Source: Bacteroidales bacterium (GTDB lineage: Bacteria > Bacteroidota > Bacteroidia > Bacteroidales > P3). From it: DNA of 64,000 nt. The stretch's first letter is position 1. The number at the start of each line of letters is the position of its first letter. The notes beneath the pieces were generated by a model. It saw only the letters and a list, made by a program, of their open reading frames with translations, was not told the origin of the DNA and did not search any database. Positions 1-64,000 of the stretch are shown piece by piece. Both the position numbers and the translations under genes were made by a program. The stretch spans positions 124,001 to 188,000 of the forward strand of contig JAFVCE010000017.1 in assembly GCA_017479385.1 (NCBI GenBank), given 5' to 3'.

Positions 1-214
1 TCAGTCCAGGGTGAGCAGTATCGACCTTGGCGGCTTCGTTGGCAGTGGTGGCATAGGCGGCTGCCAACTGTTGCAGGTTGCCATAGGTGGGGCGGTCGGC
101 ATAGTCGAGCAGGGCAGCGTGCGACACAGCTTTATACTGTCCCGAGCAGGCTGTGAGCAATACTGCCACAAGCAGGAGAGCTATCGTTGTTTTGTTTTGT
201 TTCGCGTTTGTCAT
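1..214 (-). CDS. Lipoprotein, N-terminal part (runs off the window)
   Basis: The frame opens at an ATG ending at 214 and stays open leftward to base 1, giving 71 codons without a stop. Residues 1-22 are a short basic and hydrophobic signal peptide ending in the lipobox LLTAC before SGQY, so Cys23 should be lipidated and the protein anchored in the envelope. The visible mature part is Ala- and Gln-rich with no motif I recognise. It begins about 27 bases beyond the 3' end of RNase P RNA on the same strand, so read-through from the rnpB promoter is possible. The function cannot be called from this fragment. Confidence 0.75.
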   Translation of the reverse strand, partial: MTNAKQNKTTIALLLVAVLLTACSGQYKAVSHAALLDYADRPTYGNLQQLAAAYATTANEAAKVDTAHPGL

Positions 215-240
215 CACAGTTTTTGTTTGTTTTTTTATAA

Positions 241-619
241 AAAGCGGCAGCTTGTAAGCCGGGTTCTGTCGTCAGCGCTCGCGCTGCGTTCCATCATTAA
301 TCTACTGCCGTCGTCGCCGGCGGCCTCTATCGACCTACCCCTCGGCCATCGGGCGAGCCTTCCCTACGTGCGGCCGATATATTTGGTCTTTCAACCCATA
401 AGGTTTACCATCCGGCACATCGCTGTGCGCGGTCGTGAGCTCTTGCCTCGCGGTTTCACCCTTACCAAGTTGTGGCTTGGCGGTTTGGTTTCTGTGGCAC
501 TGGCTGTGGCCAGCGGGTTGCCCCTGCTGGCCCCTTCCTGTTAGGAAGTATGGTGGCTCGTGTTGCCCGGACTTTCCTCCCGATTGTTGCCAATCCGGCG
601 ATGGAACCGCTGCCGCTTT
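241..619 (-). ncRNA. rnpB: RNase P RNA (bacterial class A)
   Basis: Catalytic RNA of ribonuclease P, which matures the 5' ends of tRNAs. Read on the minus strand, the 5' part carries the invariant GAGGAAAGTCCGGGC block (complement of about 564-578) and the 3' end carries ACAGAACCCGGCTTA (complement of about 255-269). The 5' segment AAAGCGGCAGC near 619 and the 3' segment GCTGCCGCTTT near 241 are complementary and form the closing P1 helix. The 3' helix is followed by a short T-run that could act as terminator. The length of about 380 nt is normal. Both ends are estimated to within a few bases. Open frames across this stretch on either strand are spurious. Confidence 0.96.
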
Positions 620-628
620 TTTCATTTG

Positions 629-658
629 CAAAGTTACATATTTTTTTTGAATTGCCAA
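629..658 (-). promoter_or_regulatory. Bacteroidetes-type promoter of rnpB
   Basis: On the minus strand TTGGCAAT (complement of 651-658) is followed after about 14 bases by TAACTTTG (complement of 629-636). This matches the -33 TTTG / -7 TAnnTTTG pattern of the Bacteroidetes primary sigma factor. RNase P RNA begins about 10 bases downstream. Confidence 0.8.
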
Positions 659-693
659 AAACATTTTTTTTCGCACCTGTATACTGGCCGAGG

Positions 694-2100
694 TCAATCG
701 GCTGCTGGACCAGCCTCTTTGCGCGGTTTGCGTGCTGGTGGAACGTAACCCGGGCGGAACACTTTGAGCTGGCTCAAAAGCAGCGCGGCCGCAAGCAACG
801 CGCCCAGCACGTCGCACACCGTGCAGGTAACCCACACGCCGGTGAGTCCGTCGGCGCCAGCGTTGACAAACAGGGTGGGAATGACAAACATGAGCGGTAT
901 GAGGAACAACACTTGGCGCGAAAGGCTGGTGGTGATGGCAATCCACGGCTTGTCTATGCTCTGGAAGAATTGCGAGTTGGTTATGGTGAAGGCAATGAGC
1001 GGCATCATCACGTTGAGGTAGCGCATGGCAGGCGCGCCGATGTCGAGCAGCTGGTCGCCCGTGGTGAAAGCGCGAAGAATGATACGCGGCATAATCATGG
1101 CCAGCAGTGCACCTATTGTTCCCACCACGAGGCTTACCTTCATGGTGAGGGTAAACACTTGGCGCAGACGGTGGTTGTGGCCAGCGCCGTAGTTGTAGCC
1201 CGCTATGGGTTGCATACCCTGGCAGAGGCCGAGAATGAGCATTACGAGGAACGAGCCGTAGGTGTTGACTAAGCCGTAGGCACCCACCGCCAAGTCGCCA
1301 CCGTAGCGTATGAGTTGGCGGTTGAGCAGCGCCACCACAAACGAGGCTGCGAAGTTCATCAGGAACGGACTCATGCCGATAAGCAGAATATTGCGGAAGA
1401 TGTAAAACTTTGGTTGCCAGATATGTTCGCGGAAGCGGATAAAGCTATTCTTGTCCAAAAAGTGAGCCACTGCCACGACAGCGGTGGTAAACATCGATAT
1501 TGTCGAAGCCCAAGCTGCGCCGCCTATGCCGAGTTTGAACACCATAATGAACAGCGCGTCGAGAAAGATGTTGAGTATTGCTCCGCCGGCCATTATCCAC
1601 ATACTCTTGGTAGGGTAGCCGCTGGCGCGGATGAGGCCCGTGAGGTTGAATGTGAGCGTGGTGAAGAACATACCGGGAAGTATAATGACCATATATTGGC
1701 GGGCGAAGCCTATGGTGTCTGCCGAGGCGCCGAACATTTCGAGAATGCGGTCCATGAAAAGGTATCCGCCGCTGATGAACAGTATTCCGAAAAAGATGGT
1801 GAGCAATATGCTGTTGCCCAAAATCTTCTCGGCCCAATGTTTATCCTTGCGGCCGAGGACGATGCTCATGCGGCTCGAGGCTCCTACGCCCACAAGCGAG
1901 CCAAAGGCGTGGATAATGTTCATGATGGGCATGGTTATGGCAAGGCCGGCAATGGCCAGTTCGCCAACATATTGGCCGAGAAAAATGCGGTCCACAATGT
2001 TGTATACCGAGGCTACAACCTGGGTTATGACGGCCGGTAACGCGTATTTTAGCAGTAGGCTTCCTATGTTTTTCTCTTCTAATTCTTTTGTGTTGTCCAT
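694..2100 (-). CDS. MATE family multidrug/cation antiporter
   Basis: 468-aa integral inner-membrane protein with about 12 hydrophobic helices and an internal two-fold repeat, as in Na+- or H+-coupled MATE exporters of the MepA/DinF type. The N-terminus (residues 15-70) reads LLKYALPAVITQVVASVYN then IVDRIFLGQYVG, the usual MATE opening with the polar VDRIF-G motif; a second half starts near residue 235. The length is normal (440-480 aa). It starts at an ATG ending at 2100, ten bases below the stop of the M20 amidohydrolase, so the two are probably cotranscribed with this gene second. The substrate cannot be deduced. A second, more distant MATE protein lies at 57994-59427. Confidence 0.9.
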   Translation of the reverse strand: MDNTKELEEKNIGSLLLKYALPAVITQVVASVYNIVDRIFLGQYVGELAIAGLAITMPIMNIIHAFGSLVGVGASSRMSIVLGRKDKHWAEKILGNSILLTIFFGILFISGGYLFMDRILEMFGASADTIGFARQYMVIILPGMFFTTLTFNLTGLIRASGYPTKSMWIMAGGAILNIFLDALFIMVFKLGIGGAAWASTISMFTTAVVAVAHFLDKNSFIRFREHIWQPKFYIFRNILLIGMSPFLMNFAASFVVALLNRQLIRYGGDLAVGAYGLVNTYGSFLVMLILGLCQGMQPIAGYNYGAGHNHRLRQVFTLTMKVSLVVGTIGALLAMIMPRIILRAFTTGDQLLDIGAPAMRYLNVMMPLIAFTITNSQFFQSIDKPWIAITTSLSRQVLFLIPLMFVIPTLFVNAGADGLTGVWVTCTVCDVLGALLAAALLLSQLKVFRPGYVPPARKPRKEAGPAAD

Positions 2101-2110
2101 GGTGGAAATG

Positions 2111-3319
2111 TTACTTTTTTATTCTGTTTTTCAAAGCCGACAAGGCGTTGTAGGCCACCAAGCCAGGGGCAAGTTCGAGGCTGCGCTCGTCGACAATCAG
2201 GTTGGGGCGGTGCAGGTTGCTGAACGGCGTGCCTGGTTGGTGAATGCCGATGCGGAAATAGCACGAGGGTATGAGTTGTCCGAAAAACGAGAAGTCTTCG
2301 GCCGTCATGCGCAGGTCGAGCCACTCCACGTTTTCTGTGCCGAGAAAAGCGCAGGCGTTGTCGTGAACCTGCTGGGTGCAGGCGTCGTCGTTAATCACAG
2401 GGAGGTAACCCTCGTCGATAAAGAGGTCGCATTCTGCTCCCATGGCTTCGGCCACTCCGGTGCTGATGCGGCGTATGAGGCGGTGGGTTTCGAGGCGCCA
2501 CTCGGGGTCGAACGAGCGAATTATGCCTTCCATCTTCACCGTGTCGGGAATGATGTTGGTGCGGCCGCCAATGGCGTCCATCTTGCCAATGGTCAGCACT
2601 GTGGGCATATTGGGGGCAGCATTGCGCGACACTACCTGCTGGAGGGCGATGACGATATGAGAAGCCACCACTATGGGGTCTATGCTCAGGTGTGGTGTCG
2701 CGCCGTGCCCGCCACGACCTTTCACAGTCCAGTAAAGTTCGTCGGTCGAGGCCATATATTTGCCTTTCTTCATGCCGACACGGCCAAAATCCATCTCTGG
2801 CAAACAGTGAAAAGCGTAGATTTCGTTCGGCACAAGGTCGCTAAACAGGCCGTCGTTCATCATCATGCGGGCGCCGCCAGGGTATTTCTCCTCGCTGGGT
2901 TCGAAGATGAGCATTATCGAGCCCTGCATGGCGTGGCGCATACGGCACAGAATGGCAGCCGCGCCGAGCAGTGAGGCGGTGTGCATATCGTGGCCACAGG
3001 CATGCATAACGCCAGGGTTTTCGGACGAGTAGGGGAGGCCTGTGCACTCTTCGATAGGCAGTGCGTCGAAGTCGGCTCGCAGGGCCACGCAGTAGCTGTC
3101 GGGCTCAACTCCGCCACGAATCATTGCCATAACCCCCGTGCCGCCAATTTCGGTGCGGGGGTCGAGCCCCATCTTCCGCAGCTGCTCGGCAATGAAGAGC
3201 ATGGTGTTATGCTCTTGTTGCGATAGTTCGGGGTGACGATGGAGCCACCTGCGCCATTCCACAACGGTGTCGAACTGCAGGTGAGCCAGCTCTTTTATCT
3301 CTTTTATTATTGGTTCCAT
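2111..3319 (-). CDS. M20 family amidohydrolase (hippurate/N-acyl-amino-acid hydrolase type)
   Basis: 402-aa cytoplasmic metallohydrolase of the M20D (HipO/AbgB/IAA-amino-acid hydrolase) group, which removes acyl or aryl groups from amino-acid amides. Visible motifs are RADFDALPIEE, then HACGHDMHTASLLGAA supplying metal ligands, EPSEEKYPGGARMM with the catalytic Glu pair, and GHGATPHLSIDP in the lid/dimerisation domain; the expected late His is in TAEDFSFFGQ and following residues. No signal peptide. Length is typical. It is the first gene of a two-gene unit with the MATE exporter, so an export partner for a related compound is possible but only inferred. No clear TAnnTTTG box was found directly upstream. 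Confidence 0.9.
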   Translation of the reverse strand: MEPIIKEIKELAHLQFDTVVEWRRWLHRHPELSQQEHNTMLFIAEQLRKMGLDPRTEIGGTGVMAMIRGGVEPDSYCVALRADFDALPIEECTGLPYSSENPGVMHACGHDMHTASLLGAAAILCRMRHAMQGSIMLIFEPSEEKYPGGARMMMNDGLFSDLVPNEIYAFHCLPEMDFGRVGMKKGKYMASTDELYWTVKGRGGHGATPHLSIDPIVVASHIVIALQQVVSRNAAPNMPTVLTIGKMDAIGGRTNIIPDTVKMEGIIRSFDPEWRLETHRLIRRISTGVAEAMGAECDLFIDEGYLPVINDDACTQQVHDNACAFLGTENVEWLDLRMTAEDFSFFGQLIPSCYFRIGIHQPGTPFSNLHRPNLIVDERSLELAPGLVAYNALSALKNRIKK

Positions 3320-3404
3320 ATTTTAAAATAATCAAATAAATATAACGCAGTAATGGGTGTTTTATTGTATGCCACGACACAAAAAAAGTTTTTTTATCAT
3401 TTTT

Positions 3405-3435
3405 TTTGCAGAATGGTTTTTTCTTTGTATCTTTG
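3405..3435 (+). promoter_or_regulatory. Promoter of the metK transcription unit
   Basis: TTTG near 3405-3408 and TATCTTTG at 3428-3435 fit the Bacteroidetes -33/-7 consensus with about 19 bases between. Transcription should start near 3442, immediately before the riboswitch, leaving a leader of about 160 nt before metK. Confidence 0.75.
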
Positions 3436-3446
3436 CAAACGGAAAA

Positions 3447-3530
3447 TGTGGATAGATTTGTAATGATTGCAACCACAGTGCGGCCGTTGACAAGGCGTCA
3501 GAAACCGCACAACAAAAATGCTAAAGCATT
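3447..3530 (+). promoter_or_regulatory. SAM-II-like (SAM-II/SAM-V superfamily) riboswitch with a hairpin inserted in loop 3
   Basis: The leader of metK matches the H-type pseudoknot layout of SAM-II. P1 pairs TGTGG (3447-3451) with CCACA (3473-3477). Loop 1 contains GATTTG...ATTGCAA, close to the SAM-II core GAUUUaacCGuAUUGCAA. The P2 strands are AATG (3462-3465) with CATT (3527-3530) and GCA (3469-3471) with TGC (3519-3521), separated on the 3' side by TAAAG, resembling the GCUAAA of SAM-II. Between P1 and the 3' P2 strand sits an extra hairpin, GTGCGG (3478-3483) with CCGCAC (3505-3510), making loop 3 unusually long. Its position at the head of the SAM synthetase transcript fits product feedback. 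The call rests on comparison with the remembered consensus, not on a covariance search. Confidence 0.72.
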
Positions 3531-3604
3531 AGCTTGCTGCAAGTTGCGTCACGTTACCTATTCGCTGTTAAACAAATTAATAACAGTAAAAGCAACAACT
3601 AAAA

Positions 3605-4861
3605 ATGAGCTACTTTTTCACATCAGAGAGTGTTTCGGAAGGCCATCCCGACAAAATTGCCGACCAAATCAGCGATTCGCTCCTCGACGAATTTTTGCGC
3701 CACGACCCCGAAAGTCATGTGGCGTGCGAGACATTGGTCACCACCGGCCTGGCAGTGGTCAGTGGCGAGGTTACTTGCAACGGCTACGTCGACGTGCAGT
3801 CGACGGTGCGCAGTGTTATTCGCGACATTGGCTACACAAAGGGCGACTATAAGTTCGACGCCGAGTCGTGCGGTGTGCTCTCGGCCATCCACGAACAGAG
3901 TGCCGACATCAACCAGGGTGTGTCACGCAAGGTAAAAAAAGACCAAGGCGCTGGCGACCAGGGCATGATGTTCGGCTACGCCTGTCGCGAAACCGACGAG
4001 CTAATGCCGCTCCCGATAACTCTGGCTCACATCATTCTTATCGAGCTTGGTAAAATCCGCCACGAGGGCAAGCAGATGCGCTACCTGCGCCCCGACGCCA
4101 AAAGCCAGGTCACGGTGCAGTATAGCGACAACAGCCGCCCCGAGCGCATCGATACCATCGTCATCAGCACCCAGCACGACCCAGAGGTGGACCAAAGTCG
4201 TATCAGCATCGATATTGAGCGCATTTTGCTACCTCGAGTCATCAAGCGTCTGCCCAAGTCGACCCAAAAACTCTTCTTCGTCTCATCGGCCGACGGGCAG
4301 CCCATGCGGCTGCTTGTAAACCCCACTGGCAAGTTTGTCATTGGTGGCCCTCACGGCGATACTGGCCTCACAGGGCGCAAAATCATTGTCGACACCTATG
4401 GCGGACGTGGCGCCCACGGTGGCGGAGCTTTCAGTGGCAAAGACGCCTCCAAGGTCGACCGCTCGGCAGCCTACGCCACTCGCCATATTGCCAAAAACCT
4501 TGTTGCCGCCGGCGTTTGCGACGAGGTACTCGTCCAGGTGGCCTATGCCATTGGTGTTGCCGAGCCAGTCGGTCTTTATGTCAACACCTACGGCTCGGCC
4601 CACGTTGCCATGACCGACGGCGAGATTGCCCAAAAAGTGTCGTCGCTCTTCGATATGCGCCCCTACGCCATTGTTGAGCGGTTCGGGCTTAAAAACCCCA
4701 TCTTCCGACCCACTGCGGCCTACGGCCATTTGGGTCGCGACCCCTACGAGGGCGAAGTGACGCTCTATAAGGCTGGCAAACCGATTAAGAAAACCGTTCA
4801 GTTCTTCGGGTGGGAGAAACTGGACTATGTCGATAAAATCAAACAAGCTTTCGCATTATGA
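3605..4861 (+). CDS. metK: S-adenosylmethionine synthetase
   Basis: Makes S-adenosylmethionine from methionine and ATP in the cytosol. The 418-aa protein starts [20 protein letters not shown], with the GHPDK ATP-binding motif at about residues 13-17, and carries the MAT signatures [11 protein letters not shown] (about 120-130) and GGGAFSGKD (about 275-283). Length is at the Bacteroidetes norm (slightly longer than E. coli, 384). The start at 3605 is supported by the conserved N-terminus and an A-rich upstream stretch; there is no Shine-Dalgarno, as usual in this phylum. It is first in a unit with DUF4491 and pdxJ and lies behind a SAM-II-like riboswitch, so its expression is predicted to fall when SAM is plentiful. 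Its stop overlaps the next start as ATGA. Confidence 0.98.
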
Positions 4862-5154
4862 ACCTTACCGGCCTCGTCGTAGGCGCTGCCACTTTTCTCA
4901 CCATCGGCGCGTTCCATCCGTTGGTCATCAAAGCCGAATACCACTTCGGCGTGGGCTGCTGGTGGGTCTTCATGCTCTTCGGGCTGGTGTGTATAGCCAG
5001 CTCGCTGCTTGTGGCCAACAACGTGCTCTCGACCCTCCTCGGGGTTGTAGCTTTCTCGAGCCTTTGGTCCATACTCGAACTGTTCAAACAGCGCCAGCGT
5101 GTGGCCAAAGGCTGGTTTCCAAAAAATCCTAAACGCAATTACAAGTCGGAATGA
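4858..5154 (+). CDS. DUF4491 family small membrane protein
   Basis: 98-aa protein with three hydrophobic helices (about residues 4-20, 33-53 and 57-75) and a basic tail, matching the DUF4491 family as I recall it ([19 protein letters not shown], then [14 protein letters not shown]). The function is unknown; topology suggests an inner-membrane protein with a cytosolic C-terminus. It overlaps metK by four bases (ATGA) and pdxJ by another four, so it is translationally coupled between a SAM synthetase and a vitamin B6 enzyme. Length fits the family. The tight coupling is the only clue to its role. Confidence 0.85.
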
Positions 5155-5885
5155 CAAAACTCAGTGTAAATATCAACAAAGTAGCCACAATTCGCAATGC
5201 GCGCGGTGGCAATGTGCCCGACGTACTCAAGTTCGCCCAAGATTGTGAACGCTTTGGTGCACAGGGTATTACGGTTCATCCACGCCCCGACGAGCGTCAC
5301 ATACGCTACGCCGACGCGTTGGCCATAAAGCCCCTTATCAACGTCGAATACAACATCGAAGGCAACCCCAAAGGCGTCGCCCAAAGTCGGCCCTATGGCT
5401 TCATCGATTTGGTCAAAGAAATCCGTCCGGCCCAGGTTACCCTGGTCCCCGACGCCGAAGGGGTGCTCACCAGCAACGCGGGGTGGGACACCGTTACCCA
5501 TCAGCAATACCTGCGCGACATTGTTAAAGAGTTCAAACAGAGCGGCATACGCGTCAGCATATTCATCGACCCCGAACCCCACATGATAGAGCAAGCTGCC
5601 CTCACCGGCACCGACCGCGTCGAGCTCTACACCGAGGGCTATGCTCGCAACTATGCGGCCGCCCCCGAGGCCGCCATTGCCCCTTATCTGCTCGCGGCCA
5701 AAACTGCGCGCGACTGCGGCCTTGGGCTCAACGCCGGGCACGATTTGAACCTCGGCAACCTGGCCTTCTTCCGCCAACAAATACCCTGGCTCGACGAGGT
5801 CTCGATCGGTCACGCCCTTATTGCCGACGCCCTCTACCTCGGCATTGCAGAAACGATAAAGCGCTACCTGGCCTGCCTCGCCTGA
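5151..5885 (+). CDS. pdxJ: Pyridoxine 5'-phosphate synthase
   Basis: Condenses 1-deoxyxylulose 5-phosphate with 3-amino-2-oxopropyl phosphate to pyridoxine 5'-phosphate, the last ring-forming step of the DXP-dependent B6 route. The 244-aa TIM barrel shows [15 protein letters not shown] at the N-terminus, [10 protein letters not shown] (active-site His near residue 42), NVEYNIEG with the catalytic Glu, and GLNAGHDLN with the late His. Canonical proteobacterial PdxJ has VNIDH where this has VNINK, which I remember as the normal Bacteroidetes variant. It is last in the metK unit (ATGA overlap with DUF4491). The preceding enzyme of the pathway, PdxA, is encoded at 36254-37297, so two of its enzymes lie in this window but in separate units. 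Confidence 0.97.
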
Positions 5886-5971
5886 CCGCATTTCGGGCAT
5901 CAACCACGCTGCCTGTCGACCAAATTCGGAGTCATAGTCGGGGTGTCGTCGCCCGCCCGTCGCCCACAATT

Positions 5972-5995
5972 CGATAAAAAGACCTATTTTTATCG
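5972..5995 (+). terminator. Hairpin downstream of pdxJ, possible terminator
   Basis: CGATAAAAA (5972-5980) and TTTTTATCG (5987-5995) form a perfect 9-bp stem with a 6-base loop, 87 bases beyond the pdxJ stop. The stem is AT-rich and the T-run lies inside it, so terminator function is plausible but weak. TTTTATCGA recurs near 6131 and 6156. Confidence 0.4.
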
Positions 5996-6048
5996 ATAAG
6001 CACCCCCTATGTAGAGGTGGGTTAACTACCTCAACATCAAGGCTTATT

Positions 6049-6092
6049 CGACCTCAACACGACCTTAACCCGACCCTAACCCGACCACAACA
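6049..6092 (+). repeat. Dispersed 11-bp tandem repeat, locus A (4 units)
   Basis: Four contiguous 11-mers: CGACCTCAACA, CGACCTTAACC, CGACCCTAACC and CGACCACAACA. A degenerate unit, CTACCTCAACA, lies just before at 6026-6036, and CTGTTTTTCAA follows at 6093-6103. The locus sits in the 331-base convergent gap between pdxJ (plus) and the DUF262 gene (minus); apart from the 5972-5995 hairpin I see nothing else there. It belongs to the family found at 14675, 22146, 29919, 43655, 52896 and 63338. Confidence 0.85.
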
Positions 6093-6216
6093 CTGTTTTT
6101 CAACCCCTTACGAAACGCATCGTGGCCCCAGTTTTTATCGAAAAAGCCCGCCCATTTTATCGATTGTCACGCCGCAGGTGTCCAAATATGCTGTTTTGTA
6201 AAATCCATTGGTAATG

Positions 6217-7380
6217 CTACCGGTTGCCCTTGGCGCGGTTGTGCGTGCGGCAGAGCATTTGGCAGTTCTCCTCGGATGTCTGTCCGCCACGACTCCATGC
6301 CGCCACATGGTCGGCCTCCATCTCGCTCTCTTTGTAGATTTTGGTACGGTGTGCCTCGTGCCCCATGGCGCAGAGTGGGCAGTTGCTCACTCCTGCCTGG
6401 CGTGCCGCCTCGGTCTGCCGGCGGTATACACGCTGCTTGGTGGCTTCGTCGAACACACGCACATCCAGCAAGCGCGTGTCTGTCGCACCTCCCAGCAGAT
6501 ATTCGAACACCCCCTTGCGGTTCTTCACGCAGGGGTCGTCCATCAGGGTGGCAGCCCAGTCGGTCATCGCCTTGTGGTCGTATGGCTGGGTGTGGTATTC
6601 GTCGTAGTAGCGACCCCACGGCAGGCCGCACATCTCGTTGTAGCGGTCGGCAAAGAGGCTTTCCACCCACGCTATAACGTCCTCGAAATGAACTTGTAAC
6701 TCGCTTATTTGGGTGTCGTGTCTATGGGCTTGCATATATTCCTCAACTTGGCCGTGGCTCACCCAGTCGAGGGCTGTGTGCAGGAAGTCCTGCCGCTTCA
6801 CCGAGCCACGCACGTAGGCGCTCCACTTCTGCACATTGGCGTTGCGGCTGTTGCTGAACACAGAACGAGCCAGCGTAACAAACGGTCCGCTATACACGGC
6901 GTTCAGCTCCTCTTGTGGGTTGAGTGGTATGCCAGCTATGTTGATAGTCTGAAACCATTGCTTGATTTCGCTTTCTGTGCCCTCGCATTCGTAGACCAGC
7001 AGCGAGGTGTTCTCTATCAGCGTCTGCTTATCCTTCGGCAAGGCGTGGAAGCGGAAAGGCAAGTCTCCAGCCATCACCGAGAACTTATCGGTCAAGAAGC
7101 GCCCGAGTGAGGTGATGCGCTGCTGCCCGTCCAACACCTCGAGCCGCCCATCGGGCAGGCAGTTGAAGTAGAGCAACCCCAGGGGGTACTGCTTCAGCAC
7201 CGACTCCACCACTGCCACCTCCTTGCGCCCATTGTCCTCGGCATAGAGGTAGTTGCGCTGATACTCTGGCTGAATGGTCAGCCTGCCGGAAAGTCCATAT
7301 AGGCCTTTCTCCTCCAGTTCGTTGTACACGAACCCGTCGCACAGTTCCGCAACGGTGTACTGCTTCAGTTCAGTCTTCAT
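6217..7380 (-). CDS. DUF262 NTPase/nicking domain fused to a C-terminal HNH nuclease
   Basis: 387-aa protein of the GmrSD/DUF262-HNH type. The N-terminal DUF262 part shows the ParB-like PEYQRNYLY (38-46) and [14 protein letters not shown] (83-96), followed by [12 protein letters not shown] (142-153). The C-terminus is an HNH domain with a zinc knuckle: CPLC (334-337), EADHVAAW (355-362), GG, and CRTHNRAK (377-384), with the catalytic His in EADH. I chose the start at 7380 ([10 protein letters not shown]), since the frame upstream overlaps the preceding methyltransferase and lacks family similarity. It begins 35 bases after the methyltransferase stop, on the same transcript, which suggests a modification-plus-restriction pair. 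In known relatives the DUF262 part senses or hydrolyses nucleotides and the HNH part cuts DNA; that activity is inferred here. Confidence 0.85.
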
Positions 7381-7415
7381 ATATGTACTTTTACTAACAA
7401 TTTGCCGAATGATTT

Positions 7416-8519
7416 CTATTGGCGTGGCTTCTTGAGGATGAGGATACGGGCGTAGGTTTCTTTTCCGCATAGGTGAAAGCGGTGTCCATAGTGCGGGTTG
7501 TCTTCTACATATCTATCCAAACCTATTATCTCATATTGTTCCACGCAATGTTTATCAAGAAATGAAATCGGTACACCCATCACATCGGTGTAATCAGACG
7601 GAATTGCATCTGAATATGGAATTTCTATTGCATTGTACTCGTCATAATGTTCGTATGCATGCTTGTCTTTGAGGTCTTTATGCTTGCTGTACTTTAGGTT
7701 ATCGGCCATTGTCATCAGCTCCAATGGCTGATGTCGGCGACCATGGTCGAGATTGGTAATCCAAATGCTCGAAGAACGACCGAGTATATTTCCATCTATA
7801 AACCGATAGTTGCTGCCTTGCTTCCCTTCCTTTACTAATATGTCTTTCATACTATTAGGAATTCCAAACAACAAATCCTGACTCATAGGTGTTTTCCCAA
7901 CCCAGAGTCTGTTGTTCTTTATGAATGGAAAGACTTCTTTATAGGTTATGCAGTTCTTGTTGGCAATCATTAGAAACTGTTTGTTAGCTGACATTGTCCA
8001 CGCGAAGAACTCGCGGAAGAGCGAGAAAGGCGGATTGGTAACTATAATGTCAGATTCGTCGCGCAGGCGCGTAACCTCGGCACTACGGAAGTCGCCGTCG
8101 CCTTTCAAGTATTTCCACCTCAGGTCTTCGATATCAATGCGTCGGTCGCCGTTCTCGTCCTGCTCAAGGATGAATATTTTACCGTGAGAACGAGTCTTCT
8201 TGCGGTCGTAGTTTGGCGAGTGGATTTCGAACTCGGTCTCGAAGAGCGAGAGTTGCCGCCCATACCGCTCCTGTTTGCGCTCTATGGCATAGCTGGTGGA
8301 GATAAGCTTGCGCAGTCCAAGCCGCTCGAAGTTCTGCGCAAAATACTTGGTGAAGTTGCTCCACTCAGGGACGTCGCAGGGGAGCAGAACTGTTTTGCCC
8401 CGAAACACATCGGGGTTGTAGTCGAGGTAGGCTTCAACCTCGCGCTCTATGTCGTAGTATTGAGTGTAGAACTCGTCATTCTTTGCACTCTTGGCCTTCG
8501 ACAGGCTCTCATTAGCCAT
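7416..8519 (-). CDS. EcoRI-type adenine-specific DNA methyltransferase
   Basis: 367-aa protein of the MTase_EcoRI family (N6-adenine). Evidence: [21 protein letters not shown] at the N-terminus, which parallels the DEFYTQ-DIE opening of M.Eco[19 protein letters not shown], the SAM-binding region; and [16 protein letters not shown], whose NPPF is catalytic motif IV. The start at 8519 ([10 protein letters not shown]) is preferred over the in-frame ATGs at 8552 and 8543 because relatives begin there. The distal partner is the DUF262-HNH gene 35 bases downstream. The leader between the promoter near 8850 and this start is over 300 nt and rich in inverted repeats. No EcoRI-like endonuclease is adjacent, so if this is a restriction system the nuclease is the HNH protein (inference). 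Confidence 0.88.
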
Positions 8520-8580
8520 ATTGATTGACAGCGTTTTGTGCATTGCTATCAATCAATTTGTGGCATGTAGAAAACAGAAA

Positions 8581-8787
8581 GGTGTGAGCCATTCTATTCA
8601 CATTCACGGGAAGTCCTGGAAAATTTGAAACCCGCAGCCAACCAGAATACTCACACCAAAAGTGAGCATAACATCAGTTGGCTAACGGAAATCAAAAAAA
8701 GACTTCCGTGAATGTTTATCTGTGCATTTCCTACACTATCCGCTCGTAGAAGCAGTTTTTCCAGGACTTTTTCTTCGAATGTGAATA
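8581..8787. repeat. Inverted-repeat element in the methyltransferase leader (MITE-like or structured RNA)
   Basis: The outer arms are imperfect inverted copies: TATTCACATTC (8595-8605) plus AGTCCTGGAAAA (8612-8623) on the left, against their complements at 8777-8787 and 8757-8768. A third partial copy, GACTTCCGTGAATG (8701-8714), is complementary to 8601-8615 with one bulge. Additional perfect pairings are GGTGTGAG (8581-8588) with CTCACACC (8650-8657), ATTCT with AGAAT inside it, and AGCCAAC (8636-8642) with GTTGGCT (8677-8683). The set allows mutually exclusive folds. No transposase and no clear target-site duplication is seen. The rest of the 8520-9023 gap holds only the promoter near 8850. 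Confidence 0.6.
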
Positions 8788-8849
8788 ATAGTAATGCTGT
8801 TATTAATTCGTTTCGTTCATGTTCCATTCCTCTCGGAACAATGTGGTTG

Positions 8850-8857
8850 CAAAGTTA
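8850..8857 (-). promoter_or_regulatory. -7 element of the methyltransferase/DUF262 unit
   Basis: TAACTTTG on the minus strand, followed by GCAACC, is identical in its core to the rnpB promoter. The -33 region is poor. A transcript from here would start near 8843 and cross the whole inverted-repeat element before the methyltransferase start at 8519. Confidence 0.6.
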
Positions 8858-9023
8858 CAAAATAATTTTCATTTAACGAAAAAAAAATCACACCCAGTAT
8901 CTCTGCAGGCTGAGAATATGAGTGCAGGAACTTTAAAAAGCCCAGTATATTTGCCCAATTATGAGAAGAATAAGCACGCCAGCCGCTGCATTTTTAATCA
9001 AATAAATTATGTAGAATTTCATC

Positions 9024-9113
9024 CTGTTTTATTCCTCCACCTGTCAGTGGGCTCACCCAGTCGAGCGCGGGGGTGGAGGAAGTCCTGCCGTTTGATGGAG
9101 CTACGAATGTATG
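9024..9113 (-). pseudogene. Decayed fragment of a second DUF262 gene
   Basis: About 85 bases are clearly alignable with an internal stretch of the intact DUF262-HNH gene (near 6728-6825); for example GGCTCACCCAGTCGAG and GAGGAAGTCCTGCCG-like blocks recur in the same order. Translated on the minus strand the fragment reads YIRSSIKRQDFLH, then after a one-base shift PALDWVS and, further on, VEE followed by a stop. This mirrors [20 protein letters not shown]...VEEY at residues 189-214 of the intact protein. It starts directly beyond the stop codon of the 118-aa protein. It is a remnant, not a gene, and shows that the island has been duplicated or rearranged. Confidence 0.8.
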
Positions 9114-9115
9114 GA

Positions 9116-9472
9116 CTATTTCGTGTTATATTTGTCCAGTAGAGCCTGGCGCATATCATCTCTTTCTTTGTTCAAGTTGCGATTTAGAAGTTGCTGCTGT
9201 TCTGGTGACAAATGTACTATTTTCACACCGACAGTCCCCATTCTATTGGTCTGCTCCTTTTGCATATATTGCAACAATTCTTCTGGTGAAAAATCATTTT
9301 GAGAATGTAGTAGAATCTGTGCAAGTTTGCCTTTGCGTTCTTCTATATTGCAATGCTCTATACGCTGTTGGGCCTTTTGTGTATCAATAAAGCCAGTACT
9401 CCTTTTTGCTTCTATTGCAATAAGCATTTGAAGAAGTTCAGGTTCTGTAATTTTTTCTATGTCGTATACCAT
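9116..9472 (-). CDS. 118-aa protein sharing a domain with the helicase C-terminal region
   Basis: I do not recognise a named family. Residues 7-70 (TEPELLQMLIAIEAKRSTG..., FSPEELLQYM) align with residues 507-566 of the neighbouring helicase (TDEEVAHLLLMIENKHPTG..., FSREEIIALL), preserving the IE-K--TG-I-T core and the FS-EE motif, so the two probably share a small helical domain. The rest (70-118) is charged and Gln-rich, possibly coiled coil. It starts 52 bases after the helicase stop on the same strand and should be cotranscribed. Its stop abuts the DUF262 remnant, so the C-terminus could be altered relative to relatives. A role as an accessory subunit of the helicase is inference. Confidence 0.65.
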   Translation of the reverse strand: MVYDIEKITEPELLQMLIAIEAKRSTGFIDTQKAQQRIEHCNIEERKGKLAQILLHSQNDFSPEELLQYMQKEQTNRMGTVGVKIVHLSPEQQQLLNRNLNKERDDMRQALLDKYNTK

Positions 9473-9524
9473 AATACATAATTATTTAAAGTGGAATTTT
9501 GCTAAAACAACATTTTGATTTAGG

Positions 9525-11567
9525 TTATTTAATGCCTATTTCCCAGCCCAGCTGGAGAGTTTTGTTTATCTCTTCCAATAGTTTCTTTTTCTGCACACAG
9601 GCGTGATTGACAACAATGTAATAGCCATCATAAAAAAATGACCTGTTGGGATAGGACGGGTGCGGAGCATCACTGACTAAATATCTTCCTAACGTGGCAA
9701 TTTTGGCTTTAAACACGTTCTCGACACCGGCATCTCGAATGGCTCTGATAAAAGTATCAATACCCTTCTTCTCCTGGATAATAGTTCCATCTTTTTTTCT
9801 TACATACAATCCCTCAAACGGTATTTCACTTTCTTTTACCGTCATAGACGTCTCAGCTGGTGCTAGCTCGGACAGCAGAGCAATAATCTCTTCTCGGCTA
9901 AATCCTTGGCTGACGACATTATCTATCAGTGTCAACATTCGCTCATTATGTTGCATTGTAAGCCACTCTTCTATACTTTCTGTTTTTATTACACCCGTAG
10001 GGTGTTTGTTTTCAATCATCAGCAGCAAATGAGCCACCTCTTCGTCTGTGGCTGTATTGATATTTATGCTGTCATCATCTGTAAGTACTATTATTTCTTC
10101 TTCCATATTGTGTTTTATGTTTTCTATAGGTTTTTTCTCTGCTATGGGTTCGTCAATGTCGTCCGCCTGAGCATTCGCAACAGGCTGATACGTCTCGGGT
10201 GCCTCAATGCTTGTATACACCATTTGCATTTCCTCGTTACCCTCGCTCAAATCCCGTGGCACATATTGATGTTCTTCTAACAGCCCACCGCCGCAGGTTC
10301 CAGTCTCATCCCAATCCTCGCGTCCTTCAAAATGGTGTTGCCAATGTCTGCGAGCCGACGGGAGACCAAATCGGTTGTATAATCCGACATTATCGAGGAA
10401 CAGCACTTTCTCCTTGCCCCAGGCTATCCTAAATCCACGACCGACCTGCTGCAGGTACATCGAAAGCGATTTGGTGGGTCGGCATAGCTGAATAAATTCC
10501 ACATCGGGGCAATCAAATCCTTCGCTGAAAATATTGACGTTGAAAATAATGTCAATTTCTCCTTTTCTGAACTCTTTCACTGCAGAATTGCGTTCTTCCT
10601 TAGGCGTCAAGGAGTCAATGTAAGCTACACGGTAGCCATGTTGGGAGAATAGAGTCGCGAGCATTTCGTTGTGCTTCCTGTTTATTGTATACACAATGCC
10701 CTTCTTCCCTTTAGCAAAACGCTCGTATGTTTCCAATATGCCGGCCCTGATACGGTCTTGGTTCAGCAGACGTTCCATCTCTAGCTCATCGTAATCGCCA
10801 CTAAAGTCGGTCTTCAGGTGGTCAATCTTATACTGCATCTGTGAGTCGGGACGGATAGAGAAGTATTCATAGTTGCATAAGTAGTTCTGCTCAATGAAAC
10901 GATATACTGGCTGACTGAGGATGAGTTTGTCGTATGTATCTGTAAAGGGTTGATGATTCAAGCGACATGGAGTCGCTGTCACACCAAGCAGACGAGCATT
11001 GGGCCACGCTTGTCGTATGCGTTGATAGCTGTCGGCGGGAGAATGGTGAGCTTCGTCAATGATGATAAAGTCGAAATTGGTGTCCTGTTCCCATTGTGTA
11101 AGACGTCTACGACGGCTTAAGGTCTGCACCGATGCCACAATAACATTACGGCTACTTCCGAATACCTTTCCTCCACTTATAGTGCCACACACGTGTTTGT
11201 ATTTACTGGTCAGGGTATCTTCTATCTGTTCCAGTAGTTCCACACGATGTACCAGCACAAGTATTTTGGGTATATTCCACTTCAGACGCTCGTCTATGTC
11301 CTTTTTTGAACAAGCCGAACCTTTATCGTAAAAATAGTCTTGCAGGTCTTTGATGATTGAGGAAAAAAGATGAGTCTTGCCAGTGCCTGTCGGCATCTGA
11401 AGCATAACACCCATCTTGCCCTCAGCCCATGCCCTATAGATAGCCGACTTGTTCTCTTGCTGGTAGGGGCGTAACTTCCTGTTATAGGATTGCCTACGAG
11501 AGTAGGCATCCAATTCGGCAAAATCTATCGTACGAATGGTATCTTTGTCCACAACACTTGTATTCAT
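9525..11567 (-). CDS. SF2 DEAD/DEAH helicase of restriction type, with extra C-terminal domains
   Basis: 680-aa ATP-dependent nucleic-acid translocase resembling type III restriction subunit and UvrB-like SF2 helicases. Motif I is MPTGTGKTHLF (58-68), motif Ia VLVHRVELLEQ (104-114), motif II IIIDEAHHSP (168-177), motif III GVTATPCRL (195-203), motif V NIFSEGFDCPDV (345-356) and motif VI QQVGRGFRIAW (373-383). After the two RecA lobes comes a linker, a helical domain at about 505-570 that is shared with the 118-aa neighbour, and a C-terminal alpha/beta region (about 583-680: DGTIIQEKKGIDTFIRAI ... YYIVVNHAC) that I cannot name with certainty. No nuclease motif is visible, so cutting would need another protein. 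It lies downstream of the WYL regulator and the 24-codon ORF. Confidence 0.88.
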   Translation of the reverse strand: MNTSVVDKDTIRTIDFAELDAYSRRQSYNRKLRPYQQENKSAIYRAWAEGKMGVMLQMPTGTGKTHLFSSIIKDLQDYFYDKGSACSKKDIDERLKWNIPKILVLVHRVELLEQIEDTLTSKYKHVCGTISGGKVFGSSRNVIVASVQTLSRRRRLTQWEQDTNFDFIIIDEAHHSPADSYQRIRQAWPNARLLGVTATPCRLNHQPFTDTYDKLILSQPVYRFIEQNYLCNYEYFSIRPDSQMQYKIDHLKTDFSGDYDELEMERLLNQDRIRAGILETYERFAKGKKGIVYTINRKHNEMLATLFSQHGYRVAYIDSLTPKEERNSAVKEFRKGEIDIIFNVNIFSEGFDCPDVEFIQLCRPTKSLSMYLQQVGRGFRIAWGKEKVLFLDNVGLYNRFGLPSARRHWQHHFEGREDWDETGTCGGGLLEEHQYVPRDLSEGNEEMQMVYTSIEAPETYQPVANAQADDIDEPIAEKKPIENIKHNMEEEIIVLTDDDSININTATDEEVAHLLLMIENKHPTGVIKTESIEEWLTMQHNERMLTLIDNVVSQGFSREEIIALLSELAPAETSMTVKESEIPFEGLYVRKKDGTIIQEKKGIDTFIRAIRDAGVENVFKAKIATLGRYLVSDAPHPSYPNRSFFYDGYYIVVNHACVQKKKLLEEINKTLQLGWEIGIK

Positions 11568-11573
11568 AATGAT

Positions 11574-11648
11574 TTATGCTTTAAACAGAGCCGCTTTGGA
11601 ATGACTTTTCCCATCTACGTTAATCTGTTTTACCAAATACTGTGTCAT
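11574..11648 (-). CDS. 24-codon ORF between the WYL gene and the helicase gene
   Basis: ATG at 11648 to TAA at 11574 encodes MTQYLVKQINVDGKSHSKAALF plus KA. The start lies one base beyond the TAA of the WYL gene (TAAGCAATG arrangement within a few bases), and the stop is six bases before the helicase ATG, so it fills the only gap in this unit exactly. The composition looks protein-like, with no rare-residue bias. It may be a leader peptide or small effector that couples translation, or the surviving N-terminus of a deleted gene. No family is recognised. Confidence 0.4.
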   Translation of the reverse strand: MTQYLVKQINVDGKSHSKAALFKA

Positions 11649-11651
11649 TGC

Positions 11652-12716
11652 TTATTGTTTGTTTAGTGTTGTAGTAATTCTTTGCCTGGTTGTGTTTAGA
11701 ACCTCTTGTTGCCAGTTGGCCAGTTGCGGCGGAGCCAATACCACCACACTGCTCATAAGCGAACTGATAAGGTTGCGCAATTCATGATTGTCTTTCACCA
11801 GTAGGGTCACTTCGAGTGGCTCATCTGGCAGGTCGGGGCGGGGTAGTGTTTGCTGAGTGCTATGTAGCGGAGCCGCTTGCAGGTACTCGCGCATGGCTCC
11901 ATAAACCAGCAGGCGAACTTTTTCTATCGGTTTGTTGTATGGGTTAGTGATGCCCACCACCTGACCGAAATATTCGTCCCAATTCACTTCGGTAGTAAGA
12001 TATGGCTGATTAGATAGTGTAACTTTCTCAATCCTGTCTATTGCCAGCCAAAAGAAAGGCCATTGCCCGTCAGCCTGGGCTCGCAGCAAACTCTTCTCGT
12101 TTAATACAGCGGCGTACCAAAAGCGTTCATCTTGCTTAACGGCCAGCACACTCACCTCGTGTACCCTCGTATCGCCATCGAAAGGGTGGTATGTGATGGC
12201 AACGCTATAGCGTCGCAGGGCGGCATCGAAAAGGTCGCCGAGGTGGCGCATAGAACGTTTGTCGCGAATAGAGACTGCTCCACTATCAAGAAAGAGACAC
12301 CTTGGGGTTGCATTGCTCTCGCTATCGGCAAGGTTCATCTGTTCCATCAGTTGGCGAACTTGTGGTAGCCATGGCAGATTACTCACCGATTGGTACAAGA
12401 GGTGCATATTGGTCAGTAGTGCATTTTCGTCGGTGGTGAGATGAGGTATTGGCGGCACCTGACTGTACCGCAAAGTCACACGCCCCTCTTTACGGCGCTG
12501 TAAATCGGTACTTACGATGGGTTGCCTTACTATTGTTATTCCATTTGGTAGCCCTCTCTCTATTCGCTCTATATAGCGACGCAGCATATCGCGAGTTACT
12601 GATATGCCTGGCACCTCATTCAGTTGCCTCATGATACTTCCCATTGTGGGAGGGTCGCTAATGTTTCGCAACATTCTATCTATTATTATGATAATATCGT
12701 CTGTTTTCCTTGTCAT
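11652..12716 (-). CDS. WYL-domain transcriptional regulator
   Basis: 354-aa protein with an N-terminal winged-helix/HTH (about 10-85, including TMGSIMRQLNEVPGISVTRD and RRYIERIER), a central WYL domain (about 160-240: RRYSVAITYHPFDG, ERFWYAAVLNEKSL, FFWLAIDRIEKV) and a C-terminal WCX-like extension (about 245-350). WYL proteins are commonly repressors or activators of phage-defence loci that sense nucleic-acid or nucleotide ligands. It heads the minus-strand unit with the helicase, and its promoter region carries five TGAC/GTCA half-sites, consistent with autoregulation (inference). The start at 12716 follows from domain extent and the -7 element 20 bases upstream. Length is normal. Confidence 0.88.
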   Translation of the reverse strand: MTRKTDDIIIIIDRMLRNISDPPTMGSIMRQLNEVPGISVTRDMLRRYIERIERGLPNGITIVRQPIVSTDLQRRKEGRVTLRYSQVPPIPHLTTDENALLTNMHLLYQSVSNLPWLPQVRQLMEQMNLADSESNATPRCLFLDSGAVSIRDKRSMRHLGDLFDAALRRYSVAITYHPFDGDTRVHEVSVLAVKQDERFWYAAVLNEKSLLRAQADGQWPFFWLAIDRIEKVTLSNQPYLTTEVNWDEYFGQVVGITNPYNKPIEKVRLLVYGAMREYLQAAPLHSTQQTLPRPDLPDEPLEVTLLVKDNHELRNLISSLMSSVVVLAPPQLANWQQEVLNTTRQRITTTLNKQ

Positions 12717-12736
12717 TTCCCTATCATATTTTTTTG

Positions 12737-12744
12737 CAAAGGTA
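12737..12744 (-). promoter_or_regulatory. -7 element of the WYL-helicase unit
   Basis: TACCTTTG on the minus strand, 21 bases before the WYL start codon, fits TAnnTTTG. No TTTG-like -33 box is present, which would suit an activator-dependent or repressed promoter. Confidence 0.65.
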
Positions 12745-12760
12745 GCTATTTTTTAGTGTA

Positions 12761-12801
12761 TGACTGATGTGTTTGTCATCTTTGACATATAGGTGACGTC
12801 A
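12761..12801. promoter_or_regulatory. Candidate operator with five TGAC/GTCA half-sites
   Basis: Just upstream of the WYL -7 element, TGTCA-TCTT-TGACA (12774-12787) is a perfect inverted repeat and TGACGTCA (12794-12801) a perfect palindrome; another TGAC lies at 12761-12764 in the -33 position. The shared half-site and the position suggest binding by the WYL protein. The rest of the 12717-13050 gap holds only this operator, the WYL -7 element and the pepP promoter. Confidence 0.45.
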
Positions 12802-12993
12802 TCTCGGGTGCAATGTTACGAATTATTTCCGGTTTGGCAAATATTTTTTTTTCGCACCAGCCTGTCATTTCTATCAGCGCCGTGTTCGTTGCTCAACACG
12901 TCGGCAGGTGGGAATGGTATGAAAATCAGTCCTCTCCATTAGGTTACAGATAGGCTTTGGGTAGCCATTTTTGATGATTTTAGGAAGAAAAGA

Positions 12994-13023
12994 TTTGATT
13001 TTCAAAAAAAATGTGTATCTTTG
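12994..13023 (+). promoter_or_regulatory. Promoter of pepP
   Basis: TTTG (12994-12997) and TATCTTTG (13016-13023) are separated by 18 bases, a close match to the Bacteroidetes consensus, 27 bases before the start codon. Confidence 0.8.
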
Positions 13024-13050
13024 CAGTCTCAAAAAAAATAGATATTAATC

Positions 13051-14439
13051 ATGTTCAAGAAAGAAACCTACATCGCTCGTCGCCAACAACTCCGCAAGGA
13101 GATGGGCCACGGCATCATTATTATTCCTGGCAACCACGAAGCCCCCTGCAACTATAAGGACAACACCTACTGGTTTCGTCAAGATAGCACGTTCCTCTAT
13201 TTCTTCGGCCTGCAGCGCGAAGACCTGGTGGGCGTTATTGATTGCGACAACGGTAAGGACTACATCTTTGCCAACGACTACGACATAGACGATATTATCT
13301 GGACCGGTCCGCTACCGAGCGTTGCCGAGCTGGCCGCCCAGGTGGGTGTCGAGAACTCGGGCGATATGGCAGCCCTGCGCCGCCTGCTTGCCGGCAACGG
13401 TGGCGCTCGCCCCTGCGCCCACTTCCTGCCGCCCTATCGTGCCGACATTCGTGCCGACCTCGCCGACTGGCTCGGCATTAGCTACTCGGCCGTAGATAGT
13501 TACGCTTCGTTGCCGTTGGTGCTTGCCTGCGTGAAACAACGTATGATTAAGAGCGACGAGGAAATCGAAGAAATCGAGCGCGCCATTGCCACTGCCTACA
13601 ATATGCACGTCGGTGCCATGAAATTGGCCATGCCAGGCCGCTACGAATACGAGCTGGCCGGCTTCATGGAGGGCGAGGCTTGGAAAGGCAACGGCCCCGT
13701 GAGTTTCCCAATCATTATGACCGTACACGGCGAGACGCTTCACAACCACGGCCACAACAATCGACTCGAAGTGGGCCGTATGCTCGTGATGGATGCCGGC
13801 TGCGAAACCCCGATGAACTATTGCTCCGACATTACCCGTTCGGTGCCCGTGGGCGGACGCTTCGACGACCGTCAGCGGACCATTTACGAAATCGTGCTCA
13901 ACGCCAACCTCGAAGCACAGCGCCAAACTCGCCCAGGTGTTACCTATAAAGAAGTGCACACCGCCGCCAGCCGCGTCTTGGCCCAGGGCTATAAGGACCT
14001 CGGCATACTTCGTGGCAATGTAGACGACATTGTGGCCGCAGGTGCCCACAGCCTGCTCATGCCCCACGGCTTGGGCCACATGATGGGTCTCGACGTTCAC
14101 GACATGGAGAACTACGGCCAAATCAACGTCGGCTACGACACCGAAACCCGCCCCAGCGAGCAGTTCGGCCTCGGCAGCCTGCGCTGCGGCCGCCGCCTGC
14201 AACCCGGCTTTGTCATAACCGACGAACCTGGCTGCTATTTCATTCCCGCCCTAATCGACAAGTGGCAAGCCGAAGGCACCTGTCGCGACTTCATCAACTT
14301 CGACGAACTGAACAAGTGGCGCGACTTTGGCGGCATACGCATCGAAGACGACATACTGGTCACCACCGATGGCTGCCGCGTGCTTGGCAAGCCGATACCC
14401 AAAACCGTGGCCGAAATCGAAGAGGTTATGAACAGTTAG
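13051..14439 (+). CDS. pepP: Xaa-Pro aminopeptidase (aminopeptidase P, M24B)
   Basis: 462-aa cytosolic dimetal peptidase that removes N-terminal residues preceding proline. The N-terminal domain (1-170) shows the AMP_N pattern (RRQQLRKEMGHGIIIIPGN, then TYWFRQDSTFLYFFG). The M24 pita-bread domain supplies the five ligands in LVMDAGCE, CSDITRSVPVGG, MPHGLGHMMGLDVHD, VITDEPGCYFIP and GIRIEDDILVT. The length fits Bacteroidetes PepP (about 455-465). It is monocistronic, with its own promoter and a hairpin terminator downstream. Confidence 0.95.
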   Translation: MFKKETYIARRQQLRKEMGHGIIIIPGNHEAPCNYKDNTYWFRQDSTFLYFFGLQREDLVGVIDCDNGKDYIFANDYDIDDIIWTGPLPSVAELAAQVGVENSGDMAALRRLLAGNGGARPCAHFLPPYRADIRADLADWLGISYSAVDSYASLPLVLACVKQRMIKSDEEIEEIERAIATAYNMHVGAMKLAMPGRYEYELAGFMEGEAWKGNGPVSFPIIMTVHGETLHNHGHNNRLEVGRMLVMDAGCETPMNYCSDITRSVPVGGRFDDRQRTIYEIVLNANLEAQRQTRPGVTYKEVHTAASRVLAQGYKDLGILRGNVDDIVAAGAHSLLMPHGLGHMMGLDVHDMENYGQINVGYDTETRPSEQFGLGSLRCGRRLQPGFVITDEPGCYFIPALIDKWQAEGTCRDFINFDELNKWRDFGGIRIEDDILVTTDGCRVLGKPIPKTVAEIEEVMNS

Positions 14440-14550
14440 TTCGACGTGAGAAAGATTGCTCAAGAGCGTGTTCTATTGGGAAAAATCGCTCCCGACAGAC
14501 TGACTGGTAAGTAAAAAAGTATCTCTGTGTCCGGAATGGACACCACACAT

Positions 14551-14587
14551 TAGCCCCACTCCAGACCATAAAGGTAGGGTGGGGCTA
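14551..14587 (+). terminator. Hairpin terminator after pepP
   Basis: TAGCCCCAC (14551-14559) and GTGGGGCTA (14579-14587) form a 9-bp stem followed by TTATATTTCT. It lies 112 bases beyond the pepP stop. Confidence 0.6.
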
Positions 14588-14674
14588 TTATATTTCTGCG
14601 AAATTGTGAGCCCTTTGCGGGGGGCTAAACCCTGTTTTGGATGGGGGCTAAGTGCTTGATTGATAGGGCTTGTT

Positions 14675-14718
14675 CGACCTCAATACGACCTTAACCCCTC
14701 TTTGACCCCTTTCTAACC
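14675..14718 (+). repeat. Dispersed 11-bp tandem repeat, locus B (4 units)
   Basis: CGACCTCAATA and CGACCTTAACC are followed by two diverged units, CCTCTTTGACC and CCTTTCTAACC, all in 11-base register. The first 26 bases, with their TGTT flank, are identical to locus E at 43651-43676. CTGATTACCAG follows at 14741-14751. The locus sits in the convergent gap between pepP and clpC (14440-14866), which otherwise holds only the two terminators. Confidence 0.75.
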
Positions 14719-14789
14719 CCTGGGCAATGTTTTTAACTTACTGATTACCAGTGCGGAATGTTTAGGGTGAATAGATACTATTTTCTCGA

Positions 14790-14850
14790 TAAAAACAAAA
14801 ATCGGCCATCAGTTGTGGGGCGGGTTTTGGTGCGCCTTTGCTGATGGCCG
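14790..14850 (-). terminator. Rho-independent terminator of clpC
   Basis: On the minus strand CGGCCATCAG (complement of 14841-14850) pairs with CTGATGGCCG (complement of 14803-14812), and the 3' side runs into ATTTTTGTTTTT. It lies 17 bases beyond the clpC stop. Confidence 0.75.
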
Positions 14851-14866
14851 AATGGGGGGTAGGGGA

Positions 14867-17479
14867 CTACTCGGCCTGGGCCGGAGAGAGGTTGCTCTCG
14901 TTGATGGCTTGGCTTAGTTGGGCCGAGGTGTCGCCTTTGCGGATGTCGAAAATTATCTTTTCGTCGAGGTCGCTGCCCTGGGTGGTGATGGCAATGGTGT
15001 CGCCTGGTAGGATGTCGGCTTTGATAATCTCGTCGGCCAGGTCGTCCTCGATATAGCGCTGAATGGCGCGCTTGAGCGGGCGGGCACCGTACTGCTCGTC
15101 CCAGCCCTTGCGCAGCAGGAAGTCTTTGGCCTGTTCGTCTATTTCTACGCCGAAGCCCATCTGCTCTATGCGAGCGAAGAGGCCTTTGAGTTCGATGTCG
15201 ATAATGCGGTGTATGTCGTTGCGTTTCAGGCTGTTGAAGTAGACTATGTCGTCGATACGGTTAAGAAATTCGGGGGCGAAGGCCTTTTTGAGCGATTTTT
15301 CTATGACGTCGCGTTGCAGGGCGTCGCGCTCGGCTTCGCGGGCCGAGGTGTTGAATCCCACACCGGTGCCGAAGTCTTTGAGTTGGCGGCTGCCGATGTT
15401 CGAGGTCATAATGATGATAGTGTTTTTGAAGTCGACTTTACGCCCGAGGCCGTCGGTTAGTTGGCCGTCGTCGAGCACCTGCAGCAGGACGTTGAACACG
15501 TCGGGGTGTGCCTTCTCTATCTCGTCGAGCAGGACGATGGAGTAGGGTTTGCGCCGCACTTTCTCGGTGAGTTGTCCGCCCTCTTCGTAGCCCACATATC
15601 CCGGAGGCGCTCCGACAAGGCGGCTTACAGAGAATTTCTCCATATATTCGCTCATGTCGATGCGAATCATTGCGTTTTCGCTGTCGAAGAGGTAGCGGGC
15701 AAGGATTTTGGTGAGGTAGGTCTTGCCCACACCGGTTGGGCCGAGGAAGAGGAACGAGCCGATGGGTTTGTTGGGGTCTTTGAGGCCGGCGCGGTTGCGG
15801 CGTATGGCCTTGGCAATCTGCGTTATAGCGGTATCTTGACCCACGACGCTGCCTTGCAGTTCAGACTCGATGGTCATCAGGCGCGAGCTTTCGTTTTCGG
15901 CAATTCGCTGCACTGGGACGCCGGTCATCATGGCCACCACTTCGGCCACGTCGTTGGCGGTTACCTGAATGTGGCGGTTCTTCTCGTCGTCTTCCCAGCG
16001 CTTCTTCTCGTCGGCAAGGCGGGCGTTGAGTTCGCGTTCGCGGTCGCGGTATTCGGCAGCTTCGTTATATTTTTTCTCGGCCAGAACCTGTTTTTTCAGG
16101 CCGACGATTTTCTCGATTTCGTGCTCGAGGTCTATCACGGCTTGAGGAACCTCTACGTTGGCAATGCGGACGCGCGCGCCGGCTTCGTCGAGGGCGTCGA
16201 TGGCCTTGTCGGGCAGTAGGCGGTCGCTGACGTAGCGCTCGGTGAGCGAGACGCAGGCCTGGAGAGCTTCGTCGGTGAAAGCAACCAGGTGGTGTGCCTC
16301 ATATTTGGGGCGTATGTTGCGCAGAATTTCGAGTGTTTCTTCGGGCGAAGGGGCTTCGACGAGTACTTTTTGAAATCGGCGCTCGAGGGCTCCATCTTTT
16401 TCGATATATTGGCGGTACTCGTCGAGGGTGGTGGTGCCGATACATTGCAGGCGGCCGCGCGAGAGGGCGGGTTTGAACATATTCGACGCGTCGAGCGAAC
16501 CGCTGGCGCTGCCGGCTCCAACGATGGTGTGGATTTCGTCGATAAAGATAATGATGTTTGGGTTCTTTTCGAGTTCGTTGATGACGGCTTTCATGCGTTC
16601 TTCGAACTGGCCGCGATATTTGGTGCCTGCCACGAGCGAGGCGAGGTCGAGCGTTACGACGCGTTTGCCGTAGAGCGTGCGTGGAACGCGACCTTCGACA
16701 ATGTGCATGGCGAGGCCTTCGGCAATGGCTGTTTTGCCCACGCCGGGTTCGCCGATGAGAATGGGGTTGTTCTTTTTTCGGCGCGAAAGGATTTGGGCAA
16801 TGCGCTCCAGCTCGCGGTCGCGGCCCACGATGGGGTCGAGCTCGCCCTCCTCGGCAGCTTTGGTCAGGTCGCGGCCAAAATTCTCGAGCGCAGGGGTGGC
16901 CGACTGGCTCTTGCCCTGCTGGCGCTGACGCTGGTTGTCGGCCTGCTCGGGGTCGGGGTAGGGATTGTCGTTGTCGTCGTCGCTGGTCTGCGAAGAAAAG
17001 TCGGGCAACTCGCCCATTTGGTCGGTAGAGTTGGCCAAGCCGTTGTTGCTCTGCACCATACGGAAAAGGCGGTCGTGGGTAGCACCTGCTTTTTCGAGCA
17101 GTTTGGCTGCCATGTTTTCGCCTTCCATGAGGATGGCAAGTATCAGGTGGTCTGTGCCTATCTCTTTGGCTTTGAGCTTTGTGGATTCGAGAAAACTGAG
17201 GCGCAGCACCTTCTCGGCCTGGCGGAGCATGGGGAGTTCGGTGTCGTCGCTGTAGCGCACATCGCTGTCGATTTGGCTAATCGACGACTCAATGCGGCTA
17301 CGCATATCGGCCAGGTCGACCCCAGCGGCTGTCAGCAGCGCTACGGCCGAGCACTCCGGCTCGCGCAAAATGCCGAGAAACAGGTGCTCTACACCTATGG
17401 CGCCGTTCTTCAGACGCAGGGCTTCGTCGCGACTGTTGGCTATGACTTTTTTGACGTTTTGGCTTAACTTGGCTTCCAT
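14867..17479 (-). CDS. clpC: ATP-dependent Clp protease ATPase subunit (ClpC type)
   Basis: 870-aa class I Clp/Hsp100 unfoldase. It has an N-terminal Clp_N double repeat (1-145), a first AAA+ module with [15 protein letters not shown] and [14 protein letters not shown]-like Walker motifs (about 240-320), a UVR-containing middle domain ([19 protein letters not shown], near 460), and a second AAA+ module with [17 protein letters not shown] (about 590) and [14 protein letters not shown]. It ends in a D2-small domain ([16 protein letters not shown]). It should feed substrates to ClpP; no clpP is nearby. Length is slightly above B. subtilis ClpC (810), as is usual in Bacteroidetes. It is monocistronic and flanked by its own promoter and terminator. 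Confidence 0.95.
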
Positions 17480-17513
17480 TTCAAAGAGGATGTATTGTAA
17501 CTTTTTCGGGGTG

Positions 17514-17535
17514 CAAAATTATATAAAAAAACAAA
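17514..17535 (-). promoter_or_regulatory. Promoter of clpC
   Basis: TTTG (complement of 17532-17535) and TAATTTTG (complement of 17514-17521), 34 bases before the clpC start. The 265-base gap to gyrA also has TAAATTTG at 17674-17681 (plus), a possible gyrA -7 element. I see no heat-shock-type operator. Confidence 0.65.
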
Positions 17536-17744
17536 TATATGGCCAAAATCTTCCTACAAGTTATCAACAGCATAAAGTGAACGCAACGGGGTGGGGGAGA
17601 CCTTTCAACAAAAAGTGCACAATTGTTAATATTTTTTTACAAAAAAATAGGGCTCTAATTCAATAATTTTTCGTAAATTTGTAAATTATTTCAACCCCGA
17701 ACCTCGGGGCTAAACTATTGACAATAAGAAAACTAACAATACAA

Positions 17745-20267
17745 ATGGTATCAGATAACGAGAAAATCGTACAGGTTGACATCGAAACCACGATGAAATC
17801 GGCATATATCGACTACGCAATGTCGGTCATCGTGTCGCGTGCCTTGCCTGATGTGCGCGATGGTCTTAAGCCTGTCCATCGCCGTATCCTATTCTCTATG
17901 AACGAAAACGGCATACGCTACAATACCCCCTTCAAGAAATCGGCCCGTATAGTTGGTGATGTGCTTGGTAAATATCACCCCCATGGCGACAGTTCGGTCT
18001 ATGGCGCCCTTGTTCGCTTGGCTCAACCATGGGCTATGCGCTACCCCTTGGTCGATGGCCAGGGCAACTTTGGCTCTATCGACGGCGACGACGCGGCCGC
18101 TATGCGTTACACCGAGGCCCGTATGAAGCAAATTGCCGACGAAATGCTTGCCGATATCGACGAAGATACCGTCGACATGGTGCCTACCTACGACAACGAC
18201 GGCGAAGAACCTACCGTCCTCCCCGCCAAGATACCCAATCTGCTGGTCAACGGCTCGAGCGGCATTGCCGTCGGTATGGCCACCAATATGCCAACCCACA
18301 ACCTCCGCGAAGTGCTCGACGGCTGCATTGCCTACATCGACAACAATGCCATCACGGTCGAAGAACTGATGCAATACGTCAAAGCGCCCGACTTTCCTGG
18401 TGGCGGCACCATCTACGGTTACAACGGTGTGCGCGACGCCTACACAACTGGTCGTGGCAGCATCGTTCTGCGTGCCGACGCCACCATCGAAGAGGACCAT
18501 AAAGGCCGCAACATCATTGTGGTGAGCACCATTCCCTACGGTGTAAACAAAGCCGAAATGATTAAAAAGCAGGCCAACCTCGTCAAAGAAGGCAAAATCG
18601 AAGGCATTACCGACATCCGCGACGAGAGCGACAAGAAAGGCATACGCGTTGTCTATATCCTGCGCAACGACGTGGTTCCCAACGTGATACTCAACAAACT
18701 GTATCAACTCTCCGAATTGCAGTCGTCGTTTGCTGTTAACAATACCGCCCTCGTCCACGGTCGCCCCATGGTGCTCAACCTCAAAGACCTTATCAGCAAC
18801 TTCATCGAGCATCGCGAGAGCGTCGTAACCCGTCGCACCAAGTTCGAGATGGCCGAGGCCGAACGCCGCGCTCACATACTTATAGGTCTGCTCAAAGCAA
18901 TCGATATAATCGACGAAATCATAGCCCTCATCCGTCGCGCCCCAACCGTCGACGATGCCCGCAAGGGCCTGGTCGAGACCTACGACTTCAGCGAACTGCA
19001 AGCCGCCGCCATCGTCGAGATGCGCCTACGCCAACTCGCCGGCATGGAACGCCAACGCCTGCAAGGCGAGTATGACGAAAAAATGGCTTTCATCGAACAT
19101 TGCAAAGAGATACTCAGCGACCGCAATGTACTCATGGGCGTAATTAAAGACGAGCTGATTGCAATACGCGACAAGTATGGCGACGACCGTCGCACAGCCA
19201 TTCGCTACGAGGCCTCGAACTTCCGTATCGAAGACACCATCCCCAACGAGCAGGTGGTAATCACCATATCGCACCGTGGCTACATCAAACGTACCTCGCT
19301 CAACGAATACCGAACCCAGAGTAGGGGAGGCGTGGGGTCGAAAGGTAGTTCGGTAAGGTCCGAAGACTTTGTGGAACACATACTTACGGCAACCAACCAC
19401 AACTATATGCTCTTCTTTACCGAGAAAGGTCGCTGCTACTGGATGCGCGTGTTCGAAATCCCCGAAGGCGAGAAGAACACCAAAGGCCGCGCCGCCATGA
19501 ACCTTATCAATATCGAGCCCGACGACAAGATTAAAGCCTACGTCAACGTCGAGAACCTCACAGATGCCGACTACTTAGCCAACCATTTTATAATAATGTG
19601 TACCAAGAACGGCATAGTTAAGAAGACCTCGCTCGAAGCCTATTCGCGTCCGCGCACTAACGGCATTATAGCTGTTGGCATTCGCGAAGGCGACGAACTC
19701 ATAACCGCTCGCCTCACCGATGGCACCAGCGAAATCCTTATTGCCTCGAAGCAGGGCAAGGTGGTTCGCTGCTCCGAAAACGAGTTCCGCGAGATGGGTC
19801 GCGGCGCCTCGGGTGTGAAAGGCATAGAACTTGCCGAGTCGGACGACCAGGTTATCGATATGCTCTGTGTGTCGGACCCCACCGACAACATCCTCGTGGT
19901 ATCAGACCACGGTTATGGCAAGCGCTCCGAGCTCGAAGAATACCGCACCACACACCGTGGCAGCAAGGGCGTGAAGACCATTCAAGTGACCGAAAAAACT
20001 GGCGGCCTCGTGGCTATTGCCAATGTGACCGACGACAACGACTTGATGATTATTAACCGTTCTGGTATCACTATCCGCATGAAAATCAAGGATATAAGAA
20101 TACTCGGTCGCAACACACAAGGCGTGAAACTCATCGACCTACGCGGCAAAGACTACATTGCCTCAATAACCAAAGTGCCAACTTCGGACGAGGCCGACGA
20201 GCAAATGCCATCAGAAAATATTGAGCCAGACAGCAATAAAATCGACTCGAACGATACTAATGAATAA
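17745..20267 (+). CDS. gyrA: DNA gyrase subunit A
   Basis: 840-aa breakage-reunion subunit of type II topoisomerase, which introduces negative supercoils with GyrB. The start at 17745 ([20 protein letters not shown]) is preferred over an in-frame codon at 17718 that would add nine unconserved residues. It carries [33 protein letters not shown] and [10 protein letters not shown] with the catalytic Tyr (about 115-120). The C-terminal domain from about 500 has the six-bladed beta-pinwheel, including the gyrase box-like [10 protein letters not shown] (near residue 530) that distinguishes GyrA from ParC. In the quinolone-determining region the residue matching E. coli Asp87 is Gly; I do not know whether this is normal in this lineage. 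The following TPR gene starts 19 bases after the stop. Confidence 0.97.
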
Positions 20268-20286
20268 ACAATTAAAACAAAATACC

Positions 20287-21507
20287 ATGAAAAAATTAGT
20301 TTTAATCGTCGCCTTGACCGTAACAACGATGAGCCTCAGCGCCCAAACCCTCAACGTTCAAAGCGCCATTCAAGACCTCAAAAAGAATTACCTGAACAAA
20401 GCAAAGGCCGAGATTGACCTCGCCACCGAGCACGAAAATACTAAAGATGATGCTAAAACGTGGTGCTACCGCGGCCTCATCTACACACGTATCGGTGCCG
20501 AGGCTTCGAACCCCAAATCGAAGTTCAAAGACTTGGCCCCCGACTGGGCCGAACAAGCCTACAACGCTGCCCTCGAGTGCAAGCGTCTCGACACCAAAAA
20601 CGAATACTCGAAAGAGAACAACGAAGTGTTTAGCTATGTTGGTAACAACTTCTACAACAAGTCGATAAACGCTTATAATGCAGGCGAATATGACAACGCA
20701 ATACAGTTTGCCGAAAAAGCTATCACGATGTTCAACAACTCTGGTCGTCGCGAATATGCCAACGAAGCTCTCTACATTGCCGGCATTTCGGCCCACGCCC
20801 TCAACAAAACAGACGTGATGAAGAACTACTACAACCAGCTCATCCGCCGCAAAACCGACAAACAACCCGTCTATCGCACAATGTTCGACCTCTACAAAAA
20901 CGATAGCAACAAGGCCGAAGCCATGAAGGTTGCCACCAACTACAGCAAAAACTGTCCCAACGACTACAATGCCAAGCTCCTCCTTGCCGAAGGCTACCTG
21001 CTGAACGATAACATCGAAAAGGGTAAGGAAATGCTCAACTCGGCCCTCGAGATGACCAAAGACAACCCCGATATCTACTCGCAAATTCTGGTCCAAACAG
21101 GTGCTATCCTCGAGATAACAGGCGACTATGATGCTGCTCTTGAGCGCTACAACGAGTCGCTCGAAATCAGCCCAGCCCAATTTGCCGCAAATTTCAGCGT
21201 TGGCAAGATGTACTTCAACCGTGGTGTCGACAAACTCGAGGCCACCAAGAACGTTCCTCTCGAAGACGAAACTGGCCTTTACGACAAGTTGATGAACGAG
21301 TCGAACGAGCTCTTCCGCAAATCAATCGACTACTTCAACAGCGCCATCAAGTTCATCGACCATCTGCCCGCCGACCAGCAGAAAGCTCAGCGCGCCAATC
21401 TTTTCAACTGCCTTTCGGCTCTCGAAACCGTCTATGCACGCCTCGAGATGTACGACGAGTTGAAACCAGTCAAGGCCCGCGTCGAAGAACTAAAATCCCA
21501 GCAATAA
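20287..21507 (+). CDS. Secreted tetratricopeptide-repeat protein
   Basis: 406-aa protein with a cleavable signal peptide (MKKLVLIVALTVTTMSLSAQ, cut near residue 20) and about six helical TPR-like repeats (for example DDAKTWCYRGLIYTRIGAEA, EYDNAIQFAEKAITMFNNSG, GDYDAALERYNESLEISP). I chose the start at 20287 because the signal peptide begins there. It is expected in the periplasm as a protein-interaction scaffold; the specific role is unknown. It follows gyrA by 19 bases and is closed by a strong terminator, so it probably shares the gyrA transcript. This gyrA-TPR pairing is, as I recall, common in Bacteroidales. Confidence 0.85.
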   Translation: MKKLVLIVALTVTTMSLSAQTLNVQSAIQDLKKNYLNKAKAEIDLATEHENTKDDAKTWCYRGLIYTRIGAEASNPKSKFKDLAPDWAEQAYNAALECKRLDTKNEYSKENNEVFSYVGNNFYNKSINAYNAGEYDNAIQFAEKAITMFNNSGRREYANEALYIAGISAHALNKTDVMKNYYNQLIRRKTDKQPVYRTMFDLYKNDSNKAEAMKVATNYSKNCPNDYNAKLLLAEGYLLNDNIEKGKEMLNSALEMTKDNPDIYSQILVQTGAILEITGDYDAALERYNESLEISPAQFAANFSVGKMYFNRGVDKLEATKNVPLEDETGLYDKLMNESNELFRKSIDYFNSAIKFIDHLPADQQKAQRANLFNCLSALETVYARLEMYDELKPVKARVEELKSQQ

Positions 21508-21531
21508 ACAATCATATCGTATATTAACACC

Positions 21532-21568
21532 AGTTGCGGGCCGGCTTTCGCCGGCCCGCAACTTTTTA
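21532..21568 (+). terminator. Strong Rho-independent terminator after the TPR gene
   Basis: A 14-bp perfect stem (21532-21545 with 21550-21563; core GGGCCGGC/GCCGGCCC) and a 4-base loop, followed by a run of Ts. It closes the gyrA-TPR unit. Confidence 0.92.
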
Positions 21569-22145
21569 ACCCTTAAAACTAAAAAAGCAAAAGTTCGAGA
21601 TTACGAAACCTGTTTGCACACACATTTGCATATTTAATTAAATTGATATTATGTTAAGTAGGTTATTTCGAAATAGCCTCGATTGGCCACATTCCGGTTT
21701 TTTGGCATACAGGGAGTAAATTTAAACATATTGTTGTAGACACGAGGTTGAAACAATAAATTAGGTCTCATCATGCGCTGTTCTGTATTCTACAGAATAA
21801 CCATTAGATTTCGTAGGTGGATTTGTATCAACCCGAAATTGTCGAGAATCGAGTATTTTGCACCGTGCAAAATAATTACTCACCGTAAGCAATTCTCGTT
21901 GATTACAGTTTTTAGGAAAACTGCTCGGAAAATAATCCTCAAACGATTGTGATAACAGAATGTTGTCTGCGGTTGTCAGAAAAACTTTTGTCATGTCGCA
22001 ATCCGAAAGCTGACTGTCGTAACCCAAGGCTAAATATTTTGCCGGATGTGATTGCTCGATAGTTCGCTCACAGGTCCGAGAAAATACGTTCACGCTCCCC
22101 TTTCTTATCGATAATGTTTTATTTAATCGTGGTTCTTTGCACAGG
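21569..22145. other. Gene-poor AT-rich gap without a supported gene
   Basis: About 580 bases lie between the TPR terminator and repeat locus C. The longest open frame (minus, 21761-22093, 110 codons) begins with GTG, has no promoter-like element and matches no family I know; I do not accept it as a gene, but it could be a remnant. No RNA gene or phage-like feature was recognised. Confidence 0.6.
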
Positions 22146-22189
22146 GGTTGAAGTCGGGTTAGGGTCGTATTAAGGTCGTATTAACATCG
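22146..22189 (-). repeat. Dispersed 11-bp tandem repeat, locus C (4 units)
   Basis: Read on the minus strand: CGATGTTAATA, CGACCTTAATA, CGACCCTAACC and CGACTTCAACC, in perfect 11-base register. This is the only copy in the opposite orientation. It sits between the convergent TPR gene and the CarboxypepD_reg gene, near two TTATCGATA motifs (about 22106 and 22261). Confidence 0.85.
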
Positions 22190-22260
22190 AGGCTACTTAA
22201 CATAATATTCGAGCACACCCAGTCCTTGACATATCGCTCATTCGAGCCAATCGCGATGGT

Positions 22261-23604
22261 TTATCGATATTGTTTGCCCATTGAGAGGCGCTTCATCAGC
22301 TTTTGGCGCATCGAAGCCTCGAGCGGAACATAGCTGTATTGGTTCCAAAACGAGTCGTCATACTCTATCTTGCCAATCGTGCGGTCGGTTATGCTGATGG
22401 TTTTTGGCGACTGAATCTTGCGTGTTTTCAAGAAGCTGGCATCTCCCCTACCCTGCTTGGTCAGCTGCAATTGTGTAACAATGTCGTAGCATTGGCGCTC
22501 TTGCCCAATGAGGCTGTTGGGTTTGCAGTATATGGTGAATTGTGTGCGGGTGTAGTCTGAAGTGAGTGTGTAGCGGTTGCCAATTTCAGAATAACGTACA
22601 TCGGAGTGGTATTTTGTTGAAATTGAGTCTAATCCGTACTTTTTAACAAAGGCTTTGACAATGGGCGGAAACTTGCTTACGCTCTCGGTTTCTGTTGTTT
22701 CTATTCGCGTTATGGCGAGTGTGCCGTAGGCAATGTAGAGCTTCATGGTCATCTCTACATTGGCTTTTACGCCAGCGCCAACGTTAGACTTCTTTTTCTT
22801 GTTATTTATTGTAACGACATAGTAGTCAGCACTTTGCCCGTCTGTTTGTTTGGTCATGGTCATGTTGTAGTTCTTCAAATCGCTGAAGATAGACGAGGCG
22901 TAAGGCGCTTCCAGGTCGTCGCTGAGCACGTTTTCATCGCTGTATGAGGTGTAGGCCGAGGCCATACCATACGAAATGCTGTCTACCCACGCTGTGTCGA
23001 GAACCATCAGGCGGTCGTAGAGAATGGCCTTGTAGTTACTGGCAATGGTGCGTTCGTTGTATTTGTTTTTGAACTTTTTGATATTGTGGTGCTTATCGTA
23101 ACCAACGCGCAGGGCTTCGAACACCATTTCGTCGAAGAGGTACACCTCGTCGTTGAGCGTACGGCAATCGCGGTAGAAGAATGTGCCGATAGTTGTGTCT
23201 ACGCTGTAGTTTTGCGGTATGTTGCGCAGCGCGGCTTCGACGAGCAACTTGGGCGAGCTGTACTCGCCAACCTCTACGGCCTTGAGTTCTATGGCACGGG
23301 GTTGCATGGCGACGTTAGGTTTGCGGCGCAAATGCTTGACGGTCAGCGTGTCGGCCGCGTAGCCAAGCGAGCGAAAGATTACCGAACTCTTTTTCAACGA
23401 CTCTGGCAACTTGAGCACATAGTCGCCATCGCCGTTGCTGGTGGTGTAGTACTCGCCGTCGACTGTGCGGATGGTGGCACCAGCAATGGGTTCGCGGCTC
23501 GTGCGGTCGGTAACGGAACCGCTCAGCTCTATGTAGCCATCCTGCCCATGGGCGACAATGCCGATGGTAAGGGCGAGAATGAGGGCTGGTGCGTGGAGTT
23601 TCAT
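22261..23604 (-). CDS. CarboxypepD_reg-like envelope protein
   Basis: 447-aa exported protein. Signal peptide at 1-20 (ILALTIGIVAHGQ); a CarboxypepD_reg-like beta-sandwich at about 24-105 (ELSGSVTDRTSREPIAGATI and GDYVLKLP), the fold found at the front of many SusC/TonB-dependent proteins; then about 340 residues resembling the large uncharacterised region of DUF5686-like proteins, though shorter, with no outer-membrane barrel visible. It is probably located in the periplasm or at the outer membrane. It starts 32 bases after typA and is likely cotranscribed. The function is unknown. Confidence 0.75.
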   Translation of the reverse strand: MKLHAPALILALTIGIVAHGQDGYIELSGSVTDRTSREPIAGATIRTVDGEYYTTSNGDGDYVLKLPESLKKSSVIFRSLGYAADTLTVKHLRRKPNVAMQPRAIELKAVEVGEYSSPKLLVEAALRNIPQNYSVDTTIGTFFYRDCRTLNDEVYLFDEMVFEALRVGYDKHHNIKKFKNKYNERTIASNYKAILYDRLMVLDTAWVDSISYGMASAYTSYSDENVLSDDLEAPYASSIFSDLKNYNMTMTKQTDGQSADYYVVTINNKKKKSNVGAGVKANVEMTMKLYIAYGTLAITRIETTETESVSKFPPIVKAFVKKYGLDSISTKYHSDVRYSEIGNRYTLTSDYTRTQFTIYCKPNSLIGQERQCYDIVTQLQLTKQGRGDASFLKTRKIQSPKTISITDRTIGKIEYDDSFWNQYSYVPLEASMRQKLMKRLSMGKQYR

Positions 23605-23636
23605 TGCTGGCTAATTATTTGTAGGTCAGATGGTTG

Positions 23637-25469
23637 TTATTGATTTTCGGCAGCGTTGATACGTGCGCGCTTGCGCTCTGTTTCGTCGAGAATAATCTTA
23701 CGTATGCGCAGATTGGTCGGAGTAATTTCGAGATATTCGTCGTCGCGGATATACTCCATGGCCTCCTCGAGGCTGAACTTGATGGCAGGTGCGGTGGTGC
23801 TCTTGTCGTCGGCACTCTTCGAACGCATATTTGTCAGGTTCTTGGCCGTTACTACGTTGATAACTATGTCGTTGCCTGGGCGGAGGCTTTCGCCTATCAC
23901 CTGTCCGGCATACACATGGTCGCCAGGTTCGATAAAGAATGGACCGCGGTCCTGCAACTTGCTGATACTATATGCCGTAGCCTCTCCGGTTTCTTTGGCA
24001 ATGAGGGCTCCATACTTATGGTCGTCGAGGTCGCCCTTCCAAGGCTGGAATTCGAGCAGACGGTGGGCGATGATGGCTTCGCCGTTGGTAGCGGTGAGCA
24101 GGGTGTTGCGCAGGCCAATAATGCCGCGCGAGGGAATGACGAATTCGAGCTGAACACGGTCGCCTTTTGTGTCGATGGTGCCCACTTCGCCTTTGCGACG
24201 GGTAACGACATCGATTACCTTGCTCGAAAACTCTTCGGGAACCAGCACCGTGAGTTGTTCGACGGGTTCGCATTTTTGGCCGTCGATTTCTTTTATAATA
24301 ACCTTAGGCTGCCCCACTTGCAGTTCGTAGCCTTCGCGGCGCATGGTCTCGATGAGGACCGAGAGGTGCATAATGCCGCGGCCGTAGACAAGCAGCGCGT
24401 CTGGCGAACCGGTCTCCTCAATGCGCATGGCGAGGTTCTTTTCGAGCTCTTTGAAAAGGCGGTCGCGCAGGTGGCGACTGGTAACGAATTTGCCCTCTTT
24501 GCCGAAGAAAGGCGAGTTGTTGATTGTGAAGAGCATCGACATTGTGGGTTCGTCGACTTTGATTGGGGGCAGTGGCTCTGGGGTATCGAAGTCGCAAACG
24601 GTGTCGCCAATTTCGAACATTACGTTTTTGTCCAGTTCGAGGAGTACGGCACATATTTCGCCAGCTTCGACAACGTTCTTTGTACGTTCTTTTCCGAGGC
24701 CTTCAAAGGTGTATAGCTCTTTGATTTTGCTGTTAACGCGGCTGCCGTCGCGCTTCATGAGGCAGATAGATTGGCCAGCTTGCAGTGTGCCACGATGTAG
24801 GCGGCCTACGGCAATACGGCCCAGGTAGGAGCTATAGTCGAGGCTCGAAATCATCATCTGTGTGTTTCCTTCGGGCACTTGTGGTGCAGGTATAGTGCTG
24901 ATAATGAGGTCCATGAGGTAGGTAATATCCTCGGTCGGGGTTTGCCAGTCCTCTCCCATCCAGCCTTGCTTGGCCGAGCCGTAGGCAGTGGGGAACTCGA
25001 GCTGGTCGTTGTTAGCGCCCAAGTTGAACATGAGGTCGAACACGGCCTCTTGAGTGGCTTCGGGGTCGCAGTTGGGTTTGTCAACTTTGTTGACCACGAC
25101 TATAGGTTTAAGCCCAAGTTCGATGGCTTTTTGCAGCACGAAGCGAGTCTGGGGCATTGGGCCTTCGAAGGCATCGACCACCAGCAACACGCCGTCGGCC
25201 ATATTGAGCACACGTTCTACCTCGCCGCCAAAGTCGCTGTGGCCAGGAGTATCTATGACGTTGATTTTGTATCCTTTATAGCGTACCGAGACGTTCTTGG
25301 ACAGTATGGTAATTCCGCGTTCGCGTTCAAGGTCGTTGTTGTCGAGTATCAGTTCGCCCGTTTCCTGATTGTCGCGAAAGAGTTTGGCCTGATGGAGCAT
25401 GCGGTCGACGAGGGTGGTCTTGCCGTGGTCGACAGGGGCTATTATTGCTATGTTGCGTATGTTTTGCAT
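23637..25469 (-). CDS. typA: Translational GTPase TypA/BipA
   Basis: 610-aa ribosome-associated GTPase of the EF-G/LepA group, involved in 50S assembly and stress or cold adaptation. G1 [15 protein letters not shown] (about 10-24); switch [13 protein letters not shown] (about 50); G3 [16 protein letters not shown] (about 73-88); G4 [10 protein letters not shown] (about 128). The domain III/V and CTD region includes [19 protein letters not shown] (about 435) and the conserved C-terminal segment [14 protein letters not shown]. The length is standard (about 600). The promoter TATATTTG is 27 bases upstream. Confidence 0.97.
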
Positions 25470-25495
25470 TTGTCGCGTTAGTATATATCAAATTG

Positions 25496-25503
25496 CAAAT
25501 ATA
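25496..25503 (-). promoter_or_regulatory. -7 element of typA
   Basis: TATATTTG on the minus strand followed by CAATTTG, 27 bases before the typA start, matches TAnnTTTG. No good -33 box was found. Confidence 0.65.
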
Positions 25504-25676
25504 CGCTTTTTTTATAAAATAGCAGAAAAAAACATCATCCCCACAAAGCTACTTGCCTGGATGACAGGATGTTCGGCTGTTAAAAAAATTAGCACCCCCC
25601 TTGACAAAAGAGGTGCGCAAAGTGTTGTCGATTAACTGTAATACGTTATTTGGGCTTTTGTCGGCAGAGAGGTCGA

Positions 25677-26111
25677 CTATTTTTTGTGCTTGTGCTTGCT
25701 TTCGTTTTTTTCGCACTTTTCTTTTAGTTTGGCTCGTAGTTGCATGGCTTGGTCGCGAGTAAGTATCTCGTCGATGCGGACTTTTATGCGGTAGTATTCG
25801 CGTGACAATTCGGCTTGCAGGGCTGCGTCGCGCTCAATGAGTGGCGAAAGCTCTTTGGTGTGGTCGCCATACTTTTCGAACACCGCGTTAATGCTGTCGT
25901 GCACGGCTGTGCGGTTGCGTTTTATGCGGTCTATGCGCTCTTTCGATTCCTTCTGAAGAGATTCAAGTTTATGTTTCTGTATGGCGGAGAGGTCGTTGAC
26001 AAGTTCGATTACCTGCTTCTCTATGGGTTGATTTTTAGATTGCTCTTTGTGTTGGGCAAAGACTGTTGTGAAGGCAAAAAGCGCGAGCAATATGGTTATG
26101 TATCGTTTCAT
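25677..26111 (-). CDS. Small periplasmic Spy/CpxP-like helical protein
   Basis: 144 aa with a signal peptide (MKRYITILLALFAFTTVFAQ) and a highly charged, all-helical mature part. Two segments resemble the LTxxQ motifs of Spy/CpxP proteins: DLSAIQKHKLESLQKES (about 41-57) and EILTRDQAMQLRAKLKE (about 114-130). Such proteins act as periplasmic chaperones or metal-stress sensors. It lies 21 bases beyond the anti-sigma gene, last in the sigma/anti-sigma unit, which supports an envelope-stress role (inference). The tail is rich in His and Lys (SKHKHKK), which might bind metal. Confidence 0.7.
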   Translation of the reverse strand: MKRYITILLALFAFTTVFAQHKEQSKNQPIEKQVIELVNDLSAIQKHKLESLQKESKERIDRIKRNRTAVHDSINAVFEKYGDHTKELSPLIERDAALQAELSREYYRIKVRIDEILTRDQAMQLRAKLKEKCEKNESKHKHKK

Positions 26112-26132
26112 AAGGCGTTGAAATAAAATGCG

Positions 26133-26456
26133 TTATTCGTCATAAAATGATTCTATGAGCATGAATGGTTGGCTATCGCTATCGGGCATTTCGTAGGAAT
26201 AGACGGTGGCCATCATGTTCCCTATTTGGTCCTCGTTATAGTCTTTGGTGAATAGGATGGTCAGATTGACGCTGGCTGCAATCATAAAGGCGACGACAGC
26301 AGCGGCCGACCATCGGATGGCAGTCTTACGGCGTCGGACAACCTTGAGCGAAGGCCTGTTGCAGATTGCCGACATAACTCTTGCTTTTACGTCGACAGCA
26401 AAGGGGCAGCTTTCGCTTTTTAGTTGTTCTATTATGTCGTTATTGTTCGTGTTCAT
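26133..26456 (-). CDS. Single-pass membrane protein, putative anti-sigma factor
   Basis: 107 aa: a cytosolic N-terminal part (1-45), one transmembrane helix (about 48-71, IRWSAAAVVAFMIAASVNLTI) and a short acidic periplasmic tail. The size and topology match the small anti-sigma partners of ECF factors, although no zinc-binding HxxxCxxC is present. It starts 17 bases inside the end of the sigma gene, which indicates translational coupling. The designation rests on context. Confidence 0.65.
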   Translation of the reverse strand: MNTNNNDIIEQLKSESCPFAVDVKARVMSAICNRPSLKVVRRRKTAIRWSAAAVVAFMIAASVNLTILFTKDYNEDQIGNMMATVYSYEMPDSDSQPFMLIESFYDE

Positions 26457-27003
26457 TATTTTTACTGTTTTGTTTTTTATTTTTCAATATTGTTGCAAGG
26501 TTTTTTTTGGCTCTAAAAATCAACGTTTCTACTTTGGAGAGGCTGCATTGCATAACCTCGGCAATGTCGTTGTAGGAAAAGTCGTTGTAGGTGTAGAGAA
26601 TCAGAGCTGTGCGTTGTTCGTGCTTCAGTTGTGCTATGGCGAGTTTCAACTCTTGGTGCTGTTCTGAGTAGATGAGTTGTTGCTCAATGTTTCGGTCGGT
26701 CGAGGGTTGCTCGGGTTGCTCGTCGGGTTGGCGCACATAGCGACGTTCTTTTTCTAACGACTTGCAGATTACGTTGACTGCTATTCGATATATGAAAGTA
26801 CTCAGTTTCGAGTCGAACCTAAAACGCGGAAGCGAACTGTACAGTTCAACAAAGACCTGTTGGGTTATCTCTTCGGTGTCGAGCTTGTTGCCGCTGTATT
26901 TGTAACACAGGTTGGCCACAATTTGCTGATACTGGTCGACAATTTCTTCGAATTGTCGGGTATCGCCGTTGAGAATTGCCCTTATTACTTCCTGTTCGTT
27001 CAC
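26440..27003 (-). CDS. ECF (RpoE-type) RNA polymerase sigma factor
   Basis: 187 aa with sigma-70 region 2 (about 10-80, including NLCYKYSGNKLDTEEITQQV and LSTFIYRIAVNVICK) and region 4 (about 115-170, LKHEQRTALILYTYNDFSYN, then DIAEVMQCSLSKVETLIFRA); there is no region 1 or 3. It is expected to be held inactive by the overlapping membrane protein and released on an envelope signal. The three-gene unit sigma-anti-sigma-Spy-like protein is self-contained. I see no primary-sigma box upstream, consistent with autoregulation or read-through from hslR, 67 bases away. Confidence 0.92.
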   Translation of the reverse strand: MNEQEVIRAILNGDTRQFEEIVDQYQQIVANLCYKYSGNKLDTEEITQQVFVELYSSLPRFRFDSKLSTFIYRIAVNVICKSLEKERRYVRQPDEQPEQPSTDRNIEQQLIYSEQHQELKLAIAQLKHEQRTALILYTYNDFSYNDIAEVMQCSLSKVETLIFRAKKNLATILKNKKQNSKNNEHEQ

Positions 27004-27070
27004 TTGTCGAAACTATATATTTGTACTGTTTTAGAGCCGTTTATTGCAGGTGGTGCAACAATTTATTTTT

Positions 27071-27448
27071 TTATTTGTATTTGAACTCCTCGATTTCGCG
27101 GCGTTCTCGCTTGGTTGGACGGCCGGCACCGCGGTCGCGTTTTTCGAAAGCGTATTGGCGAACCATCTGTATGCGTTCATACTCTTCTTTCGGCGTGAGG
27201 TCTGTCATGAAGTTGGGTACCAGTTGGGCTCCAACACGGCTGTGGAGTGGCGCTTCGACGCGTATGGTTTTGTGTAACTGCTCTATGCTGAGCGAGTATA
27301 CCTCCCCTACCCTCACCTCGTGTGACGGTTTAAGTACCTGTTGCCCCATTTTTACTTGCCCAGCTCGGCAGGCTTCGGTGGCTTGTGCGCGCGTCTTGAA
27401 AAGCCTCACGGCCCAAAGATATTTGTCTATTCTAACGGTCTCGTCCAT
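27071..27448 (-). CDS. hslR: S4-domain RNA-binding protein (Hsp15 type)
   Basis: 125 aa. An N-terminal S4 domain (RIDKYLWAVRLFKTRAQATE, residues 6-25, then AGQVKMGQQVLKPSHEVRVG) precedes a basic tail ending in KRERREIEEFKYK. Hsp15 binds 50S subunits carrying stranded nascent chains and recycles them. It starts six bases after the tonB stop and is likely last in the exb/tonB unit. The length is close to E. coli Hsp15 (133). Confidence 0.88.
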   Translation of the reverse strand: MDETVRIDKYLWAVRLFKTRAQATEACRAGQVKMGQQVLKPSHEVRVGEVYSLSIEQLHKTIRVEAPLHSRVGAQLVPNFMTDLTPKEEYERIQMVRQYAFEKRDRGAGRPTKRERREIEEFKYK

Positions 27449-27454
27449 GGGTGG

Positions 27455-28219
27455 TTAGTTCACAATGTTGTAGTGGTAGGTGATTGTGCCTGTTTGGGTT
27501 TCGGGGGCATCGGGTTTGGCGCTGAATTTGGTTTTCAGGGCAGTCTCTTTGGCCTGGCGCACCATGTTGTCGTCTAAGATATTAGAACCTTTTTCTGGTG
27601 CCTCGACTCTGGTTACAGTACCACTGCGGTCGACCCAAATCTTGACAATTATTTTGCCTTGTTTGTTCGAGTTGTACTTTGGTGCTGGCAGCGACACTGC
27701 TTTTCGACCGGCAAGCGATACCCCAGGGCCTCCCGAGCCAGGTTGGCCGTCGTAGCGCTGCGAGTTGGGGTCGCCGTTGGCTTTGCCTTGATTGCCTTCG
27801 CCTGTCGACTGTCCTTCGTTTCCGCCATTGCTGGTTTTGTTTCGACGGCCAGTGAAGAGGGCATCGCGATTGATGTCGGGCTCTTTATTCTCTTCGCGTG
27901 GTTGCACTTGGGCGTTGGGGTTGGTTATTGTGCCATTGTTGGTGCTGCTATTGAGTGGGGTTGTAGTTTCGGTGGTTTGGGTCGATACCCGCTCGTTAGC
28001 TGCAGGCGGCACATATTGAGACGAAGCGCTGCTCGGCTCGAGGTCGGGCGAGTTGCCGAATCCGAAGTCAGAGTCGCCAAGATTTACCTCAACTCCCTCT
28101 TCGGGTATAGGTGGGTTGGGGGGATTGTAACCGAACGAGACGCATATCACGACCAAAATGGCCATGATGGCGGCTGTTATGGCGCCTGATATCAGTTTGT
28201 TTTTTTGTTCTTCAGACAT
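27455..28219 (-). CDS. tonB: TonB-like energy transducer
   Basis: 254 aa: one N-terminal transmembrane helix (10-29, ISGAITAAIMAILVVICVSF), a long Pro/Asn/Gly-rich periplasmic spacer (about 30-165) with a NGGNEGQSTGEGNQG-like stretch, and a C-terminal TonB/TolA-like domain (about 180-254, GKIIVKIWVDRSGTVTRVEA and MVRQAKETALKTKF). It transmits proton-motive energy from ExbB/ExbD to outer-membrane receptors or the Tol system. It directly follows exbB-exbD. Whether it serves TonB-dependent import or a Tol-like role cannot be decided; no tolB or pal is near. Confidence 0.85.
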   Translation of the reverse strand: MSEEQKNKLISGAITAAIMAILVVICVSFGYNPPNPPIPEEGVEVNLGDSDFGFGNSPDLEPSSASSQYVPPAANERVSTQTTETTTPLNSSTNNGTITNPNAQVQPREENKEPDINRDALFTGRRNKTSNGGNEGQSTGEGNQGKANGDPNSQRYDGQPGSGGPGVSLAGRKAVSLPAPKYNSNKQGKIIVKIWVDRSGTVTRVEAPEKGSNILDDNMVRQAKETALKTKFSAKPDAPETQTGTITYHYNIVN

Positions 28220-28229
28220 TGGTTTCGGT

Positions 28230-28643
28230 TTACGATTTGGGCGATGTGGCGAGGATTACCTTGTGTTTTGCCCCGTTGCGGGCATTGATGGCGTTGACGG
28301 CATCGATAACGTTGACAACATACTGAACCGGTACGGTTTTGTCGGCTCGAAGCACTACGCAGGCGTCGTCTATTCCAGGTTCAATGCCTGCAGCAATAAG
28401 AGGCTCGAGGTCGTCGGCTGTGGCCGGCGTCTCGCCTACATAGAAAGTGTAGTTGTCGTCGATGTAGACGGTGACATTTTGCTTGGCCATGGTGCGGCTG
28501 TTGCTTTCGGGCAGCATGAGCTTGACAGCGTTGGGGCTGATGAGCGTCGAGGTTATCATGAAAAAGATAAGCAGCAAGAACACCAAGTCGGACATGGTGG
28601 AGCTCGAGGCCTCGATTTTTATTTGATTGCGACTTTGTATCAT
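28230..28643 (-). CDS. exbD: ExbD/TolR family biopolymer transport protein
   Basis: 137 aa. Single N-terminal transmembrane helix (about 16-37, SDLVFLLLIFFMITSTLIS) carrying the proton-conducting Asp (Asp19 in MSDLVFLLL), then a periplasmic domain with NVTVYIDDNYTFYVG. Works with ExbB as the proton-driven motor for the TonB protein. It overlaps exbB by four bases (ATGA), and tonB follows after 10 bases. Confidence 0.92.
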   Translation of the reverse strand: MIQSRNQIKIEASSSTMSDLVFLLLIFFMITSTLISPNAVKLMLPESNSRTMAKQNVTVYIDDNYTFYVGETPATADDLEPLIAAGIEPGIDDACVVLRADKTVPVQYVVNVIDAVNAINARNGAKHKVILATSPKS

Positions 28644-29347
28644 GCGGGTTCGTGTAGCAGGTCCATGAATTCGTTGGCGCGGACTTCGAGGTCGAAGACG
28701 ACTTTGTTGATTCGCGTCACAAGCAGATTATAGAGGAAGTAGGCAATGATGCCCACGATGAGTCCGCCTACGGTTGTGACCATAGCTTCGTAGATACCGG
28801 TGGCGAGGATGGAGATGTCGATGTTGTTGCCAGCGTGGGCCATATCTTGGAATGCGGTAACCATACCGGTAACGGTGCCGAGAAAGCCGAGCATGGGGCC
28901 GAGCGAGGCTACAGTGGCTACGAGCGATACACCTTTTTCGAGGTTGGCGACGGCCAGTTTGCCTTCGTTCTCTATGGCGGCCTGGATGTCGGAAAGCGGA
29001 CGTCCGAGGCGGCTCAGGCCTTTGTCTATCATACGTGCAATGGGACTTTGGGTCTGGCTCGAGAGTTGGCGAGCGGCGTCGATATTGCCCTGGTGTATGT
29101 AGTTGCGGATTTGCGACATAAAGGCGTTGTCGCTGTCGTTCTTGATGGCTTTGTTGAGGGTGAGGTAGCGTTCTATCGAGATGTAGAGTGCCAAGATGAG
29201 GAGGGCGGCAAGTACGGCCATAATCCACCCACCTTTCAGGGTGAGGTCCCAAAGGGTGATTTTTTCGGGTGCCGCCAAGGCGTTGGCTGCTGTGTCGACC
29301 ACGGTTTGGACGGCGTCGCTTTGGATGAGAAGAAGTTTGTTAATCAT
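28640..29347 (-). CDS. exbB: MotA/TolQ/ExbB proton channel protein
   Basis: 235 aa with a periplasmic N-terminus and three transmembrane helices (about 42-62, 145-167 and 185-210). The conserved channel segments are GPMLGFLGTVTGMVTAFQDMA (about 150) and EAMVTTVGGLIVGIIAYFLYN. ExbB pentamers form the stator around ExbD. First gene of exbB-exbD-tonB-hslR; 90 bases separate it from the DUF5683 gene, where a weak minus-strand AAACTTTG could be a -7 element. Confidence 0.93.
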   Translation of the reverse strand: MINKLLLIQSDAVQTVVDTAANALAAPEKITLWDLTLKGGWIMAVLAALLILALYISIERYLTLNKAIKNDSDNAFMSQIRNYIHQGNIDAARQLSSQTQSPIARMIDKGLSRLGRPLSDIQAAIENEGKLAVANLEKGVSLVATVASLGPMLGFLGTVTGMVTAFQDMAHAGNNIDISILATGIYEAMVTTVGGLIVGIIAYFLYNLLVTRINKVVFDLEVRANEFMDLLHEPA

Positions 29348-29437
29348 GTTGTTGCGTTTTTTGTGCTTGCTTGTTTCTTATTATAACGTTGATGAGTGTC
29401 GGTTTATTGTGTGGTGGCAAAGTTTTTTTGCTTGGGA

Positions 29438-30040
29438 TTAAAAGGTGAGGTTGAGGCTTAATGCAGGCGAGGCGACATCGCCACAGGGCAGTAGTGTTGG
29501 TGAGGCTCGTAGGGCGAGCGACTCGTCGAGCTGGAAGTCGAAGAGGTGACCAAAGACGTATGCGTCGAGGAGGTTAAGTGCATAGAACCCTACACCAACG
29601 ATGATGGAGAGCTGGAAGTAGCGGCTGTAGGATTGGTAGAGGTTGTAGATGTTCGACGTGCCGTAGTTGGCGTAGGCTTGGAGGTTCGGTACACCGTTGT
29701 TTATACGATAGAGGTATTCGTCGCGAAAGGTGACCATTGAGTTGTAGTGGCGGTAGGCTACGTAGCCTGTTACGGCGAAAGCGGTGTAGATTATGGGGAT
29801 TTTCCAGGCCTGGTGGTTGTATATTTGACCTGCACCTGGGATGAGCGACCAACGGAGGGCGACCATTGGGGAGTGCTGTTGTAACTCGCTGTCGGTCAGT
29901 GGCGTGGCGACGTTGGTCCGAGGTTGATTCGATGTTGATACGACCTTAACCTGCGAACAAACTGTTTGCGAAGCGATTACGAGTGTTAATAAAAGTATCG
30001 CTTTAGCGCAGCTTGTTTTCGGTTTGTTAATCAGCAACAT
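29438..30040 (-). CDS. DUF5683 domain protein
   Basis: 200 aa with a signal peptide (1-30; ILLLTLVIASQTVCSQ) and then the DUF5683 pattern as I recall it: HSPMVALRWSLIPGAGQIYN (about 56-75), WKIPIIYTAFAVTGYVAY, and FYALNLLDAYVFGHLFDFQL. Two or three hydrophobic helices suggest a membrane protein that is retained in the envelope. The function is unknown. Residues 30-41, right after the signal peptide, are encoded by an 11-bp repeat array (29919-29951). It starts 12 bases after parB, in the usual Bacteroidales parA-parB-DUF5683 order. Confidence 0.85.
   Translation of the reverse strand: MLLINKPKTSCAKAILLLTLVIASQTVCSQVKVVSTSNQPRTNVATPLTDSELQQHSPMVALRWSLIPGAGQIYNHQAWKIPIIYTAFAVTGYVAYRHYNSMVTFRDEYLYRINNGVPNLQAYANYGTSNIYNLYQSYSRYFQLSIIVGVGFYALNLLDAYVFGHLFDFQLDESLALRASPTLLPCGDVASPALSLNLTF
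29919..29951 (+). repeat. Dispersed 11-bp tandem repeat, locus D (3 units, inside a coding region)
   Basis: CGAGGTTGATT, CGATGTTGATA and CGACCTTAACC on the plus strand, antisense to the DUF5683 gene, where they encode about VKVVSTSNQPR just beyond the signal peptide. Only the last unit is a close match to the family. Chance similarity cannot be excluded for the first unit. Confidence 0.55.
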
Positions 30041-30052
30041 CGATATTTATAG

Positions 30053-30934
30053 TTAAAGTTTTGATGTAAGCAGTTCGATAAGGCGCTCGAAGTCGCTGTC
30101 GGAGTTGTATGCAATTGTGATGGTGCCTTTGCCTCGGCGCGAGCGTTTTATGTCAACAGTGGCCTGTAACTGCTCTTTGAGGCGATTTTGAGCAGCGGCG
30201 TAGTTAGCGGGCAGCTTTTCTTTGGTGCTTACGTGAACTGGTTGGGCTTTGGCGGCTTTGACCATCTGTTCAGCTTGGTGGACAGAGAGTTGGCGGCTGA
30301 TTATTTGGTGGAGTATGGCGAGGTGTTGCTCGGGGTCTTCGATGGCGGTGAGTGCTCGGGCGTGGCCCATGGTGATTTGGTCGTTGCTGAGGGCCAGCTG
30401 GGTTTCGGCTGGCAGGGTGAGCAGACGCAGGTAGTTGGTTATTGTGGAGCGGTTTTTGCCTACCCGCTCGCTGAGTTGTTCGTGGGTTAGGCGGCACTCT
30501 TCGATTAGAGCATTGTATGACAGTGCCACCTCCATGGCGTTGAGGTTTTCGCGCTGAATGTTCTCGACGAGGGCCATCTCCATGGCTTGGCTATCGGTAG
30601 CGATACGGATATATGCTGGCACATCGTCGAGGCCGGCCAACTGTGCTGCGCGGCAACGGCGCTCACCGGCTATGAGTTGGTATTTGCCGTTGGCCATACG
30701 GCGCACGGTTATGGGGCTTATGACACCTTGTTGGCGGATAGATTGTGCCAACTCGTCGAGTGCTTGCGGGTCGAACTCTTTGCGTGGTTGGTAGGGGTTG
30801 GGTTCGATGTCGGCTACTTTGACGGTGGTAATGGTGGCTGTGAGGGTGGCGCCAGCTTGGGTGGCTTCGATTTCGATGTCGGGTAGTATTGAGCCCAGTC
30901 CGCGGCCGAGGCCGCCCTGTTTTTTTGTTGCCAT
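30053..30934 (-). CDS. parB: Chromosome-partitioning protein ParB (Spo0J)
   Basis: 293-aa CTPase clamp that loads at parS sites. N-terminal basic start (KKQGGLGRGLGSILPD), then the ParB/sulfiredoxin core with NPYQPRKEFD (about 47-56), IAGERRCRAAQLAGL (about 92-106) and ENIQRENLNAMEVALSYN (box III), then the HTH for parS recognition (LSERVGKNRSTITNYLRLL, about 160-178), and a C-terminal dimerisation helix. It starts six bases after parA. No parS-like palindrome was noticed in the window, so the sites would be elsewhere. Confidence 0.96.
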   Translation of the reverse strand: MATKKQGGLGRGLGSILPDIEIEATQAGATLTATITTVKVADIEPNPYQPRKEFDPQALDELAQSIRQQGVISPITVRRMANGKYQLIAGERRCRAAQLAGLDDVPAYIRIATDSQAMEMALVENIQRENLNAMEVALSYNALIEECRLTHEQLSERVGKNRSTITNYLRLLTLPAETQLALSNDQITMGHARALTAIEDPEQHLAILHQIISRQLSVHQAEQMVKAAKAQPVHVSTKEKLPANYAAAQNRLKEQLQATVDIKRSRRGKGTITIAYNSDSDFERLIELLTSKL

Positions 30935-30939
30935 GATTG

Positions 30940-31713
30940 TTATTTGCTAAGGTTGTTGCGTTTGAGGATTTCGTTGGCGAGGTTCAGGTAGTTGATAGCG
31001 CCTGTCGAGGCGGCGTCGTGCATGATGATGCTTTTACCATAGGAGGGAGCCTCGGCCAGTTTAATATTGCGATAGATGAGCGTGTCGAACACCATTTGGT
31101 GGAAGTGAGAGCGGACGTCTTCGACCACCTGTCGAGCAAGGCGCAAGCGGTTGTCGAACATGGTGATGAGCAGCCCTTCGATAGCGAGTTTGGGATTGAG
31201 GCGTGTTTGGACAATACGGACGGTGTTGAGCAACATACCGAGGCCTTCGAGTGCGAAGTACTCGCTCTGGATGGGGATGATAACGGAGTCGGAGGCTGTG
31301 AGTGCGTTGACGGTGATGAGGCCGAGCGATGGAGAGCAGTCGATGATGATGAAGTCGTAGTCGTTGCGGATGGGCTCGATGGCGCGTTGCATGAAGTATT
31401 CGCGTCCCTTTTCGTTTATAAGTTCTACTTCGGCACCCACAAGGTCTATTCTGGTTGGCAGGAGCGAAAGGTTGGGTGTGTCGGTTTCGCAAATGCAGTC
31501 GGCCACTTGCGCTTGGCCGAGTAGGCACTCGTAGAGGCCTTTCTCGATGTCGTCGGTGGAGATGCCGAGGCCCGACGAGGCGTTGGCTTGGGGGTCGGCG
31601 TCGATGAGTAGCACCTTGTATTCGAGTACTGCGAGCGAGGCCGAGAGGTTGACGGCTGTGGTGGTTTTGCCCACGCCGCCTTTTTGGTTAGCTATGGAGA
31701 TAACTTTCGACAT
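30940..31713 (-). CDS. parA: Chromosome-partitioning ATPase ParA (Soj)
   Basis: 257-aa deviant Walker ATPase. [20 protein letters not shown] (about 8-27), [18 protein letters not shown] (about 118-135, Walker A'/B region) and [18 protein letters not shown] match chromosomal Soj proteins, including the short N-terminus without an extra HTH. Acts with ParB in origin segregation. It is preceded by the DUF3276 gene (13-base gap) and directly followed by parB, so the four genes to DUF5683 form one unit. Confidence 0.97.
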
Positions 31714-31726
31714 GGGTTACGAGGGG

Positions 31727-32095
31727 TTAGTAGTTGAAGTCTATGTCATCGAGGTCGTAGGTACGACTACCGGTACTGTTGTTGTCGTGCTCGTCAACTA
31801 CGGGTGGTGGTACAATGCCGGTCTCGATAAAAGAGAGCGCATTTTCGAGGCCTTTGTGGAATTTTTCGAAGTCTTCTTTATAGAGGAACAACTTGTTTTT
31901 CTCGAAAGTGAAGTCGCCAGAGCGGTCGTTGAATATCTTGCGGCTTTCGGTGATGGTAATGTAGCGTTCGCCACCGCGGGTCTCTTTTACGTCGAAAAAG
32001 TATCTGCGTTTGCCTGCAGGTATGGCCTGTGAGTATACCTCTTCTTTTCTTTCCCTATTGTCTCTGTCTTTGAAATCTCTGTCTTTATAGTCCAT
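31727..32095 (-). CDS. DUF3276 / PUR-alpha-like nucleic-acid-binding protein
   Basis: 122 aa. After a charged repeat-like N-terminus (KDRDFKDRDNRERKEE) comes the PUR fold: RYFFDVKETRGGERYITITE and a second half FTFEKNKLFLYKEDFEKFH. PUR proteins bind single-stranded DNA or RNA. The start at 32095 is preferred over an in-frame start at 32137 because the -7 element (32135-32142) would put the latter upstream of the transcript start. It is first in the unit leading into parA. Confidence 0.88.
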   Translation of the reverse strand: MDYKDRDFKDRDNRERKEEVYSQAIPAGKRRYFFDVKETRGGERYITITESRKIFNDRSGDFTFEKNKLFLYKEDFEKFHKGLENALSFIETGIVPPPVVDEHDNNSTGSRTYDLDDIDFNY

Positions 32096-32134
32096 GACTG
32101 TTTTTATATTATGGTTTGTCGTTTTTTTAAGTTG

Positions 32135-32142
32135 CAAAGGTA
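32135..32142 (-). promoter_or_regulatory. -7 element of the DUF3276-parA-parB unit
   Basis: TACCTTTG on the minus strand, 40 bases before the chosen start at 32095. It decides the start codon of the DUF3276 gene. No convincing -33 box. Confidence 0.65.
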
Positions 32143-32215
32143 CAACTTTTTTTGTGATGATACCTAACGTCTAAATAAAGTTATCAACAATCTGTTTTCG
32201 ATAACCGAAAGGTGA

Positions 32216-33502
32216 TTATTGTAACTCCTTGTGAATCATGATATCAAGTATCGTGTCGTCGGTCTGGTCCATACCGTCGTGGCCAATTTTTACGAGGTTG
32301 CGAATGGTGTTGTCGAGTTTAACCTCGGCAAGACCGTCGGTCGGGGCTACCTCAATGTCGTCCATAGCGAGGGCGGCTGCCACAAATGCAGAATAGAGGC
32401 CTGTGGCCATTTTCAATGCGCACGAGGGCTTAGCCCCATCGCAGAGCAGGCCGGCCACAGAGTTGATTTGGTTTTTGATGGCGTGGCCGATTTGCTCGAA
32501 AGAGCCACCTTGCAGGTAAACGAGGGCTGAGCACACTCCTATGGTTGCGTTGACTATGCCACAGAGGGCCGAGAGGCGTCCTATGCCACGCTTGATGTAG
32601 ATGCTCATCATGTTTGAGAGGGCAAGTGCGCGGAGGGTTGTATCGCTATCGATATTGTGGGCTTGAGCGTAGTAGTAGACGGGCAGTGTGCAGGTTATGC
32701 CCTGGTTGCCACTGCCGGAATTGGAGTAGACGGGCTGTTTGCAGCCCGACATACGGGCGTCGCTGGCTGCCACAGTGCGAGCTACGATGGTATGAACAGT
32801 GTCGTCGCCGCCCATCTTGCTTATGGTCTTGCCAGAGCTAAGTCCGAGGCCTTTCATGCCCTCGGCCGAGGCAGCTGCATTGACTTCGGCAGCCTCTTTT
32901 AGCCAAGCAAATCCAGCCACATCGGCGGTGGTGGCGTAGTCGTAAACCATACGAGCCGAAAGTTCGAGGGTGTCGAGTGGGTCGCCACAAGCGTCGTCGG
33001 TTGTGTCGGTGGTGCACTTATCAATCTTTGCCACGCCGTCTTTGGCAAGGTATATTAGGTTAGTGTGGCGGCAGGCAATAATGGCTTTAGCGCTGTGTTG
33101 ACTGGCTTCGAGGGTTACTTCGATATAAAGTTTGTCGCAGTCGCCTTCGGCCACGCTTATCGAAATGCGGCTGCCATTGTTGGCGAGCCACTGGCGGGCA
33201 AACTCTATTTGCTCTGGCGAGAGCGAGAGCAGGCGCAATTCGTCGTCAGGGTTAGCGGCGGTCACAGCCATTGATATTGCTATTGGCAAGCCAATCATGC
33301 CTGTGCCTGGTATTCCTACGCCCATGGCATTTTTATACACATTTTTGCTCAGCTTCACTTCAACTTTTTCGGGCATAGAGCCGAGTTCGCGTTTTGCGTA
33401 TGCAACACAGAGGGCTACCGCCACTGGCTCGGTACAGCCTGTGGCAAGAACCACCTCGCGTGCGAGCAACGAATTCAATTTATTTACAAGTTCTTCTTCC
33501 AT
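32216..33502 (-). CDS. CyuA/UPF0597 family L-cysteine desulfidase or serine dehydratase-like protein
   Basis: 428-aa cytosolic protein of the UPF0597 family, whose archaeal and enteric members degrade L-cysteine to pyruvate, ammonia and sulfide using a [4Fe-4S] cluster. The family Cys is visible in ATGCTEPVAVALCVAYAK (about 17-34); further conserved segments are GVGIPGTGMIGLPIA (about 56-70), GLSSGKTISKMGGDDT (about 235-250) and NSGSGNQGITCTLPV (about 275-290), plus a late CGIVNATIGVC. The length is normal. Activity on cysteine versus serine cannot be decided from sequence. It is monocistronic, with its own -7 element (33542-33549). Confidence 0.85.
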   Translation of the reverse strand: MEEELVNKLNSLLAREVVLATGCTEPVAVALCVAYAKRELGSMPEKVEVKLSKNVYKNAMGVGIPGTGMIGLPIAISMAVTAANPDDELRLLSLSPEQIEFARQWLANNGSRISISVAEGDCDKLYIEVTLEASQHSAKAIIACRHTNLIYLAKDGVAKIDKCTTDTTDDACGDPLDTLELSARMVYDYATTADVAGFAWLKEAAEVNAAASAEGMKGLGLSSGKTISKMGGDDTVHTIVARTVAASDARMSGCKQPVYSNSGSGNQGITCTLPVYYYAQAHNIDSDTTLRALALSNMMSIYIKRGIGRLSALCGIVNATIGVCSALVYLQGGSFEQIGHAIKNQINSVAGLLCDGAKPSCALKMATGLYSAFVAAALAMDDIEVAPTDGLAEVKLDNTIRNLVKIGHDGMDQTDDTILDIMIHKELQ

Positions 33503-33541
33503 TGATAGTTAGCACTAACAATATACTATTAATGCAAATTG

Positions 33542-33549
33542 CAAATTTA
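33542..33549 (-). promoter_or_regulatory. -7 element of the cysteine desulfidase gene
   Basis: TAAATTTG on the minus strand, followed by CAATTTGC, 40 bases before the start codon at 33502. Confidence 0.6.
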
Positions 33550-33603
33550 CACAAAAAAATCGGAACTTCAGTATTATTACAACAAAATTTGTTGCTATGT
33601 TTG

Positions 33604-33626
33604 AAAAAAGCCACCCGCAGGTGGCT
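33604..33626 (-). terminator. Rho-independent terminator of polA
   Basis: On the minus strand AGCCACC (complement of 33620-33626) and GGTGGCT (complement of 33609-33615) form a 7-bp GC-rich stem with a four-base loop, followed by TTTTTT (complement of 33604-33609). It lies 13 bases beyond the polA stop. Confidence 0.85.
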
Positions 33627-33638
33627 TAATGTTGTGTG

Positions 33639-36254
33639 TTAGTGTGCCGAAAGCCAGTCGGGACCGATGTCTATACCAACCTCTATTTCAACGTCTTTGA
33701 GTGGCAAGGCCTGCTTCATCTCGGTTTCTACAATTTGCCTTACAATCTGCTCTTCTGGTTTGTAGAGGTCGAAGACCAATTCGTCGTGCACCTGCAAAAT
33801 CATCTTGCTGCGCAGCCCTTCCTCGGCAAAACGTTTGTGTATTTGTACCATGGCTATCTTAATCATATCGGCAGACGAGCCTTGTATGGGCATATTAACC
33901 GCATTGCGCTCGGCAAAGTTGCGAGCAGCGGCGTTGCGACTGTTGATGTCGGCAAGGTAGCGGCGGCGGCCGAGTAAGGTTTGGGCGTAGCCATATTGTC
34001 TGGCAAAGGAAATATTGCTGTCAATGTAGTTCTTGATGTCGGGATACTGTTTGAAGTACTCGTCGATAAGTTCGGCCGCTTGGCGGCGTGGGATGCCGAG
34101 TTGTTCGCTCAACCCGAACGAACTTATGCCGTAGACTATGCCAAAGTTCACCGACTTGGCGTTGCGACGTTGCTCTTTGGAAACATCTTCAATGTCAAGA
34201 CCATAAATCTTTGCAGCCGTGGCGGCATGGATATCGTAGCGGTTGGCGAAAGCCGAAATCATGTGGCTGTCGTGCGAGAGAGAGGCTATTATTCGCAACT
34301 CTATTTGAGAGTAGTCGGCCGCCAAGAGCAGGTGGTTGTCGTCGGCAGCAACAAAGGCTTTCCTTATTTCTCGTCCGCGCTCGGTGCGTATCGGTATGTT
34401 TTGTAGGTTAGGCGACGACGAAGAGAGTCGTCCGGTCGAAGTTACGGTTTGGTTATAGATGGTATGAAGGCGCCCTGTTGTTGGGTTTATGAGTTTTGGG
34501 AAGCTGTCGAGGTAGGTCCCGATAAGTTTGCTCAACGAGCGCCACTCAAGAATCAAACCTACAATCGGGTGGTTCTCCTTTAACTTGAGCAGGACATCTT
34601 CGGCGGTGGAATATTGTTTGGTGGCAGTACGCGGTGGTTTGTCGGTTATCTTAAGGTTGTCGTAGAGTACTTCGCCCAACTGTTTTGGCGAGCCAATGTT
34701 GAATCTGCATCCTGCTTGGCGATAGATTTCAGATTCGAGTGCGTTGCGCTCGTCGGTCAATCTGGCAGAATAACTCTTCAAAGCCCCTATGTCGATACGC
34801 ACCCCCTCAGTCTCCATATCGATTAGCACGTCGACCAACGGCAACTCGATGTCGTCGTAAAGGTGGTTGAGCTCGGCTTCGCGCAACTGCGATGATAGCA
34901 GCGGGTAGAGAGTCCACATGGTAGAAACCTTGTCTTGTGGCGTTTCTGGATTTTGGTTAAGATTGGCCGAGCTGATAAATTCGAGCGTGTGGCGTGCTTC
35001 GGCGTCGATGAGGTAGTGTGCCAGCTGCAAGTCGAAGATTGTGCCCGAGATGGTTATATCAAGTTCGCGAAGTATGTATTTAAGGTTCTTTAGGTTATGA
35101 CAAAGTTTGAGCGTTTTGGGATTTTCCATCAAGTGCTTGAGCCGTGGAATATCGATGTCAGAAACCTTGCATAGGTATGCCGAGTCGGCATTGTTAGAGA
35201 TGGCGATTGTAGCTCCCTCAACATATATGGCAACGTCGCCCTCGGTGGGCATATCGGAAAGCAACTGTACGTCGGTGTGTTGTGTTGGGACAAGTTGAAG
35301 CTCCGAGTTGTCGAACATCGAAATCTGTATGGTTTCAGGTCGGTCTGTCGGCTTCTGCTCTTGAGCCGCAACACTTTGCTGACTGCCGAAAACCCTGCGT
35401 GATAGTTGGCGGAACTCGAGGTAGTCGAACAACTCTTTCAGCGTGGCATAGTCAGGTTCTTTTATGGCAAGGAGCGATTCGTCGAAATCGATAGGGACAG
35501 TTGTGCATATTGTAGCCAACTGTTTTGAGAAGAGGGCATTTTCGGCACCATCGCGGATTAGTTCGCGAACCTTATTGTTGCTAATTTCGTCGACATGAGC
35601 AACCATATTCTCGATAGACCCAAACTGGTTGATGAGTTTTTTTGCAGTCTTCTCTCCTACCCCTCTCACGCCGGGAATGTTGTCGATGGCATCGCCCCAT
35701 AAACCCAGAAGGTCTATCACCTGCGAGCATTGCTGAATGCCGAACTTCTCCAACACTTCTTCTACGCCAAGAATTTGGTCAGGTTTGCCCATACGGCCAT
35801 GATGGTATATTTGCGTACGCGGCGTGACCAGTTGGCCAAAATCCTTGTCGGGGGTAACCATCAAAATTTGCTCGAAACCTTGCTCTTCGGCTTTGCGCGA
35901 CAGGGTGCCAATTACGTCGTCGGCCTCATAACCACTACAAGTGATGATAGGTATGCGCATTGCCTCGACAATCTGTCTGATAAAAGGTAGGGCAAGTTGG
36001 ATTTCTTCGGGCATCGCGTCGCGGTTAGCCTTGTATTCGCTGTACATTTCGTGCCGAAAGGTGGGCTCACTCAAATCGAACGCCACACCAATATGTGTAG
36101 GTGATTGCTGTTTGATGAGGTCTAACAAGCTGGTAGTGAAGCCCAAAATAGCAGAGGTGTTCAGCCCTTTCGAATTGAGCCGAGGATTGCGGTTCAGGGC
36201 GTAGTAGGCCCTGTATACCGCCGCCATACCATCGATGAGGATGAGTTTTTTCAT
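33639..36254 (-). CDS. polA: DNA polymerase I
   Basis: 871 aa with a 5'-3' exonuclease domain (1-290; LILIDGMAAVYRAYYALNR, CSGYEADDVIGTL, MVTPDKDFGQLV, GVRGVGEKTAKKLI), a middle exonuclease-like domain (about 315-490) and the polymerase domain (about 490-871). Polymerase motif A is LLLAADYSQIELRIIAS, the O-helix RRNAKSVNFGIVYGISSFGL, and motif C LQVHDELVFD (820-829). The middle domain lacks the DxE metal-binding pair of proofreading exonuclease: the equivalent strand reads GDVAIYVEGATIAI, though FDLQLAHYLI keeps one Asp, so proofreading is probably lost. The start overlaps the pdxA stop by one base, and a terminator follows. Confidence 0.96.
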   Translation of the reverse strand: MKKLILIDGMAAVYRAYYALNRNPRLNSKGLNTSAILGFTTSLLDLIKQQSPTHIGVAFDLSEPTFRHEMYSEYKANRDAMPEEIQLALPFIRQIVEAMRIPIITCSGYEADDVIGTLSRKAEEQGFEQILMVTPDKDFGQLVTPRTQIYHHGRMGKPDQILGVEEVLEKFGIQQCSQVIDLLGLWGDAIDNIPGVRGVGEKTAKKLINQFGSIENMVAHVDEISNNKVRELIRDGAENALFSKQLATICTTVPIDFDESLLAIKEPDYATLKELFDYLEFRQLSRRVFGSQQSVAAQEQKPTDRPETIQISMFDNSELQLVPTQHTDVQLLSDMPTEGDVAIYVEGATIAISNNADSAYLCKVSDIDIPRLKHLMENPKTLKLCHNLKNLKYILRELDITISGTIFDLQLAHYLIDAEARHTLEFISSANLNQNPETPQDKVSTMWTLYPLLSSQLREAELNHLYDDIELPLVDVLIDMETEGVRIDIGALKSYSARLTDERNALESEIYRQAGCRFNIGSPKQLGEVLYDNLKITDKPPRTATKQYSTAEDVLLKLKENHPIVGLILEWRSLSKLIGTYLDSFPKLINPTTGRLHTIYNQTVTSTGRLSSSSPNLQNIPIRTERGREIRKAFVAADDNHLLLAADYSQIELRIIASLSHDSHMISAFANRYDIHAATAAKIYGLDIEDVSKEQRRNAKSVNFGIVYGISSFGLSEQLGIPRRQAAELIDEYFKQYPDIKNYIDSNISFARQYGYAQTLLGRRRYLADINSRNAAARNFAERNAVNMPIQGSSADMIKIAMVQIHKRFAEEGLRSKMILQVHDELVFDLYKPEEQIVRQIVETEMKQALPLKDVEIEVGIDIGPDWLSAH

Positions 36255-37297
36255 TATTTGAGTGGATTGGAGGTCAGTTCGTCATACTCCATCCGGTTGT
36301 TTATGATGTTGCAAGCCAAGTACACGGCCGAGCGGAATGACTGCTCCGATGCGCTATCTTTGCCAGCAATGTCGTAGGCTGTACCGTGGGCAGGGCTGGT
36401 TCTGACGTAAGGAAGTCCGGCCGTAAAGTTCACGCCCTCGGTGAACGACATGAGTTTGAACGGGATTAACCCTTGGTCGTGATACAGAGCCAATACGCCA
36501 TCGAAATTGTTGAACTCGCTCGAGCCGAAGAATCCGTCGGACGGGAACGGGCCATAGGCCAGTACACCTTTGGTTTTCACCTCGTCGATGACTGGCTTGA
36601 TGACTTTCATGTCAAAGTCGCCAATAACGCCATTGTCGCCAGCATGTGGGTCGAGTGCGAGGACAGCAATCTTGGGCATAGTGATGCTAAAATCGCGTTT
36701 GAGGCTCTCGTTCATTAGCATGATTTTGTCGAACAGGAGGTTGTGAGTAAGCGTAGATGGCACATCTTTCAGCGCCAAATGGTTTGTGACGATACCTATG
36801 CGTATACGGTCGCACACCATAAGCATTAGGCTCGAACAGCCAAATTGGTGAGAGAGATATTCGGTGTGGCCAGGAAAGTCGAAGTCGACGGCTTGAATGT
36901 TGCGTTTGTTGATAGGAGCCGTGACAAGGGCATCGACAAGACCGGCTTTGAGGTCGGCACAGGCGCGATTCAGGGCCTCGCGAGAGAGCTGACCAGCCAC
37001 CTCTGTCGACTTACCGAGGTCGATTTTGATTTCTTCTTGGGTAAGATTAACGATATTGAATTTATGGTCAACAGCCTCCGAAGCGTCGCGAATAGCATTG
37101 AATGCTACATCTTGATGGCCAGGGAGGAGTTTTTTGTGGTAGGAGGCAACCTTTGACGAGCCATAGAGTATGGGGGTGCAATGTTCGAACATTCGGCTGT
37201 CGTTGAAGGTTTTGAGTATGACTTCGTAGCCAATACCATTAATATCGCCATGGGTTATGGCGAGGCGTATGTTATTATCTTGTTTTTTGTTGTCCAT
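36254..37297 (-). CDS. pdxA: 4-hydroxythreonine-4-phosphate dehydrogenase
   Basis: 347-aa NAD-dependent enzyme that oxidises 4-phosphohydroxy-threonine to the precursor of 3-amino-2-oxopropyl phosphate, the substrate of PdxJ. Motifs: AITHGDINGIGYEVILKTF at the N-terminus, LVTAPINKRNIQ with a conserved Lys, FPGHTEYLS with a metal-ligand His, ALDPHAGDNGVIGDF, and ALYHDQGLIPFK with the late His, as in PdxA2-like enzymes. I chose the start at 37297 (MDNKKQDNNIRLAITH); the open frame further upstream has no similarity. It is translationally coupled to polA by a one-base overlap. PdxJ is encoded 31 kb away. Confidence 0.95.
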   Translation of the reverse strand: MDNKKQDNNIRLAITHGDINGIGYEVILKTFNDSRMFEHCTPILYGSSKVASYHKKLLPGHQDVAFNAIRDASEAVDHKFNIVNLTQEEIKIDLGKSTEVAGQLSREALNRACADLKAGLVDALVTAPINKRNIQAVDFDFPGHTEYLSHQFGCSSLMLMVCDRIRIGIVTNHLALKDVPSTLTHNLLFDKIMLMNESLKRDFSITMPKIAVLALDPHAGDNGVIGDFDMKVIKPVIDEVKTKGVLAYGPFPSDGFFGSSEFNNFDGVLALYHDQGLIPFKLMSFTEGVNFTAGLPYVRTSPAHGTAYDIAGKDSASEQSFRSAVYLACNIINNRMEYDELTSNPLK

Positions 37298-37382
37298 TTT
37301 GATTGTGTGGTTGTTATAAATAAATAACGGTTGGTGTGGAATTTTATTGTGGCATTGAGACAATAAAAAAATCTGGTCGGCG

Positions 37383-38828
37383 TTATTTATGCAATATGTC
37401 GTAGGTCTGCAAAAAAGCATAAAGCAGTCTTATGCCGTAGCCCGAAGCGCCAGGTGCATAGTATTGTTGTTTCTTGCTGAAATAGGCCACGCCAGCAATG
37501 TCGAGATGAATGTACGGAACCTCTTTTGCGAAGTGGGCCAGGAACTTACCGGCCGTGATGGTACCAGCCTGGGCTGGGCCACAGTTCTTGATGTCGGCTA
37601 CGTCGGACTTGATGAGTTCGTCATACTCCTTCCAGAAGGGGAACATAACCACTCGTTCATATACTTTTTCGCCCACAATGGAAAGAAGGTTGTATGGAGC
37701 CGACGCATTTTGCTGCATAACTGCAATGCCGAAAGTGGAAATGGCTCGCACTGCGGCGCCAGTGAGCGTAGCTGCGTCGATGATGAGTTCGGGGTCGTAG
37801 TTCTTTGCGGCATAGGCAATTGCATCGGCAAGAATGAGGCGGCCTTCGGCATCGGTGTTGACGACCTCGACCGTGGTGCCGTCATACATAGTCAGTATGT
37901 CGTCGGCAGCGTATGCGTTGAAGCCTGGCCGGTTGTCGGTCATGGGCAGCAGGGCCACGATGTGGACTGGCAGGTTATTGTCGGCAGCGGCAAAGAGCGT
38001 GGAAGCCATCGTGGCGGCGCCAGCCATGTCGGACTTCATCTCCTGCATATAGTCATCGGGTTTGATGTTGAGGCCGCCAGTGTCGTACATAACACCTTTG
38101 CCAACAAGTGCCAACGGTTTGGCGTTGATGGCGTTGTCGGGTTTGTATTCGAGCACCACGAAGCGCGGCTCGTCTACACTGCCACGGTTCACAGCCAGCA
38201 AGCCACCCATACGGAGCGACTCGATTTGACGCTTGTCGAACACGGTGCACTCAACCCCAAGGTCGTCTGCAATCGATTTAAGTTCGTTGGCAAACTGTAC
38301 GGCATTAAGGTCTTGGACTGGGAGGTTAACCCACTCGCGACACCAAAAAATGCGATTCCAAAGGCGCTGGTTCGCCTCGAACTCTTCGGCAGAGAAAAAG
38401 TGGTCGTCGATTTCGATTGTGCCAAGGTGTTCTGGCTGTTTAGTCTTGTAGCGGTCAAAGGTGTAGTCTGCCAGCACCAAGCCTTCTACAAAAGCCATCA
38501 TCTCTTCGGGAATGATGCCCTCGCCCGAGAGGGCGGCGTCGAAGACCTTGTCGGCAATCATCATTGTGCGCAGGCGGTCGGCAGAGCGGCGCAGGTGTTC
38601 TTGGCTCTCTTCGGCTGGTTTGTCGCTGTCGAAGGTGACTACGTAGGCATAATAAGGCAGACGGTCGAAACGGACGATTGTTTCGCGATTTTCGTCACGG
38701 CGCGCGCGCAAAAATTCAATTTCTTTCTTGCTGAAAGGCAGGTTGCGTTCGGCAACGTCGTCGCCAAGCAGGAAAACGAAGTTGCCCTCGTAGCCTTTGA
38801 GGGTTATTGTGTTGAGTTTGCAGTTCAT
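37383..38828 (-). CDS. pepA: Leucyl aminopeptidase (M17)
   Basis: 481-aa cytosolic zinc/manganese hexameric exopeptidase. The C-terminal catalytic domain (about 180-481) shows GKGVMYDTGGLNIKP with Lys and Asp ligands, SDMAGAATM, and the family signature NTDAEGRLILADAIAY with catalytic Arg. The N-terminal domain is poorly conserved, as usual. It overlaps the ABC exporter gene by four bases (ATGA), with pepA second, which suggests a linked role such as peptide turnover (inference). Confidence 0.94.
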   Translation of the reverse strand: MNCKLNTITLKGYEGNFVFLLGDDVAERNLPFSKKEIEFLRARRDENRETIVRFDRLPYYAYVVTFDSDKPAEESQEHLRRSADRLRTMMIADKVFDAALSGEGIIPEEMMAFVEGLVLADYTFDRYKTKQPEHLGTIEIDDHFFSAEEFEANQRLWNRIFWCREWVNLPVQDLNAVQFANELKSIADDLGVECTVFDKRQIESLRMGGLLAVNRGSVDEPRFVVLEYKPDNAINAKPLALVGKGVMYDTGGLNIKPDDYMQEMKSDMAGAATMASTLFAAADNNLPVHIVALLPMTDNRPGFNAYAADDILTMYDGTTVEVVNTDAEGRLILADAIAYAAKNYDPELIIDAATLTGAAVRAISTFGIAVMQQNASAPYNLLSIVGEKVYERVVMFPFWKEYDELIKSDVADIKNCGPAQAGTITAGKFLAHFAKEVPYIHLDIAGVAYFSKKQQYYAPGASGYGIRLLYAFLQTYDILHK

Positions 38829-40456
38829 TGGGTGTGGGTTATAAGTATGATGATTTTGTTTTCTTTCAAGCTTTCGAGCAGGTTGTTAAAGTTCTCGCGC
38901 GAGCGATGGTCGATCCAGGCTGTGGGCTCGTCGAGAATCATAATCTGGGTGTTGGCGTAGAGCAGGCGCGCCAAGGCCAGTCGCTGCCACTGGCCCATAC
39001 TGAGTTCGGCGCCACCTTCGAACATTCGGCCGAGCATGGTGTTGTAACCATCTGGCAGGTTTTCAATTACTTTGTCGATACCGGCTGCAGTGGCGGCGGC
39101 AACCACAGAAGTCATGTCGACCGGTCGATGAATGGCTCCGAAGGCGATGTTCTCGGTCACGGTGCAATTGTAGCGCATGAATTCTTGGAACATAACCCCT
39201 ATCGAAGAGCGGAGTTGTTCGATGTTAATACGACCCAAGTCCCTCCCATTTACCTTCACAACCCCCTCGTCGGGGTCGTACAATCGCAGCAACAATTTCA
39301 CGGCCGTGGTCTTGCCGCTGCCGTTCTCGCCGTCGAGGCGGGTTATTTCGCCTTTGCGAGCATGGAAGTTGAAGTGAGACAATACGTTGCGCTCCATATC
39401 TGGGTAGCGGAAACTGACATCGCAGAATTCTATTTCTTCGACCTGCGAGGGGAATGGTATGGGGTCTTCGCTATTGGTTATCAACGGCTTGAGGTCGAGA
39501 AATTCGAACAGGTTGCCTATGAAGAGACGGTTGTCGTAAAGCCCCGAGGCAGAGGTGGCAGCAGTTTGTAGGTAGCTCATTCCGCGACGGACGGCTTCGA
39601 ACACCATAACGAATGAGCCCACAGACATTAGCCCGGCCGTGGTTTGGCCGAGCATGACGGCAAAGACGGCAACCAATGCAGCGGCTTCGAACAAGGCGCT
39701 TATGCCGTCGGCCCATCCAAGTCGGCGCGATATGGCGAGCAGCTGGGCGACTATTTTGCTACGACTTTCAACGAATTGGCGGCGAAAGAAACTGCTCAAG
39801 CGCAGCGTTCGTATTTCGGCAGCCGATGGCTTCTGCGTGAGAAGCATTCCGAAGTAGTTTGTGCGGCGTAGGGTTTGCGTACTGCTGCGGCGAAAGGTGT
39901 AGATTCGGTGAGCCTTTACAAAGCGAATTATGGCCGTCGGCACTGTGGCTGCAACAATTATGACCAGCAGTAGCCACGACTGGCTGCCCACAATGGCGGC
40001 AATACCTATCATAGAGATGAGTGCCCCCACGAGGTTCATTCCGTTTGTGACAACCTGGATTGGGCGTGCCGAAATTTCCTGCTGCGCACGCTGAAGGGTG
40101 TCGTGGTAGGAAGGCGAGTCGTAGTAACTCATATCGAGCGTCGCAGCTTGGCTTTGCACCTTGTCGCTTATGTTGTCGATGAGTTTTTGGGCCATGATGT
40201 CGCCATTGACGCTGGTGAGTATACTGAACACGCGCTGCATGAAGAAGAGCCCCACAAATGTCACGATAAGTGCAGGGAGTTCGGTCGAGGCTGTGCCACT
40301 CTCGATGGTGGCTGTAACGGCGTCGATAAGGGCTTTGAGTACGCGTAAACTCACGATTGGCAGCAGGCTTTGGAAAACTACATACACCACCCTGCGAGCA
40401 AAGAGCCCTTTGTCGCATTGGCGTACCATGATTATTGTTTTCCAAAGATTGTTCAT
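38825..40456 (-). CDS. ABC exporter (fused permease and ATPase), ends just after the H-loop
   Basis: 543 aa: six transmembrane helices (about 20-310) followed by a nucleotide-binding domain (about 330-543). Walker A LDGENGSGKTTAVKLLL, Q-loop IGVMFQEFMRYN, signature ELSMGQWQRLALAR, Walker B IMILDEPTAWID and H-loop IIILITHTQ are all present. The protein stops one residue after the THT of the H-loop, where most ABC exporters have another 30-60 residues. No frameshifted continuation is present, since the next gene begins there (ATGA overlap with pepA). ATPase activity should be retained; the cargo is unknown. In-frame half-exporter architecture suggests a homodimer. Confidence 0.88.
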   Translation of the reverse strand: MNNLWKTIIMVRQCDKGLFARRVVYVVFQSLLPIVSLRVLKALIDAVTATIESGTASTELPALIVTFVGLFFMQRVFSILTSVNGDIMAQKLIDNISDKVQSQAATLDMSYYDSPSYHDTLQRAQQEISARPIQVVTNGMNLVGALISMIGIAAIVGSQSWLLLVIIVAATVPTAIIRFVKAHRIYTFRRSSTQTLRRTNYFGMLLTQKPSAAEIRTLRLSSFFRRQFVESRSKIVAQLLAISRRLGWADGISALFEAAALVAVFAVMLGQTTAGLMSVGSFVMVFEAVRRGMSYLQTAATSASGLYDNRLFIGNLFEFLDLKPLITNSEDPIPFPSQVEEIEFCDVSFRYPDMERNVLSHFNFHARKGEITRLDGENGSGKTTAVKLLLRLYDPDEGVVKVNGRDLGRINIEQLRSSIGVMFQEFMRYNCTVTENIAFGAIHRPVDMTSVVAAATAAGIDKVIENLPDGYNTMLGRMFEGGAELSMGQWQRLALARLLYANTQIMILDEPTAWIDHRSRENFNNLLESLKENKIIILITHTQ

Positions 40457-40522
40457 CGCTGTTGCAAAAATGCTCCGACGTCAGTTCGCCGGAGCTATTG
40501 TGGTTTCAATATCCAGACGGTT

Positions 40523-41260
40523 TTAGAATTTGTAGTACAAGCCGAGGTGCAGCAGGCCGTTCTCCCAAAGCAGTGGCTCGCGCGACGAGTTGATGCCGCC
40601 ATAAATATCGGTAGTCATGGCGCTGTAGTTCTTGGTCTCATCCTCGAACTCGTAGGCCGTGGTTACTCGGCGGTAGCCAACCGAGAGTATGTCGAGCGAA
40701 AGTTCGGCAATGAGGTGCTCGGAGAACTCGTATGTGAGCGTGGGGCGCAAGTTGATGTCGAGCATGGTGATGGTGTTGTCGCCAATAATTTCGTCGTCCA
40801 CAATCAACTCGTGGTTGTTGCGCCACGAGAGGTACGACTCGGTGGTCGACGAGTGACCCATCTTGCCATAAATTCCTTGCAGCGAGAGGTTGAACTTCAT
40901 GTTGCCGTAGCGCAACAGTTCGTAGCGCACCTGTGGAGTGATGTTCCACCCCGAGCGGTTATATGAGAGTTGGTGCTCGGTTACCTCGTGGCGCATACCT
41001 TCGCGCTTGATGCTGTCGGTTGCAATGAAGTCGACCGTGTTGTTGCGGTTAAAATTGAACGAAAGCGACACCAAAAGTTTTGGTGTAACCATATATCCCA
41101 CCTGCACGCCGGCCAAAATGTTGGCATTCGACCTTAAATCGGCGTTCATCGTGTTGGTCTCTTGCGAGGAGCCATAGCCCCCTTGAGCACCCACAATAAT
41201 TTGAGAATTAGCCAAAACGGCTATCATCATCGAAGCTGCAAATATCAGTATCTTTTTCAT
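40523..41260 (-). CDS. Outer-membrane beta-barrel protein
   Basis: 245 aa with a signal peptide (KKILIFAASMMIAVLANSQ) and alternating amphipathic beta-strands throughout (for example QVGYMVTPKLLVSLSFNF, VRYELLRYGNMKFNLSLQG), ending in the aromatic C-terminus LHLGLYYKF typical of BAM substrates. About eight strands would fit a small OmpX/OmpA-like barrel. The function is unknown. It has its own promoter and is separated from the ABC exporter by 66 bases. Confidence 0.8.
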   Translation of the reverse strand: MKKILIFAASMMIAVLANSQIIVGAQGGYGSSQETNTMNADLRSNANILAGVQVGYMVTPKLLVSLSFNFNRNNTVDFIATDSIKREGMRHEVTEHQLSYNRSGWNITPQVRYELLRYGNMKFNLSLQGIYGKMGHSSTTESYLSWRNNHELIVDDEIIGDNTITMLDINLRPTLTYEFSEHLIAELSLDILSVGYRRVTTAYEFEDETKNYSAMTTDIYGGINSSREPLLWENGLLHLGLYYKF

Positions 41261-41282
41261 TTGTCAAACTATTACGTGGGTG

Positions 41283-41314
41283 CAAAATTACATTTTTTTT
41301 TTGAAATCGCAAAA
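41283..41314 (-). promoter_or_regulatory. Promoter of the beta-barrel gene
   Basis: TTTG (complement of 41311-41314) and TAATTTTG (complement of 41283-41290) with about 20 bases between, including an A-tract, 23 bases before the start. Confidence 0.65.
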
Positions 41315-41375
41315 AAAATATTTCACGCCTTAGTTTTGCTTATGCGAGACAGCTCTTTTTGGGGGGCGTTTATGA

Positions 41376-42623
41376 CTATTTCTTTGTGTGTGTTAGCGTG
41401 TATTGGTTTTTCGCTTCGATAAGCTCTTTGTAGTCGTTGAGGTAAGCCGAGGTGTAGACCACCTGCTTGTCGGGCGATATGAGGTAGAATTGAGGCACAG
41501 AATTTAATCGAAGAACAGTACTTAGGCCTTTTGCATGATACATAGACTTCTCGGCATGGTAACGGTGGGCAAGTTCCATTATTCTTTCGCTGTTGTTGGA
41601 TAGGACGTTGATGTTAACCAAACGTATGCCTTCTGCATCGGGCTTAAAACCTTCGGGCGACTGGCGCTGTATGTCTACTTTGTTCATCCAGTCGTAACAG
41701 GGTCTGCAACCAAACATCCAAAGGTCGAGTAGCAGCCAGCCGTCGAGTTCTGCGATGCTTGTTGTGTCGCCATTTAGGTTCACTATTGGGAAGTTAAGAA
41801 CCGAGTCGGTGGCCGTTGCAGATGATGATAACGTAATGACGGATGGCGGATTGTTGTTGTCGTCATAAAAATCATAATAAGCGTATCGCTCATTCTTGAT
41901 ATCAAAAACGTCGGCGTAGTGTGCCGAGTGGTCTTCGAAATCATAATCGAGCCAAAACTCTTCTTTAAAAGCCATGTTGCGGTCCACATCCGTAGGTATG
42001 GCACAGATGTAGTCTAAAAGGTGTTTGTCAAGGTTGTAATAATAATAAACGTTGTGGTATATTGGAATGTCGAATTTGTCGGTTTGGGGATTATAACGGT
42101 GGACAAAAGTATCGAGAGCTTCCAATACCTTATACTCTACTCCGCCAAGCGTCGTATCGCGCATTGATACAAAATTTGGCAGATAAATAGGTATAAAAAA
42201 AGACCTGAAAAATTCAGCTTTTGCTACAAAATAGTTAGAATACGCATCTTCGTACAGTTCGCCTTTCTTCTTACCCACCACCACAGTCTGATTATTTTCG
42301 TCGACAGTAATAAATCCTTTCTTTGTGAACCGAACGGAGGTATGGTCAACAAAACAGACGTTCATGCGTTTTGCTTTTCCAATCGAGTAATTACTTACCA
42401 AAGAATCATCATCTATCTGGCGGTAACGAACATGAATCAAAAAGTTGTCACTTTTTAGCATTGGTCTGACAATGTTTCTTTGCCAATACCAAATCAACTT
42501 GTATTGGTCGGTCTCGACGACCGCTCCACCATTTGCCGCTGCGGCTGACGTTATCGGCCTACCACACGCAGCAGCCATCGCAACCGAGCATACTAATAAT
42601 GCTGTAACACCTATTCGTTTCAT
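41376..42623 (-). CDS. Lipoprotein with C-terminal thioredoxin-like (TlpA/ResA-type) domain
   Basis: 415 aa. A signal peptide with lipobox (SVAMAAAC, Cys20) predicts a lipid anchor in the periplasm. The N-terminal 250 residues are unassigned and rich in Tyr, Asp and Phe. The C-terminal domain (about 275-410) is thioredoxin-like: PIVNLNGDTTSIAELDGWLL, the redox motif FGCRPCYDW (305-313), and a cis-Pro segment SVPQFYLISPDKQV. It is expected to reduce or exchange disulfides. It starts 33 bases after a Cys-rich lipoprotein gene and shares its promoter, so that protein is a candidate partner (inference). Confidence 0.82.
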   Translation of the reverse strand: MKRIGVTALLVCSVAMAAACGRPITSAAAANGGAVVETDQYKLIWYWQRNIVRPMLKSDNFLIHVRYRQIDDDSLVSNYSIGKAKRMNVCFVDHTSVRFTKKGFITVDENNQTVVVGKKKGELYEDAYSNYFVAKAEFFRSFFIPIYLPNFVSMRDTTLGGVEYKVLEALDTFVHRYNPQTDKFDIPIYHNVYYYYNLDKHLLDYICAIPTDVDRNMAFKEEFWLDYDFEDHSAHYADVFDIKNERYAYYDFYDDNNNPPSVITLSSSATATDSVLNFPIVNLNGDTTSIAELDGWLLLDLWMFGCRPCYDWMNKVDIQRQSPEGFKPDAEGIRLVNINVLSNNSERIMELAHRYHAEKSMYHAKGLSTVLRLNSVPQFYLISPDKQVVYTSAYLNDYKELIEAKNQYTLTHTKK

Positions 42624-42656
42624 AATATGTATACGTGTTACTATTACAACATACTC

Positions 42657-43289
42657 TTATAGCAAAGCAATGAGAGCGACTATTATTGTTCCGACTATTG
42701 GTAAAACAGTCTTCATTGCTGGTTCCTCAAGTCTTTCACATGATGGTACTACACTTGAATTTTGAGCTTTGTTACATGGAGTACATTCCTTCCCATTTTT
42801 TTTACAGCCGTCGGGGCAGTTTGTCCCCTTGCACGTAACAAAGGTCCAGTCACTGATTCCTCTTGTGTTTGTGGTATTAGAACGTAAATAGTATTTTGCC
42901 ACATTACCCTCAATAGTTTTATCAATATCGAACCAAAAGACTGTGTATGAAGAGCCTTGCGCGATATTGAAAAGCGATATACTTATTGCAGGGTAATCAG
43001 AGAATCCCCATATATCGTCATCTACTATAGATATATATTCATACACGTAATCATGTCCAAGCAATGAGTCAACGTAAGGATTAAATTGTGCTTCAAAAGC
43101 GTTTCTGTCAAAAGTTAAGGTGAAGTCGTTAGCTCCACTTTCATAATACCCAATCATTGTACCATTCGGGTTTGATTTGGTTGAAGGTTCAAAATTGTTT
43201 GAAGTAGTTGTCTGCTTATCGCATGCTACTGTGCATGAGATGATTGCAATTGCTACCACAGTGTTTTTTAGAATTTTAAGTGTGTTCAT
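42657..43289 (-). CDS. Cysteine-rich lipoprotein with hydrophobic C-terminal tail
   Basis: 210 aa, no family recognised. Signal peptide with lipobox (SCTVAC, Cys23), a globular part (45-150) and then a six-Cys cluster (Cys153, 158, 162, 169, 172, 184) in which CKGTNCPDGCKKNGKECTPC reads like a small disulfide or metal knuckle. The last 20 residues (MKTVLPIVGTIIVALIALL) are a hydrophobic helix running to the C-terminus with no basic tail, so the protein may be anchored at both ends. It is cotranscribed with the CRPC thioredoxin-like lipoprotein, and its promoter is at 43332-43339. Confidence 0.7.
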   Translation of the reverse strand: MNTLKILKNTVVAIAIISCTVACDKQTTTSNNFEPSTKSNPNGTMIGYYESGANDFTLTFDRNAFEAQFNPYVDSLLGHDYVYEYISIVDDDIWGFSDYPAISISLFNIAQGSSYTVFWFDIDKTIEGNVAKYYLRSNTTNTRGISDWTFVTCKGTNCPDGCKKNGKECTPCNKAQNSSVVPSCERLEEPAMKTVLPIVGTIIVALIALL

Positions 43290-43331
43290 AATGCTTTTTT
43301 TAATTAAGTTGTTTTATGTTTTAAACGTTTG

Positions 43332-43339
43332 CAAAGATA
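43332..43339 (-). promoter_or_regulatory. -7 element of the Cys-rich lipoprotein/thioredoxin unit
   Basis: TATCTTTG on the minus strand followed by CAAACG, 43 bases before the start at 43289. Good match to TAnnTTTG. Confidence 0.7.
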
Positions 43340-43654
43340 AGTGTTTTTTTTCATATATCAAAAAAAAAATACACTATTATTTTTAATCGTATAGCATTTT
43401 GTATGCTCCGTTGGCTCATACGAAGCATAACTGTATGTAAAACACATCATTATTATAAGCTAACATTTTTGTTTCTGTTCTAGAAAAAAACAGAACAGTG
43501 TATGTAAAATTAGATAACGGTCAGCATATTTATGTTAATTCATACACTGATTCATTAAGATAGTGTGTTTTTGGAGGATTATTGACTAAGTTGACTTGTG
43601 TTAATGTTCGTAACTTTTTTATGGTACTTAAGTGGTTGAGTATCAGGCGGTGTT
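43340..43654. other. AT-rich intergenic stretch
   Basis: Between the lipoprotein promoter and repeat locus E I see only a hairpin, TTCTGTT (43473-43479) with AACAGAA (43489-43495), and a duplicated GTATGTAAAA. No gene or RNA was recognised. Confidence 0.5.
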
Positions 43655-43687
43655 CGACCTCAATACGACCTTAACCACTCTTTAATC
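43655..43687 (+). repeat. Dispersed 11-bp tandem repeat, locus E (3 units)
   Basis: CGACCTCAATA, CGACCTTAACC and a diverged ACTCTTTAATC. Bases 43651-43676 are identical to 14671-14696 of locus B. The palindrome CTGAATTTCAG follows at 43699-43709. It lies between two same-strand genes, downstream of gcvP and beyond its terminator. Confidence 0.75.
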
Positions 43688-43750
43688 CCTCGTTGGTGCT
43701 GAATTTCAGGCTTTTGTGGATAGGAAATGTAGCTCTGTTTTTTGGGAGTG

Positions 43751-43790
43751 AAAAAAGAATATCGTTGCGTTTTTGGGGCAACGATATTCT
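43751..43790 (-). terminator. Rho-independent terminator of gcvP
   Basis: On the minus strand a 13-bp perfect stem (43756-43768 with 43778-43790; AGAATATCGTTGC/GCAACGATATTCT) is followed by TTTTT (complement of 43751-43755). It lies 52 bases beyond the gcvP stop. Confidence 0.9.
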
Positions 43791-43842
43791 TGTGTGTCGA
43801 CGTCTGTGGAGGGGCTATGCCCTACCCTTTTGGGGTGAATGG

Positions 43843-46683
43843 TTATTCGGCCCAGACGGCTTGGAGGTTGCGGTCGCCGTAGGCGTCGTCGATTTTGCTG
43901 ATGGTGGGCCAGTACTTCTCGGTGTGGGGTTGTGGGAAGGCGGCTTTTTGGCGGCTGTAGGGGAGCGTCCACTCGTCGGCGCAGACCACCTGCATGGTGT
44001 GGGGTGCGTTGCAGATGGGGTTGCATTTCTCGTCGCTGCGGCCGGTCATGATGTCGTCGATTTCTTGGCGGATGGCAATCATGGCGTCGCAGAAGCGGTC
44101 GAGTTCGCTGAGGGGTTCGCTCTCGGTGGGTTCGACCATGAGGGTGTTGTGGACGGGGAAGGCGACGGTTGGGGCGTGGAAGCCGTAGTCCATGAGGCGC
44201 TTGGCGATGTCGCCCACGCTGACCTTGAGGCTGAATTCGTTGAAGTCGATTATCATCTCGTGGCCACACATACCGTTCTTGCCGGTGTAGAGAATTTTGT
44301 AGTATTTCTGCAGGCGGGCGCGGAGGTAGTTGGCGTTGAGGATGGCGTGGCGGGTGGCTTCGGTGAGGCCTTCGCCGCCGAGCATGAGGAGGTAGCCGTA
44401 GGTGATGGGGAGGAGCATGGCGCTGCCGTAGGGGGCTGCGGCCATGGTGTTGCCCTGGGTGCCGCCCACTTCGACCACGGGGTGGGTGGGCAGGTAGTCG
44501 ACCAGTTTTTGGCATACGGCTATGGGGCCAACGCCGGGGCCGCCACCGCCGTGAGGCATGGCAAAGGTTTTGTGGAGGTTGAGGTGGCACACGTCGGCTC
44601 CCATGCGGCCGGGGCTGGTGAGTCCCACTTGGGCGTTCATGTTGGCGCCGTCCATATAGACGAGGGCGCCGACCGAGTGGATGATGTTGATGATGTCGAG
44701 TATGCCCTCTTCGAATGCGCCATGGGTGGAGGGGTAGGTTATCATGAGGCAGCTGAGGGTGTCTTTGTACTGCTCGGCTTTGGCGCGGAGGTCGTCGATG
44801 TCGACATCGCCACGGTCGTTGCATTTGACTACGACTACGGTCATGCCGGCTTTGGCGGCACTGGCGGGGTTGGTGCCGTGGGCCGAAGCGGGGATGAGGC
44901 AGACGTTGCGCTGGCTTTGGCCGTTGGCAATGTGGTAGTTGCGGATGACGGTGAGGCCGCTGTATTCGCCATAAGCGCCCGAGTTGGGTTGGAGCGACAC
45001 GCCAGCAAAGCCGGTGATGACGGCCAGTTGCTGCTCGATGTCTTTAATCATCTCGATGTAGCCCTGGGCTTGCTCGGCGGGGACGAAGGGGTGCATTCCG
45101 CCAAATTTGCTCCAGCTGAGGGGCATCATTTCGGCGGCGGCGTTGAGTTTCATGGTGCAGCTGCCGAGGGGTATCATGGCGCGGTTGAGGCTGAGGTCTT
45201 TCTCTTCGAGGCGTTTGATGTAGCGCATCATCGATGTTTCGTCGTGATAGCTGTTGAAGACCTTCTGGGTGAGGTAGTTGGTGGTGCGTTGCAGTTCGGC
45301 AGGGAGCGACGGGGCCGAGCAGTTGCCGCCACAGACGAGGGGTTCGGCGGTTTTGCCGGCGGCCTCGGCCAGGCAGGCTATGATGGCCTCGATGTCGGCG
45401 TGGCACACGGTTTCGTCGATAGAGATGCCGATGCATTCTTCGCAGATGTAGCGGAAGTTGATTTCGTGTTTTTCGGCCACTTTGCGCACCTCGGCGGTGG
45501 GCACCGGGCATTGCAGAGCGAGGGTGTCGAAGAAGACGCGGTTCCACTGTTTGTAGCCATATTTTTCGAGTTCTGCGGCCAAGCGGTGGGCTTTGGTGTA
45601 GATGGTGGTAGCAATTTGGCAGATACCTTCAGGGCCGTGCCAAACGGCGTAGAAACCGCTCATGTTGGCCACGAGGGCGGCGGCGGTGCAGATGTTGGAG
45701 GTGGCTTTGTCGCGTTTGATGTGCTGCTCGCGCATACCGAGGGCCATACGGAGGGCGGGGTTGCCTTTGGCGTCGACCGACCAGCCGATTATGCGGCCTG
45801 GGAAGGCGCGTTTGAAGGCCTCGGTAAAGGCAAAGAAGCCGGCGTGGGGGCCACCAAAGCCCATGGGCAGACCAAAGCGCTGGGCGTTGCCCACGGCGCA
45901 GTCGGCACCCATCTCGCCAGGGGTCTTCATCAGGGCCAGGGCCATGAGGTCGGTGGCCATGCAAACGAAGATGCCTTTTTCGTGGCATTGGGCAATATAG
46001 GAGGTCCAGTCGTTGGCTTCGCCAAACTGGTTGGGGTATTGCACGAACGAAGCGAAGTAGGTCGAGTCGAGCTCGGTTTTTGCGGCTTTGCCGGTAACGA
46101 TTTCGATTCCGCGTGGTGCGGCGTTGGTCTTCATCACGGCCAGGGTTTGTGGCAGTATGCCTTCGTCTACAAAGACTTTGCACACACCGTCCTTAACGGC
46201 TTGGCGCGAGCGGCTGTTGAAGAACATAATCATGGCTTCGCCGGCGGCGGTGGCTTCGTCGAGCAGCGAGGCGTTGCTCAGGGGCAGGCCAGTCATGTCG
46301 GCCACCATGGTTTGGTAGTTCATGAGGGCTTCGAGGCGGCCCTGGCTTATCTCGGTTTGGTAGGGGGTGTAGCTGGTGTACCAACCCGGGTTTTCGAAGA
46401 CGTTGCGCATGATGACGGCTGGGGTGACGGTTCCGTAGTAGCCCATACCGATATAGGTGCGCCACAGTTGGTTTTTCTTGGCCAGTGTGCGGCAGTGGTT
46501 GAGGAATTGGTACTCGCTCATGCCTGCGGGCAACGGGAGGGGCTCGGCAAGGCGGATGGCAGCCGGTACGGTTTTTCCGATGAGCTCATCCATCGAGCTG
46601 ACACCAATTTCTTTTAGCATTTTCTCCTCGTCGGCGGCTTTGGAGACACCATTGTGACGAGATGTGAAATTGTTTTTCATCAT
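43843..46683 (-). CDS. gcvP: Glycine dehydrogenase (decarboxylating), P-protein of the glycine cleavage system
   Basis: 946-aa PLP enzyme that decarboxylates glycine and passes the aminomethyl group to GcvH. It is the fused alpha/beta form, as expected (about 950 aa). N-terminal half: FTSRHNGVSKAADEEKMLK, IGMGYYGTVTPAVI and YTPYQTEISQGRLEAL; C-terminal half: RAMIPLGSCTMKLNA, TVIRNYH, and the PLP-lysine region VCHLNLHKTFAMPHGGGGPG (Lys near residue 695). Partners gcvT and gcvH are not in the window. It begins 25 bases after the BspA-like gene. Very long frames on the opposite strand are shadows caused by codon bias. Confidence 0.97.
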   Translation of the reverse strand: MMKNNFTSRHNGVSKAADEEKMLKEIGVSSMDELIGKTVPAAIRLAEPLPLPAGMSEYQFLNHCRTLAKKNQLWRTYIGMGYYGTVTPAVIMRNVFENPGWYTSYTPYQTEISQGRLEALMNYQTMVADMTGLPLSNASLLDEATAAGEAMIMFFNSRSRQAVKDGVCKVFVDEGILPQTLAVMKTNAAPRGIEIVTGKAAKTELDSTYFASFVQYPNQFGEANDWTSYIAQCHEKGIFVCMATDLMALALMKTPGEMGADCAVGNAQRFGLPMGFGGPHAGFFAFTEAFKRAFPGRIIGWSVDAKGNPALRMALGMREQHIKRDKATSNICTAAALVANMSGFYAVWHGPEGICQIATTIYTKAHRLAAELEKYGYKQWNRVFFDTLALQCPVPTAEVRKVAEKHEINFRYICEECIGISIDETVCHADIEAIIACLAEAAGKTAEPLVCGGNCSAPSLPAELQRTTNYLTQKVFNSYHDETSMMRYIKRLEEKDLSLNRAMIPLGSCTMKLNAAAEMMPLSWSKFGGMHPFVPAEQAQGYIEMIKDIEQQLAVITGFAGVSLQPNSGAYGEYSGLTVIRNYHIANGQSQRNVCLIPASAHGTNPASAAKAGMTVVVVKCNDRGDVDIDDLRAKAEQYKDTLSCLMITYPSTHGAFEEGILDIINIIHSVGALVYMDGANMNAQVGLTSPGRMGADVCHLNLHKTFAMPHGGGGPGVGPIAVCQKLVDYLPTHPVVEVGGTQGNTMAAAPYGSAMLLPITYGYLLMLGGEGLTEATRHAILNANYLRARLQKYYKILYTGKNGMCGHEMIIDFNEFSLKVSVGDIAKRLMDYGFHAPTVAFPVHNTLMVEPTESEPLSELDRFCDAMIAIRQEIDDIMTGRSDEKCNPICNAPHTMQVVCADEWTLPYSRQKAAFPQPHTEKYWPTISKIDDAYGDRNLQAVWAE

Positions 46684-46708
46684 TGTTTATATTTTCTATT
46701 GTTTTTGT

Positions 46709-48277
46709 TTACTTTTTTTTGCGGCCATGTTTGCCATCGGTTTGGGGTTGCGCGCGCTGGCCTTTGTCGGACGAGATGAAGAAGCGTGCACGGAGCACGC
46801 GCTCGTCGGTCTCTATTCTGATTATATAAGAACCTGTTGCAAAGCGGCTTAGGTTAATCTTGTTGCGTTTACCGTTCGAGGTGTACACGCATTCGCCCTG
46901 CTGGTTGTAGAGCGAGGCCGAAACGGGGTTCTCGCCGCGTCGTAGGGTCCAAGCAATGGTTTTCTTGGTGGGATTGTAGGCAATCTCTTTGTAGGAGGCT
47001 ACGCTTCGTGCCACCTCGTTGAGCTCGACAGTGTCGCGCACAATTTTAATACCATCGCTATAAACGGTGTCGACCATAATCAAAGTGTCGTGTACAACAA
47101 TCGTACCCGACGGCCGCATTTTGGCAGTGACTGACAAATTGTCATACGCCACAAATTGGCGCGGATTGGCCATGAGGCCGTCGCTCCAGCCGTCGAAGCC
47201 GTAGCCTGGGGCGCAAACAACGGTTAGTTCCACTGTGTCGCCATACGAGTATTTGCCCACACCTATTATCTTACCCGAGTGTGGTTCAGACATGGTGGCA
47301 GCGACTTTGAACTCGCATTCGCCGTAGGTCGAAGGTTGCAGCTTCTTCCAAGCACTGTTGGCAAGATACTGGTAGCGGCTGACGCAGGGTATGGAAACAG
47401 TGAGCTTGTTGCCAGTTTCGGCAAAGGTGAAGTCCGAGATTGTTGGCGGCACGTAGGTCAGCATCCTAACGCTGCCCAGATTAATGCAGCGAAAGAATGC
47501 GCGGTTGCCGATGGCTCGAACATTTTTGCCAACAACAACGCTACCAATAGAGTGGCACTGGTGGAAGGCGCATTCGCCTATTGTTGCAACACTGTTTGGT
47601 ATGACAATTTGCCCTGCAATGTTGCTGCAGTAGGCAAAGGCGTAAGCGCCTATAGTTGTGAGTGTTTCGGGCAGTGCCGAAAGGTAGAGCGCTTCGTCTA
47701 AACCGCAGAAAGCATAGTCTGGAATAATGGTTACTCCAGACGCAATGGTTATGCGTTGCACATTGCTGCAATTGCCGAACACGGTGTTGCTCATCGAGTT
47801 GCCCATTTCGGTGCAGGCAATGGCTTTGAACTTGATTTCGGTCAAACCCGTGCAGCCGTAAAAGGCCGACGCACCGACCGACTCTATGTTCTCGCCAAGC
47901 ACGATGCTGCCTTTCATTCCCGAGCAGCCGTAAAAAGCGTAGGGCTCAATCGTCGTTACCGTTGGCGGTAGGGTTACGCCGGTAATGCCGTCGCAGGCGT
48001 AGAAAGCTTTGGTGCCGATGGCCGTAACGGTAAAGGTCTTGTCGTTATAGGTTACGTGCGACGGCAGCGATAGTCTTCCCACAGGCTTTTCGTGCCCGGC
48101 ATAGCTATTTATACCGGCACTTTCGGGTGGGACAATTTTTACGTAGTCTTTTACAGGGTCGGTTATCGTAAAAAAGAGAGAGTCGCCATAGTTCAGGCGC
48201 AAAGCAAAGTCATAGGCTTGTGCTTCGAAGGTCGCGAAAAGCATGGCAACCAGTACTATGGCGACTCGCAGTTTCAT
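46709..48277 (-). CDS. BspA-like leucine-rich repeat surface protein with T9SS-type C-terminal tail
   Basis: 522 aa. Signal peptide (1-21, VAIVLVAMLFATFEAQA); at least seven LRR_5 repeats (about 75-300; recurring pattern TxIGxxAFxxCxxIxxV and similar) ; a Bacterial repeat 2-like module at about 325-390 (GVGKYSYGDTVELTVVCAPG, then GYGFDGWSDG); and a beta-rich domain at about 435-505 (ASLYNQQGECVYTS, LSRFATGSYIIRIETDERV) resembling the type A T9SS sorting domain. A basic, Gln- and Lys-rich extension follows it. It is predicted to be cell-surface-attached or secreted. It sits between pckA and gcvP with gaps of only 9 and 25 bases, an odd place for an adhesin-like gene. Confidence 0.82.
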   Translation of the reverse strand: MKLRVAIVLVAMLFATFEAQAYDFALRLNYGDSLFFTITDPVKDYVKIVPPESAGINSYAGHEKPVGRLSLPSHVTYNDKTFTVTAIGTKAFYACDGITGVTLPPTVTTIEPYAFYGCSGMKGSIVLGENIESVGASAFYGCTGLTEIKFKAIACTEMGNSMSNTVFGNCSNVQRITIASGVTIIPDYAFCGLDEALYLSALPETLTTIGAYAFAYCSNIAGQIVIPNSVATIGECAFHQCHSIGSVVVGKNVRAIGNRAFFRCINLGSVRMLTYVPPTISDFTFAETGNKLTVSIPCVSRYQYLANSAWKKLQPSTYGECEFKVAATMSEPHSGKIIGVGKYSYGDTVELTVVCAPGYGFDGWSDGLMANPRQFVAYDNLSVTAKMRPSGTIVVHDTLIMVDTVYSDGIKIVRDTVELNEVARSVASYKEIAYNPTKKTIAWTLRRGENPVSASLYNQQGECVYTSNGKRNKINLSRFATGSYIIRIETDERVLRARFFISSDKGQRAQPQTDGKHGRKKK

Positions 48278-48286
48278 ACAGTGTTT

Positions 48287-49900
48287 TTAGAGTTTTGGAC
48301 CTGCAACGACGAGGGCTTTGCCTGCTTCGTTGAGGGTGAATTTGGCAAAATTCTTGATGAAGCGTCCTGCCAAGTCGCGAGCCTTCTCGTCCCACAGAGT
48401 GGCATCGGCGTAGGTGTCGCGCGGGTCGAGAATCTTCGGGTCGACGCCTGGCAACGAAGTCGGAACCTCGAAATCGAAGTAAGGTATCTTCTTGGTCTCG
48501 GCTTTGAGGATGGAGCCGTCGAGTATGGCGTCTATAATGCCACGGGTATCTTTAATGCTTATGCGCTTGCCAGTGCCGTTCCAGCCGGTGTTGACCAGGT
48601 AGGCTCGGGCCCCGCTCTTCTCCATACGCTTAACCAGTTCTTCGGCATACTTGGTGGGGTGAAGCTCGAGGAAAGCTTGGCCGAAGCAGGCACTGAATGT
48701 GGGCGTGGGTTCGGTAATGCCGCGCTCGGTGCCAGCCAGTTTGGCGGTGAAGCCGCTGAGGAAGTAATATTTGCACTGTTCGGGAGTGAGTATAGAGACT
48801 GGTGGCAACACGCCGAAAGCGTCGGCGCTGAGGAAGATGACATTCTCGGCGGCCGGAGCGGCGCTCACGGGGCGAACTATCTTCTCGATGTGGTCTATTG
48901 GGTAACTGACGCGGGTGTTTTCGGTGACGCTCTTGTCGGCAAAGTTAATCTTGCCGTTGTCGTCTACGGTCACGTTCTCGAGCAGCGCATTGCGGCGAAT
49001 AGCGTTGTAGATGTCGGGCTCGCTATCTTTGTCGAGGTCGATGACCTTGGCGTAGCAGCCGCCTTCGAAGTTGAACACGCCTTCGTCGTCCCAGCCGTGT
49101 TCGTCGTCGCCAATGAGCAAGCGTTTGGGGTCGGTGCTGAGGGTGGTCTTGCCAGTGCCGCTCAAACCGAAGAAGATGGCAGTATGCTCGCCTTGCATAT
49201 CGGTGTTGGCCGAGCAGTGCATGGCTGCAATGCCTTGGAGCGGCAGGTAGTAGTTCATCATGCTGAACATACCCTTCTTCATTTCGCCACCATACCAGGT
49301 GTTGAGTATAACCTGCTCGCGGCTGGTGATGTTGAAGGCCACGGCGGTCTCGCTGTTGAGGCCAAGTTCTTTGTAGTTCTCTACTTTGGCCTTGCTTGCT
49401 GTGTAGACGGTGAAGTTAGGCTCGAAGTTCTTAAGTTCGTCGTCGGTTGGTTTGATGAACATATTGCGAACGAAGTGGGCCTGCCAAGCCACTTCCATAA
49501 TGAAGCGGACTGCCATTCGAGTGTCTTTGTTGGCGCCACAGAAAGCATCGACAACAAAGAGTTCTTTGTTGCACAACTCGTTCTTGGCCAACGCCTTGAG
49601 TTCGTTCCACACGGGTTCGCTCATCGGGTGGTTGTCGTTTTTATACTCGTCGGTGGTCCACCAGATGGTGTTTTTAGAGTTGTCGTCCATGACGATATAT
49701 TTGTCTTTGGGCGAGCGGCCGGTGTAGATGCCGGTCATAACGTTTATGGCGTCGAGTTCGGTGAGTTGGCCTTTGTCGTAGCCAGTCAGCGAGGGCTCCA
49801 TCTCCATTTGGAACAACTCTTCGTAAGAGGGGTTGTAGTGAACTTTCTTGACTCCGGTAATGCCAAGTTTGGCGAGGTCGCTTATGATTCGTTCGGTCAT
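48287..49900 (-). CDS. pckA: Phosphoenolpyruvate carboxykinase (ATP)
   Basis: 537-aa enzyme interconverting oxaloacetate plus ATP with PEP plus CO2; in succinate-forming Bacteroidales it usually runs toward oxaloacetate. Motifs: [13 protein letters not shown] (about 60), [14 protein letters not shown] (kinase-1a region, about 205), the P-loop [11 protein letters not shown] (about 243-253), [19 protein letters not shown] (metal-binding, about 265) and the adenine-binding NTGWNGTG (about 440). Length equals that of E. coli PckA (540). It lies downstream of ppdK with a hairpin in the 97-base gap. Confidence 0.97.
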
Positions 49901-49921
49901 AACTTTATTTTTTTAGAGCGG

Positions 49922-49970
49922 AGGCGTGCAATAAAATTTGACTTTTGTCGTTATTTATAATTGCACGCCT
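49922..49970. promoter_or_regulatory. Long-arm inverted repeat between ppdK and pckA
   Basis: AGGCGTGCAAT (49922-49932) and ATTGCACGCCT (49960-49970) form an 11-bp perfect stem with a 27-base AT-rich loop, ending 22 bases before the pckA start. No T-run follows on the minus strand, so it looks more like an operator, attenuator or RNA processing site than a terminator. Confidence 0.5.
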
Positions 49971-49997
49971 GCGCGCGTTCTTTGAAATATTGGTTAA

Positions 49998-52709
49998 TTA
50001 TTTCTCTCTTTCTTCTTTGATTGCGGCTTGAGCGGCTGCCAAGCGGGCAACGGGCACGCGGAATGGGCTGCAGCTGACGTAGTTCATGCCATTGCGGTAG
50101 AAGAACGCAGCGGCGGTCGGGTCGCCACCATGCTCGCCACAAACGCCACACTTGAGGTTGGGACGTGTGGAACGGCCACGCTCGATGCCAATCTTAACAA
50201 GTTCGCCCACACACTCACGGTCGAATGTGTTGAATGGGTCGGCCGGGATGATTTTTTCGTCGACATATTTGCTCACGATGGCGTTGACGTCGTCGCGGCT
50301 GAAGCCGAAAGTCATCTGAGTGAGGTCGTTGGTGCCAAAGCTGAAGAACTCGGCCACATCGGCAATCTGGTTGGCGACGAGGGCGGCGCGCGGAATTTCA
50401 ATCATGGTGCCGAACTTGTAGTCGAACTCGAGACCATATTTGGCTTCAACTTCTTTCTTGATGTTGGTAGCGATAGTCTTTTGGTGACGCAACTCGGCGG
50501 CGTTGATTGTGAGGGGTACCATGATTTCGAGCATGGGGTTGAAACCCTCTTTCTTGAGTTCGGCGGTGGCGCTGAACAGAGCGCGGAACTGCGTTTCGGT
50601 GATTTCGGGGTAGATGATACCCAGACGAACACCGCGCAGACCCATCATCGGGTTCACTTCGTGCATATTCTCAATGCGGTTGTGCAGAGCTTCGTAGTCT
50701 ATGCCACGGGCTTTGGCCACCTCGCGCTGTTTTTCCTCGGTTTGGGGAACAAACTCGTGCAGCGGGGGGTCCATTAGGCGGAAGGTGAGCGGCTTGCCAT
50801 CCATAACCTTGAGGGTACCTTTGGCACTTTCTTTAATGTAGGGTTCCAACTCGGCGAGGGCGGCTATGCGGGCCTCGAGGGTATCGGCCAAAATCATGTT
50901 GCGAAGTTTCTCGAGAGGCACCTCGCTGTTTTCGCCATAGAACATATGTTCGATACGGAACAGGCCGATACCTTCGGCACCGAAATCGATGGCTTTTTGG
51001 GCGTCGACGGGGTTGTCGGCATTGGTGCGGATACCCATTTTGCGGTGCTTGTCGACGAGTTTCATGAATTGCTGGAAGAGCGGATTCTCGGTAGCGTTAA
51101 TCATCTTTACCTCTTCGTCGTAGACCCAGCCTTTGGTGCCGTTGAGCGAGAGGAGGTCGCCTTCGTGGAAGGTTTTGCCAGCTATGGTTACGCAGTTGCC
51201 TTCAATCTTGACGGCGTCGCAGCCCACGATGCAGCATTTGCCCCAGCCACGGGCCACGAGGGCAGCGTGCGAGGTCATGCCACCACGAGCGGTGAGAATG
51301 CCGTCGGCGGCACGCATACCTTCGACGTCTTCGGGGTTGGTCTCTTCGCGTACGAGGATGTTTTTGACGCCAGCAGCGTTATATTCCTTGGCTTTTTCGC
51401 TGGTGAGGGCGATTACACCCACAGCGCCGCCAGGACCGGCCGGCAGACCTTTGGCGATGACGGTGTGTTTCTTCTCGTCGGATGCGTCGAGGATGGGGTG
51501 CAGCAACTCGTCGAGCTGTGCAGGGCTTATGCGCATAACCACCTCGCTATCGTCAATCAAGCCTTCGTTGAGCATATCCATGGCCATGGTGAGGGCGGCC
51601 ACGCCGGTGCGTTTACCAACGCGGCACTGGAGCATATAGAGTTTGCCGTCCTGAATGGTAAACTCGATGTCGAGCATATCGTGGAAGTTGTGCTCGAGGA
51701 TTTGGCGTATGTCGCAGAGTTCCTTATAGGTTTCGGGCATGAGTTCCTGCATGGAGTGCATATGGCGGTTCTGCTCGTTCTTGGTGTCGTCGTTGAGGGG
51801 GTTGGGGGTGCGGATACCGGCCACCACGTCTTCGCCCTGGGCGTTGATAAGCCACTCGCCATAGAACTGGTTGTCGCCAGTGGCGGGGTTACGGGTGAAG
51901 GCAACGCCGGTGGCAGAATTGTCGCCCATATTGCCAAAAACCATGGCTTGGACGTTGACGGCTGTGCCCCAATCGTCGGGTATACCCTCGATTTTGCGGT
52001 AGCTGACAGCTTTCTTGCCGTTCCATGATTTGAAAACGGCCTTAATGCCGCCTTCCATCTGGGCACGAGCGTCGTCGGGGAACTCGGTACCAAGCACCTC
52101 TTTCACTTTTTTCTTAAACTCTTCGGCCAGCAGTTGCAGGTCGTCGGCGGTGAGGTCGGTGTCGCTCTTGTAGCCTTTCTTGGCTTTGTATTCGTCGAGC
52201 ATATCGTCGAGTTGCTTGCGGATGCCTTTACCGTCGGCGGGTTCAATGCCTTCCGATTTTTCCATTACCACATCGGCATACATCATGATGAGGCGACGAT
52301 ACGAGTCGTACACAAAACGGGGGTTACCGGTTTTTTTGAGCATACCAGGAATAGTCTTGCTGGAGAGACCGATGTTGAGCACGGTATCCATCATGCCAGG
52401 CATAGAGCTGCGAGCGCCCGAGCGGCAGCTAACGAGCAGTGGGTTCTCGGGGTCGTCATATTTCATACCCATAAGGTTCTCGACGTTCTTCATGGCGGTC
52501 CAAACTTCGTCCATCAAGCCGGCAGGCAATTGGCAGTTGTTGTCGTAGTAGGCAGTGCAGCACTCGGTGGTTATGGTGAGGCCAGCAGGTACTGGCAGGC
52601 CCAAAAGGCACATCTCGGCAAGGTTAGCACCTTTGCCACCAAGCAGGTTCTTCATGTCGGCTTTTCCCTCGGCGGTTTTACCTCCGAATGTGTAAACGAA
52701 TTTCGTCAT
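49998..52709 (-). CDS. ppdK: Pyruvate, phosphate dikinase
   Basis: 903-aa enzyme interconverting pyruvate, ATP and Pi with PEP, AMP and PPi. N-terminal ATP-grasp domain (1-340; FGGKTAEGKADMKNLLGGKG, MPGMMDTVLNIGLS), central swivelling phosphohistidine domain with DGILTARGGMTSHAALVARG (His near 455), and C-terminal PEP-binding TIM barrel with GLRGVRLGI and the catalytic Cys in CGVCGEHGGDP (near 840). Length is typical (about 875-910). With pckA downstream it completes a PEP-pyruvate-oxaloacetate node. Its promoter is at 52770-52777. Confidence 0.97.
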   Translation of the reverse strand: MTKFVYTFGGKTAEGKADMKNLLGGKGANLAEMCLLGLPVPAGLTITTECCTAYYDNNCQLPAGLMDEVWTAMKNVENLMGMKYDDPENPLLVSCRSGARSSMPGMMDTVLNIGLSSKTIPGMLKKTGNPRFVYDSYRRLIMMYADVVMEKSEGIEPADGKGIRKQLDDMLDEYKAKKGYKSDTDLTADDLQLLAEEFKKKVKEVLGTEFPDDARAQMEGGIKAVFKSWNGKKAVSYRKIEGIPDDWGTAVNVQAMVFGNMGDNSATGVAFTRNPATGDNQFYGEWLINAQGEDVVAGIRTPNPLNDDTKNEQNRHMHSMQELMPETYKELCDIRQILEHNFHDMLDIEFTIQDGKLYMLQCRVGKRTGVAALTMAMDMLNEGLIDDSEVVMRISPAQLDELLHPILDASDEKKHTVIAKGLPAGPGGAVGVIALTSEKAKEYNAAGVKNILVREETNPEDVEGMRAADGILTARGGMTSHAALVARGWGKCCIVGCDAVKIEGNCVTIAGKTFHEGDLLSLNGTKGWVYDEEVKMINATENPLFQQFMKLVDKHRKMGIRTNADNPVDAQKAIDFGAEGIGLFRIEHMFYGENSEVPLEKLRNMILADTLEARIAALAELEPYIKESAKGTLKVMDGKPLTFRLMDPPLHEFVPQTEEKQREVAKARGIDYEALHNRIENMHEVNPMMGLRGVRLGIIYPEITETQFRALFSATAELKKEGFNPMLEIMVPLTINAAELRHQKTIATNIKKEVEAKYGLEFDYKFGTMIEIPRAALVANQIADVAEFFSFGTNDLTQMTFGFSRDDVNAIVSKYVDEKIIPADPFNTFDRECVGELVKIGIERGRSTRPNLKCGVCGEHGGDPTAAAFFYRNGMNYVSCSPFRVPVARLAAAQAAIKEEREK

Positions 52710-52769
52710 AGCGGTTAATTTGTTGATTATTAATTTTATGTATATGTTGTTTCCTTTTCAAACAGATTG

Positions 52770-52777
52770 CAAATATA
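52770..52777 (-). promoter_or_regulatory. -7 element of ppdK
   Basis: TATATTTG on the minus strand followed by CAATCTG, 61 bases before the ppdK start. An A-tract lies just upstream; no TTTG -33 box is obvious. Confidence 0.6.
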
Positions 52778-52895
52778 CACATTTTTTTTGAAATATGCGT
52801 GTAGTATCTAAAAAATTGTTGTTTTTTTGAACTATCGTCGTGCTGGTTGCAGGGGGCTGCAGTGGGGTGTTCATAAGTGGAGAATTGAGGGCGGT

Positions 52896-52950
52896 CGACC
52901 TCTACCCGATGTTAATACGACCTCAATACGACCCTAACCTATCCTTAACC
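52896..52950 (+). repeat. Dispersed 11-bp tandem repeat, locus F (5 units)
   Basis: CGACCTCTACC, CGATGTTAATA, CGACCTCAATA, CGACCCTAACC and TATCCTTAACC in unbroken 11-base register; the longest array in the window. The palindrome CTGATTTTCAG follows immediately at 52951-52961. It lies in the divergent 407-base gap between ppdK and the NapH-like gene, which otherwise holds promoters and the hairpin at 52953-52997. Confidence 0.85.
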
Positions 52951-52952
52951 CT

Positions 52953-52997
52953 GATTTTCAGACTGTTATGTTATTAACACATAACGATTTGAAAATC
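52953..52997. other. Nested AT-rich hairpin next to repeat locus F
   Basis: Outer arms GATTTTCA (52953-52960) and TGAAAATC (52990-52997) enclose inner arms GTTATGT (52965-52971) and ACATAAC (52979-52985). It is neither an obvious terminator nor a promoter; it may be part of the repeat element or a protein-binding site. Confidence 0.5.
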
Positions 52998-53072
52998 AAC
53001 CTATTAAATTCGCAATACCAAATTGTGGTGATATTTTTTTTGAACAAAATGGGATATGTCATTTTTTTTTAT

Positions 53073-53080
53073 TACTTTTG
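53073..53080 (+). promoter_or_regulatory. -7-like element of the NapH-like gene
   Basis: TACTTTTG at 53073-53080, 36 bases before the start at 53117, resembles TAnnTTTG and is preceded by a T-tract. Confidence 0.5.
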
Positions 53081-53116
53081 CAGCGCTTTTTATGACAAAA
53101 CAATTAAAGTAATAAT

Positions 53117-54580
53117 ATGCTGAAAAAAATACGAGTTGCGCTAGCTTTGCTCTTCTTTTTAGGAGTGACGGCGCTGTTTTTAGACTACACAGGAGCAATT
53201 CATCTTTGGCTTGGCTGGATGGCCAAAATCCAGTTTCTGCCTGCTGTGTTGGCTGCCAATGTGGTTGTGATTGTGGCTCTGGTGCTGCTGACATTGGTTT
53301 TTGGCCGTGTTTACTGCTCGGTGATTTGTCCGCTGGGCGTTATGCAAGATGTTGTGGCTCACCTCCATCCGAAGAAAAACCGCTACAATTATCATCGCGA
53401 ATTGCGTTGGGTACGCTACCCTATTTGGGTACTGTTTGCCGTGGTGGTGGTGCTGGGCGTTGGTTCGGCCATTGCCTTGCTCGACCCTTACGCTATCTAT
53501 GGACGCATTGCGCAGAACCTGTTGCAACCTGTGTGGATGTGGGCCGGCAATCTGCTGGCCAAGGTGGCCGAACACTACGACAGTTATGCTTTCTATAGCC
53601 GCGAAGTGTGGCTGCGCAGCTTGCCCACCTTCGTTGTGGCAGTTGTGAGCGTAGTGGCCATTGGACTGGTGGCTTGGTTTGGTGGTCGCACCTACTGCAA
53701 CACCATCTGCCCTGTTGGCACTACATTGAGTTTCTTTTCGCGCTTTTCGCTCTTCAAAGTTCGTTTCGACGCCGAGAAGTGCCGCAACTGCTCGCAATGC
53801 ACCACCCACTGCAAAGCCTCGTGCATAGACCACACAACCCACACGGTCGATTACAGTCGCTGCGTGTCGTGTGGCAATTGCTTGAATAAGTGTAAGTTTG
53901 GAGCACTTAAATACAGTTTTGCTTTAGGTAAATCAAAAACCGAAACAAAAGTCGACGAAAGCAAGCGTGCCTTCTTGGCCGCTTCGGCCATGGTGGCTGG
54001 CACTGCCGTCGCCCAGGAGGCGAAAAAGGTCGACGGCGGTTTTGCTCCGTTGCTCGACAGGGTTGTTCCCGAGCGCAAAACACCTATCACTCCTCCGGGT
54101 TCAATTTCGGCCCGCAATATGGCTCGCCACTGCACGGCTTGCCAACTTTGCGTAAGCGACTGCCCTAACAACGTGCTTCGTCCGTCGACAGAAATATCTA
54201 CCTTCATGCAACCCGTAATGTCTTACGAGCGTGGCTATTGCCGCCCCGAATGCACACGTTGCAGTACGGTTTGTCCCACAGGTGCCATTGTCAAGATAGA
54301 CGCTTCGCAGAAGTCGTCGTTACAAATTGGGCATGCTGTTTGGGAACCGAAAAACTGCGTGGTTCTGACCGATGGGGTGACGTGTGGCAATTGCGCCCGA
54401 CACTGCCCCACACAGGCAATCACGATGGTAAACCGCGACCCGAGCGACGAGTCGTCGCCGATGGTTCCTGCCGTGAACGAGGCCCGCTGCATTGGCTGTG
54501 GTGCCTGCGAGAACCTGTGCCCTGCCCGTCCGTTCCCTGCCATCCATGTAGAAGGCTACGAAGAACACCATAGTTATTAA
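53117..54580 (+). CDS. NapH-like membrane protein fused to NapG-like polyferredoxin
   Basis: 487 aa. The membrane part has four to five helices (about 5-25, 42-63, 103-122, 170-190) and two NapH-type motifs, GRVYCSVICPLGVMQD (63-78) and GRTYCNTICPVGTTLS (190-205). Next come two cytosolic 4Fe-4S sites, CRNCSQCTTHCKASC (222-236) and CVSCGNCLNKC (249-259). After a Tat-like stretch (SKRAFLAASAMVAGTAVAQ, 282-300) come four further clusters: CTACQLCVSDCP, CRPECTRCSTVCP, CGNCARHCP and CIGCGACENLCP. The arrangement looks like NapH joined to NapG with the NapG signal kept inside. It probably moves electrons across the membrane to the aldo/keto reductase encoded 28 bases downstream. Confidence 0.8.
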   Translation: MLKKIRVALALLFFLGVTALFLDYTGAIHLWLGWMAKIQFLPAVLAANVVVIVALVLLTLVFGRVYCSVICPLGVMQDVVAHLHPKKNRYNYHRELRWVRYPIWVLFAVVVVLGVGSAIALLDPYAIYGRIAQNLLQPVWMWAGNLLAKVAEHYDSYAFYSREVWLRSLPTFVVAVVSVVAIGLVAWFGGRTYCNTICPVGTTLSFFSRFSLFKVRFDAEKCRNCSQCTTHCKASCIDHTTHTVDYSRCVSCGNCLNKCKFGALKYSFALGKSKTETKVDESKRAFLAASAMVAGTAVAQEAKKVDGGFAPLLDRVVPERKTPITPPGSISARNMARHCTACQLCVSDCPNNVLRPSTEISTFMQPVMSYERGYCRPECTRCSTVCPTGAIVKIDASQKSSLQIGHAVWEPKNCVVLTDGVTCGNCARHCPTQAITMVNRDPSDESSPMVPAVNEARCIGCGACENLCPARPFPAIHVEGYEEHHSY

Positions 54581-54608
54581 TTTTTCAACCCAACCGAACA
54601 AAGCTAAT

Positions 54609-56012
54609 ATGTCAGCAAAAGATATATCTCGACGCAGTTTTATGAAAGTCCTCGGCGCAGGTGCCGCTGCCGGAGCTGTGGCTTCGGCCTGCAAACGTGC
54701 AGGCCTGCCCGACGAGGTTACCAACGACTACAGCTCTTTGGCTGAGCCACAAGCCGGCCAGATGACCTACCGAACCAACCCCAAAACGGGCGAAAAGGTG
54801 TCGCTTTTGGGCTACGGCATGATGAGACTGCCTGTGATAGGCGGAGGTAGCGCTCGCGAAGTGAAGAGCGAAATAGACCAAGAGCAGGTCAATCGCTTAG
54901 TTGATTATGCCATCGAGCACGGTGTCAACTACTTCGACACCTCCCCAGCCTACTGCCAGGGTAATTCCGAGACCTCGACCGGTATTGCTCTCCACCGCTA
55001 TCCTCGCGACAAGTATTTCGTTGCCACAAAACTTTCTAACTTTGCCAAAACCAACTGGTCGCGCGAAGCGTCGCTGCAAATGTACCACAACTCATTCAAG
55101 CGGCTGCAAGTCGACTACATTGATTATTATCTGCTTCACAGCATTGGTCAGGGCGGTATGGAGAACCTCCACAGCCGTTATCTCGACAACGGTATGCTCG
55201 ATTTTCTGGTCGAAGAACGCAAAGCCGGACGTATTCGCAATTTGGGTTTCTCGTATCATGGCGACATTGAGGTTTTCGACTACCTGCTGTCGCAGCACGA
55301 CAAGTATCAGTGGGATTTTGTTCAGATAGAGCTCAACTACCTCGACTGGGACTTTGCTAACGAGATTAACGACCGGAATACCGATGCTCGCTACCTTTAT
55401 GGAGAATTGCAAAAGCGCAACATCCCGTCGGTCATTATGGAGCCACTACTGGGTGGACGCTTGTCGAACCTGCCTCAATATCTGGCTGCCGAGCTCAAGC
55501 ACCGTGAGCCAGAAAAGACTGTTGCTTCGTGGGCATTCCGCTATGCTGGTACCCCCGAAGGTGTGCTGACTGTTTTGAGCGGCATGACATACATGGAACA
55601 CCTGAAGGACAATCTGCTAAACTACAGTCCGTTGCAGCCTGTCACGGCCGACGACGAGAAGTTCCTTTACCACATTGCCGAAGAGATTGTCAATATGCGC
55701 AACATTCCGTGTAACGACTGCAAATATTGTATGCCCTGTCCTTACGGAATAGATATTCCAGGAATTTTTGTTCACTACAACAAGTGCAAGAACGAGGGAA
55801 CGCTGCCTACCAATTCGGCTAATGAGGAGTATCGCAGGTTGCGACGCGAGTACTTGATTAGCGTCGACCGCACTATTCCAACGTTGCGGCAAGCCGACCA
55901 CTGCATTGGGTGTCACCAGTGCGAGTCGCACTGCCCCCAAAACATCCGTATTCCAGACGAACTGCACCGTATCGACAAATTTATTGACAACCTCAAACGC
56001 GAGCTTGTATAG
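54609..56012 (+). CDS. Tat-exported aldo/keto reductase with two ferredoxin-type clusters
   Basis: 467 aa. Twin-arginine signal SRRSFMKVLGAG (7-18) followed by ASAC, so it may also be lipidated after export. The aldo/keto reductase barrel (about 55-370) keeps the catalytic tetrad Asp110, Tyr115, Lys141 and His177 (YFDTSPAYCQG, VATKLSNF, YYLLHSIG). The C-terminus carries CNDCKYCMPCPYGIDIP and CIGCHQCESHCPQNI, each a 4Fe-4S-type site. Canonical AKRs use NADPH, which is absent outside the cytosol, so electrons more likely arrive through its own clusters from the NapH/NapG-like partner. The substrate is unknown. Confidence 0.85.
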   Translation: MSAKDISRRSFMKVLGAGAAAGAVASACKRAGLPDEVTNDYSSLAEPQAGQMTYRTNPKTGEKVSLLGYGMMRLPVIGGGSAREVKSEIDQEQVNRLVDYAIEHGVNYFDTSPAYCQGNSETSTGIALHRYPRDKYFVATKLSNFAKTNWSREASLQMYHNSFKRLQVDYIDYYLLHSIGQGGMENLHSRYLDNGMLDFLVEERKAGRIRNLGFSYHGDIEVFDYLLSQHDKYQWDFVQIELNYLDWDFANEINDRNTDARYLYGELQKRNIPSVIMEPLLGGRLSNLPQYLAAELKHREPEKTVASWAFRYAGTPEGVLTVLSGMTYMEHLKDNLLNYSPLQPVTADDEKFLYHIAEEIVNMRNIPCNDCKYCMPCPYGIDIPGIFVHYNKCKNEGTLPTNSANEEYRRLRREYLISVDRTIPTLRQADHCIGCHQCESHCPQNIRIPDELHRIDKFIDNLKRELV

Positions 56013-56035
56013 TTAAACTATCACTTTATTACGCC

Positions 56036-58057
56036 ATGCCAAAGTGGTTGAGAAACATATTGATAGTCGTTGCTGCAATTATTGCACTTGTGGCTTGCAT
56101 AATGGTGGTTGCCCCACCAATTACCAAGGCATATATCAATAGGTATGGCGAGCAGTTGTTAGGTCGAAAAGTAGAACTTGAAGGATTGAAGCTTAACGTG
56201 TTGAGCGGACATCTGAAGCTTAGCGACTTAACTTTGTATGAAGATGATGGCAAAACTGCATTTGTCTCGTTCGATAAGTTCGATATTAAAGTTAAGCTTC
56301 TTAAACTCCTCAGCCGCGAACTTTATATCAAGCACTTAGGCCTTGATAGCTTAAGTGTTAATTTAGTTCAAGATGGTAGCGACTTCAATTTCAACTCGTT
56401 GGTCAATCATTTCAAGTCCGATAACTCAGAGCCAGACACTACTCCATCCGAGCCGTGGGTGTTGCGCTTCTACGATATTAAAGTTTTGCACGCAAAAGTT
56501 AAGTACAACGACTTGCAGCGCAGCAAGGAGTGGGATGTGCACGATTTGAATATTATGATACCTGGATTCGTGATTGGTACCGACGACGGCAGCGAGGCCG
56601 GCCTAACACTGGCTTTGGCCGATGGTGGAACTCTGAAGATTGACGCTAATGTCGACAAAACTACAAACGACTTCAAGGTCTACGTCGATGTCAGTCAATT
56701 TGCCTTATCAAATCTCAAGGAATACATCTCGCCAGTGCTTAACGTGAGCAACGTTGATGGCGCTGTCGATATTACTGCCTCGGCCACTGGCAACGTGAGC
56801 GACATTGCGAATGCTACGCTCAAAGGTGCGGTCAGAGTTGATAGCGTCATGCTAAAAGGTGTTGAAAATAAATTTATTGCAGGGTTGGATAATTTAATCA
56901 TCGACATAAATCAGATTAATCTTGGAAAAAATATCATCTATGTCAATGAACTCGCTGTCGATGGTTTGCGAGGCACGTTCGAGCGCTACGACGACCACAC
57001 AAACTTTTCGGCTCTGATTCCACAATCAAATTCTGCACCCGACACCACTCTGCTGCAACCATCTGACACATTGTCAGTAACCCAAAGCGAACCCTTAGAC
57101 CTAAAAGTCGGCCATTTCGAGCTAAAGAACAGCCAGTTCACCTATGTAGACCACACATTGCCAGAACCATTCGACATGAAAATTAGCAAAATCCATGCCG
57201 AATCGGAAAACCTCACGCTCGCTGGGCAAAACGCTGCCAAATTGTCAGCCTCGCTGCCAGGTGGAGGCCACCTCTTTGCACGCTGGGCCGGCAGGCTCGA
57301 CGACTGGAAGCAAAACCAAGACCTTACGGCCGTGGTTAAAGGCCTCGATATGAAGCAGTTTAGTCCCTGGCTGCTCTCGTATTTTGGTATGCCTTGCGAC
57401 GATGGCATCTTTGGCTTCACCTCTCACAACACCATAAACAGCAGCGTACTCAGCGGAAATAACAAGATAGACATCTATAACCTCGAGCTCGGCAAACGTC
57501 GTAAAGATGTATCACCACAGTTGAATCTCCCTCTCAAAGCCGCCCTCTACATCCTCAAAGACAAGGACAACAAAATTCTTCTCGACGTACCCATCTCTGG
57601 CAATATAGACAGTCCGGAATTCAACTACATGAAATTAGTATGGAAAACCCTGCAAAACTTGCTAATAAAAGTTGCCACTTCGCCAGCGAGAGCGTTGGGT
57701 AATGCTTTGGGCATTAATACTAACGACCTGACATTCATCGCTATAGACGAGCATCAGCGTGGTTTTTCGTCAGAGCAATATCACCAGTTTGGCGACCTTG
57801 CGAAGATTGCCACATACGACACAACCATCGTCTTGACGTTCGACTTGCAAGTTCCACCAACCGACAACGATACCATTGTGCGATTTCGAAATATGCACAA
57901 CGAGTCGCTCCGCAAATATATGCTCGAGCAAGGCGTGCTCGAAGACCAGATTGTTGTAACCACAACCGAAAGCACCACCCTAAAAAAAAGTGGCTACTCC
58001 ATCACGTCGTCGCTGAAATCGGTCGGCGACATTGAACTCCCCGACGATGAGCTTTGA
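56036..58057 (+). CDS. AsmA/DUF748-like envelope protein
   Basis: 673 aa: one N-terminal transmembrane helix (about 6-27, NILIVVAAIIALVACIMVVA) followed by a long periplasmic beta-rich region. The opening (VELEGLKLNVLSGHLKLSDL, then LYIKHLGLDSLSVNLV) is the AsmA-like repeat pattern of bridge-type lipid-transport proteins, and the DUF748-like part lies at about 300-560. It ends in a long tail without a second membrane helix. It is expected in the inner membrane spanning the periplasm, in phospholipid or LPS homeostasis (family inference). The last 64 bases overlap the convergent MATE gene. Confidence 0.8.
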   Translation: MPKWLRNILIVVAAIIALVACIMVVAPPITKAYINRYGEQLLGRKVELEGLKLNVLSGHLKLSDLTLYEDDGKTAFVSFDKFDIKVKLLKLLSRELYIKHLGLDSLSVNLVQDGSDFNFNSLVNHFKSDNSEPDTTPSEPWVLRFYDIKVLHAKVKYNDLQRSKEWDVHDLNIMIPGFVIGTDDGSEAGLTLALADGGTLKIDANVDKTTNDFKVYVDVSQFALSNLKEYISPVLNVSNVDGAVDITASATGNVSDIANATLKGAVRVDSVMLKGVENKFIAGLDNLIIDINQINLGKNIIYVNELAVDGLRGTFERYDDHTNFSALIPQSNSAPDTTLLQPSDTLSVTQSEPLDLKVGHFELKNSQFTYVDHTLPEPFDMKISKIHAESENLTLAGQNAAKLSASLPGGGHLFARWAGRLDDWKQNQDLTAVVKGLDMKQFSPWLLSYFGMPCDDGIFGFTSHNTINSSVLSGNNKIDIYNLELGKRRKDVSPQLNLPLKAALYILKDKDNKILLDVPISGNIDSPEFNYMKLVWKTLQNLLIKVATSPARALGNALGINTNDLTFIAIDEHQRGFSSEQYHQFGDLAKIATYDTTIVLTFDLQVPPTDNDTIVRFRNMHNESLRKYMLEQGVLEDQIVVTTTESTTLKKSGYSITSSLKSVGDIELPDDEL

Positions 58058-59427
58058 AAACTGGCATAACGCAATTTACGCTCAATCCAGAGGGCGTATG
58101 GTACCGAAAGCAAGAACGTCAAAAAGTCGGCTACCGGTTGAGAAGCCAACACCCCGTCAAGGCCAAAATAGTGAGGCAAGATGAGCACCACTGGTATAAA
58201 GAAAAGCCCTTGTCGCCCCATACTTATCAACGTCGAACGAAAAGTCATACGAATGTTCTGAAAGAGCATATTAGTGGTTGTTGACAAGCCAATGAGTGGA
58301 AAGGTAATGCATTGCCAACGTAGGGCTTTCGTACCAATATCGACAAGGGTTGCGTCTTCGCTTCGGAACAGCATTATGATGTTCGGGGCGAATAGGTAAC
58401 CACATACAGAGATGACAAGCAAAAACAGTGTAGATACTTCGAGTGCAAAAAGATAGGACTCCCTCACTCTACCATAAAGTCTGGCTCCATAATTGAAGCC
58501 ACTTACGGGTTGGAACCCTTGACAGAAACCGAGTACGACGCTAAAAGCAAACATCATTGTGCGTGTAACCACGGCAAAGGCAGCCACCGTTGAGGCTTCT
58601 TCGCCAGGAGCTGCCCACTTCGCAGCCGCATAGTTGAGACAAATGGCCGCAATACAGTTGAAAGCTTGGCGGCAAAGCGAAGGTAACCCACCACGAAATA
58701 TTTCGTAATAGTTGTGCCAAGTGGGCCTGAAAGAAGCTAAGCGAATGCGGACGCTATCGGCTCGCATAGTGCCACGAAGCAACAAGCACCACGAAAACAG
58801 TTGACTCAAAGCCGTGGCCAGCGATGCTCCAGTTACCCCCATATCGAGGACGAAAATAAACAATGGGTCGAGCACAATGTTGAGGACTGCACCCGACGTT
58901 ATCCCAATCATGGCAAAGCGTGCATTGCCCTGTAATCGCAGTTGGTTGTTCAGTGTTAGGGCCGACATCATGAATGGCGAAGCCAAGACGATGTAGCGAA
59001 GGTAGTCGCACGCACTCGGAACAACGTCGGCTGTTGCACCGAGTAGGACCGCCAACGAGGGCAGCCATATTGTGCAGAGAATGGCAGCGACGACACCGAT
59101 AATTATAGGTGTAAAAAAGCCTGTCGAAGCCATCTCTGTAGCGTCGTCGTAGCGTCGTGCGCCAAGTGCGCGCGAGATGTGATTGCCAGAGCCGTGGCCA
59201 AAGAAGAAGCCAACGGCTTGGATGAAAGTCATATAGGCAAACGAAATTCCTATGCCAGCGGTGGCTTCGGTAGAGAGATGGCCCACGAAGGCGGCATCGG
59301 CAATATTGTAGAATGCTGTCACCACCATACTGATAATGGTTGGCAGTGCCAGCTGGACAACCAAACGCTTGACAGGCGTTTGTGTCATCAATGTGCGCTT
59401 TGCTTCAAGACCCTCGTTGACAGGCAT
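57994..59427 (-). CDS. MATE family efflux transporter (second copy)
   Basis: 477 aa, about 12 transmembrane helices. The N-terminus (TPVKRLVVQLALPTIISMVV and YNIADAAFVGHLSTEATAGI) and FFGHGSGNHISRALGARR match the MATE fold. It is only distantly similar to the MATE at 694-2100, so not a recent duplication. The C-terminal tail beyond residue 455 (SFQSSSSGSSMSPTDFSD) is Ser-rich and lies in the region overlapping the AsmA-like gene, so it may be a stop-shifted extension. It starts eight bases after the HtrA protease stop, in the same unit. The substrate is unknown. Confidence 0.88.
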   Translation of the reverse strand: MPVNEGLEAKRTLMTQTPVKRLVVQLALPTIISMVVTAFYNIADAAFVGHLSTEATAGIGISFAYMTFIQAVGFFFGHGSGNHISRALGARRYDDATEMASTGFFTPIIIGVVAAILCTIWLPSLAVLLGATADVVPSACDYLRYIVLASPFMMSALTLNNQLRLQGNARFAMIGITSGAVLNIVLDPLFIFVLDMGVTGASLATALSQLFSWCLLLRGTMRADSVRIRLASFRPTWHNYYEIFRGGLPSLCRQAFNCIAAICLNYAAAKWAAPGEEASTVAAFAVVTRTMMFAFSVVLGFCQGFQPVSGFNYGARLYGRVRESYLFALEVSTLFLLVISVCGYLFAPNIIMLFRSEDATLVDIGTKALRWQCITFPLIGLSTTTNMLFQNIRMTFRSTLISMGRQGLFFIPVVLILPHYFGLDGVLASQPVADFLTFLLSVPYALWIERKLRYASFQSSSSGSSMSPTDFSDDVME

Positions 59428-59435
59428 TTACGTCG

Positions 59436-60503
59436 TTACTTGCGGACTATGGCTGTGGTTCCTTTAAGGTTGAGGAGTGTCACCATGACAGTATTGGCAC
59501 GGTTATTGCGTATGTATTTTACCTTGATGACGTCGCCAGGACTGAAACGCCCCAGTTCTTCCATCATCTCGGCAAAGGTGCTGACCTCGACCCCTTCTAT
59601 TTCGGTGATGATGTCGCCAGTGGTCATGCCAGCAGTTGCGGCGGCTCCTGTTTGAGCCATCCGGGCAATGTAAAGACCTTTGGTTTGGTCTGAGCCAAGC
59701 TCGGAAGCCATACGCGGCGTGAGTTCTAACACATTGACGCCCAAATAAGCACGTTGCACGTAGCCATAGCGCCGCAGGTCGCTGGCCACCTTCGAGGCGA
59801 GGTTTGAGGGTATGGCAAACGAGTAGCCGATGTAGTTGCCGTTGCCAGAGGCGATGGCGGTGATGATGCCGATAAGTTTGGCTTCGGCATTGACAAGGGC
59901 TCCGCCCGAATTGCCCGAATTGACGGCTGCGTCGGTTTGGAGAAACGACTCGATGGGGCTCTCCAATCCGCCAGGGTTCTCGATGATATTCATATTGCGA
60001 GCCTTGGCGCTAATGATGCCAGCCGTGACGGTGGATGTAAGGTTGAATGGGTTGCCGATGGCCAGCACAGGCTCGCCAATACGAACCGCGTCGCTATTGC
60101 CAAACTCGATGAAAGCGAGGTCGTTGGCCTCGATTTTTATGACGGCCAAGTCGGTGGCTGGGTCGTTGCCCACAAGGCGGGCAGGCAGTTCTCGGCGGTC
60201 GTTGAGGGTGACGCTGATGCGCTCGGCATCCTGAACCACGTGGTTGTTGGTAAGGATGTAACCATCGGCAGTGATTATGACGCCCGAGCCGTAGGCGCTA
60301 TAGGTCTGGCGCTGAAGCCCCTGGTTGATTATCATGCCGAAAAACGACTGGTAGAGCGGGGTGAGTTTGGTCATCTCGGTTTTGATGTGAACCACGCCGT
60401 CGATTGTTTGGGCGGCAACATCGGTGAAGTCGGTTTGGCGCTGCGCACACGACATTTGTGTGAGGCATAAAGCAGCGATGAGTATGCAGATATATCGTTT
60501 CAT
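59436..60503 (-). CDS. HtrA/Deg-type periplasmic serine protease
   Basis: 355 aa: signal peptide with a possible lipobox (LCLTQMSC, Cys19), a trypsin-like domain (about 30-250) and one PDZ domain (about 255-345; ARMAQTGAAATAGMTTGDI and TEIEGVEVSTFAEMMEELGRF). The catalytic triad is His88 (ILTNNHVVQDA), Asp118 (ATDLAVIKIEA) and Ser199 (NSGNSGGALVN). One PDZ, as in DegS, rather than two as in DegP. It acts in envelope protein quality control and could cleave an anti-sigma factor such as the one at 26133-26456 (speculative). It leads a unit with the MATE gene. Confidence 0.92.
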   Translation of the reverse strand: MKRYICILIAALCLTQMSCAQRQTDFTDVAAQTIDGVVHIKTEMTKLTPLYQSFFGMIINQGLQRQTYSAYGSGVIITADGYILTNNHVVQDAERISVTLNDRRELPARLVGNDPATDLAVIKIEANDLAFIEFGNSDAVRIGEPVLAIGNPFNLTSTVTAGIISAKARNMNIIENPGGLESPIESFLQTDAAVNSGNSGGALVNAEAKLIGIITAIASGNGNYIGYSFAIPSNLASKVASDLRRYGYVQRAYLGVNVLELTPRMASELGSDQTKGLYIARMAQTGAAATAGMTTGDIITEIEGVEVSTFAEMMEELGRFSPGDVIKVKYIRNNRANTVMVTLLNLKGTTAIVRK

Positions 60504-60559
60504 ATAAAAAATAACAGCAAAAAAGAAAAAATATTGTGTGCAATTCGAAAAAAAAGTTG

Positions 60560-60567
60560 TAAATTTG
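60560..60567 (+). promoter_or_regulatory. -7 element of the glycosyltransferase unit
   Basis: TAAATTTG at 60560-60567, ten bases before the glycosyltransferase start codon at 60577, in a 73-base divergent gap. The short distance implies a very short or nearly leaderless 5' end. Confidence 0.55.
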
Positions 60568-60576
60568 CAAATTGTT

Positions 60577-61692
60577 ATGAAGGTAGTAATTCTTGGACCA
60601 GCACACCCCTACCGCGGCGGAATTGCCGCATTCAGCGAGCGCTTGGCCGCTGAATATCAGGCCGAAGGCAACGACGTAAAAATCGTTACTTTCACCCTGC
60701 AGTACCCTTCGTTTCTTTTCCCAGGCAAGACCCAGATGAGCACAACCGAACCTCCCGCCAGCCTCGACATTAGTAGAATGCTCAGTTCGGTCAACCCCAT
60801 CACATGGTGCCGCACAGGCCGCGCCATTGCCAAAATGAAGCCCGACCTGCTCGTCGTTCAATATTGGATGCCTTTCATGGCCCCCGCCATGGGCGTTGTG
60901 GCGCGCATTGTGCGCCGCAGCGGGACAAAGGTGGTATCGGTGGTTCACAATATGCTGCCCCACGAGCGTCACTTCTTCGACAAACCGCTGGCAAAATATT
61001 TTGTTCGCTCTATCGATGGCGTAGTGGCTATGTCGCACCTGACAGTTGACGAGTTGCACGAGCTGGACAACACGAAGCGACACGTCCTCTCCCCTCACCC
61101 AATCTACGACCACTATGGCGCCATCGTGCCACGCGATGAGGCTATAACCCACCTGCAGCTCGACCCCTCGAGTCGCTATCTGCTTTTCTTTGGGTTTGTG
61201 CGCGGATATAAAGGACTTGATTTACTGCTTCAAGCCATGGCAGATAAGAGATTGACCGATAGGAATTTGAAGCTAATCGTTGCAGGCGAGTTCTACGACG
61301 ACCCGCAACCCTACCTCGACCAAATTCAGAACCTCGGACTTGCCGACCGTGTGGCTTTATTCAACGACTATATTGCCGACAACGAGGTGAGCAACTACTT
61401 CTGCGCGGCCGACGCCGTTGTTCTTCCCTATCGCAGCGCCACTCAAAGCGGCATTACGCAAATAGCCATGCACTTTGCGAAGCCCATGATTGTTACCAAC
61501 GTCGGAGGGCTGCCCGACATCGTGAAACACGAAGTTACCGGCCTCGTTACCCAGCCCGACGCCGATTCTATTGCCTCGACCATTGCCAACTACTATGACC
61601 GCGACCTGCAGCAAACTCTCGCTGCCGGTGTGGCCAACGAAAAAGACCTATACACTTGGGATAAGATGGTTCGCGCCATCGAAACACTCTGA
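60577..61692 (+). CDS. GT4-like glycosyltransferase
   Basis: 371 aa with the GT-B fold. The start at 60577 (MKVVILGPAHPYRGGIAAFS) is preferred over an in-frame codon at 60538 that would lie upstream of the promoter. N-terminal Rossmann motif GPAHPYRGG; C-terminal half with FGFVRGYKGLDLLLQAM (about 200-216) and the nucleotide-sugar region ADAVVLPYRSATQSGITQIA (about 282-301), with VGGLPDIVKHEVTGL. Probably a cell-surface glycan or LPS transferase; donor and acceptor unknown. The next gene is a GmhB-type phosphatase 17 bases downstream. Confidence 0.88.
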   Translation: MKVVILGPAHPYRGGIAAFSERLAAEYQAEGNDVKIVTFTLQYPSFLFPGKTQMSTTEPPASLDISRMLSSVNPITWCRTGRAIAKMKPDLLVVQYWMPFMAPAMGVVARIVRRSGTKVVSVVHNMLPHERHFFDKPLAKYFVRSIDGVVAMSHLTVDELHELDNTKRHVLSPHPIYDHYGAIVPRDEAITHLQLDPSSRYLLFFGFVRGYKGLDLLLQAMADKRLTDRNLKLIVAGEFYDDPQPYLDQIQNLGLADRVALFNDYIADNEVSNYFCAADAVVLPYRSATQSGITQIAMHFAKPMIVTNVGGLPDIVKHEVTGLVTQPDADSIASTIANYYDRDLQQTLAAGVANEKDLYTWDKMVRAIETL

Positions 61693-61709
61693 CAACCATA
61701 TATTTAGAT

Positions 61710-62270
61710 ATGAAACGACGCACGTATATAGAAACAGGAGGGTCGCTATTCCTCGACCGCGATGGGGTGATAAACAGACTTCTCGTCGACTCATACGTGC
61801 TCAACGCCGACCAGTTAGTGTTGGAACCAGGTGCCGTCGAAGCTATCGCGCTCTGCAACAAGTTGTTCCGCCACGTTTTTGTAGTCACCAACCAGTCGTG
61901 TATTGGCAAAGGGTTGACAACTTTAGACGAGCTACAGCGCATACACAGCAAACTAATTGCCGAAGTCGAAGCCGCTGGTGGCCACATAGACCACATCTAC
62001 GCCTGCTACGACACCTCGACCGCACCCGGCCCCTATCGCAAACCCAACATCGGTATGGCGCTCCAAGCCCGACGCGACTTCGTTGGCGTGAAACTGCGCA
62101 AATCTGTGATGGTGGGCGATACCTACAACGATATGCTTTTCGGCTATCGATGCCGAATGCAGACGGTGCTCATTGGGCACCACGACGTCGAGGCCGCGGC
62201 CAACCCGCACCTTGTCGACTTTGCTTTCCCGTCGCTCGCCGACTTCGCTGCGAGCTTGCAACAAAACTGA
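61710..62270 (+). CDS. HAD-IIIA phosphatase (D-glycero-manno-heptose 1,7-bisphosphate 7-phosphatase type)
   Basis: 186 aa. HAD motif I LFLDRDGVINRLL, motif II VFVVTNQSCIGKGLTT, motif III with YRKPNIGMALQA and motif IV MVGDTYNDMLFG. This pattern, including the N-terminal extension and the RDGVIN segment, fits GmhB or histidinol-phosphate-type HAD enzymes. Beside a glycosyltransferase, heptose precursor synthesis for LPS is the most likely role. The gene order GT4-HAD-esterase is compact. Confidence 0.82.
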   Translation: MKRRTYIETGGSLFLDRDGVINRLLVDSYVLNADQLVLEPGAVEAIALCNKLFRHVFVVTNQSCIGKGLTTLDELQRIHSKLIAEVEAAGGHIDHIYACYDTSTAPGPYRKPNIGMALQARRDFVGVKLRKSVMVGDTYNDMLFGYRCRMQTVLIGHHDVEAAANPHLVDFAFPSLADFAASLQQN

Positions 62271-62290
62271 ATGCCAAAATCCGTTTACCA

Positions 62291-63226
62291 ATGAAACGCC
62301 AAATTGCAACCCTCATGGCCGTGCTGGCCACCTTGTGCGCCCTCGCCCAACAAACCTACCAATATGTCACGCGCAACGACTCTACGCACCTGCTGCTCGA
62401 CGTCTACCGTCCGGCCAACCCTCGCGCCGACCACGCCTGTGTGCTCTATATGTTTGGCGGAGGCTTCTACCTCGGCGAGCGCAACAGCGAGCACGTGGTG
62501 CTGGGATGCCAGCGGTTGGCCGACCGCGGATTTACCGTTGTTTCTATCGATTACCGCCTCGGTCTGCGCGATGCCGACCTCGCCAAAGCCAACCTTTTTA
62601 ACGTCCACTCCTATTTCGAAAATGCCGTGAGCGTAGCCGTCCAGGATTGCTCGGCCGCTATAGCTTGGATTTGCAACCATGCCGACGAACTGGCCATCGA
62701 CACATCTCACATAATCCTCACCGGCAACAGCGCTGGCGCCATCTCGGTGTTGCAAACCGACTACTGCCGTGCCAACTCGTTGCCCGACGCGGCAGAGTTG
62801 CCACAGTCGTTCAAACCCCTCGCCGTGGTGCCATACGCGGGCGGAATCATCTGCCGCAACAGCAAGTTGCACTATGCCACAGAGCCGGCACCAACCTGCT
62901 TCTTCCACGGCACGGCCGACCGCATTGTGAACTATAAACGCCTGCGCTCGTCGCTCTCCACATCGCAGTTCGGAGCCGACCGTGTGGCCAAAGAGTTCAG
63001 CCGTAAGGGCTTTGACCACTGGGTGTTGCGCTTCGATGGACTTGGCCACGAGGTGGCCAGCTACTTGCCCTATACCATCGAGGAGTTTGTAGCCTTTGTC
63101 GATGCCGTAGAGGCCGGTCGCCACATGGACTACGACGCTCACTGCACCGACAGCCGTTTTGTCCCGACCGAGTGGAGCAAGCGCACCGTTTTCGACCTCT
63201 ATCTGCGCAACAACGTAGCCAACTAA
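62291..63226 (+). CDS. Secreted alpha/beta-hydrolase (carboxylesterase/BD-FAE type)
   Basis: 311 aa. Signal peptide (RQIATLMAVLATLCALAQ, cut near residue 20). Oxyanion motif MFGGGFYLG (54-62) and nucleophile GNSAG with Ser147 are the HGGG/GxSxG features of the carboxylesterase and xylan/feruloyl esterase family; the catalytic Asp and His are probably near TADRIVN and GLGHEV. Start at 62291 from the signal peptide; a longer open frame upstream overlaps the phosphatase gene and is rejected. It is probably a periplasmic or secreted deacylase of glycans. It follows the phosphatase gene by 20 bases. Confidence 0.85.
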   Translation: MKRQIATLMAVLATLCALAQQTYQYVTRNDSTHLLLDVYRPANPRADHACVLYMFGGGFYLGERNSEHVVLGCQRLADRGFTVVSIDYRLGLRDADLAKANLFNVHSYFENAVSVAVQDCSAAIAWICNHADELAIDTSHIILTGNSAGAISVLQTDYCRANSLPDAAELPQSFKPLAVVPYAGGIICRNSKLHYATEPAPTCFFHGTADRIVNYKRLRSSLSTSQFGADRVAKEFSRKGFDHWVLRFDGLGHEVASYLPYTIEEFVAFVDAVEAGRHMDYDAHCTDSRFVPTEWSKRTVFDLYLRNNVAN

Positions 63227-63337
63227 ACGGGCAGCCTTCCCTATTTTTTCGACCTTTATTTACACTCTGTTCGGCCACCCATCGACAGTGGTTCTATGTG
63301 TCGACGGATGGGAAAGTTATCAACAATGTTTATTCCT

Positions 63338-63381
63338 CGACCTCAACACGACCTCAACACGACCTTAATACGACCCTAACC
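63338..63381 (+). repeat. Dispersed 11-bp tandem repeat, locus G (4 units)
   Basis: CGACCTCAACA twice, then CGACCTTAATA and CGACCCTAACC, all in register. The palindrome CTGAAATTCAG follows at 63420-63430, embedded in the terminator. It lies in the convergent gap between the esterase and alaS. Confidence 0.88.
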
Positions 63382-63404
63382 CATCTAAGACTCTAAAAAT
63401 CAAT

Positions 63405-63445
63405 ATAATACATAAAGCACTGAAATTCAGTGCTTTATGTATTAT
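63405..63445. terminator. Bidirectional terminator hairpin between the esterase and alaS
   Basis: A 20-bp perfect inverted repeat (63405-63424 with 63426-63445; centre CACTGAAATTCAGTG). The AT-rich arms with A- and T-runs at the flanks suit termination in both directions for these convergent genes. Confidence 0.8.
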
Positions 63446-63469
63446 TCAAAAAAGTTATTAACAATAGAG

Positions 63470-64000
63470 TTAGCCAAGCATGGCCACGGCAGCCTCGACG
63501 GCTTTTTGCAAACCGTCGATGTTGCGACCACCAGCGGTTGCAAAGTGTGCCTGACCGCCACCGCCGCCCTGGATTTCGCGGCCCGCGGTTCGTACCATCT
63601 GGCCAGCATTGGCGCCTGAATCTACACGGTTCTGACCTAAAACGATGAGCAACGACGGCTTTTGACCATAGGTGCTACCAAGCACAAGGGCCATATCGGG
63701 ATGTTGGTTGCGGAGTTGTACAAGACTGTCTTTCATAACGTTTAGGTCGAAGTCTACCACCTCGGCAACCGTAGTCTGTGTTGCAAAACGGTCGGCATAG
63801 GTTTTGGCTACGGCTGCAGCCTGGGCTTGCTGGAAAGCTTCGATTTTCGAGCGCAGTGCTGCGTTCTCCTCTTGCAGCTTGGCCACAGCAACAGCAATGT
63901 CTTTCGGATTCTTGAGTGCTTCGCGGAGGACTTCGAGTTGGTCTTGAAGAGAGTCGACATATTGTTCTGCTTGCCAGCCTGTTATGGCCTCGATGCGACG
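63470..64000 (-). CDS. alaS: Alanyl-tRNA synthetase, C-terminal part (runs off the window)
   Basis: Only the last 176 codons are in the window. Near the right edge the frame reads RRIEAITGWQAEQYV, the conserved RRIEA-G segment at the junction of the editing domain, followed by a coiled-coil (EVLREALKNPKDIAVAVAKL) and the C-terminal DHHA1 domain with the Gly-rich GREIQGGGGGQAHFATAGG that binds the tRNA elbow. The catalytic and editing domains lie to the right, outside. The stop is TTA at 63470-63472 read on the minus strand. Confidence 0.95.
   Translation of the reverse strand, partial: RRIEAITGWQAEQYVDSLQDQLEVLREALKNPKDIAVAVAKLQEENAALRSKIEAFQQAQAAAVAKTYADRFATQTTVAEVVDFDLNVMKDSLVQLRNQHPDMALVLGSTYGQKPSLLIVLGQNRVDSGANAGQMVRTAGREIQGGGGGQAHFATAGGRNIDGLQKAVEAAVAMLG

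Follow-up and report, generated by a model that had tools for sequence, protein, structure and literature searches.

Evenly spaced arrays of 11-bp units in an uncultured member of the Bacteroidales and two of its relatives: possible protein-wrapping anchors of chromosome domains

Repeat arrays in the 64-kb window

The window, the whole 64-kb stretch of Bacteroidales DNA that was analysed, contains seven arrays of 11-bp units that adjoin directly without spacers, unlike CRISPR repeats with their unique spacers. An initial annotation had reported the seven arrays with their coordinates and strands, all of which are borne out on re-reading the sequence, and the 26-base identical segment that it described as common to two of them (14675 and 43655) is real. 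Its account of gene context stands for the four arrays in convergent-gene gaps (6049, 14675, 22146 and 63338), and the arrays at 43655 and 52896 are in a tandem-gene and a divergent-gene gap, respectively. A 200-aa ORF contains the array at 29919 in its 5′ portion; the gene caller chose a later start, which leaves this array in a gap.

A profile (R1) built from 45 copies in the window's genome, three of which are the window's own sites (6049, 14675 and 43655), recovers six of the seven arrays at 37 to 62 bits, and the other (29919-29951) at 17.2 bits (E 0.0002). In the same search 39213-39235 emerges as an additional, weak site (16.2 bits, E 0.0004) that the initial annotation had missed, and two further matches are at chance level (8.2 and 6.1 bits). 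The features are as follows.

6034..6093, + strand: class A site with array CGACCTCAACA CGACCTTAACC CGACCCTAACC CGACCACAACA; convergent gap; profile R1 61.8 bits
14649..14674, + strand: class A left arm TAAGTGCTTGATTGATAGGGCTTGTT, an example of the imperfect inverted ends, read from the sequence
14661..14719, + strand: class A site; convergent gap between M24 peptidase and ClpB genes; 53.4 bits
22145..22190, − strand: minus-strand site; convergent gap; 46.0 bits
29919..29951, + strand: weak three-unit site in the 5′ part of ORF 29438-30040 (−); 17.2 bits, E 0.0002
39213..39235, + strand: weak site within ORF 38825-40456 (−); 16.2 bits, E 0.0004
43640..43696, + strand: class A site; tandem gap, downstream of glycine dehydrogenase; 52.8 bits
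52902..52952, + strand: five-unit site; divergent gap; 37.0 bits
63333..63382, + strand: class B site; convergent gap, adjoining a palindrome at ~63405-63445; 51.7 bits

Abundance, relatives and architecture

A scan of the whole 2.28-Mb genome of the window (G000), set beforehand as the test able to refute the arrays, came out in their favour: the exact 11-mer pair pattern has 119 matches (60 + 59 two-unit matches), compared with none for the reversed pattern. Profile matches in this genome number at least 153 (150 of 1,255 candidates scored). Sampling of 36 congeners and 24 genomes of the same order gave no exact match, but two further MAGs have the exact pattern, with 49 matches in RUI415, a sister species that has a unit version of its own, and two in RUG14866. 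There are no matches in the viral contigs searched, and a phage origin was rejected on this count. No strain-level relatives were found, and where DNA of the sister MAGs matched, identity is mostly 66 to 85%. Samples from across the genus show the 11-bp phase again, in many cases as inverted arms, with differing unit sequence; within a genome the unit is homogeneous, and sister species have different units at the same gene ends. A distant congener, G028, has two families with unlike units, one shared spacing and mutual avoidance. When congeners were sampled blind, arrays of period 11 (46) were not in excess over those of period 9 (45) at the lowest score. Neither the even spacing described below nor the recurrence of the same architecture in relatives with other unit sequences had been noticed in the initial annotation, and a literature search returned nothing relevant apart from a survey of REP elements (PMC3733652, available in part).

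The sites have two arms of opposite orientation, with TCG approximately every 11 bp on the left and CGA on the right. When 60 bp around the cores are masked, the 81 intergenic regions with a site give self-match peaks at lags 11, 22, 33, 44, 55 and 66 (z 4.7 to 2.7), and the 72 intergenic regions without a site give z values of 1.5, 0.8 and 2.5 at lags 11, 22 and 33. The 11-bp phase reaches ~100 bp past the core, and GC content is phase-coherent, with a period of 11.0 on the left side and ~11.5 on the right, a coherence that none of 2,000 shifted controls reaches. Copies of class A hardly vary in the core, in part because the search pattern selects for it, and the core is conserved more than the ends, which are imperfectly inverted (TAA...TTA), variable and with no conserved pairs. 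The search pattern does not cover the third unit, and most of the 59 class A sites are alike in it; a telomerase-like addition of identical units is disfavoured, since differing units follow one another in a set order from site to site, an argument that rests on the third unit because the pattern itself fixes the first two. Class A subfamilies have left-arm sequence in common (by eye), and family A of G028 is flanked by CCGTC/GACGG. A palindrome, YTGANNNTCAR, is beside sites in 34 of its 66 copies on contig C5 of G000 (2.05 expected) and in six of 22 in G028 (0.61 expected), and the form TGAWWWTCA is beside the loci of G061 in 20 of 43 copies (1.8 expected). We kept YTGANNNTCAR out of the site definition because only five of 67 copies are beside sites in the other congener samples (1.48 expected).

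One explanation for a near-invariant core, and for a unit that is uniform within a genome and changed between sister species, is that an array-binding protein of a nucleoid or partition-like type (ParR-like ribbon-helix-helix or similar) coats the 11-mers in a base-specific way and that, as its specificity drifts, all of the sites follow. The ParR protein of plasmid R1 requires at least two 11-bp repeats, according to the available part of PMC9426499, which is in keeping with such a reader. The two unlike G028 units on one ruler are not easily explained by one such protein, and we regard this explanation as rather improbable.

Spacing, gene context and rival explanations

In the stretches examined of this uncultured bacterium and two relatives, the arrays occur about every ten thousand bases and are rarely less than four thousand apart. 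Contigs were read whole or nearly whole in three genomes: C5 of G000, C1 of G028 and C1 of G002, a fourth species. C5 is complete (385 kb) and has 40 sites of at least 25 bits at a mean spacing of 9.8 kb, with gaps of 4.6 to 21.5 kb (CV 0.38). None of these gaps is shorter than 4 kb; a uniform null predicts 13.3 such gaps and a context-matched one 11.2, and under neither did any of 5,000 draws match the observation. Counting a match that was dropped (L224 19591; 11.5 bits, E 0.066) introduces one gap of ~3.1 kb. Outside C5, four of 113 gaps in G000 are below 4 kb (close pairs at 1,557 to 3,426 bp), compared with 32.7 expected and a simulated minimum of 18. The 150 listed sites of RUI415 give no such gap among 115, and the addition of exact matches and weak hits gives two among 120 (3,554 and 3,680 bp), where 3,000 simulations average 38.9 and never fall below 23. 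The 23 intergenic sites of G028 have a CV of 0.35 and a minimum gap of 4,988 bp (P ≤0.0004 under both nulls), and its two families are at least 6.3 kb from each other (rotation P 0.004). There are 10 intergenic arrays in 300 kb of G002 (evenness P 0.04 to 0.05), too few for the short-gap test.

These spacing results contradict an origin of the arrays in neutral slippage of tandem repeats or in misassembly. In favour of slippage, units have expanded at loci such as FolC and L085; nonetheless, the spacing is even in three species, the third class A unit is constant at most sites, and the reversed-pattern control is zero, such that this explanation is scarcely credible.

The main rival to anchor sites is a non-autonomous mobile element with target immunity near existing copies, which would have filled the genome with copies at least 4 to 5 kb apart. 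An exclusion-only (hard-core) model fits the strong C5 sites taken alone (P 0.09 for CV and 0.31 for maximum gap), in agreement with such an element; with four weak hits added it is rejected on both measures (P 0.011 and 0.004), and for G028 the values are 0.059 (CV) and 0.024 (maximum gap). The mobile extragenic repeat that had been among the initial suggestions stays live because site positions turn over between species, with the site missing at eight of 25 loci in the sister-species comparison and a short or unrelated gap in its place. The imperfect inverted ends and the left-arm sequence common within class A subfamilies also favour mobility. Counting against it are the mutual exclusion of the two unlike G028 families and the stronger conservation of the core than of the ends. 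Moreover, two in-gene sites that were compared are in proteins with no insertion that could be the site: a PMT_2-type protein is 4 aa shorter there than two orthologues, and a family 2 glycosyltransferase is unchanged in length relative to RUG14866 and RUI415. In FolC, an array occupies one and the same loop in each of three species, although in G000 it is an expansion. A RAYT-like protein, which the initial annotation had suggested looking for, was not found in the window's genome; the Y1_Tnp family search (PF01797) of five genomes gave none in G000, G061 and G028, one in G062 and three in G002. On balance we consider a mobile element unlikely. Against the anchor reading, none of five tests for conservation of synonymous positions at in-gene sites reaches significance (lowest P 0.06 and 0.10).

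The sites are not placed alike in the two genomes relative to genes. Among C5 gaps of at least 60 bp, sites occupy 24 of 30 convergent, 10 of 99 tandem and three of 33 divergent gaps, whereas in G028 they occupy 13 of 21 divergent and three of 11 convergent gaps. Of the non-genic class A sites with both neighbours called, 54 of 55 are 3′ of at least one gene, which is what a transcription-end element would predict, be it a Rho loading site, a terminator or an mRNA 3′-end hairpin. This option, also raised initially, is disfavoured on several grounds. RNAalifold finds no conserved base pairs among 55 aligned copies and Rfam at gathering thresholds has no match at sites in the window and four loci, and the hairpin was rejected. 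The C-rich strand is sense at six and antisense at 15 of the 21 tandem class A sites; Rho loading, attractive for its C-rich strand and 11-nt beat, was dropped because of this and the more divergent sites in G028. Ordinary terminators are beside several sites (by eye), and even spacing is not expected of such elements. A role at transcription ends therefore seems very unlikely.

Anchor sites and related systems

We propose, with confidence somewhat short of even, that the seven arrays are part of a chromosome-wide set of sites, approximately one per 9.8 kb on C5, and are predicted protein-wrapping anchors of ~10-kb domains. A stretch of DNA phased at 11 bp likely wraps a protein, and wrapped sites would form the anchored borders of roughly 10-kb chromosome domains; the predicted reader is DNA gyrase or another DNA-wrapping nucleoid protein. 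Because the units differ while the phase stays, the reader may sense DNA shape (bendability) more than base sequence, and because the spacing is even, the sites may serve a job needing one per ~10 kb, such as holding supercoil domains. Shape alone should not need a core as nearly invariant as that of class A, which counts against the shape reading, and the site periods (11.0 and ~11.5, not the 10.75 of gyrase) count against gyrase. A simple link to positive supercoils is weakened by the mainly convergent placement in G000 and the more divergent one in G028. Of the three options raised initially, a nucleoid-protein binding array is the best fit to the phase extending past the core and to the even spacing. 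More tentatively, the sites could be a built-in chromosome ruler, a shape-coded, 11-bp-phased wrapping site about every 10 kb that marks a supercoil domain border; the ruler would be inherited with its letters rewritten between species, two unlike alphabets could share one ruler, and sites would be fitted into genes where no gap is free.

The supercoil domains of E. coli range from 10 to 400 kb, with barriers that are apparently randomly placed and whose identity is yet to be established (PMC6907758, in the part available). If the anchor reading is true, domain borders could be mapped and tested directly from evenly spaced sites that are recognisable in the sequence, and chromosome architecture would be written in sequence phase, not sequence. 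Even if the mobile rival is true, this would be a striking repeat family, with a 4 to 5-kb exclusion zone that is chromosome-wide and acts across unlike sequence families.

The arrays may resemble strong DNA gyrase sites in having two helically GC-phased flanks around a central segment; in E. coli the site is a 130-bp motif whose flanks both show a GC periodicity of 10.75 bp (PMC6379681, available sections). They differ in their period of 11.0 to 11.5, sequence-homogeneous core and even spacing. With ParR/parC plasmid centromeres of the R1 type, in which DNA wraps a protein scaffold (PMC9426499, as far as available), they share 11-bp direct-repeat arrays, but there are at least 153 chromosomal sites here rather than one plasmid locus, and the arms are inverted. 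A scan of 10 flanking genes in the window gave no match to parMR/partition families.

Enterobacterial REP/BIME elements (BIME-2 being bound by DNA gyrase) are similarly dispersed, mostly intergenic near gene ends, composed of inverted units and present in ~100 or more copies, with a proposed link to supercoiling. Unlike these, the arrays here have 11-bp direct-repeat arms, even spacing and units that vary between species at constant phase; there is no RAYT in three of the five genomes searched and no conserved hairpin in class A, and the class A consensus is not a REP-type 20 to 40-bp palindrome with a GTAG or CGTC tag (tag checked by eye). Rickettsia palindromic elements also have copies within coding genes, although the in-gene copies here can be without an insertion explaining the site. 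Other repeated chromosome-organising sites, such as matS/MatP, KOPS/FtsK and parS/ParB, are short, single, and regional or polar; in contrast, the sites described here, with no evident polarity in strand order along C5 (by eye), are long phased arrays distributed along the contigs examined.

Distribution of the arrays

The initial annotation described seven arrays of 11-mers (CGACCTYAAYM type), and all of these were found as stated in the window sequence. At a score of at least 36, Tandem Repeats Finder detects six arrays of period 11 in the window, five of which coincide with these loci; those at 43655 and 52896 are missed, and the sixth array, at 59138, lies outside them. The window also contains the following:

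239-617 (-): Bacterial RNase P RNA, class A
3442-3534 (+): SAM-II riboswitch match, 49.2 bits
6217-7470 (-): gene with GmrSD_N and HNH domains, a possible restriction enzyme, adjoining the first array

The repeats had been proposed to form a dispersed family, and a scan of the whole genome (G000; 2.28 Mb, 24 contigs) bears this out, with 60 + 59 exact matches to the pair pattern CGACCTYAAYMCGACCTYAAYM and none to the reversed pattern. There are no exact matches in 36 congeners and 24 genomes of the same order, nor in the viral contigs searched. Among the matches listed for GTDB genomes, 36 stretches are from RUI415 (a sister-species MAG), two from RUG14866 (a further related MAG) and one from Cupriavidus pampae; the whole-genome counts are 49, 2 and 1, respectively.

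Nineteen congeners were sampled as 20 stretches of 20 kb picked blind to repeats; at a score of at least 36, Tandem Repeats Finder gives 46 arrays there for period 11, 45 for period 9 and 32 for period 7, so that period 11 is not outstanding by count alone. Congener intergenic DNA has a self-match excess of 0.014 to 0.021 at lag 11, compared with -0.001 to 0.002 in other families of the order (18 of 20 stretches, two being too short); the congeners also have an excess at lags 7, 8 and 9, and tandem gaps of the window have none at lag 11. Among the stronger period-11 arrays of congeners, inspected in 24 regions taken in part from ClpB loci, the units are unlike from species to species and inverted pairs are frequent. 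Two congeners have near-perfect 11-bp-phased inverted repeats of unrelated units (L088 4346-4457 and L128 10162-10254). Another dispersed short-repeat class is present in a fourth species, G002, where the 14 arrays of period 11 on contig C1 (L245-L259, 300 kb; score at least 44) are far outnumbered by those of period 7 (118) and period 14 (38).

Anatomy of the site

Class A accounts for 59 of the 87 distinct G000 sites, and class B for the other 28. In class A the left part, TAAnTGnYTGAnnATCAAGnnTTGTT, is followed by the units CGACCTCAAYA CGACCTTAACC CCTCTTTAACC nnnCCTCAACC and then CTGnTTTTCAGGCAGTTA; class B sites have different left ends, with CGATGTTAAYA in several. Units one and two and the preceding TT were set by the search pattern and class definition, but the ten class A positions after the fixed units (CCTCTTTAAC) are strongly conserved too (1.1 to 2.0 bits). 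An alignment of 55 of the 59 class A sites has no conserved base pairs.

The 11-bp phase extends past the core. Once 60 bp around each core is masked, 81 site-bearing intergenic regions still give self-match z values of 4.7, 3.9, 3.6, 3.0, 2.7 and 2.7 at lags 11, 22, 33, 44, 55 and 66, and 72 regions without a site give 1.5, 0.8, 2.5, 0.3, -0.6 and 0.3. GC phase peaks at a period of 11.0 on the left (-150 to -30) and 11.5 on the right (+66 to +172), each exceeding 2,000 of 2,000 shifted controls, for the 80 sites (of 87) that remain once in-gene and array-only cases are set aside. TCG recurs every ~11 bp in the left arm and CGA every ~11 bp in the right, and thus the arms are inverted relative to each other, as is directly visible at locus L008.

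We note one very long array at L085 2223-2387 (-), with ~14 CGACCTYAACC units starting 4 bp past a stop codon. A palindrome with exactly three central bases, YTGANNNTCAR (TGAWWWTCA in genome G061), is enriched beside arrays in G000, G061 and the distant congener G028, and its reversed control is absent there.

Spacing of the sites

The complete contig C5 of G000 was scanned with a profile of the G000 copies (at least 25 bits; neighbours up to 300 bp apart merged), and has 40 sites in 385,470 bp with a mean gap of 9,823 bp (CV 0.38, minimum 4,645, maximum 21,501). No gap is below 4 kb, whereas uniform placement yields 13.3 such gaps on average and placement in gaps of matching gene context yields 11.2 (5,000 draws each); no draw of either type reached zero. 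Three of four weaker matches (16 to 19 bits, E <=0.0021) lie in the two longest gaps and one in a 10.9-kb gap, and their addition gives 43 gaps of 4,444 to 14,511 bp. Two still weaker matches were dropped: the first (13.4 bits) represents the truncated edge of an already counted site, and the second (11.5 bits, E 0.066) would, if counted, be 3.1 kb from a counted site. Among gaps of at least 60 bp, sites occupy 24 of the 30 between convergent genes, 10 of the 99 between tandem genes and 3 of the 33 between divergent genes; of the three scored as genic, two are inside genes and one is at the contig end.

Elsewhere in G000, pooling the profile and exact matches listed, four of 113 gaps are below 4 kb (1,557 to 3,426 bp) versus 32.7 expected (simulated minimum 18). 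For RUI415, scanned with its own profile, the number is 0 of 115 on an incomplete list (150 sites listed among 152 matches; 150 of 1,022 candidates scored), or 2 of 120 (3,554 and 3,680 bp) with exact matches and three weak matches added; 3,000 simulations average 38.9 such gaps and never fall below 23. The main rival explanation is a mobile element with target immunity, and in its favor, a spacing model of exclusion only is clearly rejected only once the weak matches are included.

The unlike repeats of G028 are also spaced. AATCGRAGAACAATCGRAGAAC with up to two mismatches has 412 + 392 matches there (reversed control, 0), and on contig C1 inverted arrays of AATCGAAGAAC together with those of the GTAGGAGTTGA type form 23 intergenic sites (CV 0.35, minimum gap 4,988), in a profile-free survey of 260 of 266 kb that excluded a coding period-22 repeat. 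The two families keep a distance of at least 6.3 kb (P 0.004 by rotation); a contig-edge array scored as genic is outside the 23-site count and inside this distance test. In 300 kb of G002 there are 10 intergenic arrays (CV 0.56; P 0.04 to 0.05 for evenness), too few to give the short-gap test power.

Sites inside genes, turnover and a predicted reader

Several sites are within coding regions. One example is folC, with ~nine units in a variable loop in G000, ~four in RUG14866 (17.6 bits), a diverged copy in RUI415 (25.8 bits) and none by eye in five other aligned congeners (of 11 fetched); in this gene the array is thus an expansion in G000. This in-frame 11-mer expansion (L023 889-2265, -) is translated as an 11-residue protein repeat. 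In a PMT_2-family membrane protein, a class A site is present where both orthologues are 4 aa longer; that position scores 17.6 bits in RUG14866 and has no match in RUI415. A family 2 glycosyltransferase has a site where its RUG14866 and RUI415 orthologues show no difference in length (11.5 bits, E 0.005, and no match, respectively) and where those of four other congeners have 1 to 3 additional aa. A DUF819 protein has an array in a loop of variable length among orthologues, and the profile also matches within the MurC and LpxD genes, where the score may stem partly from protein constraint. Five tests for synonymous conservation at in-gene sites were all non-significant.

RUI415 has its own version of the consensus, TCCGAACCnTACC CGACCTCAACC CGACCTTAACC CGAACCTAACC YATCTA. 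Among 25 locus pairs comparing G000 with RUI415 or RUG14866, six carry sites next to the same gene in both genomes, each with its own version, a figure biased upward because RUI415 loci were fetched as site-bearing. In eight the RUI415 side has no site, one retains a diverged copy (L181, 21.5 bits), and ten permit no assignment.

The even spacing, the mutual exclusion of unlike families, the constant phase with changing letters and the in-gene sites point to a function requiring one phased site per ~10 kb. A DNA-wrapping protein would read DNA shape at such phased sites, and a reader of this type fits these observations. Although period, core conservation and G028 gene context make an imperfect fit to gyrase, this enzyme is the leading candidate for the predicted reader, by analogy with its 130-bp motif of 10.75-bp GC periodicity, as described in PMC6379681, and with its activity at BIME-2 elements, as described in a preprint (PMC12393610).
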